The notes below the pieces were generated by a model, which worked only from the letters and a program-made list of their open reading frames with translations, was not told the DNA's origin and ran no database searches. Of a DNA stretch of 64,000 nt, positions 1-64,000 are shown in pieces. A program made the position numbers and the translations under genes. The stretch is from the NCBI RefSeq assembly GCF_900168065.1, contig NZ_FUZZ01000006.1, positions 124,001-188,000 of the forward strand, written 5' to 3'. This stretch comes from Chitinophaga ginsengisegetis (lineage in GTDB: Bacteria; Bacteroidota; Bacteroidia; Chitinophagales; Chitinophagaceae). Numbering within the stretch: position 1 is the first letter of the stretch; each line of letters opens with the position of its first letter.

Positions 1-461
1 GCTGTTTCAATACCCTGGTTGAACAAAGCCACAATCTGTTCATTAAACCCCACATTATAGACCGGGCTTTTCCTGGAGAAGAAAAGATTATCAGTTAACT
101 GTTTCATATAACTGCCATTAAAACCTACCCAGTATTCATTCCATCCTTTGCCTTTAAGCGGCCGGTAGGTATGCCATTCGCCGGGAAATAGCAACAGGAT
201 AGTACCGGCAACGACTTTAGTTAGCTTGCAGCTCGCCGATTCAAATGAACCTTCTCCTTCTGTAATGTACAGCAGGATGTATTCCTGCAATACCCTTCCG
301 GTATTGGGGCTGAACCAATATGCCGATGGATGGCTTTTAGGAGGGTAGTCACTATTGGGCGATATAACCTGGAAACCAATAGTAGTGGTGTATAATCCCC
401 ACAGTTCGTCTGTTTCATTTACTGTCAGATAATTGACGTTTTGATTCCTTTTATTTTTCAT
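1..461 (-). CDS. AraC-family transcriptional regulator, N-terminal part (runs off the window)
   Basis: Reading leftward from an ATG at 461 the frame stays open to the window edge (153 codons). The translation holds a cupin-type ligand-binding domain like that in AraC regulators: a YITEGEGSFES strand, then LLFPGEWHTYRP, then GWNEYWVGFNG at about residues 112-122. This Trp-rich signature is typical of sugar-responsive AraC proteins in Bacteroidota. The C-terminal DNA-binding helices would lie outside the window. It is divergent from the SusC gene at 840, so it is the likely local regulator of that glycan locus (inference). Confidence is high for the family and low for the ligand. Confidence 0.8.
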   Translation of the reverse strand, partial: MKNKRNQNVNYLTVNETDELWGLYTTTIGFQVISPNSDYPPKSHPSAYWFSPNTGRVLQEYILLYITEGEGSFESASCKLTKVVAGTILLLFPGEWHTYRPLKGKGWNEYWVGFNGSYMKQLTDNLFFSRKSPVYNVGFNEQIVALFNQGIET

Positions 462-839
462 TGGTGTGTCAAAAAGTTAAATGATTCCATCAGAATTTAT
501 CAATGCACCTTTTAGATTCAGGTTACTTTGCATTACCAACTTAATTGAAAAACAGGATAGATGACTACTGAAATATTAAAGTTCCGGCTGACTTTAAATT
601 GTTTTATGGCGAAAAATTTTTGATAGAAAGTTTTCATATAAAAGTAGCGCTTTTTGTGATGATATCAACGTTTCATTCCGGCTGCAGATCAGCAACCGGA
701 GGTTAAATTCACGTTTGAAAAATTAATCTTTATGAATGCATCAACCACCTGTCGGCCTGCCGCCGCACAGAAGTAACCGTCATTTCTAAATTGTAAATAA
801 TTCCACTACCAGCGATGTTTAAAACCAAAATCTCATGTT
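462..839. promoter_or_regulatory. Divergent intergenic region between AraC-type regulator and SusC
   Basis: These 378 bases contain no credible gene. They separate the leftward regulator from the rightward SusC gene and must hold both promoters. The stretch is AT-rich. I found no clean pairing of a -33 TTTG with a -7 TAnnTTTG element and no strong inverted repeat, so no specific promoter or operator is called. Confidence 0.4.
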
Positions 840-3800
840 ATGTTAAACAAGCAATTTGATTCTCTATTGCCTATCAAAGCATCATTTTTATTGCTATTCC
901 TTTTGGGCATCTCACAAATTTCCTTTGCTCAGCAAAAAATAACGGTAAGCGGTAATGTTGTATCAGACAGCAGTCAACCCGTTTCCAATGTAACTATAAG
1001 AATAAAAGGCGGGACTGCCGGTGGAACCACTGATGAAAACGGCTCCTTTAAGATTAGCGTTGCTAAGGGTGCAGTCCTGCTTTTTTCTTCTATAGGATAT
1101 GAAGAGAAACAGGTAACAGCCATGAAAGATGGAGCGGTACTAACGGTGATGCTTACCCCAAGCAATGCCAGGTTAAATGACATTGTGGTGGTTGGATACG
1201 GGACCCGCAAAAAAGAAACGCTGACAGGTTCCATTGCTTCTGTTAAAGGAAGCGACCTGGTTAAATCACCGGCGGGTAATTTCTCCAATTCGTTAGCAGG
1301 CCGATTACCTGGTTTGGTGGCTATTACCAGAACAGGCGAGCCTGGAAATGACGGATCCACCTTACGGATACGCGGGGCCAATACACTTGGCGATAATTCC
1401 CCGCTTGTGGTTGTTGACGGCATTGCCGGCAGAAGCCTGGAACGGCTGGACCCCGCCACCATTGAATCTGTTACGATCTTAAAAGATGCGTCTGCAGCGA
1501 TATACGGATCACAGGCGGCCAATGGCGTTATCCTTGTCACCACCAAACGCGGCGCATCCGGTAAGCCCACCATTCAATTCTCCCTGAACCAGGGATGGAA
1601 TACACCTACCGTTCTTCCCAAAATGGCGGATGCGCCTCTTTATGCACAGTTACAGAATGAAATTTCCGCTGCTTATCATCCCGGCGACCCATTACCTTAT
1701 TCGGCAGAAGATATCCAGAAGTATAAAGATGGCTCTGATCCCTGGGGGCATCCCAATACGGATTGGTTTAAAGAAACAATCAGGAAAAATTCCCCGCAAC
1801 GCTACGGCAACTTAACGTTGTCAGGCGGCGCTGAGGCCATAAAGTATTTCATTTCACTTGGATCGAATTTTACCGACGGGATTTTCAGGGACGGAGCTAC
1901 TAACTATTCGCAGACTAATTTTCAAAGTAATATTGACGCAAAAGTTACCAACAACATCCGTTTGAGTTTTGATGTGGTTGGGCGGCAGGAAAACAGGAAC
2001 TATTCAGGCGGAGGCGCCAATGGAGGAAGCGCCGATCAGGCACAAAATGTTTTCTGGGCATTAAACAGGTCTTTTCCTACCTGGCCGGCGAGATGGCCTA
2101 ATGGCTTGCCCGGGCCGGATATTGAATATGGCGCTAACCCGGTAGTGCTGGTTACAGATGCCACGGGTTATACCAAATCAAGAAGTTATATTTTTCAGAG
2201 TAATGTAAGGCTCGTGGTTACTATTCCATGGGTAAAAGGACTGTCGTTAACGGGTAATGCAGCAATGGACAGAACTATTGTCAGTACCAAACAATTCAGA
2301 AAGCCATGGTTCCTCTATACCTGGGATAAAACAAGTTTAGATGCCAATGGAACTCCGCTGCTGGTAGCATCAAAGAAAGGAAATACTGATCCGCGGCTGC
2401 AACAGTGGATGGATAACAATTCTAATGTAACCCTCAATGCGCTGTTAAATTATGACAGGGTTTTTGATAAGCATGATATTAAAGTTCTTTTTGCGGCGGA
2501 ACGTATTGCCGGTGATAACATGAATTTCTGGGCTTTCAGGAGAAACTATACCAGCGATATTCTTGACGAACTGGATTTAGGAAGTAATGAATTAAAAGAT
2601 AATGGAGGATCATCCGGTGTGGCCCGCAGGTTAGATTATTTCGGAAGACTAAGCTATGCCTATGACGCAAAGTACCTCGCTGAATTTGTGTGGAGGTACG
2701 ACGGCTCTTATATTTTTGATCCGGCCGGTAAGCAATTTGGATTTTTTCCAGGGATATCCCTGGGATACAGGATCTCTAATGAAAAATTCTGGAAAGATAA
2801 TATCGCTTTTATCAATGAAATGAAAATAAGAGGCTCCTGGGGAAAAACTGGTAACGACCGGATAGGGCCCTATCAATACCTTACAACCTATGGCTACAAT
2901 GGTGGTTATGTATTTAATGAAAATGTTCCGCAACAGGCGTTGAAAGCATTACGTATTCCAAACGCCGGGGTTACCTGGGAAATAGCCAATCAATCCAATA
3001 TCGGCGCTGATGTGGAGCTGCTCAATAATAAATTAGCGGTAAGCGCTGATTATTTCTACAACCTGCGTACCAATATCCTGGCCTACAGAAACGCTTCTGT
3101 GCCGGGTTCTGCCGGATTAAGCCTGCCGCAGGAAAATATCGGGGAAGTGGTTAACAAGGGTTTTGAATTGCAGGCATCATATCGCGGTAGTGCCGGCGAT
3201 TTCAAATACCAGGTGTCTGCCAACGGCGCCTGGGCAAAGAATCATATCAGGTTCTGGGATGAAACACCCGGCGTGCCCGACTATCAGAAGTCTACCGGCA
3301 ACCAGATGAACGCAAGATTGTATTACCAGGCAACAGGTGTATTCGCAGACCAGGCAGCGATTGATAAATACCCTCATTGGACAGGCGCCCGCCCCGGAGA
3401 TATTATATTCAAAGATGTAAATAACGATGGACAGATTGATGGCCAGGACCAGGTTAGAAGCAACAAAACTACCATACCAACATTTACCGGCGGGCTCAGT
3501 ATCGATTTACAGTATAGGAACTTCTACGCAAATGTATTATTCCAGGGAGCAGCCGGTGCGGAAAGATCCTACCGGACTTTTTCCGGCGGGCCAGGTGTCG
3601 GGAATTTTATGTACAACCTTGTAAAAGACCGCTGGACACCGGAACATCCAAGTACTGTTAACCCGAGAGTATGGGAGCGTGGAGGCGCATATTGGATGAC
3701 AGATGGAGAACCTAATAACACCTATTTCGTTAGAAGCAGTGATTATTTAAGATTGAAAAACTTTGAGGTTGGTTATAACCTGTCATCCGGCATCGCGCAA

Positions 3801-3977
3801 AAAATAGGCATACAATCGCTGAGGATCTATGTCAGCGCCCTGAACTTTTTAACGTTTACAAAGATGAAGGATTTCGATCCTGAATCTCCTGACGACGCTC
3901 CGGGCTCCATTTGGGTGAACAGTGAAGTATATCCATTGAACAAAACCACTAACGTTGGATTAACGGCAACATTCTAA
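840..3977 (+). CDS. SusC/RagA-family TonB-linked outer-membrane transporter
   Basis: 1045 residues. It begins with a signal peptide ending near residue 30 (GISQISFAQ), then a carboxypeptidase-regulatory-like beta domain (about 34-105), a plug domain with the SusC signature VVVGYGTRKKETLTGS near residue 116 and LRIRGANTLGDNSPLVVVDG near 177, and a long TonB-dependent barrel ending in phenylalanine, as barrel proteins usually do. It should import an oligosaccharide across the outer membrane, powered by TonB, with the SusD protein encoded 12 bp downstream as lid. The DPE/QPN-type motifs of the barrel end (FDPESPDDAPGS) are also typical. Substrate cannot be read from sequence; neighbouring GH106-like and six-hairpin enzymes suggest a rhamnose-bearing glycan (inference). 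Confidence 0.95.
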   Translation: MLNKQFDSLLPIKASFLLLFLLGISQISFAQQKITVSGNVVSDSSQPVSNVTIRIKGGTAGGTTDENGSFKISVAKGAVLLFSSIGYEEKQVTAMKDGAVLTVMLTPSNARLNDIVVVGYGTRKKETLTGSIASVKGSDLVKSPAGNFSNSLAGRLPGLVAITRTGEPGNDGSTLRIRGANTLGDNSPLVVVDGIAGRSLERLDPATIESVTILKDASAAIYGSQAANGVILVTTKRGASGKPTIQFSLNQGWNTPTVLPKMADAPLYAQLQNEISAAYHPGDPLPYSAEDIQKYKDGSDPWGHPNTDWFKETIRKNSPQRYGNLTLSGGAEAIKYFISLGSNFTDGIFRDGATNYSQTNFQSNIDAKVTNNIRLSFDVVGRQENRNYSGGGANGGSADQAQNVFWALNRSFPTWPARWPNGLPGPDIEYGANPVVLVTDATGYTKSRSYIFQSNVRLVVTIPWVKGLSLTGNAAMDRTIVSTKQFRKPWFLYTWDKTSLDANGTPLLVASKKGNTDPRLQQWMDNNSNVTLNALLNYDRVFDKHDIKVLFAAERIAGDNMNFWAFRRNYTSDILDELDLGSNELKDNGGSSGVARRLDYFGRLSYAYDAKYLAEFVWRYDGSYIFDPAGKQFGFFPGISLGYRISNEKFWKDNIAFINEMKIRGSWGKTGNDRIGPYQYLTTYGYNGGYVFNENVPQQALKALRIPNAGVTWEIANQSNIGADVELLNNKLAVSADYFYNLRTNILAYRNASVPGSAGLSLPQENIGEVVNKGFELQASYRGSAGDFKYQVSANGAWAKNHIRFWDETPGVPDYQKSTGNQMNARLYYQATGVFADQAAIDKYPHWTGARPGDIIFKDVNNDGQIDGQDQVRSNKTTIPTFTGGLSIDLQYRNFYANVLFQGAAGAERSYRTFSGGPGVGNFMYNLVKDRWTPEHPSTVNPRVWERGGAYWMTDGEPNNTYFVRSSDYLRLKNFEVGYNLSSGIAQKIGIQSLRIYVSALNFLTFTKMKDFDPESPDDAPGSIWVNSEVYPLNKTTNVGLTATF

Positions 3978-3989
3978 AATCAAAAGTGT

Positions 3990-5768
3990 ATGAATTACAG
4001 AAACTCAAACTTAATATATATCGCTACCGGGTTTATATCACTGCTGCTAACATCATGTGGCAAAAGTTTCCTTGATACAAAACCTTCCACACAATTTACA
4101 GAAGTGGATGTCTGGTCTGATCCCAACCTGATACAACTGAACATGAACAGCATTTATAACCAGAACCCCTGGTCGTTCTTCATGACTTCGCTGGCTGTAG
4201 ATGAGGCCAGGTGCTATGATGGGGGAAATGATTATAATATGAGCAACATGCTGATGTCGCCTGATAATGCAGGCTGGGGCGACTGGAACGGCAGGTACAG
4301 CGCTATCCGGGACTGCAATATATTCCTGGAAAATATAGACAAATTGCCGGATGATCCGGCGCTGATTGATGGCGTTACACTGAAAGACAGGTTGAAGGGC
4401 GAAGCCACTTTTTTCAGGGCATGGTATTATCAGTTGCTCATCAGTTATTTTGGCGGTGTACCCCTGGTTACGAAATCCTATAAATTAACAGACGATTTCT
4501 CCGCCGCGCGGAACAGTTATGCAGAGTGCGTGCAGTTTATTTCCGGCGAATGTGATAAGGCGGCTGCATTATTACCCCTGGTGAATACAGGTGCCAACAA
4601 AGGAAGAGTAACAAAAGGCGCCGCTTTGGCGCTTAAATCAAGAGTATTGCTTTATGCAGCCAGCGATCTTCATAATACAACATTTTCCGGGTTTTCCAAC
4701 CCTGAGCTCCTGGGATATGTAGATGGCGACAGGAAGCAACGCTGGCAGGCGGCCAAAGCCGCCGCTAAGGCTGTAATAGACCTGGGCATATACGGTTTGT
4801 ATCAGCCCGGTCCTGCATCAACAGAGGAGGCCGTTCAGAATTATGAGAACCTGTTTATCTCAAAAAATAGTATAGAAGACATCTTTATCCGTTATTACAA
4901 TGCCTCCGTAAACCAGGGAGCTGACTACTGGCAGGTTTTCCCAAATGGATATGGCGGTATTGAAACAAACGGCGCCCCCAGCGAATTGGTAGACGCTTAT
5001 GAAATGAGTGATGGCACTAAATTCTCCAGAACCAACCCTGCACAGAATCTTGAACCATATAAAAACAGGGACCCGCGTTTTTATGCTTCCATTTTATACG
5101 AGGGTGCCACGTTCAGGTCAAGGCCATCCAACTTACTGACAGCCGACCCCGTAGGAGTTTTGCAGGTAGGTACCTGGGAAAAGTGGGATGCTACCGCTAA
5201 TAAAATCGTGTATACGTATGGGTTAGATAGCAGGAACAGCGTGGTTTATGGAGGCGGTTATAATAATACCGGTACCTGTATGCTCAAATTTATAAACCGC
5301 AAAACCGATATGTATGTAAATCACCAGGATGACCTCACCTGGCGCTTCATCCGTTACAGCGAAATCATACTCAATTATGCAGAGGCCTGTATTGGATTAG
5401 GAGAGGAGGCGGAAGCACGCACCTACATTAATATGATCAGGAAAAAAGCGGCCATGCCTGATGTAATGGACGCCGGCGCGGCCCTGTCAGCAAGATACCG
5501 GAATGAAAGGCGTATTGAACTGGTGTACGAAAACCACCGCTTTTTTGATGTGCGCCGCTGGATGATCGGGCCGGAAGCCTATCACCCAATGCATGGGGTT
5601 AATGTTGTGTACAAACTGAATCCCGATCATACAACTGCCACCATTCCCACTGTTACCCCGGTGCAGATCACAAGTGGAAAGTGGGATAATAAGGCCTACT
5701 TTTTACCAATCGCAAGGAGTGAAATGAATAAGAACGATAAGTTAGTGCAGAACCCCGGCTATAATTAA
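3990..5768 (+). CDS. SusD/RagB-family nutrient-binding lipoprotein
   Basis: 592 residues. A lipoprotein signal with lipobox LLTSC places the lipidated cysteine near residue 23. The SusD hallmarks follow: LDTKPSTQFTE after the signal, a TPR-like helical region containing GEATFFRAWYYQLLISYFGG, and the C-terminal RNERRIELVYENHRFFDVRR motif shared by RagB/SusD proteins. It forms the surface-exposed lid over the SusC channel encoded immediately upstream and binds the target glycan. The 12-bp gap implies co-transcription. The last codons (KLVQNPGYN) match the usual SusD C-terminus. Nothing looks truncated. Confidence 0.95.
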   Translation: MNYRNSNLIYIATGFISLLLTSCGKSFLDTKPSTQFTEVDVWSDPNLIQLNMNSIYNQNPWSFFMTSLAVDEARCYDGGNDYNMSNMLMSPDNAGWGDWNGRYSAIRDCNIFLENIDKLPDDPALIDGVTLKDRLKGEATFFRAWYYQLLISYFGGVPLVTKSYKLTDDFSAARNSYAECVQFISGECDKAAALLPLVNTGANKGRVTKGAALALKSRVLLYAASDLHNTTFSGFSNPELLGYVDGDRKQRWQAAKAAAKAVIDLGIYGLYQPGPASTEEAVQNYENLFISKNSIEDIFIRYYNASVNQGADYWQVFPNGYGGIETNGAPSELVDAYEMSDGTKFSRTNPAQNLEPYKNRDPRFYASILYEGATFRSRPSNLLTADPVGVLQVGTWEKWDATANKIVYTYGLDSRNSVVYGGGYNNTGTCMLKFINRKTDMYVNHQDDLTWRFIRYSEIILNYAEACIGLGEEAEARTYINMIRKKAAMPDVMDAGAALSARYRNERRIELVYENHRFFDVRRWMIGPEAYHPMHGVNVVYKLNPDHTTATIPTVTPVQITSGKWDNKAYFLPIARSEMNKNDKLVQNPGYN

Positions 5769-5837
5769 TATCGCGTGTAGCATTGATGGATTTTTATTGA
5801 AAATAATATTCATACCAGTTATTAACTCAAAACAGTA

Positions 5838-8800
5838 ATGAAATATACATATCTGAACATCCTTTTTACCGGTTGCCTGCTGACAATTACTTTGAATATA
5901 TCCGGGCAATCTGAATGGCAAAAAAAGTATAGCGACCCCAAAACGGTTCAACAAATGTTTGTTAGCCCTCCAATGTTCTATGCTCCCCATACTTTCTGGT
6001 TCTGGGATGATACCATCAGGGATGAGCATTTTACGGCTGCTATGGCAGAGGAAATGATGAAGCAGGGACTGAACCCCGGATATGCACATCCCCGGGGTTC
6101 AATGGATCGCTTAAATCCGGCATTTTCTTCATTACCATATAAGCAATACCTGGAAAAACCCTGGTTCAACAGTTTCGGGAATGCCATGCAGGCAGCAAAG
6201 AACAAAGGATTTACCCTGGGGTATTGTGATGAATATGACTGGCCAAGCGGGCAGGCAGCAGGACGGGTATTAGCGCAGCATCCTGAACTGGAGGCAAAAT
6301 ACCTGGATTGGAAACGGTATAAGGTAACGGAGAAATCGACCGTTTATTATGATTCAACAGATTTTGCCGTGGCAGGTAAAATAGCCGGCAATGCCATTGA
6401 TGCTGCATCGCTGCGGATCATTGGAGAAGGAAGCCATTTCAAATGGACGGCGCCACCGGGCGAATGGGTGGTGTATACTTACACAAAAAGATTCCATCCC
6501 GGAATTGATGGTGGGAAAGTTAACTATCTCGATCCCGGATTAATGGAAGTTTTCATCCCGCTTGTTCACGCGCAGTACGCCAAAAAATTTGCAAATGATA
6601 TGGGGAAAACAATTCCTGGCGTTTTTGTTGACAATGAAGGCGACTATGGCTGGCGGATGGCGTGGTCAGAATATCTTGCCAAACGGTATAAGGAAATGAA
6701 AAAACAGGATATCCGTTTATGGCTTCCACTTTTAACAGAAAAGGACAACAACGGTTTGTTTGCAAAAGCCCGTTGTGATTGGTTTGATGTTGTTTCAGAC
6801 GTATATAACAAATGTTACTTTGAGCCTTTGGTGAACTGGCTCAAACAATACAATATGTATTACATCTCCAATCTGTGGGAAGAATCATTGTTGTTACAAA
6901 CTGCCGCCATGGGCGATTTTATGCGCGTTACAAGAACAGCAACTATGCCCGGAACGGATTGTCTTTTAATGAAATCGCAGGATGTTCATGATTTTAAGGA
7001 AGTGCAAACAGTAGCCGAATTGGAAGATCGTCCTTTTATGAGTGAAATTATGGGCGTTGCAGGATGGGAGCAAACACCCGCTATGATGAAAATGACTATT
7101 AATTCTATTACATCATTTGGTATTAACCACGTGGTGCCACATGGAATTAACGTTAACCGGAAAATTGAACAGGATCCGTATCCGCCGGATTGGTTTACCG
7201 AAAATCCATATTGGCCTTATCTGCATAACTGGACGGACTTTTCGAGGCGGGCTGCTTTTGTAAACAGGCAAAGTAAGCTTGTGGCGGATGTTCTCCTGGT
7301 AAACCCGCTTGAAAGTATTTGGGCAAACGCTGAAGGCTTTTTTACGCATGAGGAAAATTTTGGCCTGCTGGAAGGCAAAGAAATCTGGGATACGCTTTCA
7401 CTCGAGATCAACCAGGTGTACTCCGATGCTATGAGAGAATTAAATAAAAATAACATCGACTTTTTAATCGCTGATAAATATTACCTGGATAAAGGAAAAA
7501 CAGGAGCCAATAATAGCGGTGCAAAGATCACTATTAATGACCACAACTTTTCGGCGATCGTTCTTCCACCGGCTTGTGTTATTTCTCATGCCGTATCAGG
7601 TAAGATACTTGAATTTGCTAAAAAGGGTGGCGTTGTGCTGCTCTTGGGTACAACACCCGAAGGATCGCCGGAGAAAGGCATGAAGGATGCATTGATCATT
7701 AGCCAGATGAATGCATTAAAGCGGTTGCCCAATGTTATTGATCTGTCGGGAGATAAAGACAGGCTGAGTAAAATGGTTACTGCTTTGAATGAAAGGGTCC
7801 GGCCACAGATCCGGTTGGAAAACTCAGGCCGGCTCTACACTGCTCACAGAACTATTTCCAATAACCACTTTTACTGGCTTGCCAATAACTCCGATACCGT
7901 GAGAAATTTTTCAGCCTGGTTCAGGGATGGCGATGGCATGGCGCAGATATGGAATTGCGAAACCGGTGAACGTACACCCGTTGCATACGTGAAGGAGAAG
8001 GGATATAACAAGGTAAAAATGACTTTACAACCTTACGAAGGTTATTGGCTTGTATTTGAGCCCGGAACAAGCGATATGAATCCATTGGTACAGCATGAAT
8101 CTGATTTAAAAGAAATTAAGCTCGATGATAAATGGACCATCAGTTATCCGGGGAAAGACACTGTTTATAAAACTACGGCCACTTCATTCACGTTAGCCGG
8201 CAACGGGTTAAGCGAAGATCTTATGTTGTTGGCATATAATGATTCAAAATGGAAGTATACCAGTTTTATGACAGCGCAAAAACGGAACGGGGATGGGCAG
8301 AAAGATGAAATAAAGGATAATGATGCCACTGGTTACCGCTACTGGAGGGTCAATATACCAGTTGGTGCAAAAACAGTAGTGTTCCCTGATAATATGATTG
8401 GCACAACGGTTTGGATGGATGGCGTAAAAACAGACGTGGCGGCGGCGTCAATTGACTTGCCTGCTGATGCACGGTTGCTGTCGTTTGCAAGGTCCGTCAA
8501 AAGTGAGCAGACGCTGACTGCCCCGTTGAAATTTATTGTTGGCAGTAAAGCAAACTGCCCCCTGCAATCCTGGTATGCCTATGGACTTCAGCAGTATTCA
8601 GGATATATTGATTATGAAATACCTGTTGTGCTGAAAGATGTAAATACCAGGACTACAATAGATCTTGGTGATGTAAAGTATATGGCGGAAGTATTTGTAA
8701 ATGATAAACCCGTTGGAGACCGGCTATGGGCGCCCTTTGTATTTGATATATCCAAATACCTGCAGGAGGGAGAAAATAAAATAAGAATACGGGTCGGGAA

Positions 8801-8933
8801 CCTGATGGTTAATGAAATGTGGATGAAATCGGATCTGGGCAAGCTCCGCACCTGGGGCTGGGTAGGTGTGCCCGATTTTAGTAAATATGACGCTGGTTTG
8901 TTAGGCCCCGTTAAGTTAATACAGGCAAAATAA
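5838..8933 (+). CDS. GH106-like glycoside hydrolase (alpha-L-rhamnosidase-related)
   Basis: 1031 residues with a signal peptide (cleavage near ISGQ, residue 22). The mature N-terminus has the run SPPMFYAPHTFWFWDD, followed by EEMMKQGLNPGYAHPRG and LGYCDEYDWPSGQAAG. This resembles the proline- and tryptophan-rich opening and (beta/alpha)8 start of GH106-type alpha-L-rhamnosidases. The last about 150 residues form a jelly-roll carbohydrate-binding-like domain (VFVNDKPVGDRLWAPFVFDI). The gene sits 69 bp after SusD in the same direction, so it probably acts on the imported or surface-bound glycan in the periplasm. Assignment to GH106 proper is tentative; related unclassified glycosidases share this opening. 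Catalytic residues were not assigned. Confidence 0.65.
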   Translation: MKYTYLNILFTGCLLTITLNISGQSEWQKKYSDPKTVQQMFVSPPMFYAPHTFWFWDDTIRDEHFTAAMAEEMMKQGLNPGYAHPRGSMDRLNPAFSSLPYKQYLEKPWFNSFGNAMQAAKNKGFTLGYCDEYDWPSGQAAGRVLAQHPELEAKYLDWKRYKVTEKSTVYYDSTDFAVAGKIAGNAIDAASLRIIGEGSHFKWTAPPGEWVVYTYTKRFHPGIDGGKVNYLDPGLMEVFIPLVHAQYAKKFANDMGKTIPGVFVDNEGDYGWRMAWSEYLAKRYKEMKKQDIRLWLPLLTEKDNNGLFAKARCDWFDVVSDVYNKCYFEPLVNWLKQYNMYYISNLWEESLLLQTAAMGDFMRVTRTATMPGTDCLLMKSQDVHDFKEVQTVAELEDRPFMSEIMGVAGWEQTPAMMKMTINSITSFGINHVVPHGINVNRKIEQDPYPPDWFTENPYWPYLHNWTDFSRRAAFVNRQSKLVADVLLVNPLESIWANAEGFFTHEENFGLLEGKEIWDTLSLEINQVYSDAMRELNKNNIDFLIADKYYLDKGKTGANNSGAKITINDHNFSAIVLPPACVISHAVSGKILEFAKKGGVVLLLGTTPEGSPEKGMKDALIISQMNALKRLPNVIDLSGDKDRLSKMVTALNERVRPQIRLENSGRLYTAHRTISNNHFYWLANNSDTVRNFSAWFRDGDGMAQIWNCETGERTPVAYVKEKGYNKVKMTLQPYEGYWLVFEPGTSDMNPLVQHESDLKEIKLDDKWTISYPGKDTVYKTTATSFTLAGNGLSEDLMLLAYNDSKWKYTSFMTAQKRNGDGQKDEIKDNDATGYRYWRVNIPVGAKTVVFPDNMIGTTVWMDGVKTDVAAASIDLPADARLLSFARSVKSEQTLTAPLKFIVGSKANCPLQSWYAYGLQQYSGYIDYEIPVVLKDVNTRTTIDLGDVKYMAEVFVNDKPVGDRLWAPFVFDISKYLQEGENKIRIRVGNLMVNEMWMKSDLGKLRTWGWVGVPDFSKYDAGLLGPVKLIQAK

Positions 8934-8999
8934 TAATACTATGGGCTTACAGGCATTTGCCTGGCGTGCCTGATATTTTTTAAAAAAAGCTGCATATAT

Positions 9000-9824
9000 A
9001 TGAACACGTTACTCACGCAAAAGCAGATTCAATCTTATAGGGAAGATGGATTTTTATTAATTGAGAACTTTCTTAACCAGGAAGAACTTTCCCATTGGCG
9101 GCAGGTTATTACGGAGGCCGTTGAACAGAGAGATGGCAGGAAAATGCCCGGTAGTGATAAAAAAATGGGCGAAGACGACGGGATCAATACGGAAAGTGAA
9201 TATTTTGGAAAGGTGTTTGACCAGATGATTAATATCTGGCAAACAAACGATGCGGCAAGGCAGATTATGCTTGATGAGAGATTGGGCAAAATGGCCGCAG
9301 AATTAGCAGGGTGGGAGGGTACCCGGATCTGGCATGACCAGGTGCTCATAAAACGTCCCTGGGCCAATCCTACTTCGTGGCACCTGGATACGCCTTTCTG
9401 GTCGTTCACCGATAAGCGGGCACTATCAATATGGGTAGCTTTAGACGACGCTACAAATGAAAACGGGTGTCTGTATTTTATTCCCGGATCTTATCATGAA
9501 ACCGGTTTTGAAAACCAGGCTATCGGGAAAAATATGGATGCAATATTCCAGGTTTACCCACAGCTTGTAACTAAAAGCGCTGTTGCCGCGCCCATGAAGG
9601 CGGGTAGCTGTTCTTTTCATAATGGTTTAACAATACACGGCGCCGGGGCCAATATGACCAATGGCTTCCGCAGGGCGATGACCTGCGCTTATATGCCTGA
9701 TGGCGCCAGATTTAACGGCATAAAGAATATATTAAGTGATGCGCAGGTAACCAGGTTGAAAGTCGGGGATCTGCTGGATGATGATGCACAGAACCCGCTG
9801 ATTTATACAGCCGGGATTCAATAG
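9000..9824 (+). CDS. Phytanoyl-CoA dioxygenase (PhyH)-family Fe(II)/2-oxoglutarate oxygenase
   Basis: 274 residues, no signal peptide, so cytoplasmic. It shows the PhyH opening (QIQSYREDGFLLIENFL) and a complete 2-oxoglutarate oxygenase facial triad: H128 and D130 in SWHLDTPFW and H213 in LTIHGAGAN, with R224 or R225 placed to bind 2-oxoglutarate. The region ALSIWVALDDATNENGCLYF is also characteristic. The family hydroxylates small hydrophobic or sugar-derived substrates with O2. The partner substrate is unknown here. It follows the glycosidase by 66 bp and ends at a strong terminator, so it is the last gene of the first glycan operon. An oxygenase is an unusual member of such a locus. Confidence 0.85.
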   Translation: MNTLLTQKQIQSYREDGFLLIENFLNQEELSHWRQVITEAVEQRDGRKMPGSDKKMGEDDGINTESEYFGKVFDQMINIWQTNDAARQIMLDERLGKMAAELAGWEGTRIWHDQVLIKRPWANPTSWHLDTPFWSFTDKRALSIWVALDDATNENGCLYFIPGSYHETGFENQAIGKNMDAIFQVYPQLVTKSAVAAPMKAGSCSFHNGLTIHGAGANMTNGFRRAMTCAYMPDGARFNGIKNILSDAQVTRLKVGDLLDDDAQNPLIYTAGIQ

Positions 9825-9870
9825 GCCCACCAGGTAATGCTGATTCAAAGTAAATTCCATAAACTGTGTA

Positions 9871-9917
9871 AAACATATAAAACCGGGGTTCTTTCAGGGC
9901 CCCGGTTTTATATGTTT
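9871..9917. terminator. Bidirectional terminator between convergent genes
   Basis: A perfect inverted repeat of 18 bp per arm (9871-9888 and 9900-9917) encloses an 11-nt loop. The arms have a GC core (ACCGGGG/CCCCGGT) and AT-rich outer parts, so each strand ends in a T-rich run. It lies between the oxygenase gene ending at 9824 and the leftward gene ending at 9940, and should stop transcription from both sides. Confidence 0.9.
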
Positions 9918-9939
9918 ATGTTTGATTGAAAGGAGGAGC

Positions 9940-12429
9940 TTAATGAGATATTTCCCTGACGGAAAAGTTAACAGGCGTACTACAATGTTTATTCAGGGAA
10001 ATGCTGCCATTGTTATTTGCCTGAAGCCGGGTAATATCTTTGTTTGTTACTACTTCATATTTTGAGCCTGGTTGCAATCCATTAATGGTGAATTGATAGT
10101 TGCCGTGTGATGAAATAGTCCATGCAAATACATCATTCTTCCACGAAGTAATTTTCATGTCAATACGATTGCCCGGATCTGCACGAACCAGGAGTTGCGC
10201 AGTATCTTTATTACCAGGGTAGAACTTAAGCGTGTTCCCGCTTTTATCTGCACCAAAAGATTCGTTACTTTTTACAGAAAAGCTACCGGTGCTCATTAAA
10301 TAATCATTAACGCTCAATTCAAGGTGATAAACGGTATGCCTGTGGATATATGAAAACTTCGTTCCGTTCAGGGTTTCAGGCATATTGGGTTCCAGCCCCA
10401 TCCTGTTCCATTTTGGACGAAGGCCGTAAATATCCTTGTATAACGCTGTAATGCTGGTACAGATGCCAGCCAGGATATCATCCCCCAGTCCAAGCTGGGT
10501 TGTTCTGCTGTAGCGCTGCGAAGAGAGTCCGTCTTTTTTATACTGATCAAGGAGATGATTAATGAATTTAAGCGCAATGTGCTTATCATATTTCACATAG
10601 GCGTTGATACCAAGATATCCCCATGTGGGAAATATATCTCCGTTTTCATATTTAGGGAAAGGCCAGTTGCCATCGCTTACCTCTTCTCTTTTAAAGGAAT
10701 CGAAGCAAAGCGGCCAGTGAAACAGGTGTTCTGCCGTTGTTCTTTGTTCTATTTGATCAAGAATGAGTTTTATGCGTTCCTTGTCGTCACACAATCCAAA
10801 GGCAATGGCAGCAAAATTTACAGGAGTAACCAGGTTGTCGCCATGAATGGTGTTGTCTTTATCACGCCAGTACACATACTGCTGTTTGGCCGGCGACCAG
10901 AAGCCACCTTCATCAACCGGCCTGTTAAATGCACTTTTAAGACGGGCAGCTATCGCTGAATAATGGCCGGCCATTTTAGGATTGCCTAAAATCGTTTCAC
11001 ATTTGGCCCATAGCGTTAATGCTTCGTATAATTGCGCATTTACAAAAGCGTTTTCAAAGCTTGCCCAAACAATGTCTAACCAGTCGCTTGCCTTTTTTTC
11101 CGCTACGCTGTTATTCATCATTTCATAGATCCCGTTGTTGTTGGAATCCCGTTTTATCAGCCAGTCCAGCGCCTTTTCACAGCTTGCCTGATGTGCTCGC
11201 AGCCATTGCAGGTCACCATTCAACTCAAACAGTTCGCTTGTATTGATCACATAGCCCGTTTGTGAATCAATGGTATATCCCCACATGGCTTCATAATAGC
11301 CTGTTTGCGGGTTATATGTGCCGGGAATTTCATCGCCGGGTACATTATGCCAGCGGGATAACACACGACCATCGTTGAGCATCGCCTGATCTCTTTCCTG
11401 GTCCAATGTTGCCGCCAGGTTTTTTATATAGTGCGGATCATTCAATGCCATCCCGATCTGTGCAAAAAATGGCTCATGCAAACATTTCCAGTTGGTGAGC
11501 CAGCCATTTGCGCCTACTATATTGTTGTCTACCACACCATACCGCCCGGTTGTATTTAAAAGCTCGCGTACTGCTGTTGCATCAATACCGGGAAGCGTTC
11601 CTCTTGCATATTCCTTATTGTAATCAATGTATTGTAGTTCCAGGCTTAGCTTTACGCGTCCTTTTTTTACCTGGAAGGGAGCAAATACATCGTACTTTTG
11701 TGATACGAAGCGGCTCAGGTGATGGCGTTGCTGCAATTTGGAGTCAGTTAGCAATTGTGTAAAAGTGAACTCGCCATTTTCGCTGTGGGAATATTTTGAA
11801 GCCATTTTATTTGCGCTTCCTGGTTGAGGCGATATCCTTAACGCATCTCCCGAATCAGCATTCCAGAATGTTACGCCACCGGTATGAACGCCATAGGTAT
11901 CGTTAATTTGCTTTAGGTATTTGCACCAAACCATCCCACCGTTATCAATAATTCCTCCTTTCCAAACGGATAGATCTGTAAAATTCCATTTTGGAAAGGC
12001 CATGTCTTCCAGGTCGGTTGTTGTGCTATAGTTGCGGGTAATATCCCAGGTTATTTTATCTCCTTTGATAGTAAAGTCCCATGTTTCTTTAATTTGAAGC
12101 GCCCTGGTTCCGTAGGTGATACCACTTAGCGATATGCCTTTCGGGGTATTTGTTATTTTAATATCGCCTGTTTGATCAGCAGATGAGGCGGTTCCACTTC
12201 CTGCAGTGACACCGGTGTATACACCCGAAGATGATATCGTATTTTTATTTTGCAGGTTTACCTGTTTAATAATGCATCCCTTTGAATAGTCAATTCTGAT
12301 GGAAAGCTTTTGATCAGGAGTGGTAATTGTAATTATTTTGGCAGCCCGGTTGTGTAGAATACCATTTTGCGAAAAACATAGATCGGGGATCAAAATGAAA
12401 CTGATAATAATTGCTAATATTCGCGTCAT
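9940..12429 (-). CDS. Secreted six-hairpin (alpha/alpha)6 glycosidase-like protein
   Basis: 829 residues from the ATG at 12429. I chose this start because the next residues form a clear signal peptide (TRILAIIISFILIPDLCFSQ); the frame is open 33 codons further upstream, but that extension would bury the signal. An N-terminal beta-rich domain is followed by an all-helical catalytic-type domain with WLDIVWASFENAFVNAQLYE, GGFWSPAKQQYVYWRD and NGDIFPTWGYLGINAY, a pattern seen in six-hairpin glycosidases related to GH78, GH94 and amylo-alpha-1,6-glucosidases. A small C-terminal beta domain ends the protein. The exact family and substrate are not recognised. It converges on the SusC operon and probably works on the same glycan (inference). 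Confidence 0.6.
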   Translation of the reverse strand: MTRILAIIISFILIPDLCFSQNGILHNRAAKIITITTPDQKLSIRIDYSKGCIIKQVNLQNKNTISSSGVYTGVTAGSGTASSADQTGDIKITNTPKGISLSGITYGTRALQIKETWDFTIKGDKITWDITRNYSTTTDLEDMAFPKWNFTDLSVWKGGIIDNGGMVWCKYLKQINDTYGVHTGGVTFWNADSGDALRISPQPGSANKMASKYSHSENGEFTFTQLLTDSKLQQRHHLSRFVSQKYDVFAPFQVKKGRVKLSLELQYIDYNKEYARGTLPGIDATAVRELLNTTGRYGVVDNNIVGANGWLTNWKCLHEPFFAQIGMALNDPHYIKNLAATLDQERDQAMLNDGRVLSRWHNVPGDEIPGTYNPQTGYYEAMWGYTIDSQTGYVINTSELFELNGDLQWLRAHQASCEKALDWLIKRDSNNNGIYEMMNNSVAEKKASDWLDIVWASFENAFVNAQLYEALTLWAKCETILGNPKMAGHYSAIAARLKSAFNRPVDEGGFWSPAKQQYVYWRDKDNTIHGDNLVTPVNFAAIAFGLCDDKERIKLILDQIEQRTTAEHLFHWPLCFDSFKREEVSDGNWPFPKYENGDIFPTWGYLGINAYVKYDKHIALKFINHLLDQYKKDGLSSQRYSRTTQLGLGDDILAGICTSITALYKDIYGLRPKWNRMGLEPNMPETLNGTKFSYIHRHTVYHLELSVNDYLMSTGSFSVKSNESFGADKSGNTLKFYPGNKDTAQLLVRADPGNRIDMKITSWKNDVFAWTISSHGNYQFTINGLQPGSKYEVVTNKDITRLQANNNGSISLNKHCSTPVNFSVREISH

Positions 12430-12658
12430 AAACGGGATGGAATTGAACACCGGGAGCCCACTGGCATAACAGTGCTGGTAAAGATTGTTTATAAAATCAA
12501 TAATATCCTCAGGTTGGCCTGCCTGCACCAGCTAATTTACGTCCGAATATTAAGAGCGTTTTTATATGAAAGCGTTTTTTATTTGTACTTTTTGCCAGTT
12601 TCCTAACCCCAAAAAGCTGAAGGAGGTAACATTCCGGCAACGCCATAAAAAAAGGTAT

Positions 12659-14020
12659 CTAGCGGAGATCTGGCACCCGGCGGCGGATCAGCGCCCTGTC
12701 ATTTGCGCTCAATTGGTCTAACGGTATCGGCGTGTCCTGTGGCCGTGTTCCTTTCTGGTTTATCTCACCCAGAAGACTCCATTTACGGGTAAGGGTATCC
12801 GGCTCTTTTGCAGGAACATCATAACGGGTAAAGTCGACCACTTTTTCCGGTGCGGATTCCTGCCAGTTGCGTAACAGCGCCAGCCGGAAATCCTTGTTCA
12901 TGAACCAGCGTATCTCTTTGTCTGCATCTGATCCACCAATGCCGGACCCTCTTTCTGTAAACCGGTAATTGAAATTATTGGATGTAAAATGTTTTCTCCA
13001 GATCAGCCCGAATTCACCCTGCGTGATTACCCGTGTAGCGGGCCAGCGGGTTTTGATGGCGCTCAGCCAGTCCCTCAAGCCTGAAACATCGATAGGCAGG
13101 CTTAGTTCCCAGCAATTGGTTACCCATGCAAAGCCATTCAGCTGGTAGCCGGTATCGAAGTGTATAGCAGTACTGTGCATCATTTCTTTGAGACCAGTGC
13201 TTGCTCCGAATGCCCCGATAGTCTCTATCGGCCCTACACCCATTCTGCTGTTAAAATGCTCTGCAAAGCCAGCTCTTCTCGCTGCCATGAAATCCACCGT
13301 CCAGCCGTCCAGGTTCACACAGTCGATGAAGTCAGATTTGCCCTGAGCCGGTTTGCAGAAATGTTCTTTGGAGGGATAGTAAGGATAACATACGGAGCCA
13401 TCTCCGTCCTGATTGTCGATAGAGAATTGACTCCAGATATTGCCCTGGCACACATGAATGTTTTCCGTTTCTGCCAGGTACTGCATATTTTTTGCAGCCA
13501 GGAACCCGGCCACTATGCTTTTGGGGCGATAGCCGTTGCCCACTATTCCCGATGCAAGGGCTATACCATCATGCAGGTCTTTGTTCACCTGCTCTATTGA
13601 ATTATAGGCGTTGGCAAAATATGCTCCGGGTATAAAAGTAACGTCATCGCCATAGCGATGGTGGCATTCCCTGACTTGTTCCCTTATCTTCACGTAATTG
13701 TCGGTCATGTCGTTCAATGCCAGCCAGCTGAACGCCCATGTCATTTTTGCGCCGGGGAAGCCTGCTTCCACTGCTTCACGGAAAGCCTTTAAACGTTCGG
13801 GAGTGTGCATTTCCCGTTCGTCCATCCCAACATTTTTGTCTCTTGCAACTTCTATCTGGTTAACACGGATAACACAGTTGAAGGTCAGGAAGCGATTGCC
13901 CATCAGGTTACCGGCTCCGGGTGCAAGTATAGAAGATAGTACGCGGCCGGGTGTTCCTGCCAGTGTACCTGCGGCAAATACGGAAGATATTCGTAGAAAA
14001 TTTTTTCTGGATAGATGCAT
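12659..14020 (-). CDS. Secreted protein resembling the DUF3863/DUF3864 group, function unknown
   Basis: 453 residues. The N-terminus SRKNFLRISSVFAAGTLAG looks like an export signal; SRKNFL is a lysine-variant of the twin-arginine motif SRRxFL, so Tat export is possible. The rest is a single large domain with aromatic, histidine-rich segments (CHHRYGDDVTFIPGAYFANAY, NIWSQFSIDNQDGDGS) that recall a polysaccharide-deacetylase- or glycosidase-like barrel. From memory the sequence fits the Bacteroidota DUF3863/DUF3864 family, which I cannot verify. It lies upstream of the six-hairpin glycosidase on the same strand with a 229-bp gap in which I see no gene or clear promoter. Confidence 0.5.
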   Translation of the reverse strand: MHLSRKNFLRISSVFAAGTLAGTPGRVLSSILAPGAGNLMGNRFLTFNCVIRVNQIEVARDKNVGMDEREMHTPERLKAFREAVEAGFPGAKMTWAFSWLALNDMTDNYVKIREQVRECHHRYGDDVTFIPGAYFANAYNSIEQVNKDLHDGIALASGIVGNGYRPKSIVAGFLAAKNMQYLAETENIHVCQGNIWSQFSIDNQDGDGSVCYPYYPSKEHFCKPAQGKSDFIDCVNLDGWTVDFMAARRAGFAEHFNSRMGVGPIETIGAFGASTGLKEMMHSTAIHFDTGYQLNGFAWVTNCWELSLPIDVSGLRDWLSAIKTRWPATRVITQGEFGLIWRKHFTSNNFNYRFTERGSGIGGSDADKEIRWFMNKDFRLALLRNWQESAPEKVVDFTRYDVPAKEPDTLTRKWSLLGEINQKGTRPQDTPIPLDQLSANDRALIRRRVPDLR

Positions 14021-14215
14021 AGCTGTAAAACAGCCAATTTAAATTCTTTTTTTCGTTTAACTTTCCTGTACTGTCCTGATCTCTGCAAGCGTCGTGGCAA
14101 TCGTCACAAAACAGGATCGAAAGTCATTGTTACTTATCTGAAATTTAGCAAAAAGCCCTTGAAATCACCGGTTTTAATTGAGACAGATTTCAAATCAATA
14201 AAGTCTGGGTCCGTT

Positions 14216-14578
14216 TTACTCATAAAGTTGATACGGCTGATCAGTTACTGCTGTGAGAAAGTTAAAGAAAGTTGAAAAGTCTTCTTTTGAGTTATAAAGC
14301 CCACCCCACTCATTCAATATCCAATTTAACATTTTTCCATCCTGAGTGGTGATCGAAAACTCCAGGTAAGGAAAATCAGCATCAGTTTTTTTGTAATAGT
14401 CGCACTGTGTTCCCCCCAATAGTCCTATTTCTCTTACAGGAACCCGAATGGAGCGTATTTCTGAAAATAAAGCAGAACCGAAATAGAAGCTGGTAAAGCC
14501 TTCTTTACTTAGCGAAACAACTTCTGTCGACTGCCTTTCAGAGACCACTTTAAGGAACCTGTAAATCGCCACTAACAT
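14216..14578 (-). CDS. Small hypothetical protein, AT-rich island
   Basis: 120 residues, no signal peptide or membrane segment, not recognised. It reads as an alpha/beta soluble protein with an aromatic C-terminal helix (EDFSTFFNFLTAV). Its start overlaps the stop of a 68-codon leftward frame at 14578-14784 in a TAATG arrangement, so the two may be coupled or may be one gene split by a frameshift. Base composition is clearly lower in GC than the glycan genes on either side. It lies next to SUKH-like genes, so it could belong to a toxin-immunity cluster, which is only a guess from context. Confidence 0.45.
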   Translation of the reverse strand: MLVAIYRFLKVVSERQSTEVVSLSKEGFTSFYFGSALFSEIRSIRVPVREIGLLGGTQCDYYKKTDADFPYLEFSITTQDGKMLNWILNEWGGLYNSKEDFSTFFNFLTAVTDQPYQLYE

Positions 14579-14799
14579 TAAAGGTAAAGGAGATCAACAA
14601 TAGCCAGGCCGGGAAAAGTGGGTGCGAGTGTGCCAGAAAAATGGTGACTGTTAATGCTACTTTGGATATATACATCTACAATTTCGGAAATTCCTGGAGT
14701 AACGAAAGAGAAATTAGTTGATAAAATCTTTAATTTAGCAATATACGGAGAACTGTCAATTGTTCTTATTGCAAAGATCATCACAAAAAGAACACATGA

Positions 14800-15483
14800 A
14801 TGAACAAAGACTTTGAAACATTTAAGAACAATAAAAAGTGGTTTTTCGAGGCATCCGATAAAGTTGAATTCTTATATACTGAAAATGAACTTCAATTATC
14901 GGAAACTTTTAACAGTACCTTTCCTTTATTAACTGAGCTATTGCATCAGGCAAGAATTTTAAAGTTGAAAATAAACGACCAACCATACAAACTTTTTTCG
15001 TGGACAAATAAAGATGATTCAAGTTGTGGTTGGTTAAATAAAGTTGAAGAAAATGCCAGCACAACATTTAAGTTAATCGAAGAACATGAGCTTTTACTAA
15101 GTGAAATAGGGGGAATTCATGAGTCTTACAACCAGCCTGAACCGAGCCTTTCTAACAACCAAAACTTCATGTTTACCCAATCTGGATGTTTCACCGGAAT
15201 TGGAGGTTGTGAGGAAACTTATGAAGAAATTTGTAACGGGGAAAACAAACAACCAATAGATTTTAAGGATTTGATTTGTTTTGTTGAGGAGGCGAACGGA
15301 AATATGACCTTATATAACCCGAAAAACAAGGAAGTATTGCTTTTTGCCGGTGACCATTGTTTTGACAATGTTGAAGCTTTAGAAAACCAACCGGAATATA
15401 CATTTTATAAAATAAACAACATTACAAATTTTGTGGACTATGTAGAAACTTTGGCTGCAGAATGGAAGAATGAAATTAAATGA
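14800..15483 (+). CDS. SUKH (SMI1/KNR4)-like protein, possible immunity protein
   Basis: 227 residues, acidic, without signal or membrane segments. The segment HELLLSEIGGIHESYNQPEP and the late FVDYVETLAAEW are reminiscent of large SUKH-superfamily immunity proteins, which neutralise polymorphic toxins by direct binding. The similarity is judged by eye and is weak. Support comes from context: its stop codon (ATGA) overlaps the start of a degraded gene whose translation is clearly SMI1/KNR4-like. No toxin gene is visible within the window. The gene is AT-rich compared with its surroundings, consistent with horizontal acquisition. Confidence 0.45.
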   Translation: MNKDFETFKNNKKWFFEASDKVEFLYTENELQLSETFNSTFPLLTELLHQARILKLKINDQPYKLFSWTNKDDSSCGWLNKVEENASTTFKLIEEHELLLSEIGGIHESYNQPEPSLSNNQNFMFTQSGCFTGIGGCEETYEEICNGENKQPIDFKDLICFVEEANGNMTLYNPKNKEVLLFAGDHCFDNVEALENQPEYTFYKINNITNFVDYVETLAAEWKNEIK

Positions 15484-15672
15484 AAAAACGAGAACTTAAA
15501 AAACATTTGGAGTATCCCAAAATATTTGCCCTACACTCAAGCAATGTTAGCTGATGATGTTTTACGAAATGCAGAGAAAAATTTGGAGTGTAAATTACCA
15601 ACAGCTTACATCGAGCTTTTAAAAATTCAAATTTTAAATCACCTGCGCTTTGAATTTTCTATTATTTTTTGA
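15480..15672 (+). pseudogene. Frameshifted and truncated SMI1/KNR4 (SUKH) gene remnant
   Basis: An ATG at 15480 overlaps the upstream stop. Read directly it gives only 24 codons. If one A is removed from the A-run at 15483-15488, the frame becomes MKNENLKNIWSIPKYLPYTQ followed by NAEKNLECKLPTAYIELLKIQ. That is the characteristic N-terminus of SMI1/KNR4 proteins, in which KLP.xYIELLKIQ is followed by NGG. Here the homology stops just after KIQ and the frame runs into the start of the next gene. So the gene is both frameshifted at codon 2-3 and cut to about 60 codons. Confidence 0.7.
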
Positions 15673-16351
15673 AAATCTATCTTGGTTGGAATGGATTATT
15701 TTCAGTTTGATATCCAATACATTTTTGTATTTGTTTTCTATTGGATTTTATCTTTTTGTTGATAAAACCTGTTCGAAAAATAAGATTCAAATGATTGATC
15801 ATCCTTTTCTAAAATCTGATTTGTATGTAAGTTTTTTAACTTTATCTCTCAATATTGTTGTGATGTTGATTGGTGTTTATTTATGGAAATCGGAATGGAT
15901 TACATTAAATGAATCTAAAACTATCTTGACAGTTCTTATTGAAATTGTAACCATTATCTTGGTGATGGACCTGATGATGTATATTTTTCATTACATGGTG
16001 CATCATCCGTTTATTTATAAAATTTTACACCGGAAACATCACGAACATACGAGTACTAATTTCTTGAGCCTTTTTGTGCTACATCCGTTTGAAACCTTAG
16101 GTTTTGGATTGATGATGATCTCTGTTTTTATGTTGCATGATTTTTCTATTTTTTCCATTACGATTTATCTGTTCATCAATTTGATTTGGGGAACTATCGG
16201 TCACCTAAACCGAGAATTCTTTCCAAAATGGACGGAAAAATTATTTTTAGGGACTACAAAATTTCATAACCAACACCATTTAAACGAACAAAGAAACTTT
16301 GGTTTTTATACCTCTATTTGGGACCGAATGTTTGGAACTTATAAAGCTTAA
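15650..16351 (+). CDS. Fatty acid hydroxylase / sterol desaturase-family membrane protein
   Basis: Up to 233 residues. The histidine clusters of the di-iron fatty acid hydroxylase superfamily are present in order: HYMVHH (about 119-124), LHRKHHEH (about 130-137) and KFHNQHHL near the C-terminus. About four hydrophobic segments lie between them, as expected of an inner-membrane enzyme. The first possible start is TTG at 15650, inside the degraded SUKH gene; no ATG precedes the first membrane segment. The natural 5' end may therefore have been lost at the rearrangement junction, and expression is uncertain. GC is low, like the rest of this island. Confidence 0.7.
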   Translation: MNFLLFFENLSWLEWIIFSLISNTFLYLFSIGFYLFVDKTCSKNKIQMIDHPFLKSDLYVSFLTLSLNIVVMLIGVYLWKSEWITLNESKTILTVLIEIVTIILVMDLMMYIFHYMVHHPFIYKILHRKHHEHTSTNFLSLFVLHPFETLGFGLMMISVFMLHDFSIFSITIYLFINLIWGTIGHLNREFFPKWTEKLFLGTTKFHNQHHLNEQRNFGFYTSIWDRMFGTYKA

Positions 16352-16415
16352 TTAACGTGAGTTCGGGATAAGAGAGAGAAATTTGATTAATATTTTTATA
16401 TATTTAACTATATAG

Positions 16416-16646
16416 GTTGAGAAACCGGAAAGCCTGTCTTTCCGACAGCGGGATCATTACCATTCTGAGCTGCCCCGCTATCACCAGTTTGCCGGTACTG
16501 CGCAAACCGTGTTTGTACAACCAGTATCTTCCTTCCCTTCCATAAAGCGGGTGGCTGTTGCCACGCCGGTGCCCATGTTGAGTGAGGTGTTGTTACAGCT
16601 GGAAAAACAGCAGGTGACGGTAGAACATGTATTTGATTCTAAGTAA
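16416..16646 (+). pseudogene. Orphan 3' end of an unidentified gene
   Basis: Directly after the AT-rich island a GC-richer open frame of 76 codons begins without a start codon (preceded by an in-frame TAG) and ends at TAA 16644-16646. Its translation looks genuine and coding-like, with RDHYHSELPRYHQFAGTAQ and VAVATPVPMLSEVLLQL, ending EHVFDSK. I do not recognise the family. The absence of a 5' part suggests that the insertion carrying the SUKH and hydroxylase genes removed or displaced it, which marks the right-hand junction of the island near 16.41 kb. Confidence 0.45.
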
Positions 16647-16701
16647 GATGTCGGCAGCAGGTGGTTGTGTACAAGGTAACCCCAGCAACCATCTGCTTAT
16701 C

Positions 16702-19266
16702 TTAATGTGCATGCCCCGTAATCTCCTGGAATGACCTTTCAAAATCCTGTCCATAGCTTTCCTTGTATTCCTTTGTAAACCGCTGATACACTTCTTTTGC
16801 CATGCCATGTCTTCCCAGCAGGATCAATGCTTTGCTCTTGTATACCAATGCCTCTTCATTCAGGGTGTCAAAAAAGAACAGACAGTTGCTGAGCCGTACC
16901 ATCAATTCCGCATCGTGGCTCATATCGGTTGCGGTCATAAAAGAGAGGATGGCATCTGTAATATAGTTGGATATATCGGCTTTAATATGATCCAGCCATT
17001 CGTATTGACTGGTTTTCAGGAAAGCGCCCCTGCCGGCGATATGCAGTAGTTCCAGCATCCGGGTACGGTCTGCCGGCACACGGGCGGCTACCAGCCTGAT
17101 ATATTGCTGATAGTCTACGTAGATAGATTCGTTTAGTATGTCCAGCCGCCATTTACCCGCTTCTTTTATCAACTGGTAATTGCCTACTTTTTCCAGCAGG
17201 TTTTTCAGTTTTAAGATATTGACGGAGTAGTTATTCTTGGCATCTTTCTGCAATTTATCCGGCCATAGGGTCGTATACATTTTTTCGGGAGAAATGCCTT
17301 TGCCATCTTTCAATGAATAGATCAATAGCAGCAGGAATAACTCCTTCAGCAGCGGCGTGAAATGTTGTGTGATATCCTGGCCCTGTGCGTCAAATACTTC
17401 AAACGGACCAAAGAGAAACACCGCAGCAATTTCGCGGCTCTCTGTCACAGGGGGAATGGTGGTGGGTGGCGTGGGTATTCCGTTGTCAGCAAACGGATGG
17501 GTGATAGCCGGCGGTGGCACTGCCACCCGCGCTGTATTTTTGATGGGAGATTTTCCTCTGCGGTAGTAGTACCAGCCACCCAATCCTGCCACCGCTGCCA
17601 TCGCCAGCAGGTACCACCAGTATTCTTTTTTTTCCATAGAGGTGGTCATCCGGGAGTCTGCCGGATCTGGGGGGAAAAATATCGTATGTACTTTAACGTT
17701 GGTAATATTTTCTTTGGAATTGTATAGGGTGACCGCCACCAGTTTTTTACTAAGTGGACAATAATACAGATCTGCAAAAGAGGCGATATCGTAAAATGAA
17801 TAGGGAATGGCATCTCCCATCAACTTATATTCGGAAGAAGAGAAGTTACCTTTGATCAGTTGCAGGGTGGTGTTGAATTTATCAGTCGGATAAATGAGTG
17901 CATAGAAATCGCTGCTACCCGGTATGGTGACCATGCTGTTGGCAAAACAGAATTGTTTGGCCGGTTTCGGGTATTCCAGCACTGTGTGAAAACGGCGGTC
18001 TTTAACGCTGTACGCCATCAGGTCGTAGCTGTACTGCGGGTTAATGCCCTGGTCGCCCGATTTGCTGCCATAACCTCCAATAATATAAATGGTATCCCTG
18101 GTAGCATTCATACCCAGTGCGTTCAGATAGCGTGGCATGGGCCTATCCCCACTATAAGGGACTATTTCCCAGGTTTTGGTAGGGAAGTGATAGCGTTGCA
18201 AGAGGTTCTTATATTGTAGTTGCCCATAGCCACCCAGTATATACAGGGAAGAGTCGGACGGAGAATAGCATTTATTCACCTGCCAGAATACGGTAAGTGA
18301 ATCCGTGGTAAAGTTAACGTCCCATTCTTTTGAAGCAGGATCGAAGGTACTGACCCGTTTTTCATCTACATAAAAATTATACAGTTTATTATTAACCGGA
18401 TCAAAAACAGACTGATTACCGGAAGGCAACCGTTGCCGGCTGCGGGAGAGTTTTTCCCCTTTGAGCCACATGTTGCTGAAAGATAATTCGTAAATGGAAT
18501 CCACTGATACCACATACAGTACTTCGCGCTTGCTGTCGAATGCTATACTGGCAGCCCCTTTGGTGTCGAAGTCGACGGCTTTTTCCCATCTCCGGTGTTT
18601 GGGCTGGATCCATAAAGGGTTCCTGACCTGGGCCACTTTCTTTCCTATTTCATCAATGGCTTCGTTTCCCTTGCTTTCGGATAAAGGAAAATAATGTTTC
18701 AGTTGTCCGTTTTCCCGGATCCGGATATCCTTGATATTCATAGGAGGAACATCCAGTGTCTGGAATCCTTCGAAGTCGTTGGCGCCAAAATAGATATTGC
18801 AACAGGTGCCACTTGTAAAGTTGCCCCTCCCCTTGCTGATCAAACGGTCATTCATATAAAATGACGCTTCCCGCAGCTGCGTATCGAATGTAATACGTAC
18901 CTGGCTCCAGTTGCCAAAAAGCCTGGCCGAATCAATATCATATCCTCCGATATAATTCTCCCCGATAACAAAATTGAGCCGGGCCAGCCGCTGGTTATAT
19001 ACCAGGTCAATACTCTGGTGGGTACTGGTGATCAACCGCATAATATACCCGAAATAGGTTTCGTGATGCGGAAGAAAGGTAAGATCAAAAGATATTTCCG
19101 TGTTGGGCTGTAAACAAATAGGTGTGTTGGGGGTGAGATGGAGGGAAGTTCGTTTTTCCTGTACCACCTCATGGCTCAGGAACTGCAATCCATGTGATTG
19201 GCAATACCCCTCGTGGCCAGCAAGAAAAAAGCATACGCACAAGATATATCTAATCATTCGATCCAT
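16702..19266 (-). CDS. Membrane-spanning Kelch-repeat sensor with cytoplasmic winged-helix/BTAD-like output
   Basis: 854 residues. Signal peptide (about 1-22), a LamG-like beta domain (about 40-200), then Kelch-type propeller blades (SLYILGGYGQLQYKNLLQRY, DTIYIIGGYGSKSGDQG), one membrane helix (WWYLLAMAAVAGLGGWYYY, about 565-583), a proline-rich linker, and a cytoplasmic C-terminal region with TPLLKELFLLLLIY and DAKNNYSVNILKLKNLLEKV. That last part resembles the OmpR/SARP winged helix followed by a helical BTAD-like domain. It would let an outside signal act directly on transcription in one polypeptide. It is divergent from the SusC at 19995 and is the probable regulator of that locus (inference). 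Confidence 0.7.
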   Translation of the reverse strand: MDRMIRYILCVCFFLAGHEGYCQSHGLQFLSHEVVQEKRTSLHLTPNTPICLQPNTEISFDLTFLPHHETYFGYIMRLITSTHQSIDLVYNQRLARLNFVIGENYIGGYDIDSARLFGNWSQVRITFDTQLREASFYMNDRLISKGRGNFTSGTCCNIYFGANDFEGFQTLDVPPMNIKDIRIRENGQLKHYFPLSESKGNEAIDEIGKKVAQVRNPLWIQPKHRRWEKAVDFDTKGAASIAFDSKREVLYVVSVDSIYELSFSNMWLKGEKLSRSRQRLPSGNQSVFDPVNNKLYNFYVDEKRVSTFDPASKEWDVNFTTDSLTVFWQVNKCYSPSDSSLYILGGYGQLQYKNLLQRYHFPTKTWEIVPYSGDRPMPRYLNALGMNATRDTIYIIGGYGSKSGDQGINPQYSYDLMAYSVKDRRFHTVLEYPKPAKQFCFANSMVTIPGSSDFYALIYPTDKFNTTLQLIKGNFSSSEYKLMGDAIPYSFYDIASFADLYYCPLSKKLVAVTLYNSKENITNVKVHTIFFPPDPADSRMTTSMEKKEYWWYLLAMAAVAGLGGWYYYRRGKSPIKNTARVAVPPPAITHPFADNGIPTPPTTIPPVTESREIAAVFLFGPFEVFDAQGQDITQHFTPLLKELFLLLLIYSLKDGKGISPEKMYTTLWPDKLQKDAKNNYSVNILKLKNLLEKVGNYQLIKEAGKWRLDILNESIYVDYQQYIRLVAARVPADRTRMLELLHIAGRGAFLKTSQYEWLDHIKADISNYITDAILSFMTATDMSHDAELMVRLSNCLFFFDTLNEEALVYKSKALILLGRHGMAKEVYQRFTKEYKESYGQDFERSFQEITGHAH

Positions 19267-19994
19267 TCTAATAAGGAGTATAAAATAATTTCCCGGCTAA
19301 TACGCTGGCGTAATTAATATCGGAATTTCTATCAACGTGAACAGTAACAATAGATAATTAACACATGAACTGTGTCTGCCCTGTTTTATGCCAGTAGGTT
19401 TTTAAAATTTGGTTGATCAGGGTAATCATCTATTTACTTCTCTTGTAGAGTACTTTTTAGCGCTACATGCTACATCTGATTATCCCCGGAGCAATATTAT
19501 AAAATTATTCCAAAGAATAATTAATTATTCCACTTTTTTAAATATTGCTCATAACGGACATTTTACATGCATGTTTAATTGAATTTAATATATTGATAAT
19601 CAGTTGTTTGTATTGATTTTTAAAAATTAATTTCCCAATTAGTCGATTCATTAGCCGGTTTATTAGAAGCTCGTTAATTTATTGCGGCAGCATATTTTAG
19701 TAAAAGATTCCACGATCATGAAGCAACTTTTATTCCTTCGGACAGGCATATCCCGGATGTCATGCATCCATCAGACAACCTCCTTATTAAAACGTTTTGC
19801 TGATATGCACCCCTGATGGCTGCGTAAAATATGTGTTGATATTACCCTTTATACTTAGTCACCAAAATCGAGCATGAATATGATGTACTGTGCCCATTTT
19901 TTTCCACCGTAATACCGGGTGATGATCACCCAGGTAAAGAACCATGGGTTGACTGTTGTGCAAAAACAAATTTCTCCAATGCAATCGTAACGTT
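19267..19994. promoter_or_regulatory. Large divergent intergenic region upstream of the second SusC
   Basis: 728 bases between the leftward sensor-regulator and the rightward SusC gene. The centre (about 19490-19700) is strongly AT-rich. The longest plausible frame is a 31-codon one from about 19719, which I do not call. Bacteroidota SusC genes often have long leaders, and this region is long enough for one plus two promoters, but I found no consensus -33/-7 pair or strong hairpin. Confidence 0.4.
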
Positions 19995-22900
19995 ATGAAA
20001 AAAATCTATTACCTATTCCTTTTAATATGTATCTGTCCACTGGGTGTACTTGCCCAGCAAAGGACTATTACCGGTAAAGTCACCGATACCAACGGCGGCG
20101 CTCCCATACCGGGAGTGAGCGTAACGGTGATTGATAATGCACCTGTCCGTTCCGGCGTTACTACCAACGCCGATGGCGTATACCGTATCACAGTAGATGC
20201 CCGCGCCACTGAACTCGCCTTCTCTTTCATGGGGATGAAAGGCGCCATCGAGAAAATTAATGGCCGTACCACCATCAACGTTAGTCTGACTGCCGGAGAA
20301 GACCAGCTCGGGGAAGTTGTGGTAGTAGGGTATGGTACCAAACGAAAAGAAACTCTCACCGGCGCTGTATCCAACATCACCGCCCGTGAAATACAAACCT
20401 CCACCAACGTGAGCCTCGCCCAGAAAATACAGGGTAAGGTGGCCGGCCTCATGGTACGGCAGTTGGGCGGTGAACCGGGCAACTTCGATAATATGATTAA
20501 TATACGCGGCTTCGGAACACCCCTGTACGTGATAGATGGTATTGTGAGAGATGGGTCTGCCGAATTCCAGCGACTCAATCCCGACGACGTAGAAAGCATT
20601 TCCTTCCTGAAGGATGCTTCTGCCGCCATCTACGGATTTAATGCAGGTAATGGGGTGGTGATCGTCACCACAAAGAAAGGCGCGAAAGGAAAAACGGCTT
20701 TCAACTATTCAGGTACCGTTGGTATGATGAAACCAACAGATGTTCCCCGCATGGCCAACGCATCCGAATGGATGCAGATGCGCAACGATGCGGCCGTACT
20801 CGGCACCGGCGCCCCTTTCCTCTCTCAAGAAGAATTGCAGAAATACATCGATGGCGCTCCCGGCTACGGCAGCACCGACTGGTACGACGTAACCATGAAG
20901 AAAGCCGCTACCCAGCACCAGCATAATCTGTCGGCCACTGGCGGCACCGACAAAACCCAATACTTCGTGAGCCTCGGTTATTTTGGTGAAGGTGGGTTAT
21001 TGCGTAGCAACGACCTGAACTATCAACGCTTCAACCTGCGCTCCAATATCACCACGGAGCTTACGAAAAACCTGAAAGCAGAAGTACTCATCGGTGGCCG
21101 CTATGACAAGAAAACAGCCCCCGGAGAGAATTTCTTCAACATCTTTAAAGGTACCCGTGTAACCCTGCCTACTGAGCAGCCTTATGCCAACGGCAACCCG
21201 GAATACCCTGCTGTGGTAACACCTTCTAATCAGAACCCGCTGCTGCTGTCGCAAAGAAATGCTACCGGCTATAGCGAAGCGGTAAACAGGAGCATACAAT
21301 CTTCCCTGGCACTGACGTACACCGTTCCTTTTGTAAAGGGACTGTCCATAAAAGGACTGGCAGCCTACGATATGAACAGCTATCAGGGAAAAGATGTGTC
21401 CAGGCCTTATAATCTCTATACTTATGTGAATGAGGAATACATCGTGTCACCGCAGCGTGTCGGTACTGGCGCTATCAGCAATGGCTTTGGCAATGGTAAC
21501 CGCCTGACCCTGCAAACACAGTTGAATTACAACACCAGTATTGCCCGTAAGCATAATATCGGAAGCTCCCTGGTATTTGAACAACAGCAATCCTGGAACC
21601 GCAATGGAGACCTGAGAAGATTATATACTTTCTACACCACCGATCAGATCGGCGGCGCCAGCGAAGCCGGTATGACCAATGGCGGTAACGAAGGACAGTC
21701 GGCCTACCAATCCCTGCTGGGCCGTTTTAATTACGACTATAATTCCAAATACCTGGTGGAATTTGCCTTCCGTTATATGGGTAACTATGCCTATCCTGCT
21801 AACAGCAGATGGGGCTTTTTCCCGGTGATCTCCGGCGGCTGGAGAATATCAGAAGAGCCCTTCCTGAAAAGCAAAATCCCCGCGTTGTCTAACCTGAAAC
21901 TGCGTGCTTCCCACGGTAAAATGGGAGAAGATATCGGCGGTCCTTTCCAATGGATTCCAGGTTTTTCCACCACCGGCGGCGGACGGTATGAATTTGTAAA
22001 TGGTAGTCTGACCAACGGCGCAGCGGCTCCCGGTATCACCAACCCCAACCTCACCTGGGCAGTGAATACCACTACAGATCTGGGGATAGACATCGGTCTT
22101 TGGAATAACAAACTGGGCCTCGAAGCGGATGTATACCGTAAAACCAGGACCGGATTACCTGCCAGAAGAAATGTTTCTTTACCAAATACCTTCGGCGCCG
22201 GCCTACCGGAAGAAAACCTGAACAGCGACCGGGTACAGGGCGTGGAATTTACCATTACGCACAACAACCGTATAGGGGAATTCTCCTATAATATCTCTGC
22301 CAACTTCAACTTCTACCGCGCACAAAACCTGTATGTGGAAAGAGGCGAATACCAGAACAGCTATGATAAATGGAGAAATGCCAGAGACTATCGCTACAAC
22401 GATGTGATCTGGGGATATACCTACCAGGGACAATTCCAGAATACCGACGAAATTGCCAACTGGCCCCTGCAGAATGGTGGTCAGGCCAACATCCGCGAGC
22501 TGCCCGGCGATTTTAAATACGCCGATCTCAACAACGATGGGGTAGTGGATGATAAGGATATGACACCGATGTTTACCGGCGCCGTAGGTGACAACGATAA
22601 CCAGAACCCAAGCGGCAAGAATCCGAAAATTAACTACGGTCTTTCTATTGGCGCTGCCTACAAAGGCTTCGACCTGAACCTGCTGTTTCAGGGTTCAGCG
22701 ATGTACACCGTACGCTTTAGTGAAGTATATGCAGAAATCCTGGCCTTCCGGGGTAACACGCCCGCCTACTTCTTCGACAGATGGCATAAAGCAGACCCCT
22801 ACGATCCCAAGAGCGAATGGATCCCTGGCAAATGGCCGGCTTCCCGCTTCAATGGCGACGTAGGTAAGATGTATGCAGAAAGCTCCGTATGGAGAAAAGA

Positions 22901-23135
22901 CGCTTCCTATGTGAGATTAAAAAGCCTGGAACTGGGTTATACTTTTGGTCCGCAGTTGCTGCGTGGCAGCGGTATTCAAAAGATCCGCGTTTTTGCCAAC
23001 GGCTTTAATCTCTTCACAATCGCAGATCCATTTGTAAAAGCGTTTGATCCGGAAAGACTGGAAGGCCTCTTCAACGCCGGTTTCAACTATCCCCTCACGA
23101 AGAATTACAATTTCGGGATCAACGTCAACTTCTAA
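19995..23135 (+). CDS. SusC/RagA-family TonB-linked outer-membrane transporter (second locus)
   Basis: 1046 residues from the ATG at 19995; an in-frame TTG 13 codons upstream is rejected because KKIYYLFLLICICPLGVLAQ is a complete signal peptide. Order: signal, carboxypeptidase-regulatory-like domain (RTITGKVTDTNGGAPIPGVS), SusC signature VVVGYGTKRKETLTGAVSNI, plug domain (MINIRGFGTPLYVIDG, SISFLKDASAAIYG), beta barrel. It pairs with the SusD 11 bp downstream. It differs substantially from the first SusC here in the plug and barrel, so it should carry a different glycan. Neighbouring GH71/99-like enzyme hints at an alpha-linked glucan or mannan (inference). Confidence 0.95.
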   Translation: MKKIYYLFLLICICPLGVLAQQRTITGKVTDTNGGAPIPGVSVTVIDNAPVRSGVTTNADGVYRITVDARATELAFSFMGMKGAIEKINGRTTINVSLTAGEDQLGEVVVVGYGTKRKETLTGAVSNITAREIQTSTNVSLAQKIQGKVAGLMVRQLGGEPGNFDNMINIRGFGTPLYVIDGIVRDGSAEFQRLNPDDVESISFLKDASAAIYGFNAGNGVVIVTTKKGAKGKTAFNYSGTVGMMKPTDVPRMANASEWMQMRNDAAVLGTGAPFLSQEELQKYIDGAPGYGSTDWYDVTMKKAATQHQHNLSATGGTDKTQYFVSLGYFGEGGLLRSNDLNYQRFNLRSNITTELTKNLKAEVLIGGRYDKKTAPGENFFNIFKGTRVTLPTEQPYANGNPEYPAVVTPSNQNPLLLSQRNATGYSEAVNRSIQSSLALTYTVPFVKGLSIKGLAAYDMNSYQGKDVSRPYNLYTYVNEEYIVSPQRVGTGAISNGFGNGNRLTLQTQLNYNTSIARKHNIGSSLVFEQQQSWNRNGDLRRLYTFYTTDQIGGASEAGMTNGGNEGQSAYQSLLGRFNYDYNSKYLVEFAFRYMGNYAYPANSRWGFFPVISGGWRISEEPFLKSKIPALSNLKLRASHGKMGEDIGGPFQWIPGFSTTGGGRYEFVNGSLTNGAAAPGITNPNLTWAVNTTTDLGIDIGLWNNKLGLEADVYRKTRTGLPARRNVSLPNTFGAGLPEENLNSDRVQGVEFTITHNNRIGEFSYNISANFNFYRAQNLYVERGEYQNSYDKWRNARDYRYNDVIWGYTYQGQFQNTDEIANWPLQNGGQANIRELPGDFKYADLNNDGVVDDKDMTPMFTGAVGDNDNQNPSGKNPKINYGLSIGAAYKGFDLNLLFQGSAMYTVRFSEVYAEILAFRGNTPAYFFDRWHKADPYDPKSEWIPGKWPASRFNGDVGKMYAESSVWRKDASYVRLKSLELGYTFGPQLLRGSGIQKIRVFANGFNLFTIADPFVKAFDPERLEGLFNAGFNYPLTKNYNFGINVNF

Positions 23136-23146
23136 AAGCTCGCAAT

Positions 23147-25030
23147 ATGACTACCAATAAATTTTCCTTTATTATACTGTTGACAGGCATCCTCTTTTCC
23201 GGCTGTAACAAAGTCCTGGATCTGAAGCCTACCGACAAAATCCAGGCGGAAGCCCTGTTTGGCGATCCGGAAGGCGTGAAATTATACATGGCAAATCTCT
23301 ATTACCAACTACCGGTAGAGGATTTTACCTATTTCCGGAACGGGTTTAACTGGAACAGCGGAGATCCCAACAACGGTGGGTTTGCGCCTGCCATGGCAAC
23401 AGATGAAGCGGTACATTCAGAGTTTGGTGATTTTGTGGGAGATGGCGATTTTAATTGCTGGGAAGGCTCCTATAAACTGATCCGCGACGTAAACCTGTTG
23501 ATAGACGCCATTCCTACGTTGAAAATCCGGGAGGATGAAAAGGCTGCATTAACGGGCGAAAGCGCCTTTATTAAAGCCTATGCCTATTTTGCACTCGCCA
23601 AAAGATACGGGGGCGTATCCCTTATCAAAGCATCCCAGCAATACACCGGCGATGCCGCCAGCCTGAGAGTAGCCAGAAGCACCGAACAGCAAACCTGGGA
23701 TTATGTATTGGAACTGTGTGATCAGGCTATCAATAACCTGGGAGATGGGGTTAGCAGAAGGGCTTCCAAATGGACAGCCTATGCGCTGAAGTCAAGAGCC
23801 GCTTTACACGCTGCATCACTGGCGAAATTCGGCAACCGTGCGCCGATGTCCGGACAAGCGGTAAACGACAAACTGATAGGACTCGATGCATCGCTGGCCA
23901 ACGGCTACTATGAAGCTTGCAAAACCGCTTCCCTGGCGCTGATGAATGCCGGTAAATTTGAACTGTTTATGCCCAATCCTGCTAACGCGGAAGCTGCGGC
24001 AGAAAACTACCGCCTGCTGTTCCAGGACCCCGGTAATAAAGAAGTGATCTTTGCAAAAGGATATACCTTACCCGGCGCATTCCTGGGCCACAACTATGAT
24101 ATCTGGTATCAGCCAGCACAGGTGGCCAATGGCTGGCCCCACCCTGGTAGAATGAATCCGACCCTCGACCTGGTGGATACCTATGAGAGTTATGATAATC
24201 CCGGTCATTCTGCGCCGATAGTTACTTCCACCGATGGAAATATAACAGACTATAACGGTTTTAATGCCGGCCGCACTTATATTCAGTTTGATTCTCCCAA
24301 CGACATCTTCAAAAAGAAAGATGCACGTTTGTGGGGAACCGCGATCTTACCGTCTACGCTCTGGAAAAGTATTCCTATCATCATCCAGGCAGGTTACGTA
24401 AAACCCGATGGCAACGCGGTGATCCGAACCAATGAACATATGGTGATCAACGGTACTACCTATTATACCTATGGTGCAGCCAGTACCAGCATGTACTCCG
24501 GCTTTGACACCTACGGTGGTAACAACACACGTACCGGTTTCTCTTTCAAGAAATTCATGAATCAAACGGCGCCGATCGTTCCGGGATGGAACCAAAGTAC
24601 CACCGATTTTATAGATTTCCGGTTAGCGGAAATATTGCTCAACTACGCAGAAGCAGTAGTGGAAAGCGGCACCGGTGATGCCGCCCTCGCTGCCAAAGCA
24701 TTGAATGATATCCGTAAAAGAGCGGCGCATACCACCGATATTCCATTAACATCAGATAACGTACAACGGGAACGCAGAGTGGAGCTGGCCTTTGAAAACA
24801 AGCGTTTCTGGGACCTGATCCGCAGAAGAGAATATCATACTGAATTCAATAACCGCCTGAAGCACTCCCTGCTGCCATTACAGGACCTCCGCGCTTTGCC
24901 CGCTACCAAGTACATCTTCGTAAGGGTGAATGTGCCTAATTCAAATACCCAAACGTTCCAGCCTAAGTCTTACTACCGGCCTATTCCGGGCATCGGCTCC
25001 AACGGCCTGGTACAAAACCCGCAGTATTAA
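23147..25030 (+). CDS. SusD/RagB-family nutrient-binding lipoprotein (second locus)
   Basis: 627 residues. The lipobox LLTGILFSGC puts the lipidated cysteine near residue 19, followed by the usual NKVLDLKPTDKIQAE. A TPR-like helical core contains GESAFIKAYAYFALAKRYGG, and the C-terminal QRERRVELAFENKRFWDLIR motif matches SusD proteins. Ends SNGLVQNPQY. It caps the SusC channel encoded immediately upstream. Its stop codon overlaps an ATG of the next frame, indicating tight translational linkage. Confidence 0.95.
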   Translation: MTTNKFSFIILLTGILFSGCNKVLDLKPTDKIQAEALFGDPEGVKLYMANLYYQLPVEDFTYFRNGFNWNSGDPNNGGFAPAMATDEAVHSEFGDFVGDGDFNCWEGSYKLIRDVNLLIDAIPTLKIREDEKAALTGESAFIKAYAYFALAKRYGGVSLIKASQQYTGDAASLRVARSTEQQTWDYVLELCDQAINNLGDGVSRRASKWTAYALKSRAALHAASLAKFGNRAPMSGQAVNDKLIGLDASLANGYYEACKTASLALMNAGKFELFMPNPANAEAAAENYRLLFQDPGNKEVIFAKGYTLPGAFLGHNYDIWYQPAQVANGWPHPGRMNPTLDLVDTYESYDNPGHSAPIVTSTDGNITDYNGFNAGRTYIQFDSPNDIFKKKDARLWGTAILPSTLWKSIPIIIQAGYVKPDGNAVIRTNEHMVINGTTYYTYGAASTSMYSGFDTYGGNNTRTGFSFKKFMNQTAPIVPGWNQSTTDFIDFRLAEILLNYAEAVVESGTGDAALAAKALNDIRKRAAHTTDIPLTSDNVQRERRVELAFENKRFWDLIRRREYHTEFNNRLKHSLLPLQDLRALPATKYIFVRVNVPNSNTQTFQPKSYYRPIPGIGSNGLVQNPQY

Positions 25031-25053
25031 TGTGTGATTCTAAAAAAGATATT

Positions 25054-25743
25054 ATGAAAAAGCTAAGATATATTTTCTTCATCGTTGCACTGGCAGCAGG
25101 ATTGGCTTCCTGTGAAAAAGATAACTATGACGGACCTACGGCAGGACTCTCCGGCCGCTTCGTGGATGTGAAAACCCAGGAGCTGATTGAGCAGGACATC
25201 ATACTTGGAACTACTATTGAAATTATAGAACATGGATATGCTTCCCGCACTCCGCAGGCGCTGATCGTTAAAACAGACGGTACTTACGCCAACAGTATGC
25301 TGTTTGCCAACACGTACACGGTAACGCCCGTACGTGGTAATTTTCTTCCGGTTGATTCTCAGGTGGTGAACATCAGCGGACAAACCACGCTCGACTTTTC
25401 TGTGACACCCTATATCCGCGTAAACGATGTGAGTATTCTGAAAACGGGTACGAAGGTGGTCGCCACGTTTAAGCTGGAACAGAATGTTACCAACAACGTG
25501 AAAAAGATCGGGCTGTATGCCCACTCAGACGCGAGAGTGGGAGAGCCGATGCGGCTGGTAGCATCCGAAATACAACTCAACGCTGTGAGTGACCCTTCGC
25601 AGGTGTATACCCTGGAGATTGATCTGGCAGCGAATAGTTCTATCCTGAAACCCGGTAACAAATACTACTTCCGTGTAGGCGCCCTCATCGATGCCGGTGA
25701 GGCCAAGCCTAACTACCGGCCGGCGGTAAGACTGGATATCTGA
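25054..25743 (+). CDS. DUF3823-like surface lipoprotein
   Basis: 229 residues from the ATG at 25054, chosen because KKLRYIFFIVALAAGLASC is a lipoprotein signal; the earlier ATG at 25030 would add eight polar residues. The mature part is two beta-rich domains: a carboxypeptidase-regulatory-like fold (LSGRFVDVKTQELIEQDIIL) and an Ig-like domain (VATFKLEQN, GLYAHSDARVG). This matches the DUF3823 lipoproteins commonly encoded straight after SusD, thought to be surface glycan-binding proteins. No catalytic motif is evident. It follows SusD by 23 bp and precedes the hydrolase by 71 bp. Confidence 0.8.
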   Translation: MKKLRYIFFIVALAAGLASCEKDNYDGPTAGLSGRFVDVKTQELIEQDIILGTTIEIIEHGYASRTPQALIVKTDGTYANSMLFANTYTVTPVRGNFLPVDSQVVNISGQTTLDFSVTPYIRVNDVSILKTGTKVVATFKLEQNVTNNVKKIGLYAHSDARVGEPMRLVASEIQLNAVSDPSQVYTLEIDLAANSSILKPGNKYYFRVGALIDAGEAKPNYRPAVRLDI

Positions 25744-25814
25744 TTCATCCCCAATAATAAAGCGTGTCCCGCTGCGAGGCGGGACTTCTTTCCATCTCCC
25801 TAAAAAATAATGTT

Positions 25815-27152
25815 ATGAAAAAAATGAGTTGGCTTTTTTGCATATGGATGATTTGCGCGGTAACCGCCTGTTCAAAGAACTCCAAAACAAGCAACGATAA
25901 TACGGCGCCACCGGAGAATCCTCCGGGAAGCGAAGAAGTGGTGTACGACGAAACAGGTTGTTTATACAAGAGCTATAAAAACCTCGTGATGGCAGGCTAC
26001 CAGGGCTGGTTTGCTGCGCAAGGCGATGCTTCCGAAAGAGGCTGGTATCACTATCAGAACGGTAGTTGTGGTGGATTCTTACCCGGCTGCTCCGCGGTAG
26101 ATTTCTGGCCGGACATGAGCGAATACGTCAAAAAGTATAAATCTCCTTTTCAGTTTCCCGGTGGTACAGATGCTTATTTGTATAGTCCTTATGATGAAGA
26201 AAGCGTAGACCTCCATTTCAAATGGATGAAAGATTACGGCATCGATGGCGTTTTTATGCAACGCTTTGTAGGGGAAATAAAATCGTCGAATGTAAAAGGG
26301 AAAAGACATTTCAACAAAGTGCTGGAGAATGCGCTGAAAGCAGCCGAAAAATACCAGCGCGCCATTTGTATCATGTATGACCTCAGCGGCTGTACCAGCG
26401 AAGATGTGGCTTACCTTGAAGAAGACTGGAATGAACTACAGACTTTATTCTCCCTGTTTGATAATAAAAAGCATCCTACCTATGTGCGGCATAACGGAAA
26501 ACCGTTGTTGTCTATATGGGGTGTTGGATTTAATGATAACAGGAAATACACCATTGCCAATGTAGATCAGCTGGTAACAAAGCTAAAAGGTAAAGGCAAC
26601 AAAGTATCTGTGATGCTGGGTGTGCCTTATTATTGGCGCTCACTGAAAAATGATACCGAAAATTCTGCGCAGCTGCATGCTCTCATTAAACGTTCCGATA
26701 TCATTATGCCGTGGGCAGTGGGGCGTTATGATAACAACAACTACTCCAATGTAGCGGGTGTGGAACTGGCGGCAGACATCCAATGGTGCAATACTAACAA
26801 AGTAGATTATGTGCCCTTGGTGTTCCCTGGTTTCAGTTGGGGAAACTTAAAAAACGATCCAGCCTCTTATAATTCCATTCCGCGTCTCAAGGGCGATTTC
26901 CTATGGAAGCAGATCGCCGGTGCCCGTTTGTCGGGGGCATCATCTTTATATGTAGCAATGTTTGATGAGATCGATGAGGGCACGGCCATCTATAAATGCG
27001 CCAGGGAAAGTGAATTGCCTTTGCATGCAGACAAACGGTTTGTGGGCATAGAAGATGACCTTTCTTCTGACTATTATTTATGGCTCACCGGGCAGGCTGG
27101 CCGCTGGTTCCACGGAGAAGGCGGATACAGCGCCACCAAGCCGGTGAGATAA
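25815..27152 (+). CDS. GH71/GH99-like glycoside hydrolase lipoprotein
   Basis: 445 residues from the ATG at 25815, preferred over 25764 because KKMSWLFCIWMICAVTAC is a lipoprotein signal. The mature protein opens LVMAGYQGWFAAQGD and continues through MKDYGIDGVFMQRF and LLSIWGVGF to SLYVAMFDEIDEGTA. This is a (beta/alpha)8 layout as in GH99-type endo-alpha-1,2-mannosidases and related GH71/99 proteins. E385 and E388 give the E-x-x-E spacing that carries the catalytic acids in GH99. It is the last gene of the second glycan operon and probably cleaves the polysaccharide at the cell surface. The exact substrate (alpha-mannan or alpha-glucan) is not determined. Confidence 0.75.
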   Translation: MKKMSWLFCIWMICAVTACSKNSKTSNDNTAPPENPPGSEEVVYDETGCLYKSYKNLVMAGYQGWFAAQGDASERGWYHYQNGSCGGFLPGCSAVDFWPDMSEYVKKYKSPFQFPGGTDAYLYSPYDEESVDLHFKWMKDYGIDGVFMQRFVGEIKSSNVKGKRHFNKVLENALKAAEKYQRAICIMYDLSGCTSEDVAYLEEDWNELQTLFSLFDNKKHPTYVRHNGKPLLSIWGVGFNDNRKYTIANVDQLVTKLKGKGNKVSVMLGVPYYWRSLKNDTENSAQLHALIKRSDIIMPWAVGRYDNNNYSNVAGVELAADIQWCNTNKVDYVPLVFPGFSWGNLKNDPASYNSIPRLKGDFLWKQIAGARLSGASSLYVAMFDEIDEGTAIYKCARESELPLHADKRFVGIEDDLSSDYYLWLTGQAGRWFHGEGGYSATKPVR

Positions 27153-27384
27153 TCTTTATCCTTAAATGGTTGATATTTCGGGAGAAGTAAATAAAGTAAA
27201 TCTGCAAAAGGCCATAGACCGGCATCTATACACGGAGCCGGTTTATTTGTAGAACCATCAAACGTGCCGTATACCATCTTTAATCAAGAGGGCGTTCAAA
27301 CATAATCTGGTGTTTAAAGAGGGGCTATATCGAACCGCTTCTATCGAAGGAGTCGTCAGGTATAATTCATTGATTTTAAAATAA
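27153..27384. other. Intergenic remnant zone after the second glycan operon
   Basis: No credible gene. A 28-codon frame starts at 27166 and several short frames follow, possibly decayed coding sequence, but none has recognisable similarity. It precedes a strong terminator and the prophage boundary. Confidence 0.3.
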
Positions 27385-27414
27385 AAAGGTCTCATCGATA
27401 TCGATGAGACCTTT
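27385..27414. terminator. Perfect palindromic terminator
   Basis: A 30-bp perfect palindrome with arms AAAGGTCTCATCGAT (27385-27399) and its complement (27400-27414), followed by a CTTTTC run. As RNA it would form a tight hairpin with flanking A and U tracts, working on both strands. It closes the glycan locus and insulates it from the leftward phage repressor. Confidence 0.8.
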
Positions 27415-27420
27415 CTTTTC

Positions 27421-27480
27421 GGAGCGTCACTCCTAAGTTGTACCCCAGATGGGAGTTGAACCCGATTTAGTACCGCTCAT
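27421..27480. other. tRNA-3'-end-like sequence at left prophage boundary, candidate attL
   Basis: On the minus strand this stretch contains GGGTTCAACTCCCATC (27448-27463 reversed), which has the TTCRANY T-loop heptamer of tRNA/tmRNA genes between GGG and CCC. No full cloverleaf or anticodon arm can be built around it, and only three T-stem pairs form. Phages commonly leave such partial tRNA 3' ends at their attachment site. It lies between the host terminator and the first phage gene, which is where attL is expected. No second copy is visible in the window. Confidence 0.35.
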
Positions 27481-27542
27481 AATTAATTTATTTTAAAAGA
27501 ACAAATCGCCCTAGTAATAAGGGTTTCTATAAAATATTCAAT

Positions 27543-28046
27543 TCATTTGGCAGAAAATTTGGCAGAATTTTCATACAAATCGATCAATTTTTGAAGGGTT
27601 GATATCTGTTCCTGTAAAGCCTTGATCTGCTGATCTTTGGATTTTATTTGATCGCGTAGTGTCTCGTTTATTATTCGTAGGCGCTGAAGTTCCAAATGAT
27701 CACCAGCGGTCAGAATGTTTTTAACAGGAGACTCACTAATGTCTTCATATTCAATTTTGGGACTGCCATTATTATACATTTCTGCTTCTTGTTTCCCAAA
27801 AAACAAAGGATTTACACCAAAAATATTCTGCATAGCTTTCACCACATTATCCCTTTTATTCTTTGATATACCTGTTTCAGATTTTTTGACTTTCCAAATT
27901 GCCCCCTTCGTTACACCAATTAAAGTTTCAAGCCTGCGCTCGTTTCTAGCCAGTGAAATTCCACGTGTTTGAAGGTCAAAGAGAACTTTTACAAATTGTT
28001 GATCAAATAAATCTGGGGTATAACCATCTCCTTTGGGACGTGCCAT
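27543..28046 (-). CDS. Probable phage repressor with C-terminal coiled coil
   Basis: 167 residues. The first half holds a helix-turn-helix-like region (ARNERRLETLIGVTKGAIWK, about 33-52) and a basic patch; the last about 50 residues form a regular coiled coil (LRDQIKSKDQQIKALQEQIS) suited to dimerisation. It is the only early phage gene read leftward, and it faces a rightward early operon across a 98-bp region with two palindromes. That is the layout of a lysogeny switch, with this gene as repressor (inference). No self-cleaving peptidase domain is present, so induction would not be by a CI/LexA-type autocleavage. Confidence 0.6.
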   Translation of the reverse strand: MARPKGDGYTPDLFDQQFVKVLFDLQTRGISLARNERRLETLIGVTKGAIWKVKKSETGISKNKRDNVVKAMQNIFGVNPLFFGKQEAEMYNNGSPKIEYEDISESPVKNILTAGDHLELQRLRIINETLRDQIKSKDQQIKALQEQISTLQKLIDLYENSAKFSAK

Positions 28047-28052
28047 AATAAT

Positions 28053-28144
28053 TATTTGGATAAAATTTGGATAACTAAAGATTTACTTTTACTTTCGTGT
28101 TGTTATCGTAATTATTACGCCTTTTTTTCGCAATAATTACGTAA
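28053..28144. promoter_or_regulatory. Lysogeny-switch region: early promoter with two spaced palindromic operators
   Basis: Two near-identical 13-bp palindromes lie here: CGTAATTATTACG at 28107-28119 (perfect around its centre) and CGCAATAATTACG at 28129-28141 (one mismatch). Their centres are 22 bp apart, two helical turns. Just upstream, TTTG at 28066-28069 and TACTTTCG at 28090-28097 are separated by 20 bp and match the Bacteroidota -33/-7 promoter with one deviation, which would place the start of a rightward transcript immediately before the first palindrome. A 10-bp direct repeat ATTTGGATAA (28054-28063, 28065-28074) adjoins the repressor start. Confidence 0.6.
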
Positions 28145-28183
28145 ATGTACTCACTTTATCAATTCGTAACTCACATATTAAAA

Positions 28184-28411
28184 ATGGTGAACGTTAGTAA
28201 AAGAAAATGGAAGTTGATTAAAAGCAAACTACCTAAAAACTACAGGGAATTAATTTTGCAAAAGGCCGACGGTATTACTTTGCGTCAAATTAGCCTCGTT
28301 AAATCCGGCGAATGCAAAAATCCCGCATATGTAGCCAAAGTTAAAGACGGCATAAACTCAATTTTGAGAGATTTGGGGTATAGTGACGAACGTATAAACC
28401 GTATGTGGTAA
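28184..28411 (+). CDS. Small basic phage protein, possible Cro-like regulator
   Basis: 75 residues if translation starts at ATG 28184; an upstream ATG at 28145 would give 88 but would begin inside the second palindrome boundary. The protein is very basic at the N-terminus (VNVSKRKWKLIKSKLPKNYR) and has a helix-turn-helix-like stretch (ADGITLRQISLVKSGECKNP). It is the first gene facing the repressor, the usual place of a Cro-type antagonist. I do not recognise the family and the regulatory role rests on position. Confidence 0.55.
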   Translation: MVNVSKRKWKLIKSKLPKNYRELILQKADGITLRQISLVKSGECKNPAYVAKVKDGINSILRDLGYSDERINRMW

Positions 28412-28429
28412 CCTTTTTTTTCTAATTAA

Positions 28430-28642
28430 ATGGATAACATTATCTATTTTATGTTCACCAAAGACCAAATAGAGAGATTGATCGCCGCGCTAGAAACAAT
28501 TGGTGAGAACATGGGGAAAACCAATTTAATAGCTCCGCAATCGACATCTGCCTCGACTCTAAAAACTAAAAAGGGGCGTCCCCGGAAAGTTGATATACAA
28601 AGCCAATTTAAAACGCATTTCCAAAAAAAGTATACCAGATGA
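28430..28642 (+). CDS. Small phage protein with AT-hook-like tail
   Basis: 70 residues. After a helical N-terminus (TKDQIERLIAALETIGENM) comes a disordered linker and the basic motif KTKKGRPRKVD, in which GRP flanked by lysine and arginine is an AT-hook-type minor-groove binding motif. A DNA-associated role is therefore possible. Its TGA overlaps the ATG of the next gene (ATGA), as expected in a phage operon. Not otherwise recognised. Confidence 0.55.
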   Translation: MDNIIYFMFTKDQIERLIAALETIGENMGKTNLIAPQSTSASTLKTKKGRPRKVDIQSQFKTHFQKKYTR

Positions 28643-29055
28643 TAAGTGTATTCAATTCCCTTAACACTGCCATTGACTTTACCCAAAAAGGCAAAGCAAG
28701 CAAAATAAAGCTCCTAACTGTTACCAGTTTCCGCGAGGCGGAATACAGAAGATATGTACAGGCGGCACAGTTTGTATATCCTATGTGGGTTTATATACTC
28801 AATGAACGTCCCGAAAGATATCTGCGTGTATTTGCGCGGATAACCGTTCATAAGGTTAGCTTGATGATCTACCGCTTACAGGAGATACGAACCACTAACT
28901 TTTCCATGCCATTGTTTAGAAAGAGCGAGGTAGACCTTATGCTGGATACGCTCACGGAAATGTATAACAACCTCATTGAATTAGCAGCACCGGATTCAGT
29001 TCAACAGGTATATGATGTATTGTTAAATAACCCTTCTGGGCATGGAACAGTATAG
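28639..29055 (+). CDS. Phage early protein of unknown function
   Basis: 138 residues, predominantly helical, no signal or membrane segment. The central AEYRRYVQAAQFVYPMWVYI and RYLRVFARITVHKVSLMIYR segments are rich in aromatic and basic residues, but I see no known motif. Overlaps by 4 nt with the gene before and by 14 nt with the small membrane-protein gene after, so it belongs to the early operon. Confidence 0.55.
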   Translation: MISVFNSLNTAIDFTQKGKASKIKLLTVTSFREAEYRRYVQAAQFVYPMWVYILNERPERYLRVFARITVHKVSLMIYRLQEIRTTNFSMPLFRKSEVDLMLDTLTEMYNNLIELAAPDSVQQVYDVLLNNPSGHGTV

Positions 29056-29185
29056 CTATTACCAATGGTTAGCGCTTATTACCTGCGCTCTCCCACTTGT
29101 AGCCTTTGTTGCAGCAGCCACCGCCATCATAATCATTCCATACATACAATCACTCCTAAAATACTTTCACAATGAGGAAAATTGA
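29042..29185 (+). CDS. 47-residue single-span membrane protein, early phage operon
   Basis: A short gene starting at ATG 29042, inside the end of the preceding gene, and stopping at TGA 29183-29185, inside the start of the next. The translation is MEQYSYYQWLALITCALPLV followed by AFVAAATAIIIIPYIQSLL and a polar tail. It contains about 30 hydrophobic residues, enough for one membrane helix or a helical hairpin. It fills what would otherwise be the largest gap in a compact operon, and overlaps on both sides are typical of real phage genes. It might be a superinfection-exclusion or host-membrane factor, but this is speculation. Confidence 0.55.
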   Translation: MEQYSYYQWLALITCALPLVAFVAAATAIIIIPYIQSLLKYFHNEEN

Positions 29186-29417
29186 TAACTACGTAGACAA
29201 ACCATTTGTAGTAGGGCATGTACAATACTGCCTTAAAAAAGAAATCGACAACGTAAGCGGTGGTGATCGTTACTATGTTGCCGATAAGAAAGACGATATA
29301 ATCGCAAAGGTAGAGAACATCACCACCGATGGCTTTACATGGTTCACTGTGTTGCTCGGTGTAAGATTCAGCAGCACACTGTTGTTTAAAAATATTTCCA
29401 AACAACTTTCACATTAG
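29172..29417 (+). CDS. Small phage early protein, unknown
   Basis: 81 residues, mixed alpha/beta, no recognisable motif. Segments KPFVVGHVQYCLKKEIDN and GGDRYYVADKKDDIIAKVEN suggest a small beta-sheet fold. It overlaps the preceding small membrane-protein gene by 14 nt and is followed by a 165-bp gap holding an inverted repeat, so it ends the first early gene block. Confidence 0.5.
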   Translation: MRKIDNYVDKPFVVGHVQYCLKKEIDNVSGGDRYYVADKKDDIIAKVENITTDGFTWFTVLLGVRFSSTLLFKNISKQLSH

Positions 29418-29475
29418 TAGACCGCGTTCGGCGGGTTACCCGGACAGCAACACCTATGCAGTAATCAACTCTCAT

Positions 29476-29560
29476 CTACCGGGAGGATTTATACACTTCA
29501 TTTTTTAACAAAGATGAAAAATGACACAGTATAAGCAGGAGTCTCCCGGTAGTTTTTTAT
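29476..29560 (+). repeat. Inverted repeat with long loop in early leader
   Basis: CTACCGGGAG (29476-29485) and its exact complement CTCCCGGTAG (29543-29552) flank 57 nt and are followed directly by TTTTTTAT. As RNA this could be a terminator with a large loop or a structured leader for the genes starting at 29583. The loop is AT-rich and contains no gene. Function is undecided. Confidence 0.45.
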
Positions 29561-29582
29561 CACATCTTAACTTTTATCCAAA

Positions 29583-29882
29583 ATGGACTACATCGAAATC
29601 CCCGATTACATCAGCATTGGCGTACTGCTTATTGCAGTATTGGCTGTTTGCCTTGTAGGCTTCCTTTTAAGCATATCAGTACACAAGATTTATCTGTTAT
29701 TCAAGAAACCTAAACCGGAATCCCGGATAGCAATACAGATTGATCACATCAGCCGTATTTACGAAGCCGCGAAGGATGGTATTTACAAAAAAGATATGAA
29801 AGCCGCGCTGGACGGATTGCAGGAACTAAGGAATATCGCCTGTGAACAGACGGTACTTAACGAAAAATATTCATCTATATGA
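29583..29882 (+). CDS. Phage early membrane protein with cytoplasmic helical tail
   Basis: 99 residues. A short acidic N-terminus precedes one strong membrane helix (ISIGVLLIAVLAVCLVGFLL, about 11-30). The rest is helical and charged (HISRIYEAAKDGIYKKDMKA). It resembles no family I know. It follows the inverted-repeat leader and overlaps the next gene by 4 nt. Confidence 0.55.
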   Translation: MDYIEIPDYISIGVLLIAVLAVCLVGFLLSISVHKIYLLFKKPKPESRIAIQIDHISRIYEAAKDGIYKKDMKAALDGLQELRNIACEQTVLNEKYSSI

Positions 29883-30067
29883 GAATAATTGATTTAGGTA
29901 CATGCAACTATTATCTGGGATATTGGATTGACTACGATCCAAAGACAAAAGATTATGGCATAACCCCAGGCCATGCCCGCCGTTATGAATCTCTGAATAA
30001 GGCGCAGGAAGTCGTCGGAGAAATGAAATTACCAAAGGAAAGAACCGGATCAGGAGGCCGAGGGTGA
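29879..30067 (+). CDS. Small phage early protein, unknown
   Basis: 62 residues, starting with ATGA overlap at 29879 and ending in a TGATG overlap with the methyltransferase-like gene. Rich in tyrosine and glycine (LGTCNYYLGYWIDYDPKTKD), no signal or membrane span. Only its tight overlaps on both sides support it as coding. Confidence 0.5.
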   Translation: MRIIDLGTCNYYLGYWIDYDPKTKDYGITPGHARRYESLNKAQEVVGEMKLPKERTGSGGRG

Positions 30068-30627
30068 TGATTAATGAAAAAGATATGCACTTAACCGATT
30101 ACCAGACACCGGTGGAGGTAGCGAGATATATGGTATCTCTCTTGCCTGCAGGGATTAATGGTGAGGTATTGGAACCTACACCAGGAATTGGGAATATAGT
30201 TAGGGAGTTGCAAAGGGCTGGATACCAGGTTTGCGCTGCCGATGATTTTTTCCTGCTGGAACATCGGAGTTTTCCCGCCTGCGTTATGAATCCACCTTTT
30301 TCATCCAAGTATGCTTTCCTGAATAATGCAAAGGAAGATTACTCGAAGCATGGTATGCGTTTGGGATATGAGATTTTAAAACAGTGTATGATAATGAGTG
30401 ATATCATAGTAGCGTTAATGCCGTGGTTTACAATTTCTGATTCTGATGTTCGGTTACGCATGTTGAAAAATTATGGATTGGTATCAGTGACAGCTTTACC
30501 ACGGAAAACTTTTCAATTTGCTCGTATTCAAACGTGTGTTATTTATCTCCAAAAGGATTTTAAAGGAAAGACAGAATTTATAGTTTATGACTTGATAGGT
30601 AAGCTGGATATACCTCAACTTTTTTAA
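30067..30627 (+). CDS. Small N6-adenine-type DNA methyltransferase-like protein
   Basis: 186 residues from the ATG at 30067 (the GTG at 30064 precedes it). It contains an AdoMet-binding motif I of the type VLEPTPGIGNIV (about 34-45) and a catalytic motif IV MNPPF (about 77-81), the order expected of gamma-type amino-methyltransferases. A DYQTPVEVARYMVSLLP opening is also typical of phage adenine methylases. It is short and lacks an obvious target-recognition domain, so it may modify phage DNA nonspecifically or be inactive. It differs in type from the second methylase of this phage at 43396. Confidence 0.65.
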   Translation: MINEKDMHLTDYQTPVEVARYMVSLLPAGINGEVLEPTPGIGNIVRELQRAGYQVCAADDFFLLEHRSFPACVMNPPFSSKYAFLNNAKEDYSKHGMRLGYEILKQCMIMSDIIVALMPWFTISDSDVRLRMLKNYGLVSVTALPRKTFQFARIQTCVIYLQKDFKGKTEFIVYDLIGKLDIPQLF

Positions 30628-30695
30628 ACTAAAAGGCGGAACAGGAAAACGTTATTACTGCAGATGTATTCACTAATATTTTAAATCATTTTTAA

Positions 30696-31022
30696 ATGAA
30701 GAAGAACATCATCATATATGGAGAGCAAAGCACCGGAAAAACCAGACTGGCAAGAATGCTCGTTGAGAATTGCCACCAATCTGAAATTCTATTCTTTGAG
30801 AGGGAATGCAAAGGTGACTTGTGTGAGTCCGTCACAAAATTTACAAAGGCCATTGTTTTTGAGGATACCGACCCCGACTATTTAATAAGGTTGTATGAAT
30901 TGCCTTTTCTTGGGAACGAGCTGTTGGATAAGTTTCTTTTCATTTTCACATTTCAGGAAAGGCCGGATCTGCCGGAAGAAATACTGGCTCAATGTCAGGT
31001 TATAGAAACGATAAATTGTTAG
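30696..31022 (+). CDS. Small P-loop ATPase-like protein next to the primase
   Basis: 108 residues beginning MKKNIIIYGEQSTGKTRLAR, a textbook Walker A (GEQSTGKT, residues 9-16). A Walker B-like strand follows at KAIVFEDTD (about 51-59). The protein is only big enough for a minimal ATPase core. It ends 4 bp before the primase-helicase gene and probably helps replication, for example as a loader (inference). A sizing comparison with known phage helicase loaders would be needed for a firmer call. Confidence 0.6.
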   Translation: MKKNIIIYGEQSTGKTRLARMLVENCHQSEILFFERECKGDLCESVTKFTKAIVFEDTDPDYLIRLYELPFLGNELLDKFLFIFTFQERPDLPEEILAQCQVIETINC

Positions 31023-31026
31023 AAGC

Positions 31027-33408
31027 ATGTCAGAGGAATTATCATACTACCAGGCGCGGATGGAACAGCTTGGCGTCACGGAGGAACTGAACACTATTGA
31101 ATTATGGCAAAATGTCAATAATGAAAATGTGCTGGAGCCGTTCCCTATCTTCCGGGAAACCGAGCGAGGTATAGAAATACTGGTGTACGGTATAGATCGG
31201 ATGAAGATCCCCTACGCCAAAGAAGGGAGCCGTTGGAAGAAAAACGACTTCTGTATTGTCCGGCTAAAGGAACCAGTAGTAAAAAGCAATGGCGATGTTA
31301 TGAAGTACCAAATTCCCAAAGGGGTTGGTACTTATCCTTTTTTCCCGCCATCATTGGTAAAGAAGTTTGACGACAAATCACAGATAGATACACTATTCCT
31401 TACGGAAGGGTATTTTAAGGCGTTTAAGGGAGCGATGCACGGCCTTGATATAGTTGGCCTATCCAGTATAACACACCTAAAAGAAAAGGATAAAAACGCA
31501 CTCCACAGCGATATTATCCATCTGATACGAACATGTAACGTGAAGAAGGTTGTTTGGCTTACTGATGGTGATTGCCTTGATATTACAAAAAAGGAATTGG
31601 ACGATGGAGTAGACCTTTACCGTAGGCCGTCTGGTTTTTTCAAATCCGCGGTGGCTTTTAAATCCCTCATGGAGGATAAGCAACTGCATAATGATGATTT
31701 GGAAAAGTTTTTTGTGCATATAGATTCAGAGAATGTGCCTGGCCATCCAAAAGGGCTGGATGATTTGTTGATAGAGCATGTTGATAAAGCTCCGGAGATC
31801 GTCAAAGAGTTGCTAAATATTACGCGGGAAGGCGGGTCGTACTTCTGGAAATGTAATATTACGTTTGGTTTATCACGGTTGCAAAAGCATTTTATGCTTA
31901 CCAACGTCAACGAGTTCTATGAATACCACGCCCAACGAAGGAAAGAGATGCAGAACATTTCCTTTGTTTTCAATGGAACGAAGTACCGCTATGATGATAG
32001 TAAGGGTGAATGTAAAATTGAGGTTCCGAGGGAAAGTAAGAATTACTTCCGTGTTGGGGATCACTACTTTGAGTTCGTAAAAATCCCAAACAAGTATGAG
32101 CAGCTGGAACAGACTTTCCACCGCCGTTTAAAAACTACAATCATCGATGACCACGGAAAAAATTTTATTAACCATATCCCGAAATATAAAGCGTTCTGCA
32201 ACGTTCCCGACCACGTGAACTATCAGCAGGTTATCTACGGGAATTTTAACACCTACTCGCCATTTGAGCATGAACCGGAGCCGGTTGAATGTGCAGAGGA
32301 GGACTTCCCAACGATATTCAAGTTCCTGAAGCACATTTTTGGTGTTCGCCCCGTTACCATTAAAACAGCGGATGGCCAGAAGGTGGAAATGCCGTATTTA
32401 CAGCTGGCTTATGATTACATCCAGCTGCTCTATCAACGGCCAACGCATATACTGCCTATCATGTGTCTGGTGAGTAAGGAGAATGAAACCGGTAAATCTA
32501 CCTTTGCCAAATTTCTGAAGCAAATTTTTACGGCCAACGTGGCCATCGTAGGTAATCAGGATTTGGCTGCCGACTTTAACTCGCATTGGGCCAGCAAATT
32601 ATTGGTTATCTGTGATGAAACGAAAATAGATAAACAAAGCGTGGTGGAGAAGGTTAAAAGCTTGTCTACAGCGGATAAGATCATGATGAACGCCAAGGGG
32701 CGGGATCAGGTTGAAATGGATTGTTTCTTGAAGTTTATTTTCATCACCAACAATGAGGATAATTTCATTTACGCCAGTGATGAGGATCTGCGGTACTGGA
32801 TTATTAAGGTTCCAAAGCTGCTGGAGAAAGTACCAGGTATGGAAGATGCTTTTAAGGATGAGATTCCCGCATTTATCAGCTTTTTAAACCGCCGTCAACT
32901 GGTTACCACCAGAGAGAGCCGTATGTGGTTTAATCCGGAGATACTGAAAACCGAGGCATTGAAAAAGGTTGTTAGCTATAGTCGCCCTACAATTGAGAAA
33001 GAAATACACTTGAAACTGCATGACCTGTTCATCGAATTTGGAGTGCAGGAAATCCGTATGAGCCGTAAGAACATCCAAGAGGAATTTTTCAATGGTCGTT
33101 ATGAGGCTACCTACCTGGAACGAGTGTTAAAGGATAATATAAAGCCTGAACAGGTTACAGTAGTACAGCGTTACCGGTTCCCGAGATGGGAAACGCGGCA
33201 AACATCAGCAGGAACAAAAGAACGGGTTAAGATAGAGGTGGCTGATGTTGGACGGCCTTATATTTTCAAGCGGGAGGATTACCTGCAGGAAGAAGAACTT
33301 GGCTCCGGTGATCCAAAGGTCGCCTACGAAAGCCAGTTTTTTGAGAACGAGCCAGCGCCTTCAGTTGCAGAGGTTACGACAGAACTTCCATCAGATTTAC
33401 CATTTTAA
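31027..33408 (+). CDS. Phage primase-helicase (Toprim-like plus SF3-type helicase)
   Basis: 793 residues. The N-terminal part has a Toprim-like fold: LFLTEGYFKAFKGAMHG (about 120-136) and VVWLTDGDCLD (about 175-185) carry the conserved acidic residues. The C-terminal part is a superfamily 3 / D5-type helicase: Walker A VSKENETGKSTF near 481-492, Walker B LLVICDETK near 532-540, and motif C KFIFITNNED near 571-580. It should prime and unwind phage DNA. It is immediately followed by an array of CTGTTACAA repeats that may be its origin. The Walker A departs a little from the GxxGxGKS consensus. Confidence 0.8.
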   Translation: MSEELSYYQARMEQLGVTEELNTIELWQNVNNENVLEPFPIFRETERGIEILVYGIDRMKIPYAKEGSRWKKNDFCIVRLKEPVVKSNGDVMKYQIPKGVGTYPFFPPSLVKKFDDKSQIDTLFLTEGYFKAFKGAMHGLDIVGLSSITHLKEKDKNALHSDIIHLIRTCNVKKVVWLTDGDCLDITKKELDDGVDLYRRPSGFFKSAVAFKSLMEDKQLHNDDLEKFFVHIDSENVPGHPKGLDDLLIEHVDKAPEIVKELLNITREGGSYFWKCNITFGLSRLQKHFMLTNVNEFYEYHAQRRKEMQNISFVFNGTKYRYDDSKGECKIEVPRESKNYFRVGDHYFEFVKIPNKYEQLEQTFHRRLKTTIIDDHGKNFINHIPKYKAFCNVPDHVNYQQVIYGNFNTYSPFEHEPEPVECAEEDFPTIFKFLKHIFGVRPVTIKTADGQKVEMPYLQLAYDYIQLLYQRPTHILPIMCLVSKENETGKSTFAKFLKQIFTANVAIVGNQDLAADFNSHWASKLLVICDETKIDKQSVVEKVKSLSTADKIMMNAKGRDQVEMDCFLKFIFITNNEDNFIYASDEDLRYWIIKVPKLLEKVPGMEDAFKDEIPAFISFLNRRQLVTTRESRMWFNPEILKTEALKKVVSYSRPTIEKEIHLKLHDLFIEFGVQEIRMSRKNIQEEFFNGRYEATYLERVLKDNIKPEQVTVVQRYRFPRWETRQTSAGTKERVKIEVADVGRPYIFKREDYLQEEELGSGDPKVAYESQFFENEPAPSVAEVTTELPSDLPF

Positions 33409-33432
33409 TCACAAAATTATCTCTTTTATGAA

Positions 33433-33877
33433 CTGTTACAAACTGTTACAACGCGCTACTATAGCCAATGTAGTATGTTTTTGGGCCTATTTGAGCGGCT
33501 GTTTGACCGGATTTATGCCGCATAAAGCCAGAAAGGCAAGGGGAAAATCTCGCATCATAGGGGTGGGAGCTATCGTTTTTCGCTTTTTTAAATTGATTAT
33601 TTCTACTGTTACAACTGTTACAATCAAAAAGATAAAGTACATAAAAGCTAATGCTGTAAAGGATTTTACTGATGTAACAGTAATTGATAAACTTATCTCT
33701 ACTGTTACAAACTGTTACAAACTGTTACAATCCAATGCCATAAAGGGATTTAAAAAGAAGTCCACTACAGTAGCGTATTGTAACAGTTGTAACAACAGAT
33801 AAATTAACTGTTACGTTTATATGAATTGATAATCAATTTATTGCGAAGTTTTTTAATGGTCAATGTAACTGTAACAG
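33433..33877. repeat. CTGTTACAA iteron-like repeats, candidate phage replication origin
   Basis: At least seven direct copies of CTGTTACAA occur at 33433, 33443, 33606, 33615, 33702, 33712 and 33722, most spaced 9 or 10 bp start to start within clusters. Inverted copies TTGTAACAG or one-mismatch forms lie at 33672, 33778, 33787 and 33869, with a partial one at 33808. The stretch 33409-33912 otherwise holds no convincing gene. Clustered, phased direct and inverted repeats directly after the replicative helicase gene resemble phage or plasmid iterons. They could alternatively be operators. Confidence 0.65.
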
Positions 33878-33912
33878 CAACTTTACTTACACCGCATTTT
33901 AAAGATTATGAT

Positions 33913-34230
33913 ATGAAAACAATAGTATTTGACACTAACTATAATAAAAAATTGCAATGTGAAAACTTTTGTCACATCTCTATGGCGCCGCCGTCCGGTA
34001 CCTCTGTTAACCTCGGTGAATCACTGTATATGATTACCGTAAAGGATAATCCGGATTTAAGTGTCACGGCAATTCTAATAAACGCCCTGCATTGTAAACT
34101 GGTGGATATACGTGAATACTTTACGCAGTTGTCGCATAATATGTCACGGGAATTTTTTCAGGCTTGGTGGAATGAGAAGTACCCAGGCAAGAATGATATC
34201 ACTATCTATTTTTATAAACGCATAAACTAA
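33913..34230 (+). CDS. Small phage protein, ASCH-like appearance
   Basis: 105 residues from ATG 33913; the frame is open to 33826 but that segment overlaps the repeat array. Begins MKTIVFDTNYNKKLQCENFC, then a beta-rich core (NLGESLYMITVKDNPD) and helix VDIREYFTQLSHNMSREFFQ. The pattern recalls small phage ASCH-type beta-barrel proteins, but the resemblance is by eye only. Followed by the next gene after 7 bp. Confidence 0.5.
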   Translation: MKTIVFDTNYNKKLQCENFCHISMAPPSGTSVNLGESLYMITVKDNPDLSVTAILINALHCKLVDIREYFTQLSHNMSREFFQAWWNEKYPGKNDITIYFYKRIN

Positions 34231-34237
34231 TTTGGGT

Positions 34238-34528
34238 ATGGCACTTTCAAAAAAATCAGTGGCACTGGCTTGCAATGTCTTTAAACAAATTGTTCCAAAT
34301 CTCCCCCAACATATATATCCGATTGATATTTACAGCACTGATTATATCACCGGACTGATTTTGGGTCACGACAAAAAAAGAGATGGCGGCTATGAGGGAA
34401 TCTGCATCCATATCCGAAATGTTACGTCTGGACATCTCCAGCTATTCGCTGCTTTAAAAGCACAAGTTCCGAATAGCAGTTTTGTTGAGCATCTTAACGA
34501 CGGCATTACAAGGATTGGCTTTTATTAA
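34238..34528 (+). CDS. Small phage protein, unknown
   Basis: 96 residues from ATG 34238 (an in-frame TTG at 34232 is less likely). Mixed alpha/beta, no signal or membrane segment; contains IYSTDYITGLILGHDKKRDG and a C-terminal HLNDGITRIGFY. Not recognised. It lies between two other unknown genes of the middle region. Confidence 0.45.
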   Translation: MALSKKSVALACNVFKQIVPNLPQHIYPIDIYSTDYITGLILGHDKKRDGGYEGICIHIRNVTSGHLQLFAALKAQVPNSSFVEHLNDGITRIGFY

Positions 34529-34539
34529 TTTAACTTTTA

Positions 34540-35157
34540 ATGTGGGAAATGAAGAAAAATAAACCGTTGAGGAAAAAGAGGGCAGAGAAACGTTACTGGC
34601 GTGTCACGATTCCTACCAAAAAGCACCTAAAGAAATTTATTCAATACTATAATGGTGAGCAGCCTTTACTGGATAATAGTACCCAGTTTAAGGCTTACGC
34701 CCTTTCAATGCTATCTTTTAATACCATCAGAGATAAGGAGTATAAGCCGAAGAACCTTTCCGAGACAGGCCACAACGATACGTTAACGATGCTGATAAGT
34801 AATCGGACGTTTACCCATATTGGTCATACCATTACTTTTGAAAAGGCAATGCATATTAATCGGATGATGGCTTACGAGTTTTCTGTCACGCTTTCTTTGA
34901 TGATATCCAATCTTCACAGCGTAAAGAAAATACCGTTGCAACAATCACTGGAGAGATTCTGTGAGGTGTACGGGCTTGAAATTGATGAGGACATAACTAT
35001 GGATAACCTACTGAAGATATGGCGTCGGCGTCTGGATAAAATGGAGCCACATTGTGTGAATAAAAATGTCACGGAAAATTTGATTATTCCATTTCCAACC
35101 AACAATAGTTTATTCCCTGCATTGAATCCAGTAAATCAACTTTCTTTGGACTTCTAA
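34540..35157 (+). CDS. Basic phage middle protein, unknown
   Basis: 205 residues. The N-terminus is strongly basic (MKKNKPLRKKRAEKRYWRVT), the rest helical. KRAEKRYWRVTIPTKKHLKK could contact nucleic acid. No known domain is recognised. It is the last gene before the first CCTGTCC box, whose first base follows directly after its TAA stop, so it closes the early/middle transcription unit. Confidence 0.5.
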   Translation: MWEMKKNKPLRKKRAEKRYWRVTIPTKKHLKKFIQYYNGEQPLLDNSTQFKAYALSMLSFNTIRDKEYKPKNLSETGHNDTLTMLISNRTFTHIGHTITFEKAMHINRMMAYEFSVTLSLMISNLHSVKKIPLQQSLERFCEVYGLEIDEDITMDNLLKIWRRRLDKMEPHCVNKNVTENLIIPFPTNNSLFPALNPVNQLSLDF

Positions 35158-35202
35158 CCTGTCCTTTCCCACGGCTGCATATTGGCGCACTTTCGCCGTG
35201 AT
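35158..35202 (+). promoter_or_regulatory. CCTGTCC-box leader 1, candidate late phage promoter/leader
   Basis: CCTGTCC at 35158-35164 follows the upstream TAA without a gap and is 45 nt from the ATG at 35203. The sequence CCTGTCCTTT-CCCACGGCT is almost identical to leader 4 at 60799. A hairpin with arms CACGGC (35170-35175) and GCCGTG (35195-35200) ends 2 nt before the start codon. It heads the receptor-binding and lysis operon. Confidence 0.6.
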
Positions 35203-38200
35203 ATGCACAACGTCTATAAACAAGTTTCCCACTTAGATAGGCCAGCAGTTCACACTGCTGGCCTATGTGAGTTTTATTTTGCCCGGCATGAAGATGTGGC
35301 TATTTGGCCGACTGTTGATCCTCAAACGGGTACTATTACCAATGGTTTACAGCTGAAAGCAGGTAAGGGATGGATGCGTTGTAAGGTCTTGGAAACTGAT
35401 CGAAGCTACCAGGAAGTTACAAAGATTGATCCTGCCGGGCCGTACTCGGAAATCACCGTGCAGGGCTTCATGCCGGGCGACAGCACCACTAATTCTCTCA
35501 CCCTCGCCGCTATGGTATTTGGTCGGTATGTACTTGTTGTGAAGGAGCGTACCGGTATCCAACGTTTAATAGGCAGCGCTGATGTTGGTGTGACATACAC
35601 AGGGAACTATGACAGCGAAGATGCGGAAGGTACACGCGGTTGTAAAATGCTTTTCTCATGGCGTACACCGATCTCACCACGGATATACTTAACCCCTGTT
35701 GACGCAGGTAGCCCCGGTCCAGGTGGACCCGGTGGCCCGCTGGTTTTAGTTAATGCCGGACCGGATCAGCTGGATTTATCATCGGCTACAAACGTCATTA
35801 ATCTTTCAGGTGTTGCGCTCTCCACCTCCGGAGATATAGTGAGCTATTTATGGGAGATCATTAGCGGCCCATCGGGTGCAGTAATAACTACTCCATCCGC
35901 CGCAGCGACCACTGTAACAGGTGTTAAACCGGGTGCATATTCTTTCCGGCTTACTGCTGTAGACACCATAGGAACCACTGCAAATGATAGTATTGATTGT
36001 AGTATTGCTATACCATCAGGCGGAGAAATTGAAGTATTCGCCGGACCAGACCAGTTTATACACGCGGGTGTTTCCAATACAAATTTCTATGCAAACCTCA
36101 CCATACCGCCAGAAGTTACAGTCCAAAGCATCACCTGGTCTGTTGTAACAGCTGGCGTTACAGGCGTAGAATTTTCCAATGTGAATGGTTTGAGTACGGG
36201 TGTTACAGGTATTCCTGTTGCTACGGTAACCGCATTACGTACCACCTTCCGATGCACGGTAATTGATAATTCCGGGCGTAGCAGTTATGACGAAATTGTT
36301 GTTAGCTCCGCGGCCCCTGCCCGTATGTATTCGTCCGGTGGTTACCTGGATAATAAATACGATCCAGCAAATTTACTGTTGCGTGTTTGGGCTTACGAAT
36401 GTGAGGGATACGATCCACTCCGGGAAGGTGGATACCCACTTATATTATTCTTCCACGGTGTAGGCGTCAATGGCGATCAGAACGGCGATGATATCAACCA
36501 GCTGCTGCTGAAAGCTGAAGGGCTGCCATACTACCTGTATAATAAGCTGTTCCCGATGAAATGTAACGTGGCATCAGCACAGTTACATACAGGATATTGG
36601 ACACTTGAAACGGTACAGAAGGTATTAACATGGGCCGCGGCAGCATGGAATGTAAATACTAACATGGTATTTGCAACTGGTCTTTCTTCTGGTGGTGCAG
36701 GTACAAACGCGATTATCCTTGCCAACAATACCTTGTTAGCTGGTGGTATCGCATCTAATACCACGTTTAACGATGTAGCATTGCCAGGTAATGGGGATAT
36801 CGTTAAAAATGTTCCACTGCTGTACATCCACAGCTGGAACGATACCCGTGTTCCACCGGCTTCTGAATACAGTACGCTTGACGATTTGAACAGCATCCTT
36901 GCCGCAGATCCGCTGGGCATATATCCACCGTTAATCCTGATGAATTGGGCAAGTGAGCATGATGGTGGTACATGGAATGATATGTTATACGATAAACGGT
37001 GGGCGCCATTTGATTTTGAGGAAGATTTTTTTCTTTTCCACACCAAAGATCTGGTAGAAACGGCTGGCAATTACACCAGTCGCGCCGAACGGTTGAAAAC
37101 ATTCTATGATTACAGCAGAGCTTTGCTAATCGTTAACAAACTTTCTGCGGGCGCTCCTAAAACTGCTTTATTGGCCCGTTTAACTGCTGTCAAAGATGCA
37201 ATGACTACTTCGGTAGGGCATCGCATGTTTATGCTGAATTTGGGCAGCCCTTCCGTTTTTAATCAGTACAAAATTAATAACGTCGTTTCTACAGCGGCAG
37301 GAACAACGGTAAATAACCTGGCTGATATTGACAATACATCCAGCGGAATTGGTTTTACTGTGGTAAGTAATGCAGCTGGCCCAGGTGTTGCTGGTTTGAA
37401 GCATTTCTATATGGGCATGGGCGATGATATGTTTAACAGCTCATTTATGTACAACGAAGCTAACCCCGCACAATGGAAATTTACCGGACTGAATCCTGCA
37501 CAGCATTATGATGTTAGTCTGTACCACAGCAATGTGTCAAAGCAGATGTTTCAGAGCAACAACAAATCCGGCTCGCGTAGTCTGGTAAATGGTAGTATGG
37601 CGCAAAGTAAGTATGAGTCTTACAATACCATGTTTACCACAGATCATTACAATGTGAAGCCAACTGCGGGCGGTGAAATAGTGCTGGATCTTTCCGCGTT
37701 GGATAACTACCAGTTCAACGCCAATCATATCTACCAGGGTAATACCGTAGCAATAATGTTGCGGGAAAAGACAGCTGTCGCGCCACCTCGCAGCAACTTT
37801 GACAAGTACAGTTTCGCAGCCAGCAACGCCGCCGCTGATCCCGACTTCGCTACCATGTTTGGTAACCCGTCGGCCGCTGTATTGCGGGTGGCTGATCCTA
37901 TAACCGGGCGCACTATCAGCACGGTGTCGCCTTCATTGTGGGCCAATTTTGGGAGCGCATCAGGCAATGATCATGAAGCTCCAGTAGGCGCTTTTGCAGG
38001 CGTATTGCCAGCAACAGTGGCTGAATCTGCCATGCTTAACTACAATCAGAATTTCAACCGGGATGCTGAAAATTTCAATTTCATCTGTGAAGGCACCCCC
38101 GGTATGGGATATCAGGAAGGTCTATATATAATAACGATTTATTGTTCTACCAGTGCTGATTTTTCACCCACTCGCGTAGTGTGTAAAATGGGTAGTAGCA

Positions 38201-38367
38201 ATGGTTTGGAGGATAATACAATCGTTACAAAAAATAATATGATTAATCGTCTCCAATACAAGGGATACCTAAAGGATGGAGAAACCATTCGCGGCGGTAT
38301 CTATATGCCCAACAACGTTTGGGGAGTGGCATTTTTAAACGCAATCATCGTAGAAAAAGTAGGATAA
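35203..38367 (+). CDS. Phage receptor-binding/tail-spike-like protein with esterase (alpha/beta-hydrolase) domain
   Basis: 1054 residues from ATG 35203 (a TTG at 35182 is in frame but lies inside the leader hairpin). An N-terminal adaptor domain (about 1-165) leads through a collagen-like hinge GSPGPGGPGGP to one or two PKD/Ig-like domains (about 183-360). Then comes an alpha/beta-hydrolase of the PHB-depolymerase/feruloyl-esterase type: oxyanion strand LILFFHGVG, nucleophile elbow GLSSGGAG (about 493-500), acid D in WNDTRVPP (about 546) and H in SEHDGGTW (about 585). A beta-rich C-terminus may trimerise. It likely recognises and de-esterifies a host surface glycan (inference). Confidence 0.65.
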   Translation: MHNVYKQVSHLDRPAVHTAGLCEFYFARHEDVAIWPTVDPQTGTITNGLQLKAGKGWMRCKVLETDRSYQEVTKIDPAGPYSEITVQGFMPGDSTTNSLTLAAMVFGRYVLVVKERTGIQRLIGSADVGVTYTGNYDSEDAEGTRGCKMLFSWRTPISPRIYLTPVDAGSPGPGGPGGPLVLVNAGPDQLDLSSATNVINLSGVALSTSGDIVSYLWEIISGPSGAVITTPSAAATTVTGVKPGAYSFRLTAVDTIGTTANDSIDCSIAIPSGGEIEVFAGPDQFIHAGVSNTNFYANLTIPPEVTVQSITWSVVTAGVTGVEFSNVNGLSTGVTGIPVATVTALRTTFRCTVIDNSGRSSYDEIVVSSAAPARMYSSGGYLDNKYDPANLLLRVWAYECEGYDPLREGGYPLILFFHGVGVNGDQNGDDINQLLLKAEGLPYYLYNKLFPMKCNVASAQLHTGYWTLETVQKVLTWAAAAWNVNTNMVFATGLSSGGAGTNAIILANNTLLAGGIASNTTFNDVALPGNGDIVKNVPLLYIHSWNDTRVPPASEYSTLDDLNSILAADPLGIYPPLILMNWASEHDGGTWNDMLYDKRWAPFDFEEDFFLFHTKDLVETAGNYTSRAERLKTFYDYSRALLIVNKLSAGAPKTALLARLTAVKDAMTTSVGHRMFMLNLGSPSVFNQYKINNVVSTAAGTTVNNLADIDNTSSGIGFTVVSNAAGPGVAGLKHFYMGMGDDMFNSSFMYNEANPAQWKFTGLNPAQHYDVSLYHSNVSKQMFQSNNKSGSRSLVNGSMAQSKYESYNTMFTTDHYNVKPTAGGEIVLDLSALDNYQFNANHIYQGNTVAIMLREKTAVAPPRSNFDKYSFAASNAAADPDFATMFGNPSAAVLRVADPITGRTISTVSPSLWANFGSASGNDHEAPVGAFAGVLPATVAESAMLNYNQNFNRDAENFNFICEGTPGMGYQEGLYIITIYCSTSADFSPTRVVCKMGSSNGLEDNTIVTKNNMINRLQYKGYLKDGETIRGGIYMPNNVWGVAFLNAIIVEKVG

Positions 38368-38672
38368 TGTTTACACCCTTTTTAGAAGCCAGTAACACTT
38401 TAGAATCATTCCTCCCGGACCTGGGAGAAAAATTAACGACGGTCGTCAGCCTTGCCTATTTCCTATATTATTTCATGAAGGAACTGAAACAAGTGAGAGA
38501 GTCACAGGAGAAACAGCGACAGGATTACGATGCCCGGTGGCAAGCGATGTTTGAGCGTGTCGCAGAAATGGATAGGAAAAGCCAGGAGGCGCTCAATAAT
38601 GTGAGCAATAGTAATGAACGCCTCGCCGACGCGGTTGAGGGATTATCAAACCAATTAAAAATGAAGCCATGA
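38367..38672 (+). CDS. Holin-like small membrane protein
   Basis: 101 residues from an ATG that overlaps the previous stop (TAATG); the frame is open further upstream but that part lies inside the previous gene. One membrane helix (LTTVVSLAYFLYYFMKEL, about 22-39) is followed by a highly charged coiled coil (KQVRESQEKQRQDYDARWQA). It lies directly before the spanin-like gene and near the amidase, so a holin or holin-accessory role is likely by context. Sequence alone does not prove it. Confidence 0.5.
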   Translation: MFTPFLEASNTLESFLPDLGEKLTTVVSLAYFLYYFMKELKQVRESQEKQRQDYDARWQAMFERVAEMDRKSQEALNNVSNSNERLADAVEGLSNQLKMKP

Positions 38673-39346
38673 AATTACAAACGGAACGGATTGTTATTTT
38701 CTTCTTACTTATAGTCGTCACCGGACTTTCTTTGCGCTCCTGCTTTCGTAAAGAGAAGGAAAATATTATACTGAAAGAAGCTGTACAGATAAAGGAAGAT
38801 AGTACTTCCTTTTGGAAGGATTCCCTGGGAAGAATCCACGCACAAAAAAAGCTGATAGAGGCAGATATGAGCAGCCTACGGGCGGTTTATCGTGACCGGA
38901 TTGATAGTATTACTTCTGCTCTGCAAATTAAGAGCAATGATCTACAGTCGGCGTTAACCGCTCGCACCACCAGCCAGGGAACAGTTAAACCAACTATTGA
39001 TACTATCCGTAAGGATTCCATTGCGCTGTACAAGTTTCATTTTTCCGATCAGTGGCTTACACTGGATGGGCTTATAGCGCCTTCCCCTACTATAACCTAC
39101 CGGTTTACTGATTCGCTGGTTTTAACCACCTATAGAAAACGGCGTAACCTTTTGCGCAGTGACATTTATGTAGATGGTTACTCCCTTAATCCCAACGTGC
39201 GTTTGCAGAATATTACCGGTATAAAGGTAGCCTCTGCACCTGTCGGGCGGTTGGGAATCGGGCCATATTTGGGTTATGGATTTACTGGTAATGGTATTGG
39301 GCCTTCCTTCGGAATCTCGATCCAGTATCGACTTTTGAATTTCTGA
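38669..39346 (+). CDS. Spanin-like protein: N-terminal anchor, coiled coil, C-terminal beta segment
   Basis: 225 residues. Membrane anchor ERIVIFFLLIVVTGLSL at the N-terminus, then a periplasmic coiled coil (about 25-95, IEADMSSLRAVYRDRIDSIT), a beta-rich segment, and a C-terminal stretch LGIGPYLGYGFTGNGIGPSF ending in a final phenylalanine after alternating strands. A protein that can span from the inner membrane towards the outer membrane next to holin and amidase genes fits a spanin role. Overlaps the gene before by 4 nt. Family not identified with certainty; structural alternatives exist. Confidence 0.5.
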   Translation: MKLQTERIVIFFLLIVVTGLSLRSCFRKEKENIILKEAVQIKEDSTSFWKDSLGRIHAQKKLIEADMSSLRAVYRDRIDSITSALQIKSNDLQSALTARTTSQGTVKPTIDTIRKDSIALYKFHFSDQWLTLDGLIAPSPTITYRFTDSLVLTTYRKRRNLLRSDIYVDGYSLNPNVRLQNITGIKVASAPVGRLGIGPYLGYGFTGNGIGPSFGISIQYRLLNF

Positions 39347-39384
39347 CTTATTATAATTTGTAATTTTTACAACTGTTTTAAAGT

Positions 39385-39804
39385 ATGAGAGAAATAAAAA
39401 ATATTGTCCTGCATTGTACTGCTACACAACCAACGGCTACGGTGGAGTCAATTTTGCGATTTTGGAGAACCAGTCGAAAATGGCGAGATCCTGGATACCA
39501 TTACATAATTGAGTTCAATGGAAATGTTCGTAACCTGCAACCTGAAGAAAAACCCTCAAATGGCGTAGCTGGCCATAATTTGGATAGTATTCACGTGTCG
39601 TATATTGGCGGTATTGACCGTGAAGGAAAACCAGAGGATACCCGCTCCAGTGAACAGCGTATTGCAATGAAAGGTTTGGTACAAAAACTACATCAGAGAT
39701 ATCCCACGGCTATCATTCTTGGACACCGGGACTTTCCTAATGTACCGAAAGCATGTCCTTCATTTGATGTTCGTTCCTGGCTGAAAGAGGAAAATGTACT
39801 TTAA
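39385..39804 (+). CDS. N-acetylmuramoyl-L-alanine amidase (phage endolysin, Amidase_2 type)
   Basis: 139 residues, the full length of a T7-lysozyme-like amidase. Zinc ligands fit H10 (LHCTAT), H114 (LGHRDF) and C124 (ACPSFD), and K122 two residues before the cysteine matches the catalytic lysine of T7 lysozyme; tyrosines at 38 and 40 (GYHYII) supply the remaining active-site residue. It cuts the amide bond between muramic acid and the peptide stem. No signal peptide, so release needs a holin, here presumably the product at 38367. Confidence 0.9.
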   Translation: MREIKNIVLHCTATQPTATVESILRFWRTSRKWRDPGYHYIIEFNGNVRNLQPEEKPSNGVAGHNLDSIHVSYIGGIDREGKPEDTRSSEQRIAMKGLVQKLHQRYPTAIILGHRDFPNVPKACPSFDVRSWLKEENVL

Positions 39805-39866
39805 TGTTCTCTGTACAAGTGGTTGATTAATTGATTAAATTGGAGGTATTAGTTAAAATTCGGATT

Positions 39867-40076
39867 ATGGAAGCATTTTCTGTCACAGTTTTAGGTAGCA
39901 CGTACATGGTGTATCCGCGGGAATGTGGAGCCTATATTCAGTTTGTCATTCCAGTTAACGGGCAAGACATCATTTTCCAGGCAAATCAGTCTGGTGAAAT
40001 AGTACCGTTAGAGGAAGCTGAACCAATAGAGACGTTGGCTCAGATCGGAAAGGCCATAGAATCATATTTTCTTTGA
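39867..40076 (+). CDS. Small phage protein, unknown
   Basis: 69 residues from ATG 39867 (an upstream TTG at 39831 is possible). Acidic, with a beta-sheet-like pattern (FSVTVLGSTYMVYPRECGAY) and a terminal helix ETLAQIGKAIESYFL. It ends just inside the -33 element of the SOS-type promoter. No family recognised. Confidence 0.45.
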   Translation: MEAFSVTVLGSTYMVYPRECGAYIQFVIPVNGQDIIFQANQSGEIVPLEEAEPIETLAQIGKAIESYFL

Positions 40077-40101
40077 AATACTAAAAAAATTAGTATTTTT
40101 G
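40072..40101 (+). promoter_or_regulatory. Bacteroidota-type promoter with palindromic operator between its boxes
   Basis: TTTG (40072-40075), an 18-bp spacer, and TATTTTTG (40094-40101) match the Bacteroidota -33 TTTG and -7 TAnnTTTG consensus exactly. A palindrome ATACTAA-N5-TTAGTAT (40078-40096) fills the spacer and overlaps the -7 box, so a bound repressor would block the polymerase. A second identical 17-bp core lies at 40177-40193. Because umuD and umuC follow, a LexA-type repressor is the likely ligand (inference). Confidence 0.7.
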
Positions 40102-40114
40102 TCAGAGACATATA

Positions 40115-40144
40115 ATGAATACCCTTAGAAATTGTTCTGCTTAA
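40115..40144 (+). CDS. Possible 9-residue leader peptide
   Basis: An ATG about 14 nt after the -7 box opens the frame MNTLRNCSA, which stops at 40142-40144 between the two halves of the terminator stem. It overlaps the 5' arm of that stem, so translating ribosomes would compete with hairpin formation, as in attenuation leaders. There is no codon bias towards one amino acid, and no other evidence for translation. Confidence 0.3.
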   Translation: MNTLRNCSA

Positions 40145-40165
40145 AGCATTTCTAGGGGTTTTTTT
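40122..40165 (+). terminator. Rho-independent terminator inside the umuDC leader
   Basis: CCCTTAGAAAT (40122-40132) pairs with ATTTCTAGGGG (40148-40158) over 11 bp with one G-U pair, followed by seven Ts. It lies only about 10-15 nt after the predicted transcription start of the upstream promoter and before umuD. It should end that transcript as a short RNA unless read through. Confidence 0.75.
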
Positions 40166-40175
40166 GTGTCTTATA

Positions 40176-40194
40176 TTACTAAAAAAATTAGTAT
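40176..40194. promoter_or_regulatory. Second copy of the umuDC palindromic operator
   Basis: The 17-bp core TACTAAAAAAATTAGTA (40177-40193) is identical to that at 40079-40095, 98 bp upstream. It lies 15 bp before the chosen umuD start. No good -7 TAnnTTTG element accompanies this copy, so it may act as an auxiliary operator or block transcription read through the terminator. Confidence 0.6.
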
Positions 40195-40208
40195 TTAAAC
40201 AGCGATAT

Positions 40209-40625
40209 ATGATAGCAATGAAGTTGAACCCGGAAGTTTTGTTGATGCCGTTTTTTAATACGACTATACCCGCAGGCTTCCCCAGCCCGGCTCAGGACTA
40301 CAGCGAGGAAGAAATTGATCTAAGTAAGATCTTGCAACCCAATCCTACCACCACTTTCATAATACGAGTAAAGGGAAACAGCATGGAACAGGCCAATATG
40401 CCCGATGGCTGCCTGGTGGTTGTAGATCGTTCACTCAAAGCCCAAAGTGGAAGTATCGTTGTGGCGATATTGGATGGGGAGTTTACGATTAAGCGTTTGG
40501 TTAAAGCTGGCCGCAATTGGGTACTGCATCCGGAAAATCCTTTTTACAAACCCATAGTTATTACAGAAGATGCAGATTTCCAGGTGTGGGGCGTCGTTAC
40601 TAACATCGTAATTTCAGCAAAATGA
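40209..40625 (+). CDS. umuD: UmuD-type SOS mutagenesis protein, LexA-like self-cleaving subunit
   Basis: 138 residues from ATG 40209 (ATG 40218 is an alternative). The Ala22-Gly23 bond in IPAGFPSPA matches the RecA-stimulated cleavage site of UmuD. S58 in VKGNSMEQA and K95 in FTIKRLVK form the serine-lysine dyad of the S24 peptidase family. No DNA-binding domain precedes it, which separates UmuD from LexA or phage repressors. After cleavage it would complex with UmuC, encoded with a 4-nt overlap, to form a mutagenic translesion polymerase. Expression is likely controlled by the two palindromes upstream. Confidence 0.9.
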   Translation: MIAMKLNPEVLLMPFFNTTIPAGFPSPAQDYSEEEIDLSKILQPNPTTTFIIRVKGNSMEQANMPDGCLVVVDRSLKAQSGSIVVAILDGEFTIKRLVKAGRNWVLHPENPFYKPIVITEDADFQVWGVVTNIVISAK

Positions 40626-41884
40626 TAGCACTTGTTGATTGCAATAATTTTTACGCCTCCTGCGAAAGACTGTTTCAGCCTGCTTTGCGAGGCAAGCCAA
40701 TAGTCGTGCTGTCTAACAATGATGGGTGTGTTATTGCCCGCAACGACGAAGCAAAGGCGATTGGAATAAAGATGGGAGCACCAGCATTTCTAATGCAGGA
40801 TCAAATTTCCCGTCACGGTGTTTTTGTGTTTTCTAGCAATTACACATTGTACGGCTCCCTTTCTAACCGCGTCATGGCAGTATTGCAGGCAAATTGTGAA
40901 AAAACTGAACAGTACAGCATAGACGAAGCCTTCCTTTATCTCGGCGACCTAAAACATATTGATCTTGAAAAATATGCAGGTGAATTGCGGTCAAAGGTTA
41001 ACGATGTTGGGATTCCGGTAACAATCGGCATCGCCACAAGCAAAACCCTGGCAAAGATGGCGAATCGTTTTGCAAAGAAAACTAAGAAGGACATTGGTGT
41101 TCATATTTTGGACAGTAGCGATAAGGTTAATGAAGTTCTGCGCTTCACTGAAGTCGCAGATATTTGGGGAGTAGGGAAACAGTATGCCGCCGTGTTAAAA
41201 GCTCACGGATTTAATACTGCATATGAATTATCATTGGCTCCGCAGGAATGGATCAGAAAAGAAATGTCAGTAGTTGGCCAGCGCCTATGGAACGAGCTTC
41301 ACGGCATGTCGTGTATTGAGATGGAAGAAGAGCCACCCGCGAAAAAGAATATTTGTGTCGCAAGATCATTTGGTCAATTACTTTCAGAAAAAGAGGATGT
41401 TCGAGAGGCATTAGCGAACTATGCAGCCATAGCCGCGTCTAAGCTCCGTCAACAGAATAGTTGTGTCACGGTTTTGCAGGTGTTCCTTCAAACAAATGTA
41501 TTCCGGGAGCAAGATCGACAGTACTATAGATCCGCCACTGTACAATTGCCTGTTGCAAGCAATAGTACAAAAGAAATACTACACTATTCGGGTATTGGTT
41601 TAGACCGCATTTGGCAAAATGGGTATAATTTTAAAAAGGTCGGTATTCTGCTGTTGGATCTTATCCCTGCTGATCAAGTCCAATATGGCATGTTTGACAA
41701 AATAGATCGCCCCAAAGATAATAGGTTAAGTAAGGCTATGGATTCGATCAATAGGCATTGGGGAGGTAAAGAATTAGTTAAATTTGCTGTACAAGGTTAT
41801 GATCGAAAGTGGAGATTAAGACAGGAACGGTTGTCCCCCTGTTATACAACAAAGATTTCAGATATTCTTACGATAAAAATTTAG
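40622..41884 (+). CDS. umuC: UmuC, Y-family translesion DNA polymerase
   Basis: 420 residues, full length. The catalytic acids are present: D6 in IALVDCNNFYASCERLF and the DE pair in QYSIDEAFLYLGDL near 102-103. Fingers/palm signature GKPIVVLSNNDGCVIARNDE and helix-hairpin-helix region VADIWGVGKQYAAVLKAHG follow, and the C-terminal domain is intact. With UmuD it copies past DNA lesions at low fidelity. Carriage by a prophage would help phage DNA survive damage and raise mutation rate on induction. It overlaps umuD by 4 nt and is followed by an unknown gene after 2 bp. Confidence 0.95.
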   Translation: MIALVDCNNFYASCERLFQPALRGKPIVVLSNNDGCVIARNDEAKAIGIKMGAPAFLMQDQISRHGVFVFSSNYTLYGSLSNRVMAVLQANCEKTEQYSIDEAFLYLGDLKHIDLEKYAGELRSKVNDVGIPVTIGIATSKTLAKMANRFAKKTKKDIGVHILDSSDKVNEVLRFTEVADIWGVGKQYAAVLKAHGFNTAYELSLAPQEWIRKEMSVVGQRLWNELHGMSCIEMEEEPPAKKNICVARSFGQLLSEKEDVREALANYAAIAASKLRQQNSCVTVLQVFLQTNVFREQDRQYYRSATVQLPVASNSTKEILHYSGIGLDRIWQNGYNFKKVGILLLDLIPADQVQYGMFDKIDRPKDNRLSKAMDSINRHWGGKELVKFAVQGYDRKWRLRQERLSPCYTTKISDILTIKI

Positions 41885-41886
41885 TC

Positions 41887-42378
41887 ATGCATAACCCTCT
41901 TGCGCTTTTTACCACTGAAGTTTTGAATGCGCTTCTGACACATGGCTTTACAATATTTGTAAGGCAGTCATATCCGAGAGGCAAGGATCATTTTGATTCA
42001 AACATTAAAGAAGCATTTTTGTTTACCCCATACAAAGACATCGGCGAGGCAAACCAACATTTTCAGTACATCCGTTACGATGTAAGAAAATATGTCTATC
42101 AGGTGCAACGTGTAGAGGAGTTTGAGCGATTGAAGATCGCAGCAGCGCAGCCCGAAGGGTATAAGAATTATGTTGACAAACTCGCCGCCAAGCAATGGCG
42201 TCCATCGGCTCAAATGGGAACTAAGATAGGCAACTATGTCCGCGCACATACAAAGTGGAAGGCGCGAGAAGGTTCCATATCTGTTAATTTATTTTTGCAC
42301 TATGGTGAATTGATGCTGAGGTTATCTAATGGCGCTGAGGAAATAAAAGTGAAACTAAGTGACGTGGAGCGGCTCTAA
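41887..42378 (+). CDS. Unknown protein encoded directly after umuC
   Basis: 163 residues from ATG 41887, two bases after the umuC stop, hence surely co-translated with the mutasome genes. It is mainly alpha/beta and basic, with RQSYPRGKDHFDSNIKEAFL, a YDVRKYVYQVQRVEEFERLK helix and the C-terminal LFLHYGELMLRLSNGAEEIK. No motif is recognised. Location between umuC and the SRAP gene, inside an apparently SOS-regulated block, suggests a DNA-damage or mutagenesis accessory role (inference). Confidence 0.6.
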   Translation: MHNPLALFTTEVLNALLTHGFTIFVRQSYPRGKDHFDSNIKEAFLFTPYKDIGEANQHFQYIRYDVRKYVYQVQRVEEFERLKIAAAQPEGYKNYVDKLAAKQWRPSAQMGTKIGNYVRAHTKWKAREGSISVNLFLHYGELMLRLSNGAEEIKVKLSDVERL

Positions 42379-42398
42379 ATCATAAAAAAAATCAGTAT
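42379..42398. promoter_or_regulatory. Degenerate third copy of the SOS-type palindrome
   Basis: ATCATAAAAAAAATCAGTAT resembles the umuDC palindrome (ATACTAA-N5-TTAGTAT) with several changes, mostly in the left arm. It lies 23 bp before the SRAP gene, another SOS-associated function. This makes it a plausible weaker operator for the same repressor, but the match is imperfect. Confidence 0.4.
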
Positions 42399-42420
42399 AT
42401 TATACTTCAATTTATGAGCT

Positions 42421-43173
42421 ATGTGTTATGATATTTCATTTGCTTCAGATATTGAGAGTATCCACGATATTCTACCAGCAATTCAAATTCAGGGTGAGCT
42501 ACGATTTGACCCTACGTTTCATAAGTTAGGAATGTCATTCCCAACATGGCCGATAGTGGTAAATACAAACAATCGTTTGGAACTTCATCCATTTGTTTGG
42601 GGACCGATTCCTAAAATGTTAAACACTCCTGATAAAGTAAAGAAGCAGCGACAAATGTTTTTAAATGCCCGCAGTGAAAAAATTTTGGAACCAAAAACTA
42701 TGTGGACAGCTATCAGGCACCAGCGTTGCCTGGTACCAGTGACGGGGTTCTATGAATATAGAGAGATACCAGGACAAAAAAATAAGCAGGCATATTTTAT
42801 ACGGGTAAAAGGACAGAAGATTTTCTTTATCGCTGGTTTATGGACCTTATCCAATAGTTGGGACATAGAAAAACCAGAGAAGATAACAACCTTCACAATT
42901 GTAACCAGAGAGGCGAACTCAGTTATGAAGCAGATTCACAATGGTGGGAATAATGCTGGTCGAATGCCGATGATGCTTACAAATGAGCTGGCAGAAATGT
43001 GGGTAAAGCCGGAATTAAATGATGATCAGATTAAAGATATATTAAGCTTTTCTATGCCATCCATTGATCTTGAATATTGGCCAGTCAACTCGGTCCGGAA
43101 AGCACATCCCGATGATGAAAGTGTTATTGAGCACGTCGATGAAATTGATTTGCCACCGATTATTCTTCAATGA
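42421..43173 (+). CDS. SOS response-associated peptidase (SRAP/HMCES/YedK family)
   Basis: 250 residues. The start is fixed by the MCYD beginning, because Cys2 becomes the N-terminal nucleophile that crosslinks to abasic sites in single-stranded DNA. Other conserved residues are present: E112 in VTGFYEYRE and H173 in KQIHNGG before AGRMPMML. The spacing between that histidine and RMP is slightly larger than usual. The protein shields abasic sites as a covalent DNA-protein adduct. It joins umuD and umuC to give this prophage a three-gene DNA-damage block. Confidence 0.9.
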   Translation: MCYDISFASDIESIHDILPAIQIQGELRFDPTFHKLGMSFPTWPIVVNTNNRLELHPFVWGPIPKMLNTPDKVKKQRQMFLNARSEKILEPKTMWTAIRHQRCLVPVTGFYEYREIPGQKNKQAYFIRVKGQKIFFIAGLWTLSNSWDIEKPEKITTFTIVTREANSVMKQIHNGGNNAGRMPMMLTNELAEMWVKPELNDDQIKDILSFSMPSIDLEYWPVNSVRKAHPDDESVIEHVDEIDLPPIILQ

Positions 43174-43303
43174 GATTGTTACAAATCCTTTCGTTATTCA
43201 ATTACGCAAATACAATGCGCATAGGAGAAATAATTTCGATTCGTAATCAAATCCAGGTAATATGAAATAGTCTCCATCACTTTCATCTTAGATTTTTTGT
43301 TTT

Positions 43304-43330
43304 AAAATCCGCTACCAGAGCGGATTTTTT
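43304..43330 (+). terminator. Terminator after the SOS block
   Basis: AAAATCCGCT (43304-43313) and AGCGGATTTT (43319-43328) form a 10-bp stem with a 5-nt loop, followed by further Ts. The 222-bp gap holding it (43174-43395) has no other feature beyond a 16-codon frame that I do not call. It ends the umuDC-SRAP transcription unit. Confidence 0.75.
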
Positions 43331-43395
43331 ATTGAACTACTTAACATTTATAAAGGGGGAACAAGCAACAAACTCACAATCAAAACCCTTTTATA

Positions 43396-44043
43396 ATGGA
43401 ATTAAACAAAATTTACAACGAGGACTGTCTACATGGGATGAAACGCATTCCCGATGCCAGCATCGATTTAATTGTTACTGATCCTCCATATTTTTTAGGA
43501 CTAACCCACAACGGACAAAAAGGATCATTTATAGATTTGGCTATCAGCCGGCCATTCTTTGATGCACTTTTTCAGGAATATAAGCGCGTGTTAAAACCCG
43601 ATGCCTGTGTTTTCTTTTTCTGCGATTGGAGGGGATATGCGTTTTACTACCCAATCTTTGATGCTATCCTGGGAGCCAGTAACCTTTTGGTATGGGATAA
43701 GATCAGCGCACCAGGCAGTAAATATAGCTACTCCCATGAGCTGCTTATATTTCACGCGCCTGCAAGCGTAAATAAGGGAGGCTCGTCGATCTTTAGGGTA
43801 CCAGGCTTTAGTTCCGGTGCCAAGAAAGTGGAAGGGGAGAAAGTGCATCCAACACAGAAGCCGTTGGCACTTATAAGGCAACTTGTAGAGGCGCATTCCG
43901 AAGTGGGTGATACGGTATTAGATACTTTTATGGGTAGTGGCACCACCGCAATAGCTTGCATGGAATTGCAACGGAACTTCGTGGGCTATGAGCTAGATAT
44001 AAAAAATTTCAAAATTGCTCAAAAGCGGGTTTTCAATATGTAA
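43396..44043 (+). CDS. DNA methyltransferase of the beta type (DPPY), N4-cytosine or N6-adenine
   Basis: 215 residues. Motif IV DPPY (D29-Y32 in LIVTDPPYFLGL) precedes the AdoMet-binding motif I (VLDTFMGSGTT, about 175-185), the order that defines beta-class amino-methyltransferases. The linking HPTQKPLALIRQLV is also diagnostic. The target domain in the middle is short. No restriction partner is adjacent, so it is an orphan phage methylase, probably protecting phage DNA from host restriction. A strong terminator follows 2 bp after the stop. Confidence 0.85.
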   Translation: MELNKIYNEDCLHGMKRIPDASIDLIVTDPPYFLGLTHNGQKGSFIDLAISRPFFDALFQEYKRVLKPDACVFFFCDWRGYAFYYPIFDAILGASNLLVWDKISAPGSKYSYSHELLIFHAPASVNKGGSSIFRVPGFSSGAKKVEGEKVHPTQKPLALIRQLVEAHSEVGDTVLDTFMGSGTTAIACMELQRNFVGYELDIKNFKIAQKRVFNM

Positions 44044-44083
44044 AAAGGGCCGCCCGGAACAGATACGTTCCGGGCGGCCTTTT
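44044..44083. terminator. Strong GC-rich terminator after the methylase
   Basis: GGCCGCCCGGAAC (44048-44060) and GTTCCGGGCGGCC (44067-44079) make a perfect 13-bp stem with a 6-nt loop, flanked by A and T tracts. It serves the methylase on the + strand and, with its upstream A-run, the leftward Xre gene on the other strand. Confidence 0.9.
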
Positions 44084-44101
44084 ATATAAAAGGAAACAAG
44101 C

Positions 44102-44335
44102 CTATACTTTATACTCAGGTAAAAGCTCTGAAATGTCCACTCCGAGGGCATTAGAAATTTTGTACAGAGATAATATTGTTAGGTTTATTTTCCCGGTTTC
44201 AATTCTCGAAACATGTGCATTATCGGAATCAATTTCATCCGCGAGCGCTCGCAAAGTGATACCTTTCTTATGTCGTAAAGCTGCAATTCGCTTTCCGATA
44301 TCAACTAATATTATATTATCCGCATTTTTATCCAT
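44102..44335 (-). CDS. Xre-family helix-turn-helix regulator
   Basis: 77 residues from ATG 44335 (a TTG at 44344 precedes it). A complete Xre/Cro-type domain: IGKRIAALRHKKGITLRALA, ADEIDSDNAHVSRIETGKIN and LSLYKISNALGVDISELL. It is a stand-alone DNA-binding protein with no sensory part. It is the only other leftward phage gene and faces a 22-bp palindrome at 44368, its likely operator. It therefore looks like a second regulatory switch, controlling the kinase or late genes to the right (inference). Confidence 0.85.
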   Translation of the reverse strand: MDKNADNIILVDIGKRIAALRHKKGITLRALADEIDSDNAHVSRIETGKINLTILSLYKISNALGVDISELLPEYKV

Positions 44336-44367
44336 TACCCGCAAAATGAGGATATTATATATAAATG

Positions 44368-44389
44368 TTGCTGTGCTTTAGCACAGCAA
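44368..44389. promoter_or_regulatory. Palindromic operator beside the Xre gene
   Basis: Perfect inverted repeat TTGCTGTGCT (44368-44377) and AGCACAGCAA (44380-44389) separated by TT. It starts 33 bp upstream of the Xre start codon, in the gap shared with the rightward genes. No T-run follows on either side, so an operator is more likely than a terminator. Confidence 0.65.
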
Positions 44390-44484
44390 ACGAAATTTTC
44401 ATTATTTTAGGAAAGCCAAGCTCTTATATAAATAATTACTAATTTGCAGCTTCAAAGAAATTGAGGCATTTGCTTATCTATGGT

Positions 44485-44583
44485 CCTGGGTCTGGAAAAC
44501 TATTAGGGATACCATCAGAGACGGCAGTGTCCACGCTACAGCGTGGGCGCTCGCTTCCGTCTTCCCGGTATTCCAGACCCAGG
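44485..44583 (+). ncRNA. Structured multi-hairpin RNA-like element upstream of the kinase gene
   Basis: CCTGGGTCTGGAA (44485-44497) pairs perfectly with TTCCAGACCCAGG (44571-44583) over 13 bp. Inside, GAGACGG (44518-44524) can pair with CCGTCTTC (44557-44564) with one bulge, and CCACGC-TACA-GCGTGG (44531-44546) forms a terminal hairpin. The nested design would fold into one long, multi-stem rod. No convincing protein gene covers it. It lies 50 bp before the histidine kinase start and after the Xre operator. It matches no RNA family I can name, and might be a leader or an independent RNA; strand is assumed. Confidence 0.5.
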
Positions 44584-44633
44584 GGCGGTAAGTAGAGGCC
44601 CGCGCTTTTTTGTTGCGCCTCAAAAAGACCGCT

Positions 44634-45365
44634 ATGTTTCGTTTATTTAACCTCGTTTTTACCACCAAAGCATCCCTACTTCGGCAACTTGAAGAAAAAG
44701 AAAAGCTTATCCGCAACAATACGCGGTTTATTCGCTCCTGGGCACATGATCAAGGCACGGCTACAAATGCAATCAATGCCGCAGTTCATTTTATCGAAGA
44801 TAGAGGGACTATTACCCAAAGTGATTTGGAATTATTAAAGACTGGTATCCAGTTATTGAGGGATGGATCAAGTAACCTCATAGATCTTCTCAAGGAAAAG
44901 CCCACTACCAAAAACCAGTTTGTTGACCTTGTGAAAATATTGGGAAATGTTGTTCAGCTTTATACGGGTTTGGCGCAGTTTAATCATGTTAATATCGTCT
45001 TACAACTGGAGGGAAGCGCACCTGTAAATATTTATAGCGATGAATTAATGATTCAACGAATATTGGGCAACCTTCTATCGAATGCGATTAAGTTTTCGCC
45101 ACCAGGGGAAAAAATTATTGTGAGGGTTTACGGGGAACACAAATACCTACTCTTTCAAGTTGAGGATAAAGGGCCAGGAATACCTGCAGAAAGACGCCGG
45201 GAAATTTTCCGTCCATACGTTAAACTCGATGAAAGTAAACTTGGTACCGGTTTGGGTCTCGCAATATGTAGACAATTTACGCAGTTGCTTGGCGGTGATA
45301 TTGCCGTTCAAAGCACTGATAAGGGTAGTATTTTCTCATTTAAAATAAAAGCAGTAAATGTATAA
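44634..45365 (+). CDS. Prophage-encoded soluble histidine kinase (HisKA-like plus HATPase)
   Basis: 243 residues from ATG 44634. No membrane helix or sensory domain. A short helical lead-in precedes a degenerate H-box, SWAHDQGTATNAI: H38 and the following acidic residue align with SHELRTPLNAI, but the R and P are lost. The ATP-binding domain is complete: N-box GNLLSNAIKF (N150), G1 EDKGPGIPAE (D178), F-box EIFRPYVKL and G2 GTGLGLAI (about 204-211). It should bind ATP and may phosphorylate itself or a host protein. There is no response regulator nearby. It overlaps the following gene by 8 nt. Confidence 0.8.
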   Translation: MFRLFNLVFTTKASLLRQLEEKEKLIRNNTRFIRSWAHDQGTATNAINAAVHFIEDRGTITQSDLELLKTGIQLLRDGSSNLIDLLKEKPTTKNQFVDLVKILGNVVQLYTGLAQFNHVNIVLQLEGSAPVNIYSDELMIQRILGNLLSNAIKFSPPGEKIIVRVYGEHKYLLFQVEDKGPGIPAERRREIFRPYVKLDESKLGTGLGLAICRQFTQLLGGDIAVQSTDKGSIFSFKIKAVNV

Positions 45366-45573
45366 GCTAATATTTTTTGCACCGAATGGGAAATTGGTAT
45401 ATGTTCCCTGTACATCGTTGGAAGAAGCACGGGAAGGAAAGCCACATTTACCGAGAGACAGTTACTTTGGTATTGCTATTCCATCCGGGGAAGTTATAGA
45501 ACCAGCGCCTGAATACGACCACCCTGTTCTCATCATAAACCATTTAAAAAAATTGGTTGAACCCAACAAGTAA
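45358..45573 (+). CDS. Small unknown protein co-translated with the kinase
   Basis: 71 residues, starting within the end of the kinase gene. Begins with a beta-hairpin-like stretch (YKLIFFAPNGKLVYVPCTS) and has a proline-rich centre. No known domain. The tight overlap suggests it works with the kinase, possibly as partner or inhibitor, which is only inference. It is the last gene before CCTGTCC-box leader 2. Confidence 0.5.
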   Translation: MYKLIFFAPNGKLVYVPCTSLEEAREGKPHLPRDSYFGIAIPSGEVIEPAPEYDHPVLIINHLKKLVEPNK

Positions 45574-45604
45574 TGCGCTAAGGATAGTCACTTAATGTGT
45601 TCGC

Positions 45605-45646
45605 CCTGTCCTTTTTCTCTTAATGCTCTCGCGGCACTTTTGTGCC
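45605..45646 (+). promoter_or_regulatory. CCTGTCC-box leader 2, head of the capsid/tail operon
   Basis: CCTGTCC at 45605-45611, 42 nt before the ATG at 45647. A hairpin GGCAC (45633-45637) / GTGCC (45642-45646) with a TTTT loop abuts the start codon. The last 12 bases (TTTTGTGCCATG) closely match leader 3 (TTTTGTGTCATG). Confidence 0.6.
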
Positions 45647-46915
45647 ATGACGAGCAATTTTCATATTCTATCTGCCATACTGAACGGTCCGTGGTTAATT
45701 ACTCCGGACTACGCGCAGGCCATGTTACCGTGGGTTGCCAGTTTATATTCCGGCTCCGGATCTGTTGCCGCTGTTCCCCGTTCTGGGTATTCCAGTGAGC
45801 GTCCTTTTATCGTGGCACCGCGTACCGGTAAGCGGTACGAATGGAATGATACACCACCGGAAGGATCTGTTGCAGTTATTCCCATCACCGGGCCGATCAC
45901 CAAATATAACGGTGGTTGTGGTGAACCCGGATCTATCCAGCGGCAATCACTTGTCGCAGAAGTTGATGCACGCTCCGAGATAGTGGGCGCGCTCTATCTG
46001 TACGATACGCCCGGTGGTCAGGTAAGCGGTACTTCATCCCTGGCAAATGCAATCCGCAATGCAAAAAAAAGGTCAGTAGCATACGTTGACGACGGCATCG
46101 CAGCCAGTGCTGGTATGTGGTTTTTGTCGGCATCAGCAGAGGCATACGTTAGCCAAAAAACTGATCAGGTAGGCAGTATTGGCGCCTACACTTCCCTTGT
46201 AAATTTTTCCGGATACTTTGAGAAATTGGGCATTAAGATCCAGGAGATCTATGCTCCACAGTCTACTGATAAAAACGGTAGTTATCGCGCTGCCATTGAA
46301 GGTAATGAGGATCTTATTAAACAGGATCTAAGCGTTGTTGTTGACGGTTTCATCAATTTCGTAGCCGACCGTTCTCCCCGTGCCCGTGCTTCCATCGACA
46401 AATGGAGTACTGGTAAAATGTTCCACGCTGCCGATGCCAAAAAGTACGGCCTGCATGAAGGCGTCCTACCTATGCGGGGCGCCATTCAACGTGTAGTTGC
46501 CCTCAATAAAAACTCCACTCCAACAATTTCATCAAACACAAAACATACAACTATGGCATTTGAACAAACACTTTCCGCCGCCCAGGCTGAGGAATTTGAA
46601 GTGGTGGAGGGGGGATTCCTTGCCACCGAAGATCAGCTTAACAATGTGGAAGCACACATCACCGGGCTACAATCCCAATTATCAGCAAGCCAGGAAACAG
46701 TGACAGCACAAGGCCAGCAGATAGAGCAGCTCCAGACAGCTGCAACAGCTTCTGAGTCTACGATCCAGCGTTTACAGACTGAACTTAAAAACAAGGGTAA
46801 AAGAGATGCTGTCACTTTTACTAACCCTGAAGTGGGAGTAGAGGATGATGCAGAAGTGAAGGAGGATCGCTATGCAGACCTCCGCAAAGCCGCTTTTCCT
46901 AACTGGCAAGGATAA
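45647..46915 (+). CDS. Phage head maturation protease (S49/SppA-like) fused to a scaffold-like tail
   Basis: 422 residues from ATG 45647, chosen because it lies at the fixed distance from the CCTGTCC box; the frame is open 24 bases further. The protease domain shows VAVIPITGPITKYNGG, ALYLYDTPGGQVSG and GIAASAGMWFLSASA with nucleophile S154, followed by QVGSIGAYTSLVNF. After about residue 290 comes a coiled-coil region (VEAHITGLQSQLSASQETVT) ending near the C-terminus, as in protease-scaffold fusions of HK97-type phages. It would assemble with and then cleave the capsid shell. It is followed by the major capsid gene. Confidence 0.85.
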   Translation: MTSNFHILSAILNGPWLITPDYAQAMLPWVASLYSGSGSVAAVPRSGYSSERPFIVAPRTGKRYEWNDTPPEGSVAVIPITGPITKYNGGCGEPGSIQRQSLVAEVDARSEIVGALYLYDTPGGQVSGTSSLANAIRNAKKRSVAYVDDGIAASAGMWFLSASAEAYVSQKTDQVGSIGAYTSLVNFSGYFEKLGIKIQEIYAPQSTDKNGSYRAAIEGNEDLIKQDLSVVVDGFINFVADRSPRARASIDKWSTGKMFHAADAKKYGLHEGVLPMRGAIQRVVALNKNSTPTISSNTKHTTMAFEQTLSAAQAEEFEVVEGGFLATEDQLNNVEAHITGLQSQLSASQETVTAQGQQIEQLQTAATASESTIQRLQTELKNKGKRDAVTFTNPEVGVEDDAEVKEDRYADLRKAAFPNWQG

Positions 46916-46954
46916 ACGCAACAACCGCAACAATTAACCCATAAAAAATAACAA

Positions 46955-47998
46955 ATGTCCGCATTTAATACAACTGCACTGGCAGCATTACTCGGCGCTT
47001 ATTGCCGTGACAACAAAGAAGAATTATATACCCGCATTGTGTTGGGTCTTTTCGATGATGTACCCTGGATGAAGAACAACGTTGCGGGGCATGGTATACT
47101 GGACCGTTTCACCTTCATGGAAGGTGTGACCGATGAAGTGCCGTTACCTCGCATGGATGTTTCCGAGATCGTAAAGCCGGGCCATCAACCAGGTGATGCC
47201 ACCTTTACCGGATCACCGGATAAAATAAAATTTGCCGCCCGTGTGCTGAAAGTTCGTGACTGGTCGGTTGATCTGGTGCTGGATCCTAAGTATCTGGAAA
47301 AAACCTGGCTGGCTATGAATAAGCAGCTGGGCAGCTGGGCGGGTAAGTTTACCAAAGCGCCAGCATTTGGAAACATTCAGCCAGAAGAATTTATGATTAA
47401 GGCAGTGATAAAAGCTGCACACCGGGATATCCGTATGAAGGCACTTTTTGGCGGCGTATACAACGCTGCAGGAAATGCATCCGCTGATATCGTAAACGGG
47501 TGGTTTAAACTAACTGCCGATGCTATCACCGCAGGAGAGCTGGCTCCAACTGTTACTGGTGCCATCACCTCCGCAAATGTGGAAGATAAACTGCTTATGG
47601 TTTACGATTCTTTGAGCGAGGAGTTTAAAGCTGATGAAACGCAGATGCTGGTTAACGCTACCATTTTTGACTGGTACGCCCGTAAAAATAAACCCACCAT
47701 CGTAAAAGATCCCGGTATTCCTGGTCAGCAGCCAGGTATGGGTAGAATGTATCTCTATGGTACGAACTGCGAATTAAAGCGGGAGCCAGGCGCAGGAGCT
47801 TCACAGCGTGTTATCTGCACACCTGTTGCAAACATGGTGTTTGGTATGGATAGCCGCGATGAATATACCAATGTAGACGTTGAAAAGTTTGAGCGTACCA
47901 TCAAGCTGATGATGGACGGTAAGATCGGCTTGAACTTCCGCGATGTTGGTGATGGTACCGCAAATCACCGCCCGCTGGCAGTAAACGATGCCGCATAA
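46955..47998 (+). CDS. Major capsid protein (HK97-like, probable)
   Basis: 347 residues, in the expected place straight after the protease-scaffold gene. Features fit an HK97-type shell protein: an N-terminal helical arm, a beta-rich E-loop-like region (ILDRFTFMEGVTDEVPLPRM), a spine helix (QPEEFMIKAVIKAAHRDIRM) and a C-terminal P-domain with LMVYDSLSEEFKADETQMLV and GKIGLNFRDVG. I identify it by length, position and overall pattern rather than by a diagnostic motif. No signal peptide. The protease gene ends 39 bp upstream. Confidence 0.75.
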   Translation: MSAFNTTALAALLGAYCRDNKEELYTRIVLGLFDDVPWMKNNVAGHGILDRFTFMEGVTDEVPLPRMDVSEIVKPGHQPGDATFTGSPDKIKFAARVLKVRDWSVDLVLDPKYLEKTWLAMNKQLGSWAGKFTKAPAFGNIQPEEFMIKAVIKAAHRDIRMKALFGGVYNAAGNASADIVNGWFKLTADAITAGELAPTVTGAITSANVEDKLLMVYDSLSEEFKADETQMLVNATIFDWYARKNKPTIVKDPGIPGQQPGMGRMYLYGTNCELKREPGAGASQRVICTPVANMVFGMDSRDEYTNVDVEKFERTIKLMMDGKIGLNFRDVGDGTANHRPLAVNDAA

Positions 47999-48065
47999 TA
48001 CAGCCCCCTCACGCCTGTGAGGGAGCTGCTTTAAATTTCACAAACTTCTTAAACACTAAAATACT

Positions 48066-48470
48066 ATGGAAGGAAAAGAATTAACTCTGGAAAACCTGGC
48101 AGCGCAGCTGCAGGAGCTTAAAGCAGATAAAACAGCCTCCGACGGGCTGCTTGCATTATATCAGGAACAGAATGAGCAGCTGAAAAAGCAGAATGAAAGC
48201 CTGGCATTCCAAAATGACGGTCTGAAAGAAGCTGTATCTAAACTTATCGAAAACAAGTCGGCCAGTTCTATCACGACTTCAGCACCGGTATTACCAAAAC
48301 TGCCAGACGATCCGACTTTTAAACTGAACAAAACCAAGTATCAGATTTTGGTTCCGTCGTGCCATATCCCCGGCATCGGTTATCGTACAGCCGAGGATAT
48401 TTTGATGGATGAAGAAGCGCAAAAGGCGCTCATTGATGTGGGATCTATGACCGTTAGGAAAATTTCCTAA
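48066..48470 (+). CDS. Coiled-coil phage structural-region protein, unknown
   Basis: 134 residues: an N-terminal coiled coil (QNEQLKKQNESLAFQNDGLK, about 37-56) and a compact C-terminal domain (YQILVPSCHIPGIGYRTAED). It sits between the capsid and the tail-tube-like gene. A head decoration, scaffold or neck role is possible from position. Not recognised by sequence. Confidence 0.55.
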   Translation: MEGKELTLENLAAQLQELKADKTASDGLLALYQEQNEQLKKQNESLAFQNDGLKEAVSKLIENKSASSITTSAPVLPKLPDDPTFKLNKTKYQILVPSCHIPGIGYRTAEDILMDEEAQKALIDVGSMTVRKIS

Positions 48471-48524
48471 CAGACATAAACCACATTTTCCTTAACCACA
48501 TTTTTAACATTCAATTTTTCAAAT

Positions 48525-49079
48525 ATGGCTGTATCACGATATATATCGATTACCAGGGCCGACGTTAAGAATACCATGCCTGGCTATACCAATCAGGCAT
48601 GGTTGGCACCAAAGAGTGCTTTTACTCTCTTGCAGGAACCTGCACCAGCGGCGGGCGCTGCCCTGGGAGAAGAAGTTACTATTAAAGTTGCTCATACCTT
48701 TCCCGTAGGAGAGGGCTTTATCCAGGTGTATTGCGCACCAAAGAGCGTTGAGGCACCAGCTACATTAATAGGCGCAGATGGCTCCAAAAGGTTCAAATGG
48801 GAACCTAAGATCCTGTTGCTTGGTGACAGCGCTGCACTGTTAGCCCAAATACTTTTACTGGCTAACGATGATTTAATCTTATTGCTTAAAGACGCCACCT
48901 GCCCAGGTGGACAGATTTTGCAATTTGGTTGTTCTTGCACCCCTTCACAGGTGAGCGCGGGTACATTTACCAGTAGTAACACCGGCGATGAAACAGGCCA
49001 AAAAGGTTATGCCTTAACCCTCACATCGTACTGCAAATACTTCTATAACTCTACTATAGCAGAGAAACCCGCCGCCTAA
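48525..49079 (+). CDS. Putative tail tube or neck protein
   Basis: 184 residues, beta-rich, no signal. Contains TRADVKNTMPGYTNQAWLAP near the start and GDETGQKGYALTLTSYCKYF near the end, the latter resembling the last strands of phage major tail proteins. A glycine-alanine-rich middle part could be a loop. Its place three genes before the tape measure supports a tail tube role, but the assignment is tentative. Confidence 0.5.
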   Translation: MAVSRYISITRADVKNTMPGYTNQAWLAPKSAFTLLQEPAPAAGAALGEEVTIKVAHTFPVGEGFIQVYCAPKSVEAPATLIGADGSKRFKWEPKILLLGDSAALLAQILLLANDDLILLLKDATCPGGQILQFGCSCTPSQVSAGTFTSSNTGDETGQKGYALTLTSYCKYFYNSTIAEKPAA

Positions 49080-49108
49080 TTTTTCACCTCTAAATCTGCA
49101 TCTATAAT

Positions 49109-49321
49109 ATGGAATTTAAAAATGAAGAAACCGGAAAGCTGTTTAAGCCAACGGGCGATAAGGACCAAAGGGTACTTCAACCAGCATCAGAGAAACATGG
49201 TGAATATGACGGGCCTTTGTCGCTTGTTCCACCGGAAGTAGCACAAAGCATGTATTCGCAAGGGTGCAACCTTTTAACCCGTGTCACCGGTAAACAGTCA
49301 ACCGGCACCGACAAAGGCTAA
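49109..49321 (+). CDS. Small phage structural-region protein, unknown
   Basis: 70 residues, polar and probably flexible (KEETGKLFKPTG-like opening; DGPLSLVPPEVAQSMYSQGC in the middle). No known domain. Followed after 22 bp by a strong terminator, so it closes the capsid sub-operon. Confidence 0.5.
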   Translation: MEFKNEETGKLFKPTGDKDQRVLQPASEKHGEYDGPLSLVPPEVAQSMYSQGCNLLTRVTGKQSTGTDKG

Positions 49322-49343
49322 CCGTATCCATTTTTTATAACTC

Positions 49344-49381
49344 AAAGCCCGCCGCCGCTTGCCAGGTGACGGGCTTTTTTT
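49344..49381 (+). terminator. Terminator between capsid genes and tape-measure genes
   Basis: AAAGCCCG (49344-49351) and CGGGCTTT (49370-49377) form an 8-bp stem around an 18-nt loop, followed by TTTT. Located just before ATG 49395. No CCTGTCC box precedes the downstream genes, so they probably depend on partial read-through, which would lower their level relative to capsid protein. Confidence 0.75.
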
Positions 49382-49394
49382 AATACATACAACT

Positions 49395-49838
49395 ATGGGA
49401 TTTGAACGCATCAATAACCTTATAAAAGATTGGGGAAATCAAGCCCTGCATAAAGCAAAGAACGAAGGCCGCTCCAAAGGTATACGGCATCGGTCAGGAT
49501 CTCCTTCAGAATCTGATAGCCTTGAGGCTATGACCATCAGCTATAAGAAAAGAGCCGCTGATATGATCACCGCTGTTGTGTTTAACCTGAAGCGCTCACT
49601 GTTCTATGTGCGAGCAGGCGCCGGGCGTGGGTATGGTGGTGCAAAGGGTAGCACCTGGACAAACGCTGCAGGAGAACGTAAGCGCACCGATCCATCCAGT
49701 TTGGGAAAAGCGGGCAGTACACCACGAGTAGAAAAGGATTTTCTGAAGGACGTGGAAGAGAGCAGCCAGGCAATGATTGATCAGGTGGCGCTGGCAACAA
49801 TGGATGAAATTTTTAACCAGGCATTTAACAGCGATTAA
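49395..49838 (+). CDS. Tail-completion/neck-like protein upstream of tape measure, unknown
   Basis: 147 residues from ATG 49395; the frame extends to 49359 but those bases form the terminator. Basic, glycine-rich centre (AGAGRGYGGAKGSTWTNAAG) and helical ends (NNLIKDWGNQALHKAKNEGR). Position and size match small head-tail joining or tail-assembly proteins, but nothing diagnostic is seen. It precedes the tape measure by 2 bp. Confidence 0.5.
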   Translation: MGFERINNLIKDWGNQALHKAKNEGRSKGIRHRSGSPSESDSLEAMTISYKKRAADMITAVVFNLKRSLFYVRAGAGRGYGGAKGSTWTNAAGERKRTDPSSLGKAGSTPRVEKDFLKDVEESSQAMIDQVALATMDEIFNQAFNSD

Positions 49839-49840
49839 CT

Positions 49841-52800
49841 ATGGCGAGTTCACAGAGCAGGCGGTACACGATTTACATTGATAATACGGAAGCACAGCGC
49901 GAGCTTACCAAAATGCGGGATCGCGCCAGGGATTTGACCGCCGAAATATCCAGAATACAGGCAGCTGGTGGAAATGCTACGAGGCAAATCCAGCAACTGG
50001 CCGCTACCAATCAGAATATTCACGCGCTGGAAACATCAATCAGCCAGGGTCTTACCCGATCATTCCGGGACTTGCAGAACGAGGTACGCCGATTTGAAAA
50101 CCTTTTACACCGGGCTACCGACCCGGCACAGATTGAGCAGTTAAGTAACCAGTTGAATACAGCTCGACAGAATCTGCTACGTTACGAGGCGGAAGTTTTG
50201 AATGTAGAAAGAGCGCAGCGGCAACTTAACGCCCAAAATCGCACGATGGGTCAGTTTATGACCACTTTTCTTGCTTCATTTGCGGGAAATGTAGTCGCTA
50301 CCTTTTTTACGAGAGCCGCCGACGCTGTTATGGAGTTTATCGGGCAGATTGGCCCGGCGATCAGTGAGTATCAAAAATTCTTGGCAGTCCTGAAGGTTGG
50401 CCTGGGTAATGACCTTGCTGCAAAGGCCGCCATCAGCCAATTAACAAATTTTTCTTCCAATACTCCTCTGGAACTGAATGAGTTGACGGAGAGCTTTATT
50501 AAACTTGTTAATCGTGGATTTAAGCCAACCAACGAAGAATTAACGAAACTCGGTGATCTTGCATACAGCCAGGGCAAAAGCCTTGACCAGCTGGTGGAAG
50601 CATTGCTTGATGCCCAAAGCGGTGAGTATGAACGATTGAAGGAATTTGGTATCCGCGCATCAAAGGCCAATGGGGAAGTTACATTGTCTTTTAAAGGACA
50701 AACCGTTACGGTTAAAGAGAATGAGAAAGCGGTGCGGGATGTTATATTGGCCTATGGTGCTATGGAAGGAGTAGCAGGAACCATGATCGGTGTTAGTAAA
50801 ACGATGGATGGTGTTAATTCCAACATGAGCGATACCATTAAGCAGCTGGCCACCAATGTTGGCCGTCTCCTGGCGCCTGCATGGCTCTCTGCAAAATCCG
50901 CACTTACCAGTTTTATCGCTTCCCTGGTTGAACTTACAAAGCCACGCGGACTCGATGAAATAAGCATCGAAATGGTTGAGCTAAACCGCACCATTGAAAG
51001 CCTTGAAAGTGGTATGGTGCCGCTTCTTAATCGTTATGATGAACTTACAGCCAAAGCAACGAAGCTGGGTGGTGAAACAAAATTATCAAAGAAGGAACAG
51101 TCAGAATTAAAAACCATTATCGACAGCATCACCCAGCAGATGCCCAGCGCCACTACTGAATTTGATAACTACGGTAATGCTATTAAAATTTCTACTGATC
51201 GCGTCCGGGAACATATTGCAGCAGAGAAGGAGCGGCTAAAAATCATAAATAAGGATCGTATAGAGGCCACCAAGAAATCTATTGCAGAAAACGAAAAGGA
51301 ACTGGCTTCTATGCAGGAGCGCATTGATCAGATAAATAAAACTGGCACTTTTAAGACTACATCTTTATCTGTTGGTATTGGTGGCACTGCATCCGTTAGT
51401 GAGTATAAAGCAACCGAGGAAGAAGTAAATAAAGTGATTGCAAGATTCAAGGAGCTAAGAGGCCAGCAGATGGGGCTGAAACGCCAACTGGAACTGGATA
51501 CGGGCGAGTATCTGAAAGAACAAACTAAACTGATTGACGGCGATAAGAAAGTTGCAGAATCAGCTGTTACCACCGATAAGAAAACGGATGAGTCGAGGAA
51601 ACGTGCGGCAAAACAGCTGGAAGAATACGTTAACAAAGTGACCGCACAAAAGCTCTCCGGATACGAGCGGGAAATCTTTGAATCAGAAACTCGGTACAAG
51701 GAATTGTATGCTCAGTTGGTCATGTACGGTCTTGACACAAAAAAGCTGGATGAAACGCAGCTGCAAGAACGATCCCTGATTTATCAAAAACACTTTGCGG
51801 ATCTGGCATCACAGTATGGGAGGAGTCGTGATCTTTTGTCAGATACCCCACAAGCACGGATTAAAAGGGGGCAGTCCGACACCACAGCCCGGTTGATGGC
51901 AGATATCGACAAGTTTGCAAAAGACAACGCCCGCAGAAATCAGGATGATGTAGCTGCTGCGGAACTAGCTGCAATGAATGTACGTGGAAGAAAGCAGTAT
52001 GAAGCCCGTAAAGCCTTACTGGCAGCCCAGCGTAAGCAGGAACTGGACAATATTAACCTTACAACAAATGAGCGGGCCAAAATAGAAGCTGATTACCAAC
52101 AAAAGGATTGGGATGCCACGACGGACTATTATGCGCAGAAAGTTGAGCAATACACGCAATACCTAAGCAGTGTATTATCTGTTTATGAGCAATGGTCCAG
52201 CGTTCAAAAGATGAGGGAGGACGCAGAACTAGCCGCTGATAAGGAACTTAACGATAAGAAGAAGCAGGAATATAAACGTCAGCTGGATGCTAAGATCATT
52301 TCACAGGAGGATTATGCGCGAAAAGTAGAGGCGCTGGATAATGCCCAACAGGCAAAGGAACGCGCCCTTAAAAAGAAGCAATTTGAGCGAGACAAGGTAG
52401 CCAATATCACAAAGGCGATAATGGGTACAGCCCAGGCGGTTGTACAAATGCTAACCGCAGGGCCGATCATTGGTCAGATATTAGCTGCAGCAGCCGCTGC
52501 GATGGGTGCTGCACAGATTGGGATCATCGCCGCACAGAAAGCTCCGGAATATGGTAAGGGTGGTAAGTTGACCGGTCCTACTCATGACAGCCCTTCTAAC
52601 GGCCTTCCTGTTTATAACCCTGAAACCGGTCATCCTGTTGCTTATGTAGAAGGTGGTGAGGGGATATTGAAACGGTCTGCCATGTCAGATGGCACACAGT
52701 ACACCGCTACTGGTACAATCTCACAGATTGCGAGCATGTTTAATTCTATGCACGGTGGTGTTAATTGGGAACGTGGTGCCAGTGTGAAGCCTTCGTGGAT

Positions 52801-53101
52801 GAGTTTTACACCAAAGCCGGTTAATTTTGGTGCGGTTACCTCCACTATATCCAACTTGCGGACATATGCCACTGGTGGGGTGTTCGCAAATGACACCAGG
52901 CAGAAACCCAGGCATAACGATGCCAACGGGGTAAGTACTGATCCACAGCTACAAATCTTGCTAACACAGAACATGCAGGTACTATTGCAACTTAAAGATC
53001 AGTTAGCAAATGGTATTACTGCTATTGCTTCCGTCAATCAGATAAATAACGAACAACAGCGGCTGGAAACAATCCGTAGCAATTCGACATTTCAGCCTTA
53101 G
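49841..53101 (+). CDS. Tail tape measure protein
   Basis: 1086 residues, by far the longest tail gene. Mostly alpha-helical with long coiled coils (LTKMRDRARDLTAEISRIQA near the start; EEQSELKT-type and KKQEYKRQLDAKIISQEDYA stretches later). Hydrophobic membrane-like segments lie at about 138-160 (FMTTFLASFAGNVVATFF) and about 870-895 (GPIIGQILAAAAAAMGAAQI). This is the standard composition of siphovirus tape measures, which set tail length and help DNA entry. Its TAG stop is followed at once by the next CCTGTCC box. Confidence 0.9.
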   Translation: MASSQSRRYTIYIDNTEAQRELTKMRDRARDLTAEISRIQAAGGNATRQIQQLAATNQNIHALETSISQGLTRSFRDLQNEVRRFENLLHRATDPAQIEQLSNQLNTARQNLLRYEAEVLNVERAQRQLNAQNRTMGQFMTTFLASFAGNVVATFFTRAADAVMEFIGQIGPAISEYQKFLAVLKVGLGNDLAAKAAISQLTNFSSNTPLELNELTESFIKLVNRGFKPTNEELTKLGDLAYSQGKSLDQLVEALLDAQSGEYERLKEFGIRASKANGEVTLSFKGQTVTVKENEKAVRDVILAYGAMEGVAGTMIGVSKTMDGVNSNMSDTIKQLATNVGRLLAPAWLSAKSALTSFIASLVELTKPRGLDEISIEMVELNRTIESLESGMVPLLNRYDELTAKATKLGGETKLSKKEQSELKTIIDSITQQMPSATTEFDNYGNAIKISTDRVREHIAAEKERLKIINKDRIEATKKSIAENEKELASMQERIDQINKTGTFKTTSLSVGIGGTASVSEYKATEEEVNKVIARFKELRGQQMGLKRQLELDTGEYLKEQTKLIDGDKKVAESAVTTDKKTDESRKRAAKQLEEYVNKVTAQKLSGYEREIFESETRYKELYAQLVMYGLDTKKLDETQLQERSLIYQKHFADLASQYGRSRDLLSDTPQARIKRGQSDTTARLMADIDKFAKDNARRNQDDVAAAELAAMNVRGRKQYEARKALLAAQRKQELDNINLTTNERAKIEADYQQKDWDATTDYYAQKVEQYTQYLSSVLSVYEQWSSVQKMREDAELAADKELNDKKKQEYKRQLDAKIISQEDYARKVEALDNAQQAKERALKKKQFERDKVANITKAIMGTAQAVVQMLTAGPIIGQILAAAAAAMGAAQIGIIAAQKAPEYGKGGKLTGPTHDSPSNGLPVYNPETGHPVAYVEGGEGILKRSAMSDGTQYTATGTISQIASMFNSMHGGVNWERGASVKPSWMSFTPKPVNFGAVTSTISNLRTYATGGVFANDTRQKPRHNDANGVSTDPQLQILLTQNMQVLLQLKDQLANGITAIASVNQINNEQQRLETIRSNSTFQP

Positions 53102-53143
53102 CCTGTCCTTTAATGCCCGGTATTTACCAGGCATTTTTGTGTC
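53102..53143 (+). promoter_or_regulatory. CCTGTCC-box leader 3, head of the portal/tail operon
   Basis: CCTGTCC at 53102-53108 abuts the tape-measure stop and lies 42 nt before ATG 53144. Arms AATGCC (53112-53117) and GGCATT (53130-53135) form a stem extended by CGG/CCA with a TATTTA loop, followed by TTT, so the same hairpin may end the upstream operon. The final TTTTTGTGTCATG resembles leader 2. Confidence 0.6.
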
Positions 53144-53473
53144 ATGACAGCAGAAAGCATCACCATAAAACAAATGCTGGAGGATATGGGAAAAGGCCGC
53201 CCATTTTCGCTTACGTATGTTACAGCAGATACGAAGAAAGGCACTGGCGGAAAATTAGTGAAAATCGCCAGTGCCATTCTTTCCGGTTACAACCTTGCCG
53301 ACGGTTCGCGGGTTACCGCCAGCGTTATGAACAATGCCAGTCTTACAGGCAAGTCCTCTAAAAGACCCAACCACAGCGCCCATTTTACCCGCAACATTTT
53401 ATTAAAAGACAGCACCCTGCGTAAGGTGCATATTGATCTGGTAACAGAATACAACGGAAAAAAAGTTTTATGA
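53144..53473 (+). CDS. Small phage protein before portal, unknown
   Basis: 109 residues, basic; start fixed by its 42-nt distance from the CCTGTCC box. Segments FSLTYVTADTKKGTGGKLVK and SAHFTRNILLKDSTLRKVHI suggest a small beta fold that may bind nucleic acid or virion partners. No family recognised. Overlaps the portal gene by 4 nt. Confidence 0.55.
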   Translation: MTAESITIKQMLEDMGKGRPFSLTYVTADTKKGTGGKLVKIASAILSGYNLADGSRVTASVMNNASLTGKSSKRPNHSAHFTRNILLKDSTLRKVHIDLVTEYNGKKVL

Positions 53474-54816
53474 AAGTATTCTCACACGAAAGCACAGCTG
53501 TATTAAGCCGGTCGGGGTCTGTAGTAGCTATAAAAACGGATTCGGCAAAGAAGTTTACAGAGCCAGCCCCGAAAGATAAAAACAATGGCGCGGGCAAAGT
53601 ATGGGCAAGTTGGGGAGAGAGTAACCGCCGTCCTTCAGAGTATGCAGCATATTTCAAAAACACCGGTGTATTGAGCGGCGGCATAGATATTATTGCCCGA
53701 ATTGCGATGGGTCAGGGTGTTTTACCTATGCAGGTAATTTCCAGAGATGGAGAAGGGAAAGAGGAACTAAAAACCGTGGATGATCCGGAGATAACTACCT
53801 GGTTAACGAACAACAACATTGGTGCTTTCTGTTATGCTACGATTATGGATGTAATCAAATCCGGACACTGTTTTAGCCAGCTGATAACCAACGGCGACAA
53901 GAGTAAGATTAACCGCCTGAAAAGAACAGATCCATCCAAATGCAGGTTTGGCAGATATGACACAAACGGAAAGATTGAATATCTGTACCTGAGCAACCGC
54001 TGGGGATCTGGCGCTACCTCCTGGGATAATGATATTGTAAAACGTATTCCGCTGATGGATCGTGACGCGCCATTGCTGGATTTATTAGAGGATGATGGTA
54101 CGTTAAAAACGCTCCCCGTCGAATTTGCCATCAGCAGCAATTACCCGCTTTTCGATTCGGACTACTATGTAGATGCTCCGTGGTGGAGTGGTCGGCAGTG
54201 GGCCAATATTGCGATGAAGGTACCGGAGATGAAAGCCGTTATGTTCAATAACCAAATGACCATTAAGTATTTTATCACAATTGACAATCAGTACTGGTCT
54301 ACCCGTTGGCCGGGTTGGGGCGGTTTTACGGATGCTCAAAAAGCAGCTTACCGAAAGCAGGCTATGCGAGAGCTGGACGACTTCTTATCTGGTAATCAGA
54401 ACGCATATAAGAGTCTTATCAGTGGTAGCCGCTCCGTACCTGACAGCGATAAAACCATTCCGTTCATACAGGTAACCGCCCTAGACGATAAAATAAAAGA
54501 CGGAAAGTTGCTGCCGGACTCCGCTGCTGCCAATTCTGAATTGCTGTTTACGCTTATACTTAACCCCTCCCTGTTGGGCGTGGACATGCCCGGTGGCATG
54601 TATTCCGGTGGGAAGGGCGGATCAAATATCAGGGAGGCATTTTTAGCACAGCTGCTTATCAGGGAACTGGAACGCAGTTTTGTAGTTAAACCGCTGATGG
54701 TTGTTGCAACGATCAACGGTTGGGCAAAAAAATGGCCTGGCTTAACCTTCCGTTTCCCCAATCATTATTTAACCACACTGGACAGCGGTAAAAATGCTGC
54801 ACCAATAAACGCTTAA
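53470..54816 (+). CDS. Probable portal protein
   Basis: 448 residues. The pattern of a portal is visible: an N-terminal wing with GVLSGGIDIIARIAMGQGVL, a helix DVIKSGHCFSQLI, a stem region SNIREAFLAQLLIRELERSF, and a C-terminal FRFPNHYLTTLDSGK crown-like end. The size fits portal proteins of siphoviruses. It would form the dodecameric DNA channel at one capsid vertex and dock the terminase. Unusually, it lies after the tape measure rather than beside terminase, though still upstream of it. No functional residue proves the call. Confidence 0.65.
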   Translation: MKVFSHESTAVLSRSGSVVAIKTDSAKKFTEPAPKDKNNGAGKVWASWGESNRRPSEYAAYFKNTGVLSGGIDIIARIAMGQGVLPMQVISRDGEGKEELKTVDDPEITTWLTNNNIGAFCYATIMDVIKSGHCFSQLITNGDKSKINRLKRTDPSKCRFGRYDTNGKIEYLYLSNRWGSGATSWDNDIVKRIPLMDRDAPLLDLLEDDGTLKTLPVEFAISSNYPLFDSDYYVDAPWWSGRQWANIAMKVPEMKAVMFNNQMTIKYFITIDNQYWSTRWPGWGGFTDAQKAAYRKQAMRELDDFLSGNQNAYKSLISGSRSVPDSDKTIPFIQVTALDDKIKDGKLLPDSAAANSELLFTLILNPSLLGVDMPGGMYSGGKGGSNIREAFLAQLLIRELERSFVVKPLMVVATINGWAKKWPGLTFRFPNHYLTTLDSGKNAAPINA

Positions 54817-54819
54817 CTG

Positions 54820-55797
54820 ATGGCACTTTTACGCACTATTACCGAAGTGAAACAATGGCTACGGGTTGACTTTTCAGACAGGGAAGAAATGGCAATACCC
54901 AATGTAATGAAAGCGGAGAAGCGATATATAGCTCCGGTTTTAGGAAAAGAGCTATACCAGCAGCTGGCTGATGAGTACAACGGAGATAGTTTAACGGAAG
55001 CAAATAAAGCATTACTGGATTATGTACAGGCAGCACTTACCCCGCTTGCTTATCTGCTAGAACTTCCCCTGATAAACACCCGCATAACGGATACCGGTTT
55101 ACGTAAACAGGGATCACCTGAAAGCCCTGTTTTTAAATGGGATTATCAGGAAGTTAAGCAGACGCTGGAAGATAACGGTATGGAGGCCATAGATAGCCTG
55201 CTGGAGTTTTTGGAAACGCGGGCGGATGATTACCCACTGTGGAAAAATAGTACGGCCTATGAATCCTATTCCCGGTATTTTATAAAAACGGGAAAAGAGT
55301 TCAGCGAGTATTACCGGTTACACCATCCTCGCGCGATTTTCCTGTACCTATTACCCGTTATTTCTACTGTGGAGGACCTTTATGTCCATAGTACCATCGG
55401 GGCGATTTTTGCGGCTTATTTAAAGGGATTAACGGCACCAACGGAACTGGAGAAAGAAGCGTTGCGGTTAGTTAAAACAGCTATCTGTCATTTTTCGGTA
55501 TTTCAGGCATGTTCCAGGATGGGTGTAAGTTTCACTAACCTGGGCTTTACGGTATTGTTATCCGATCCGGAAAAATACCAGGGTAACCAGCAAACCGCAG
55601 AATTAAAGCGGCTGGAAATGATGCGGGATCATGTTGAGCTTATTGGGCAAAAATACCTTAGTGACTTGCAGGCGCTTCTCAATAAAAATGCCTCACCAGT
55701 ATTGTTTCCATTGTATTACAATAGCAGCTACTATGCCGATCCAAATAAGATAGAAATACCGGACAACGAAACCTATAACAGCTTTTTTTCTTTTTAA
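54820..55797 (+). CDS. DUF6712-like phage head-tail connector candidate
   Basis: 325 residues, mainly helical. Opens LLRTITEVKQWLRVDFSDRE and has repeated helical segments (ALLDYVQAALTPLAYLLELP, HHPRAIFLYLLPVISTVEDL). From memory it fits the DUF6712 family found in Bacteroidota phages next to portal genes, possibly head completion or connector proteins; I cannot confirm this. It starts 3 bp after the portal stop and belongs to the same operon. Confidence 0.55.
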   Translation: MALLRTITEVKQWLRVDFSDREEMAIPNVMKAEKRYIAPVLGKELYQQLADEYNGDSLTEANKALLDYVQAALTPLAYLLELPLINTRITDTGLRKQGSPESPVFKWDYQEVKQTLEDNGMEAIDSLLEFLETRADDYPLWKNSTAYESYSRYFIKTGKEFSEYYRLHHPRAIFLYLLPVISTVEDLYVHSTIGAIFAAYLKGLTAPTELEKEALRLVKTAICHFSVFQACSRMGVSFTNLGFTVLLSDPEKYQGNQQTAELKRLEMMRDHVELIGQKYLSDLQALLNKNASPVLFPLYYNSSYYADPNKIEIPDNETYNSFFSF

Positions 55798-55801
55798 ACA
55801 T

Positions 55802-56599
55802 ATGGTAACAGTTATTTACAAAGGTCGCAGCTATGATGTTGCCGAAAGTTGGGATGAGCTAACCAGCAGGCAGTTTTTAGATATCATTGAGATTTTGCTT
55901 GTTAGCCAGCCGCAGGATCTTTCGGATTTAAAAATCCTGCAGGTATTGCTGCAGGTATCTGCCCGCTTTATCTGTAAAATTCCCGCTGATCAGCTCACCG
56001 GTATCATGCACCTGGTACGCGACTTTCAGGAAGATATGCAGCTTACCCGCCAACTTGTTCCGTTCATCAAGGTGGGAAAGAAGCTCTACGGCCCCGCGGC
56101 GGGTTTTGAGAATATGACAGCAGCCGAGTTCCATTTTGCAGATATGCACTACCAGGAGTGGAAAGATACAGGAGCAGACGAGGTGCTGTTTATGTTTTTG
56201 GCAGTACTCTACAGGCCCGTGAAGCAAAAGTATGATGTTGAAAAAGATCCTGATGGTGACCGCAGGGAAAAGTTCAATGCCAATACCACGGCGTTTTATT
56301 GTCGTTATATCAGCAGGCTATCCCGCGGGGCCATGCTGGCAATTATTTTTCAGTACGAATCATGGCGCAGGCGGCTGGAGAAAGATTACAAAAATGTATT
56401 TAATCACCAGTCGGATCATGTTTCCAATATTTCTGCGGGATGGTTCGGCGTTTTCCGCGGCGTTGCAGGTGATGGCAAGTACGGTGATATGGAGAAAGTG
56501 GAACAGATCCCAATCCATACCCTGCTGCTGGAATTAGAATTTTTGCTGGAGGAAGCGGCTGCGCTGAAAGCCCAACAGGAGAATATTTTCAAAAAGTAA
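55802..56599 (+). CDS. Phage structural-operon protein, unknown
   Basis: 265 residues, acidic and helical after a short beta start (VTVIYKGRSYDVAESWDELT). The region LKILQVLLQVSARFICKIPA and the C-terminal LLLELEFLLEEAAALKAQQE are amphipathic helices. Location between connector-like and tail genes would fit a tail-assembly chaperone, but no motif supports this. Spacing to the gene before is 4 bp and to the next 12 bp. Confidence 0.5.
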   Translation: MVTVIYKGRSYDVAESWDELTSRQFLDIIEILLVSQPQDLSDLKILQVLLQVSARFICKIPADQLTGIMHLVRDFQEDMQLTRQLVPFIKVGKKLYGPAAGFENMTAAEFHFADMHYQEWKDTGADEVLFMFLAVLYRPVKQKYDVEKDPDGDRREKFNANTTAFYCRYISRLSRGAMLAIIFQYESWRRRLEKDYKNVFNHQSDHVSNISAGWFGVFRGVAGDGKYGDMEKVEQIPIHTLLLELEFLLEEAAALKAQQENIFKK

Positions 56600-56611
56600 A
56601 TTTCAGTCATT

Positions 56612-57124
56612 ATGGTGAAAGCGTGGAGAGAGTATAACCAGCAGCTGGCAGAGCGCCATTATCTGGTATTACATAATGGGTTAAGCCAGCAACAGTCAGG
56701 GCTGCGCCGAAAATCATTTTTCCGGGATAACAACCAGGAGGAAGCAGAAGGCGCACAGCAGTATAATTTACACAGCCCTTGTGTAGTACTTTCCGGGCTG
56801 CGCGGAAAACTGATCGGGCAAGATCTGGCATTTCGTAAAAGCATCAAGACGGCGGTGTATTTCCTGTCCAGCGTACGGGAAACTTATGATGATCTGGAAG
56901 ATACGCTGGAATTAACGGGCGGCGTGATGATGGATTTTTTATCTAAATATCAGGAGGACTTTCTTTCCACCGGAACATGCGGGCCATTTAAAGATTTTGA
57001 TATAGGCAAAGCTGTGTGGGATCAGGCAGGGCCGATGTTGAATAATTTTCACGGCTGGAAGGTGGAACTGGAATTTGTGGTAAGCGCCGCGGATTTAAAT
57101 TATAACCCTGTAAAATGGAAATAA
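56612..57124 (+). CDS. Phage structural-operon protein, unknown
   Basis: 170 residues, mixed fold: a helical N-terminus (VKAWREYNQQLAERHYLVLH) and a later part with ETYDDLEDTLELTGGVMMDF and GWKVELEFVVSAADLNYNP. Possibly a virion connector. No family recognised. One base separates it from the following tail gene. Confidence 0.5.
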   Translation: MVKAWREYNQQLAERHYLVLHNGLSQQQSGLRRKSFFRDNNQEEAEGAQQYNLHSPCVVLSGLRGKLIGQDLAFRKSIKTAVYFLSSVRETYDDLEDTLELTGGVMMDFLSKYQEDFLSTGTCGPFKDFDIGKAVWDQAGPMLNNFHGWKVELEFVVSAADLNYNPVKWK

Positions 57125-57125
57125 G

Positions 57126-58307
57126 ATGCTTTTGGTAACAAGCCGGCCCGGCGAAATTTGTTTTTCGCGTGATCCGATCATATATACCTTTCATACCGAC
57201 CAACCGCTAACCACGGAAGGTTTAATGATCGAAGTAGCCATTTATTTTTGTTCTGGCGCGGGGTCTGATTTTACAAAAATCTACACGCAGCCCCTTTATC
57301 CCGATGCCTCTGGGAACATGTCATTGTATGCAGGGGATATCATCAACAGCCTGCTTACGTACTCGCTTCCATCCCTTGCGGCGGAGGCCATTACCGATAT
57401 GGACAGTCAGGTAGGGCGTTTTTATGTGGACTACCGGGAAATTACCACCGCGACGCCTGCTCCGGCATGGTTAAGCGATAATGGTAATATTCGCAATGTT
57501 ATAAAGGGAGGAACTACATACGAACGCTGGAGCGGCAGTAATTTTTTTTCTGGCTATCTGACGACTACAAAAGCGTTTTTAACCTGGCAGGTGTCCGGAC
57601 GGCTTTGTGGTTCAGGTGAGCGGATGTACCTGTATTACCTCCACATGGTAGCTGCTACCAGTGGCATCAGCCTAAAGGTACGTGTAGTTTATACTGATGC
57701 CACGGAAACAACTTCACAGCCTTTAGTTTTCCCTATTGGGAAAAAATATCATGTGTACCAGATACCAACAGGAGTGGAGCAACTGGCATTAACAGCACCT
57801 ACAGGGAAAACAATCTATTATTACGAAGTATCTGTAATGGCTGGAAGTACCATACTTGCGGCGCCTTTTCGTTATGAAATAGATAATCGACCATCTTATA
57901 ATCCCATTCAGTTAAACTATATCAATAGTCTGGGCGGAATGGATAGTATCCGGCTGTTGGGCGTAAGTGAACCAGGACTATCACGGGAGGCAGTCATAAC
58001 GGAAAGAGTCACAAATGGTACTAATAACAGCCAGGTGATGCCCCGACTGCTTAACAGCAGTATCAACCTAACGGGTATCTGGACCGGAAATAGTGGTTTT
58101 GTAAGTAGAAGAGAGTATGATGGTTACCTCGACATTTTTGCTTCGCGTGGTATCTATAGGGTGTTATCAGGTAGATGGTTACCGCTGGTTTTGACTTCCG
58201 GGAAAATCCCGTTACCGAAATCCAGTGATGACCTATTCTCACTAACCATAGAATTTCAAACAGGATTTAATAATATCAGCTGGACGCCGGACGGCCAAAA
58301 TTTTTAG
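57126..58307 (+). CDS. Phage tail protein, distal-tail-like (tentative)
   Basis: 393 residues, rich in beta strands and tyrosine. Starts LLVTSRPGEICFSRDPIIYT and continues with strand-turn repeats to FSLTIEFQTGFNNISWTPDG. A jelly-roll-like tail-tip role is suggested by composition and by position before the large 811-residue tail protein, 1 bp downstream. The sequence also resembles large structural proteins with Ig-like domains. No enzymatic motif is visible. Confidence 0.5.
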   Translation: MLLVTSRPGEICFSRDPIIYTFHTDQPLTTEGLMIEVAIYFCSGAGSDFTKIYTQPLYPDASGNMSLYAGDIINSLLTYSLPSLAAEAITDMDSQVGRFYVDYREITTATPAPAWLSDNGNIRNVIKGGTTYERWSGSNFFSGYLTTTKAFLTWQVSGRLCGSGERMYLYYLHMVAATSGISLKVRVVYTDATETTSQPLVFPIGKKYHVYQIPTGVEQLALTAPTGKTIYYYEVSVMAGSTILAAPFRYEIDNRPSYNPIQLNYINSLGGMDSIRLLGVSEPGLSREAVITERVTNGTNNSQVMPRLLNSSINLTGIWTGNSGFVSRREYDGYLDIFASRGIYRVLSGRWLPLVLTSGKIPLPKSSDDLFSLTIEFQTGFNNISWTPDGQNF

Positions 58308-58308
58308 T

Positions 58309-60744
58309 ATGATAGGAATCTTCGTTAATGGACGTTTTTTGGATATTCCACCAGGTGCTACTACGAGCATGGAACGGAATACTCCACTGCTTTTAGGTGA
58401 CACCGTATTAGGAGAACTCATGCTACCGCTAACAATTCCTCCTACAGAGAACAATATAATTGCCCTGGGGTTTATTACAGAGCCAGGAAAGGAAAAGACG
58501 GCGACCGATGTAAAGGTAGAAGCACAATATTATGAACATGGAATTTTCATGTATCGTGGCACCTTAGTTGTTGAGAACACGCAGACCAATCTTATCAGCA
58601 CGGAACGCGGAAATATCAGCATTTATTTTCTATTATCGATATCTGATTTTTATACGAGAGCTGCGAAAGTAAGATTATCGGACCTGAACCTGGGCGGTCT
58701 TAGGCAGATAAGCAATTTTGTTGATCATGTTAAGGCCACGTGGAGTGGTACGCAGGCGGGTTTTGATTATGTGTTTGCACCAGTATCCAACGATAATTTT
58801 TTACCGCCTAATCCTGATCAGGAATTTCCTATATATGATCCGTTATACAACTGCATGAACCCTATACAGGTCATAGATGGTACGTTGACGCTGAGTTTTT
58901 TTTCATGGTCCGAGCTGCGGCTTGTACCCTTTATGTATTTTAAATTTCTGCTGGTAAAATGCTTTAGTCATTTTGGCTTTACAATTTCCGGTGAAATATT
59001 AGATGACCCGGATTTTAACAAGATCATATTGCTTAACTATCAGTCCATTTATTGGGGCGTCTGGAATACCGATAACACGCAGGCCGTGGTGTTTGATCCT
59101 GTGCAATTCGATCTGAAAAACCATGTACCTAAAGACTATTCGGTAACACGTTTTTTGATAGCCGCAGCCAATTTCTTTGGATGGTCATACCAGTTTGATG
59201 TTATCCGGAAGCACTGCACGCTTGTGCCTTTGGCGAGGTTGCTGGCTCAATCTTCAAGAAAGGATTTTACAAACAAGTGTGGTCCTGTATTGAAATCAGA
59301 ATTTGCAAAGCAGCAAAAGGTGTATGGTCTTAAACTTAATTTTGATGGCGCCGATACTACCATAAGCAAGCCGGATTTGTCAAAGATCGAACGTAGGCCG
59401 GATGTACCAACTGTTGCTGATCTGGAACCTGCATCCCTTTTTAATAATGGCAAAGCTGCTCTGGTTAGCACTTTGAACTGGTGGTACATTTGCCGATATA
59501 ATGAAGATGATAAGGTTTACCGGTGGGAATTTTTAGGAGATAACATTTACGATTATGAGCCGTCCGGTGTTACTGAAAGTATAGAAACCGCAATTACACC
59601 CGTGAGCCAACGATTAAAGGATTGGCGGCGAATGCCGGACGGCTCATACATACAGGCACTACTCCCCACCGTTAACCAAACCGGTAACTGGTATGGAAAA
59701 ACTGGAGAGTACAGCACCTGGGAGATGCGAATACTTTTTTATCATGGAATGCAACCAGATGTTGCCGCATCAGATAAACTGTATCCTTTTGCCAGCAGCC
59801 ACAACTACAACAGCAGAGGCCAAAAAGTAGGCAACTATAGCTTATCTCCAAACGCTTCCGATGGTGTTATCAGCAGATTTTGGGAGCGCTGGTTAAAAAC
59901 GTTAGGATCGTTTGAAGTGGTTACATTCGTACTCAATTTGTCGATGGTGGAATACATGAGCCTAAGCTGGACTGATATAATTCTCATTCGCAGTGTTATT
60001 TATTTGCCAACGCAATTAAATACTGGTAGCCCTTTCCTCACATACAGTGGAGATGATGCTGGCGCCGTAACGGTAAAAGCGCTCCGGGTAACAACAGAAA
60101 AACCCGCAGTTTGGCAATGTGTGGCCGCAGTCGAAAATGTTACAGTAAACTATGCTAGTGGCGGAATTGCAAATGTGAACTTTGTGGAGTCAACACCAGG
60201 CGCAAATAGCTGGCAGTATTCTATTGATGGCGCGGCGCCAATAACTATTTATAGCCATCCATTCATCATCGCGGCGCCACCAGGTAACCATACCATTGTA
60301 ATAACGCCATTATGTGGCATTTATCCTAATGCAAGTGGTGCTGCATCCGCAAGCTATTTAATACCGGTTAAAAAGGTAACGATAACTTTAAGCGCAACGT
60401 TAACGGATGGAAACGCGCCGCATAACAAAATGGTACTTACAGCCGTGGCTGATCAGGCGCCAGCAGATTTTATGGAAGCATGGAGCTTTGAATTTGGCCA
60501 GTGTACGGTTAATACCAGTATAGGGGAAGAAACCTGCAGAGGCTTTATACCATATCCTGGTGGATCAACAAACATGACCTTTCCTCCCGGTACCACCAGT
60601 GTTACACAGCAATCTTCAGATGATACGCCCGGTTCCAGTTTTGGCTATATTACAACCATACGAATATGGGGGGTATCTTCACCGGTGGCACAGCTGGAGT
60701 TTGTCAAAGCACCAGGTCAAACCTGGGCATTGTCGTACAATTAA
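58309..60744 (+). CDS. Large tail-tip/baseplate protein with C-terminal Ig-like domains
   Basis: 811 residues. N-terminal part opens MIGIFVNGRFLDIPPGATTS and resembles tail-associated hub proteins of Bacteroidota phages, with NLISTERGNISIYFLLSISD and TRFLIAAANFFGWSYQFDVI. From about residue 610 a fibronectin- or Ig-like region follows (VTVNYASGGIANVNFVESTP, PPGNHTIVITPLCGIYPNAS), and another beta domain ends the protein. It probably forms the tail tip that organises adsorption. The operon ends with the terminator 24 bp downstream. Confidence 0.55.
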   Translation: MIGIFVNGRFLDIPPGATTSMERNTPLLLGDTVLGELMLPLTIPPTENNIIALGFITEPGKEKTATDVKVEAQYYEHGIFMYRGTLVVENTQTNLISTERGNISIYFLLSISDFYTRAAKVRLSDLNLGGLRQISNFVDHVKATWSGTQAGFDYVFAPVSNDNFLPPNPDQEFPIYDPLYNCMNPIQVIDGTLTLSFFSWSELRLVPFMYFKFLLVKCFSHFGFTISGEILDDPDFNKIILLNYQSIYWGVWNTDNTQAVVFDPVQFDLKNHVPKDYSVTRFLIAAANFFGWSYQFDVIRKHCTLVPLARLLAQSSRKDFTNKCGPVLKSEFAKQQKVYGLKLNFDGADTTISKPDLSKIERRPDVPTVADLEPASLFNNGKAALVSTLNWWYICRYNEDDKVYRWEFLGDNIYDYEPSGVTESIETAITPVSQRLKDWRRMPDGSYIQALLPTVNQTGNWYGKTGEYSTWEMRILFYHGMQPDVAASDKLYPFASSHNYNSRGQKVGNYSLSPNASDGVISRFWERWLKTLGSFEVVTFVLNLSMVEYMSLSWTDIILIRSVIYLPTQLNTGSPFLTYSGDDAGAVTVKALRVTTEKPAVWQCVAAVENVTVNYASGGIANVNFVESTPGANSWQYSIDGAAPITIYSHPFIIAAPPGNHTIVITPLCGIYPNASGAASASYLIPVKKVTITLSATLTDGNAPHNKMVLTAVADQAPADFMEAWSFEFGQCTVNTSIGEETCRGFIPYPGGSTNMTFPPGTTSVTQQSSDDTPGSSFGYITTIRIWGVSSPVAQLEFVKAPGQTWALSYN

Positions 60745-60768
60745 AACATATTATTTTATTTATAATTT

Positions 60769-60792
60769 AAAGCCTCGCTTTGCGGGGCTTTT
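60769..60792 (+). terminator. Terminator after the tail operon
   Basis: AAAGCCTCGC (60769-60778) and GCGGGGCTTT (60782-60791) form a 10-bp stem with one T-G pair and a 3-nt loop, followed by T. It lies directly before the fourth CCTGTCC box at 60799. Confidence 0.8.
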
Positions 60793-60798
60793 CCGTGT

Positions 60799-60840
60799 CC
60801 TGTCCTTTTCCACGGCTACGCTTTGCACCAAATTCGTAGC
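60799..60840 (+). promoter_or_regulatory. CCTGTCC-box leader 4, head of the terminase operon
   Basis: CCTGTCC at 60799-60805 is 42 nt before ATG 60841. Arms GCTACG (60815-60820) and CGTAGC (60835-60840) form a hairpin that ends exactly at the start codon. CCTGTCCTTTTCCACGGCT is nearly identical to leader 1. TACGCTTTG inside resembles a -7 TAnnTTTG element with one extra base. Confidence 0.6.
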
Positions 60841-61479
60841 ATGAATGAAGTGATACGCATTTGGCTAAACGGTGCAAAAAACTACCAAGCAGGGGTAGCG
60901 CTTTATAGTAGGTACGGCACCAGCGATGATTTAAAGTCGTTTTTTTCATCCGGGTGTACACCGTACCGGGAAACTCGACTGCTTAAAGAGCTGACCGACA
61001 TGGTTACACCATCGGAAAAAGAAGATCCGGTTGATACGGAAATGACCACAGCTGAACCACCCGCCGCTGTAGAGATAACGGATCCCGTTCTATCAAAAAT
61101 ACATGAGGAAAAAGTGCTTTTACATAAGCAGAAAGACGCCCTGCGTTATAATCTTTCCCGGTATACAAGCGACCGGGAAAGAGGCATTGCTGCGCATCGG
61201 ATTTTGCAATATCGGCGGGAAATATCAGCCGTGTGGGAGCGGGAGCAGTACTATAGGCAACATGGGCATTTGCCCGATGATGGCAGCAGCCAGATAAACA
61301 GCGAACATGATTTAAAGTATCACCGATCTAAAGCCAATGGTAATGCCCGGCGCTACAGGAGCCTGCTTAATAAATACCCCGGCAACGTTAAATATCAGCA
61401 GCTACTTGCAAAATGGGAGGCTGAATGGCAGCAGACGAAACAATCAATTAAGGACCAGAAAAACACAGAAAATGAGTAA
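60841..61479 (+). CDS. Helical protein at head of terminase operon, unknown
   Basis: 212 residues from ATG 60841, set by the CCTGTCC-box spacing; an upstream in-frame ATG at 60823 would lie within the hairpin. N-terminus resembles a compact helical domain (RIWLNGAKNYQAGVALYSRY), followed by an acidic proline-rich linker (EPPAAVEI) and a highly charged helical part (HEEKVLLHKQKDALRYNLSR). Its tail overlaps the small-terminase-like gene by 8 nt. It may help DNA recognition in packaging (inference). Confidence 0.55.
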   Translation: MNEVIRIWLNGAKNYQAGVALYSRYGTSDDLKSFFSSGCTPYRETRLLKELTDMVTPSEKEDPVDTEMTTAEPPAAVEITDPVLSKIHEEKVLLHKQKDALRYNLSRYTSDRERGIAAHRILQYRREISAVWEREQYYRQHGHLPDDGSSQINSEHDLKYHRSKANGNARRYRSLLNKYPGNVKYQQLLAKWEAEWQQTKQSIKDQKNTENE

Positions 61480-62041
61480 GCGACATGGCGACCAAACGCT
61501 GGAAAAAATAAAATCATACCTAACCTCCCAGGAAGGTACTGTTTACCTAAATGATAAGGAAGAAGATCTGCTCAATAAGGTAATCATGGCCCATCACCTT
61601 TTCCAGTCACGTAAGTATGGTACGTTCCAAATGATACGTCTGCTGGCAAAGTGTTACAGCATTTCAGAAGCCAGCGCACAGGTAATAATGCACGATGCCC
61701 AAATTGTTTTTGGAGCCATAAAGGTGTATGATCGTACCTACATGGCTTCCTTGCACTTGGATGAGATAATAGCCGACATGGTAAAGGCAAGGGAATCGGG
61801 TAACGACAGCATGTTGATGGAACTTCACAAGCTGAAAAACAAGGCCATTGATTTACTGCCCACGGAGAGTTCTATTAAAGATATTGCACCCGCAGTTATT
61901 AACTATAACATAGTTGCCACTACTATAAATAGGCCAGCCATAGACCTTAAAGCAGCCCTGCTAAAGGGTAGACAATTCCTTCAGCAAATGGAAGCCCCTG
62001 ACCTTCAAATTCCCGAATTAGATGATAGAGAAAAACTTTAG
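61472..62041 (+). CDS. Probable terminase small subunit
   Basis: 189 residues from ATG 61472, which overlaps the previous gene; the frame is open for 45 codons more, but those are out of register with the neighbour's real coding. A helix-turn-helix-like stretch MIRLLAKCYSISEASAQVIM (about 50-69) could bind the packaging site, and an amphipathic helix LDEIIADMVKARESGNDSML could oligomerise. Immediately upstream of, and overlapping by 20 nt, the terminase large gene, which is the strongest support. Confidence 0.65.
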   Translation: MSKRHGDQTLEKIKSYLTSQEGTVYLNDKEEDLLNKVIMAHHLFQSRKYGTFQMIRLLAKCYSISEASAQVIMHDAQIVFGAIKVYDRTYMASLHLDEIIADMVKARESGNDSMLMELHKLKNKAIDLLPTESSIKDIAPAVINYNIVATTINRPAIDLKAALLKGRQFLQQMEAPDLQIPELDDREKL

Positions 62042-63602
62042 CCTCAACACCCCGCAGGCTATTGTTGCGGCGGTAAACGCGAATAAAACGCATCTTGTTT
62101 GGGCGCGAGGCACAGGTAAGACTACCGGTGTGATCGGCCCAAAATCGTTAGACCTGGTACATAAGATGCCACGGGCGAAAGGTGGTTTTATTGGAAAGGA
62201 CTATGAGCAAATATTTGACAGAACCTTACCGGGTGTTGTGAGCGTTTGGGAGCAGCTTGGATATTATCAGGAAAAGCACTGGCGGCTTGGCAAACCTCTA
62301 TCTGGATGGGATACGCCAATAATTCCACCGATGAAATGGGATAACATTATCAGCTGGTATAATGGTACGGCTATCCATTTGCTTTCATTGGCTGTAAAGG
62401 CAGCTGGTAACGGTTTATCACTCCAATGGCTGATGGGTGATGAATCCAAATTTTGGAAGAAGGAGCAGTTGAACGAAATACTGAAAACCCTACGCGGCCT
62501 GGCGCAGGAGTTCGGCCATCTGCCAGAATATTGCGGGTATCTGTTTGCCACCGATAAATGGATGGAAGATATCGCAGACGTACAATGGATACTGGACGAA
62601 AAACAGAAGATGAATCCAGAAGCGGTTAACCTGGTGTTAGATCTGCAGCTGGAAATAAACCGGATACGTACAACATACGCCGATCTTACGGAAGCAGAGC
62701 AGGAAAAAGCCAATAGGGATATCCGGGATATTGAAAAGGTAATCAATCCTATCAGGAAAAAATTGTTCTTCTACTCTGAAGCCAGCGCAGAAGATAACGT
62801 GGATATTCTCGGACCGGATTATATTTCATCACAAAAGGCGGAGCTGGAGCCAGAGGAGTTCGATGTAGCTATTCGCAACCATGATCCTAAGAAAACGAAA
62901 AACTGTTTTTATCCTACACTCACTGACGGGCATAAGTATGCGTCTACCAAAGATCTTGATATATTTAAACCGCTTATAATTGCCCCTGATTATCAGGCCA
63001 GTATTTCCCCTATCGTAACAGCACAGATAGCACAACTGCCTACTGAACAATACCTAACACTTAACATGGCACGCAGTACGTTTGTACTACAACCTTTAAG
63101 CCTGATTGATGCCTGTAAGTTATGGGCAGAAAGACACAAACATTTTAAGAATAAGGTTGTCTATTATGTGTATGATCATACAGCCATCGGTCGGAATGCG
63201 CTACAGAAGCCATTCTATACCGTTGTGAAAGAGGTACTGGAAAGCGAGGGCTGGATAGTATTCGATATTTATATGGGTAAGGCTCCGGAGCATGATATTA
63301 AGTACGAGAAGATTAAAGCAATGTACGAGGTGCAGCCGTCAGCTGATCGGCTGGCCATACGGCATAACAGCCTCGCAGGTAACGAATGTATCGTAAGTAT
63401 GGAGCGGGCGAAAGCCATCACAGAGAGGGGGAAAACAAAGAAGGATAAGAAGCACGAAGATGTTAGCCGATACCCCAAGTATCCCCAACAATATGCTACA
63501 CATTTCAGCGATTGCGCTGATATGATTCTGTGGGCCGTCATGGAGTTGAACTTAATCCCCCTGCATACTGGTACCGGTGAGTTTTCATCCGGATACCTAT
63601 AG
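62022..63602 (+). CDS. Terminase large subunit (DNA-packaging ATPase/nuclease)
   Basis: 526 residues. ATPase domain: Walker A-like VWARGTGKTTGVIGPK (about 27-42) with GTGKT, and Walker B LQWLMGDESKFW near 138-149 with catalytic DE. The later RNase H-like nuclease part has acidic centres IIAPDYQASISPI near 324-336 and VYYVYDHTAIGRN near 380-392. The length is right for a siphovirus TerL. It pumps DNA into the procapsid at the portal and cuts it. It is the last phage gene seen in the window. Confidence 0.85.
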   Translation: MIEKNFSLNTPQAIVAAVNANKTHLVWARGTGKTTGVIGPKSLDLVHKMPRAKGGFIGKDYEQIFDRTLPGVVSVWEQLGYYQEKHWRLGKPLSGWDTPIIPPMKWDNIISWYNGTAIHLLSLAVKAAGNGLSLQWLMGDESKFWKKEQLNEILKTLRGLAQEFGHLPEYCGYLFATDKWMEDIADVQWILDEKQKMNPEAVNLVLDLQLEINRIRTTYADLTEAEQEKANRDIRDIEKVINPIRKKLFFYSEASAEDNVDILGPDYISSQKAELEPEEFDVAIRNHDPKKTKNCFYPTLTDGHKYASTKDLDIFKPLIIAPDYQASISPIVTAQIAQLPTEQYLTLNMARSTFVLQPLSLIDACKLWAERHKHFKNKVVYYVYDHTAIGRNALQKPFYTVVKEVLESEGWIVFDIYMGKAPEHDIKYEKIKAMYEVQPSADRLAIRHNSLAGNECIVSMERAKAITERGKTKKDKKHEDVSRYPKYPQQYATHFSDCADMILWAVMELNLIPLHTGTGEFSSGYL

Positions 63603-63625
63603 TACCTACCTTATCACCGTTGTAT

Positions 63626-63663
63626 GCGCCCCGATGGCTCCTGTATGACTTTCGGGGCGCTTC
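63626..63663 (+). terminator. Terminator-like hairpin after terminase
   Basis: GCGCCCCGA (63626-63634) and TCGGGGCGC (63652-63660) make a 9-bp GC-rich stem around 17 nt, followed by TTCTG. The T-tract is poor, so termination strength is uncertain. It probably ends the terminase operon. Confidence 0.65.
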
Positions 63664-64000
63664 TGTGTATAGCGCGCTGTGGATCGTAGTGTATAGCGCA
63701 CCGAGGTGCGCCCTGTCATTAGAGCTTGAAAAATGGCAATAACGTAGCATATCACCGTTAGGGAAGCCGCGGTACCGTTGGCTCTTTGTCTCTATGTTTA
63801 CTTGAAACTTACCCATATGTTTATGATAATCATATGGATACATATTGTATTCATACTATGCACTGAATATATGCTTTGTTCAGATTAAATCCATGGTAGG
63901 GCTATTTGGGGCCGCAAACTTATCTTATGATAAAGCAATGAAGTAATCATGACTGGACCTTAACAACAAGTTAATCACAGATACAAATTTTAAAATATAC
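63664..64000. other. Non-coding phage right-side segment
   Basis: No credible gene. The segment has a direct repeat GTGTATAGCGC (about 63665 and 63690), a hairpin GCGCACC-GA-GGTGCGC (about 63696-63711), and a spaced inverted repeat CCATATG (63813-63819) / CATATGG (63831-63837). These may be regulatory or packaging-site elements near the terminase genes, but I cannot assign them. Confidence 0.35.

Follow-up and report, generated by a model that had tools for sequence, protein, structure and literature searches.

Among described systems, the late promoters of phage Mu (lys, I, P and mom), at which the C protein serves as one activator for several late operons, are among the closest to the arrangement proposed here, and according to the available part of PMC4461284 they combine non-consensus −10 and −35 elements with an activator site just 5′ of −35. 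The housekeeping (σABfr) promoters of Bacteroidota carry TTTG at −33 and TAnnTTTG at −7, and in the accessible portion of PMC6847099 the −7 element is given as T−12, A−11, T−8, T−7, T−6 and G−5, with 4–5 nt to the start site. As for short leaders, excerpts of the respective papers report 5.5% leaderless mRNAs in F. psychrophilum (PMC9723704) and, for B. thetaiotaomicron, about 3.7% of 5′ UTRs shorter than 10 nt (PMC7366714). A survey of leaderless genes whose −10 signal precedes the start codon by about 10 bp found them in 1 of 37 Bacteroidetes/Chlorobi genomes (PMC3160421). Phage transcripts are described as ‘often leaderless’ in the section of PMC5312081 at hand, so that leaderless phage mRNAs as such are not new.

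The locus analyzed here lies in a prophage within a 64,000-nt stretch of Chitinophaga ginsengisegetis DNA (contig NZ_FUZZ01000006.1, positions 124,001 to 188,000), hereafter the window. Like Mu, it would have several late operons under one activator; unlike Mu, its box TGTCCTTT reaches across the −33 position and keeps a constant distance to the start codon, its −7 element is of the Bacteroidota type, and the candidate activator family, termed A1, lacks a Pfam match to Mor/C (22 members, E 0.1). With the σABfr promoters it shares A−11, T−8 and T−7, partly T−6 and G−5, and a similar start-site spacing, whereas T−12 and the −33 TTTG are not kept, TGTCC is added, and the start is predicted at the ATG. 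As in the leaderless genes with a −10 signal, judged from the same excerpt of PMC3160421, a core promoter appears to precede the ATG by a short, constant distance, but here it marks putative late phage operons with a common upstream box. No title or abstract among the open-access literature matches listed dealt with the motif or with late gene control in such phages.

A spaced box and a −7-like element ahead of four operons

The earlier note had located CCTGTCC(TTT) at 35158, 45605, 53102 and 60799, each copy heading one operon, and had placed the next start codons 45, 42, 42 and 42 nt further on; both the sites and the distances were confirmed. The box CCTGTCCTTT occupies 35158..35167 (−42..−33 for a start site at box offset 42), 45605..45614, 53102..53111 and 60799..60808 on the + strand, to which the operon genes, the A1 gene, the −7-like elements, the terminator-like hairpins and the terminase dyad given below are also assigned, and leads operons whose ATGs are at 35203, 45647, 53144 and 60841. 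Two copies abut the preceding stop codon, as the note had also stated: the first follows an ORF ending at 35157 and the third follows the tape-measure gene, which ends at 53101. Operon 1 opens with a gene of 1054 aa (35203..38367), whose ATG is 3 nt farther from the box than the other three; its product has PKD domains and matches Peptidase_S9 weakly, and no named family stands behind the ‘receptor’ label that the operon had been given. The capsid operon is headed by a head maturation protease (phrog_53; 45647..46915) with a start predicted to be leaderless. The portal/tail operon, whose portal label is backed by an orthologue in phage Leef_1, begins with a 109-aa gene (53144..53473) homologous to Leef_1 gp05, and the terminase operon with a 212-aa gene (60841..61479) homologous to Leef_1 gp46; the terminase large subunit, by which relatives were chosen, is encoded at 62022..63602. 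One element is common to several structural-gene operons of one phage, as at activated late promoters, and from the functions of their genes we take these operons to be late.

The heptamer CCTGTCC by itself was rejected as the signal, since it was not enriched over shuffled sequence (9 copies in the window versus 4.86 ± 2.54, with at least 9 in 6 of 100 shuffles). When 10-mers were sought at fixed offsets of 15–79 nt before the starts belonging to the ORF ends of the phage region, CCTGTCCTTT at 42 nt was the sole one shared by at least three ORF ends, a multiplicity of 3 being reached in 32 of 1000 random-position sets. The combined pattern CCTGTCCTTT-N20-NANNTTNG, which was derived from these four sites themselves, matched the 7.93-Mb host genome four times, always at these sites, and its reversed version 0 times.

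A second constant part, absent from the earlier note, is NAnnTTYG at box positions +30 to +37, present in all four window leaders: CACTTTCG at 35188..35195 (position as in the logo of 58 leaders), CACTTTTG at 45635..45642, CATTTTTG at 53132..53139 and CAAATTCG at 60829..60836. This is where the Bacteroidota −7 element belongs, so the misfit to the −33/−7 consensus that had been claimed holds for −33 and T−12 but not for the −7 element, which is exactly in place. In the logo set of 58 non-redundant leaders, selected by box and start codon only and including the window and Leef_1, the housekeeping −7 positions A−11 (93%), T−8 (95%) and T−7 (97%) were kept, with T−6 in 50% and G−5 in 57%. T−12 was not kept (17% of the 58 leaders and 0/4 in the window; 33% of 126 pattern-selected leaders among the matches listed), nor was the −33 TTTG, as the base after TTT was G in 7% and C in 66% of the 58. 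The start codon stood at offset 40 in 39 of the 58 leaders and at 39–41 in 51. Based on the −7-to-start distance given in the consulted portion of PMC6847099, +1 is predicted on or beside the ATG, which would yield leaderless or near-leaderless mRNAs. A pyrimidine at −1, as at a YR initiator, was found in 96% of the 126 leaders (among the matches listed) and in 4/4 window leaders versus 51% of 731 other ORF starts; together with the −7 spacing, it leads us to predict that the transcripts begin at the start codon.

Conservation in related phages

Enrichment in relatives had been named beforehand as a check able to refute the proposal; it was run, and box plus spacing proved enriched over controls, in agreement with a promoter-type element of fixed spacing. 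TGTCCTT 40 nt ahead of ATG was the top 7-mer/offset combination (16 of 28 distinct terminase-selected loci), and the offset histogram for these loci shows 20 at 40, 6 at 39 and at most 3 at any other offset. In IMG/VR, the full pattern opened an ORF (at least 50 aa, or running to the stretch end) in 126 of 131 cases among the matches listed, compared with 2/42 for a permuted box. Within the fetched stretches of 40 terminase loci (L261–L300, near-duplicates included), eight (L264, L272, L274, L285, L286, L289, L290 and L294) had no TGTCCTT with a start codon 36–47 nt on. At the box position L289 has TGTCCCTC and CGTCC, and L285 and L286 have TTTCCTTT, which may be drifted boxes; in one relative, two leaders carry TGTCGTTT. 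In the nearest relative (IMGVR 2918905307), box and −7 element are unchanged at all four leaders. Searches of whole genomes found the pattern in 20 of 294 family genomes versus 13 with the reversed control, and in 6 of 395 phylum genomes versus 5, single matches being no commoner than in the control. Several of the whole-genome matches that were read precede host genes, including a recurrent one ahead of GlxA-like regulators.

The cultivated Polaribacter phage Leef_1 (Helgolandviridae) retains the box on two orthologous operons and not on a third: as in the window, homologous head genes stand behind it, with the box at 40 before the counterparts of the genes that open the portal and terminase operons. 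Leef_1 also resembles the window phage in having the box 40 nt from ATG at three places and an A1 homologue (gp39), but differs in its host class, in some −7 boxes that end in TTGC, and in the other spacings (42, 52 and 70) of three of its six boxes. The word ‘promoter’ occurs 0 times in the main text of the Leef_1 paper, in the form available (PMC8776804).

The A1 family and the leader hairpins

The last gene ahead of the first box (34540..35157, 205 aa) belongs to family A1, and its product is the candidate late activator. In 11 of 32 rows, the end of an A1 gene is no more than 275 nt away from a box or the gene overlaps it, including the window, G009, G227, G253, G066, G058 and G199, and A1 is present in 34/40 box-bearing records versus 1/28 control records. 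Because terminase, taken as a co-occurrence control, is found in 38/40, the A1–box co-occurrence is not specific evidence, and the association is confounded by shared descent. The loss of T−12 and of the TTTG that host promoters have at −33 makes a phage factor likely, and we infer that the box has a phage-encoded reader; that an A1 protein is this activator we advance tentatively, as a possibility on the doubtful side, made slightly less likely by the actual frequency of A1 beside a box. The family has no PHROG and only Pfam matches to single members, none of weight; its profile reached a best E of 0.019 against PDB sequences, and two A1 models gave no significant solved match with Foldseek and VIA. 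Against a viral library, the sole match of an A1 model at E ≤0.001 was a Leef_1 protein (E 2e-8), and the β-α-α order of the model gives the impression of an N-terminal ribbon-helix-helix. A conserved 134-aa neighbor (33826–34230), present in five compared phages, was dropped as a general activator.

The four inverted repeats that the earlier note had reported are all present, three of them reaching the ATG or stopping no more than 2 nt from it; an RNA hairpin was not supported as a general feature. Pairing with changing arms was real in terminase-operon leaders, where arms of at least 6 occurred in 9 of 16 versus 0.76 expected (0/500 shuffles as high; loops of 0 to 14 nt), while elsewhere the raw count of such arms was 3 of 18 leaders. 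Among 115 non-redundant pattern-selected leaders, 12 had arms of at least 6 versus 3.6 expected, and 0/200 shuffles reached 12; this excess is real and concerns a minority of leaders. The hairpin was rejected as a constant part, since most leaders lack one and the nearest relative no longer has the 35158 pairing; there, the 60799 stem is one pair shorter, the 45605 arms are unchanged and the 53102 stem is longer. In the window, a terminator-like hairpin AATGCC/GGCATT (53112..53135) has its T-run within the −7 element, another with a T-run, read from the sequence, lies just 5′ of the fourth box (60772..60792), and the terminase leader holds the dyad GCTACG/CGTAGC (60815..60840). With the start predicted at the ATG, the window hairpins would lie upstream of the transcript.

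Weighing the explanations

We consider it probable that the element serves as the late promoter in one group of siphophages of Bacteroidota, with TGTCCTTT at −40..−33 and (C/G)AnnTTtG at −12..−5, from which host RNA polymerase would initiate at, or a few nt from, the A of the start codon and produce leaderless or near-leaderless late mRNAs. The housekeeping holoenzyme alone would use these sites poorly because the host −33 TTTG and T−12 are missing, and an early phage protein, most likely the A1-family product of the gene just ahead of the first box, would bind TGTCC and recruit or remodel the polymerase, so that the four operons would be switched on together. An alternative sigma factor, from the phage or from the host, that takes TGTCC as its −35, with no separate activator, would equally combine a −33 and a T−12 off the host consensus with fixed spacing; a sigma motif of F. 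psychrophilum has a TAnnTTGY box at the same position (PMC9723704, part available), and TTGC occurs there in Leef_1 and some terminase leaders. We regard this as unlikely, given that A−11, T−8, T−7 and, in half of the leaders, T−6 and G−5 are those of the housekeeping −7, and that no sigma-factor family was matched in the A1 family or among the scanned window ORFs (39 against PHROGs and 18 distinct ones against Pfam, drawn from the ORFs of at least 80 aa and covering a part of these).

The −7 core and spacing that match host promoters, together with a box TTT overlapping the −33 position, would also suit ordinary housekeeping promoters within natural variation, in which case the box would act as these phages' −33 element without need of a phage factor. 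According to the part of PMC6847099 at hand, however, F. johnsoniae shows hardly any −33 motif, whereas the TGTCC found here is common to phages of different host classes, and T−12 is nearly invariant there as opposed to 17% here, which renders this account improbable. It is very improbable that box and hairpins belong, as RNA elements, to the 5′ leader of transcripts begun farther upstream: the pairing kept by changing arms in terminase-operon leaders, their variable loops, unlike a fixed-spacing operator, and the weaker excess among the 115 leaders speak for it, but the −7 element lies 4 nt ahead of the ATG, most leaders lack a hairpin, the 35158 arms are broken in the nearest relative, and the dyad is equally explained as a terminator against read-through from the preceding operon.

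Under the late-promoter reading, the arrangement points to an undescribed way of turning on late phage genes. A wider joint reading, which we hold as possible but rather doubtful, is that a large Bacteroidota phage lineage, from Chitinophagaceae prophages to marine Helgolandviridae, would use a hybrid late promoter read by host polymerase with a new activator family that has no solved structural match, making leaderless late mRNAs, with box and activator drifting together and a terminator folded into the promoter spacer of terminase operons. If the proposed promoter is real, the motif would locate late operons and correct start codons from sequence alone (the start of Leef_1 gp04 would probably be 1848), and would provide a candidate activator family as well as natural leaderless transcripts with which to study how translation begins in a phylum that lacks Shine-Dalgarno signals and has few leaderless mRNAs.

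The box and −7-like element in four operon leaders

The phage genes run from a primase-like gene through a run of small genes to four gene sets, each led by a box and each, judging from gene order, forming one operon. The first (box at 35158, ATG at 35203) contains a 1054-aa PKD protein as its head gene. Beyond that gene and ahead of the capsid operon, at 39385-43173, come amidase, UmuD-like protein, DNA polymerase (presumably UmuC-like) and SRAP genes, which are SOS-type cargo. The second (45605, 45647) extends from the head maturation protease through to the tape measure, the third (53102, 53144) holds a 109-aa gene and then a protein whose homologue in Leef_1 (L248), a cultivated Polaribacter phage, is annotated portal, and the fourth (60799, 60841) holds a 212-aa gene followed by the terminase large subunit (its PHROG match is weak, E 9e-5; homologues found in relatives).

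The four CCTGTCCTTT boxes and ATG positions described in the earlier note were confirmed in the sequence. At box +30 to +37, all four leaders carry NAnnTTYG (CACTTTCG, CACTTTTG, CATTTTTG and CAAATTCG). According to an excerpt of PMC6847099, the F. johnsoniae −7 element TAnnTTTG occupies −12 to −5, with the start site 4 or 5 nt on. The 4-nt distance would place +1 at box offset 42, where three of the four leaders have the A of their ATG; in the remaining one, whose ATG lies 3 nt further, the same +1 would give a predicted 3-nt leader. The pattern derived from the four sites matched the 7.93-Mb genome at these places only.

IMG/VR was queried with TGTCCTTT-N21-A-NN-TTTG-N4-ATG and with a permuted-box control, and the real pattern gave at least 131 matches in at least 120 stretches. 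Among the matches listed, 126 of 131 ATGs opened an ORF ≥50 aa long or ran to the stretch end (115 of these 126 leaders being non-redundant), compared with 2 of the 42 control stretches opening an ORF of that length (Fisher p 3e-31), and double-match stretches occurred with the real pattern only (131 matches in 120 stretches vs 42 in 42). The signal in whole bacterial genomes was weaker, with 20 of 294 family genomes matched vs 13 for the reversed pattern; across the phylum the numbers were 6 of 395 genomes vs 5. Genomes with two to four matches each (G000, G009, G058, G199, G227 and G247) arose from the real pattern only. In six host genomes (L041, L043, L046, L048, L059 and L071), TGTCCTTTGAGACA (TGTCCTTTAAGACA in L048) stands at the −33 place before regulator genes, GlxA-like by eye; a −7 box follows, 4 nt ahead of the ATG, and the arrangement looks like a further leaderless promoter, this one of the host.

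In 58 leaders, near-duplicates removed, that were picked by box and start codon and not by the −7 element, the −7 core emerged from the logo without being asked for (A−11 93%, T−8 95%, T−7 97%, T−6 50%, G−5 57%), with T−12 mostly not conserved (T 17%, C 48%, G 29%). Position −1 was C or T in 96% of the 126 pattern-selected leaders, among the matches listed, vs 51% of 731 other ORF starts in the same stretches, which are first-ATG starts and hence imprecise; this excess fits a YR initiator at the ATG. Box offset 39 was C or T in 74% of the 58 leaders, in which start offsets vary. T reached 49-58% at −46 to −43 in the 126 leaders, among the matches listed, which we take to be the T-runs of terminators lying next to the box.

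Boxes in terminase relatives and Leef_1

Terminase relatives were found in 9 other genomes among 294 searched (best pieces 35-39% identical). A motif-free scan of these nine for 7-mers at one fixed offset before ORFs picked out CTGTCCT in G009 (five ORFs) and G066 (three ORFs); it did not do so in the remaining seven genomes. A targeted search, which required a start codon 38-49 nt after TGTCC, detected TGTCCTT-type boxes in six of those seven; G055 had neither such a site nor a homologue of A1, the family of the 205-aa protein encoded just before the first box. Where both are present, the boxes of relatives stand before homologous head genes. In a second, overlapping terminase-selected set (39 loci, 28 without near-duplicates), the top 7-mer was TGTCCTT at offset 40 (16 of 28 loci), and the histogram showed 20 matches at 40, followed by 6 at 39 and no more than 3 at any other offset. 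The terminase relative L289 (7076 and 12522) has TAnnTTTG 4 nt before two ATGs and, in the usual box position, weakened versions of the box (CGTCC, TGTCCCTC). The divergent phage L007 carries TGTCGTTT at the same spacing in both leaders found (9952 and 14302), and the box and its reader may drift together.

In Leef_1, TGTCCTTT lies 40 nt upstream of gp05 and gp46, homologues of the genes at 53144 and 60841, and of an ATG at 1848 that is in frame with gp04 and would extend it; the gp04 annotation is probably 10 codons too short. Its box at 469 has a spacing of 42, and those at 10520 and 30638, the latter upstream of the protease homologue, depart from the fixed spacing, with annotated starts 52 and 70 nt on.

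Inverted repeats in the leaders

A changing-arm hairpin had been proposed for every leader; it held for the terminase-operon leaders and failed as a general feature. Arms of at least 6 occurred in 9 of 16 terminase-operon leaders (column shuffles expect 0.76, reached by 0 of 500), a count leaving out five with start offset 39 (arms of 6 in one), and in 3 of the remaining 18 leaders of other operons. The terminase dyads are centred between −13.5 and −23.5, inside the −33/−7 spacer (60815-60840 in the window; also L267, L276, L278, L279, L280, L288, L295 and G199), with differing arms (GGCGGACA, GATGTCCGC, AGATGGCG, CGGATGT, ATGGCAA and others). We think that they mostly terminate the operon before, as a terminator built into the promoter spacer; a role as operator or packaging site is a possible alternative.

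A candidate activator and the promoter class

The TGTCC of the first box begins 3 nt after the end of the A1 gene (34540-35157, + strand). A1 homologues end 8 (G009), 17 (G227), 18 (G253), 60 (G066) and 275 nt (G058) before a box, and that in G199 overlaps one. Of 32 A1 rows, 11 had a strict box no more than 275 nt away (counting the window phage twice), 16 had it at 2.8-10.5 kb, and for 5 the stretch contained no downstream box. Divergence within the family is high, the window member sharing 11-26% with 20 of 21 others; AlphaFold models of two members (mean pLDDT 82 and 89) had no significant match among solved structures.

A1 was present in 34 of 40 box-bearing phage records, hand-picked from the 120 stretches, with L006 and L007 added (the latter with TGTCGTTT), vs 1 of 28 drawn from the 42 permuted-box control records, and in 24 of 30 vs 0 of 27 after removing records that supplied profile rows. 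Since 38 of the 40 also carry the terminase, descent explains much of this co-occurrence; for near-full-length records selected by terminase, the table of A1 against box read 10, 1, 2, 3 (p 0.06). Its position in some phages, its occurrence with the box and the lack of a better candidate suggest A1 as a candidate activator.

We conclude that structural-gene operons of these phages share a promoter class that is real and conserved. Leaderless transcripts from these operons are a strong prediction from sequence, with both the activator and the start sites as predicted components.
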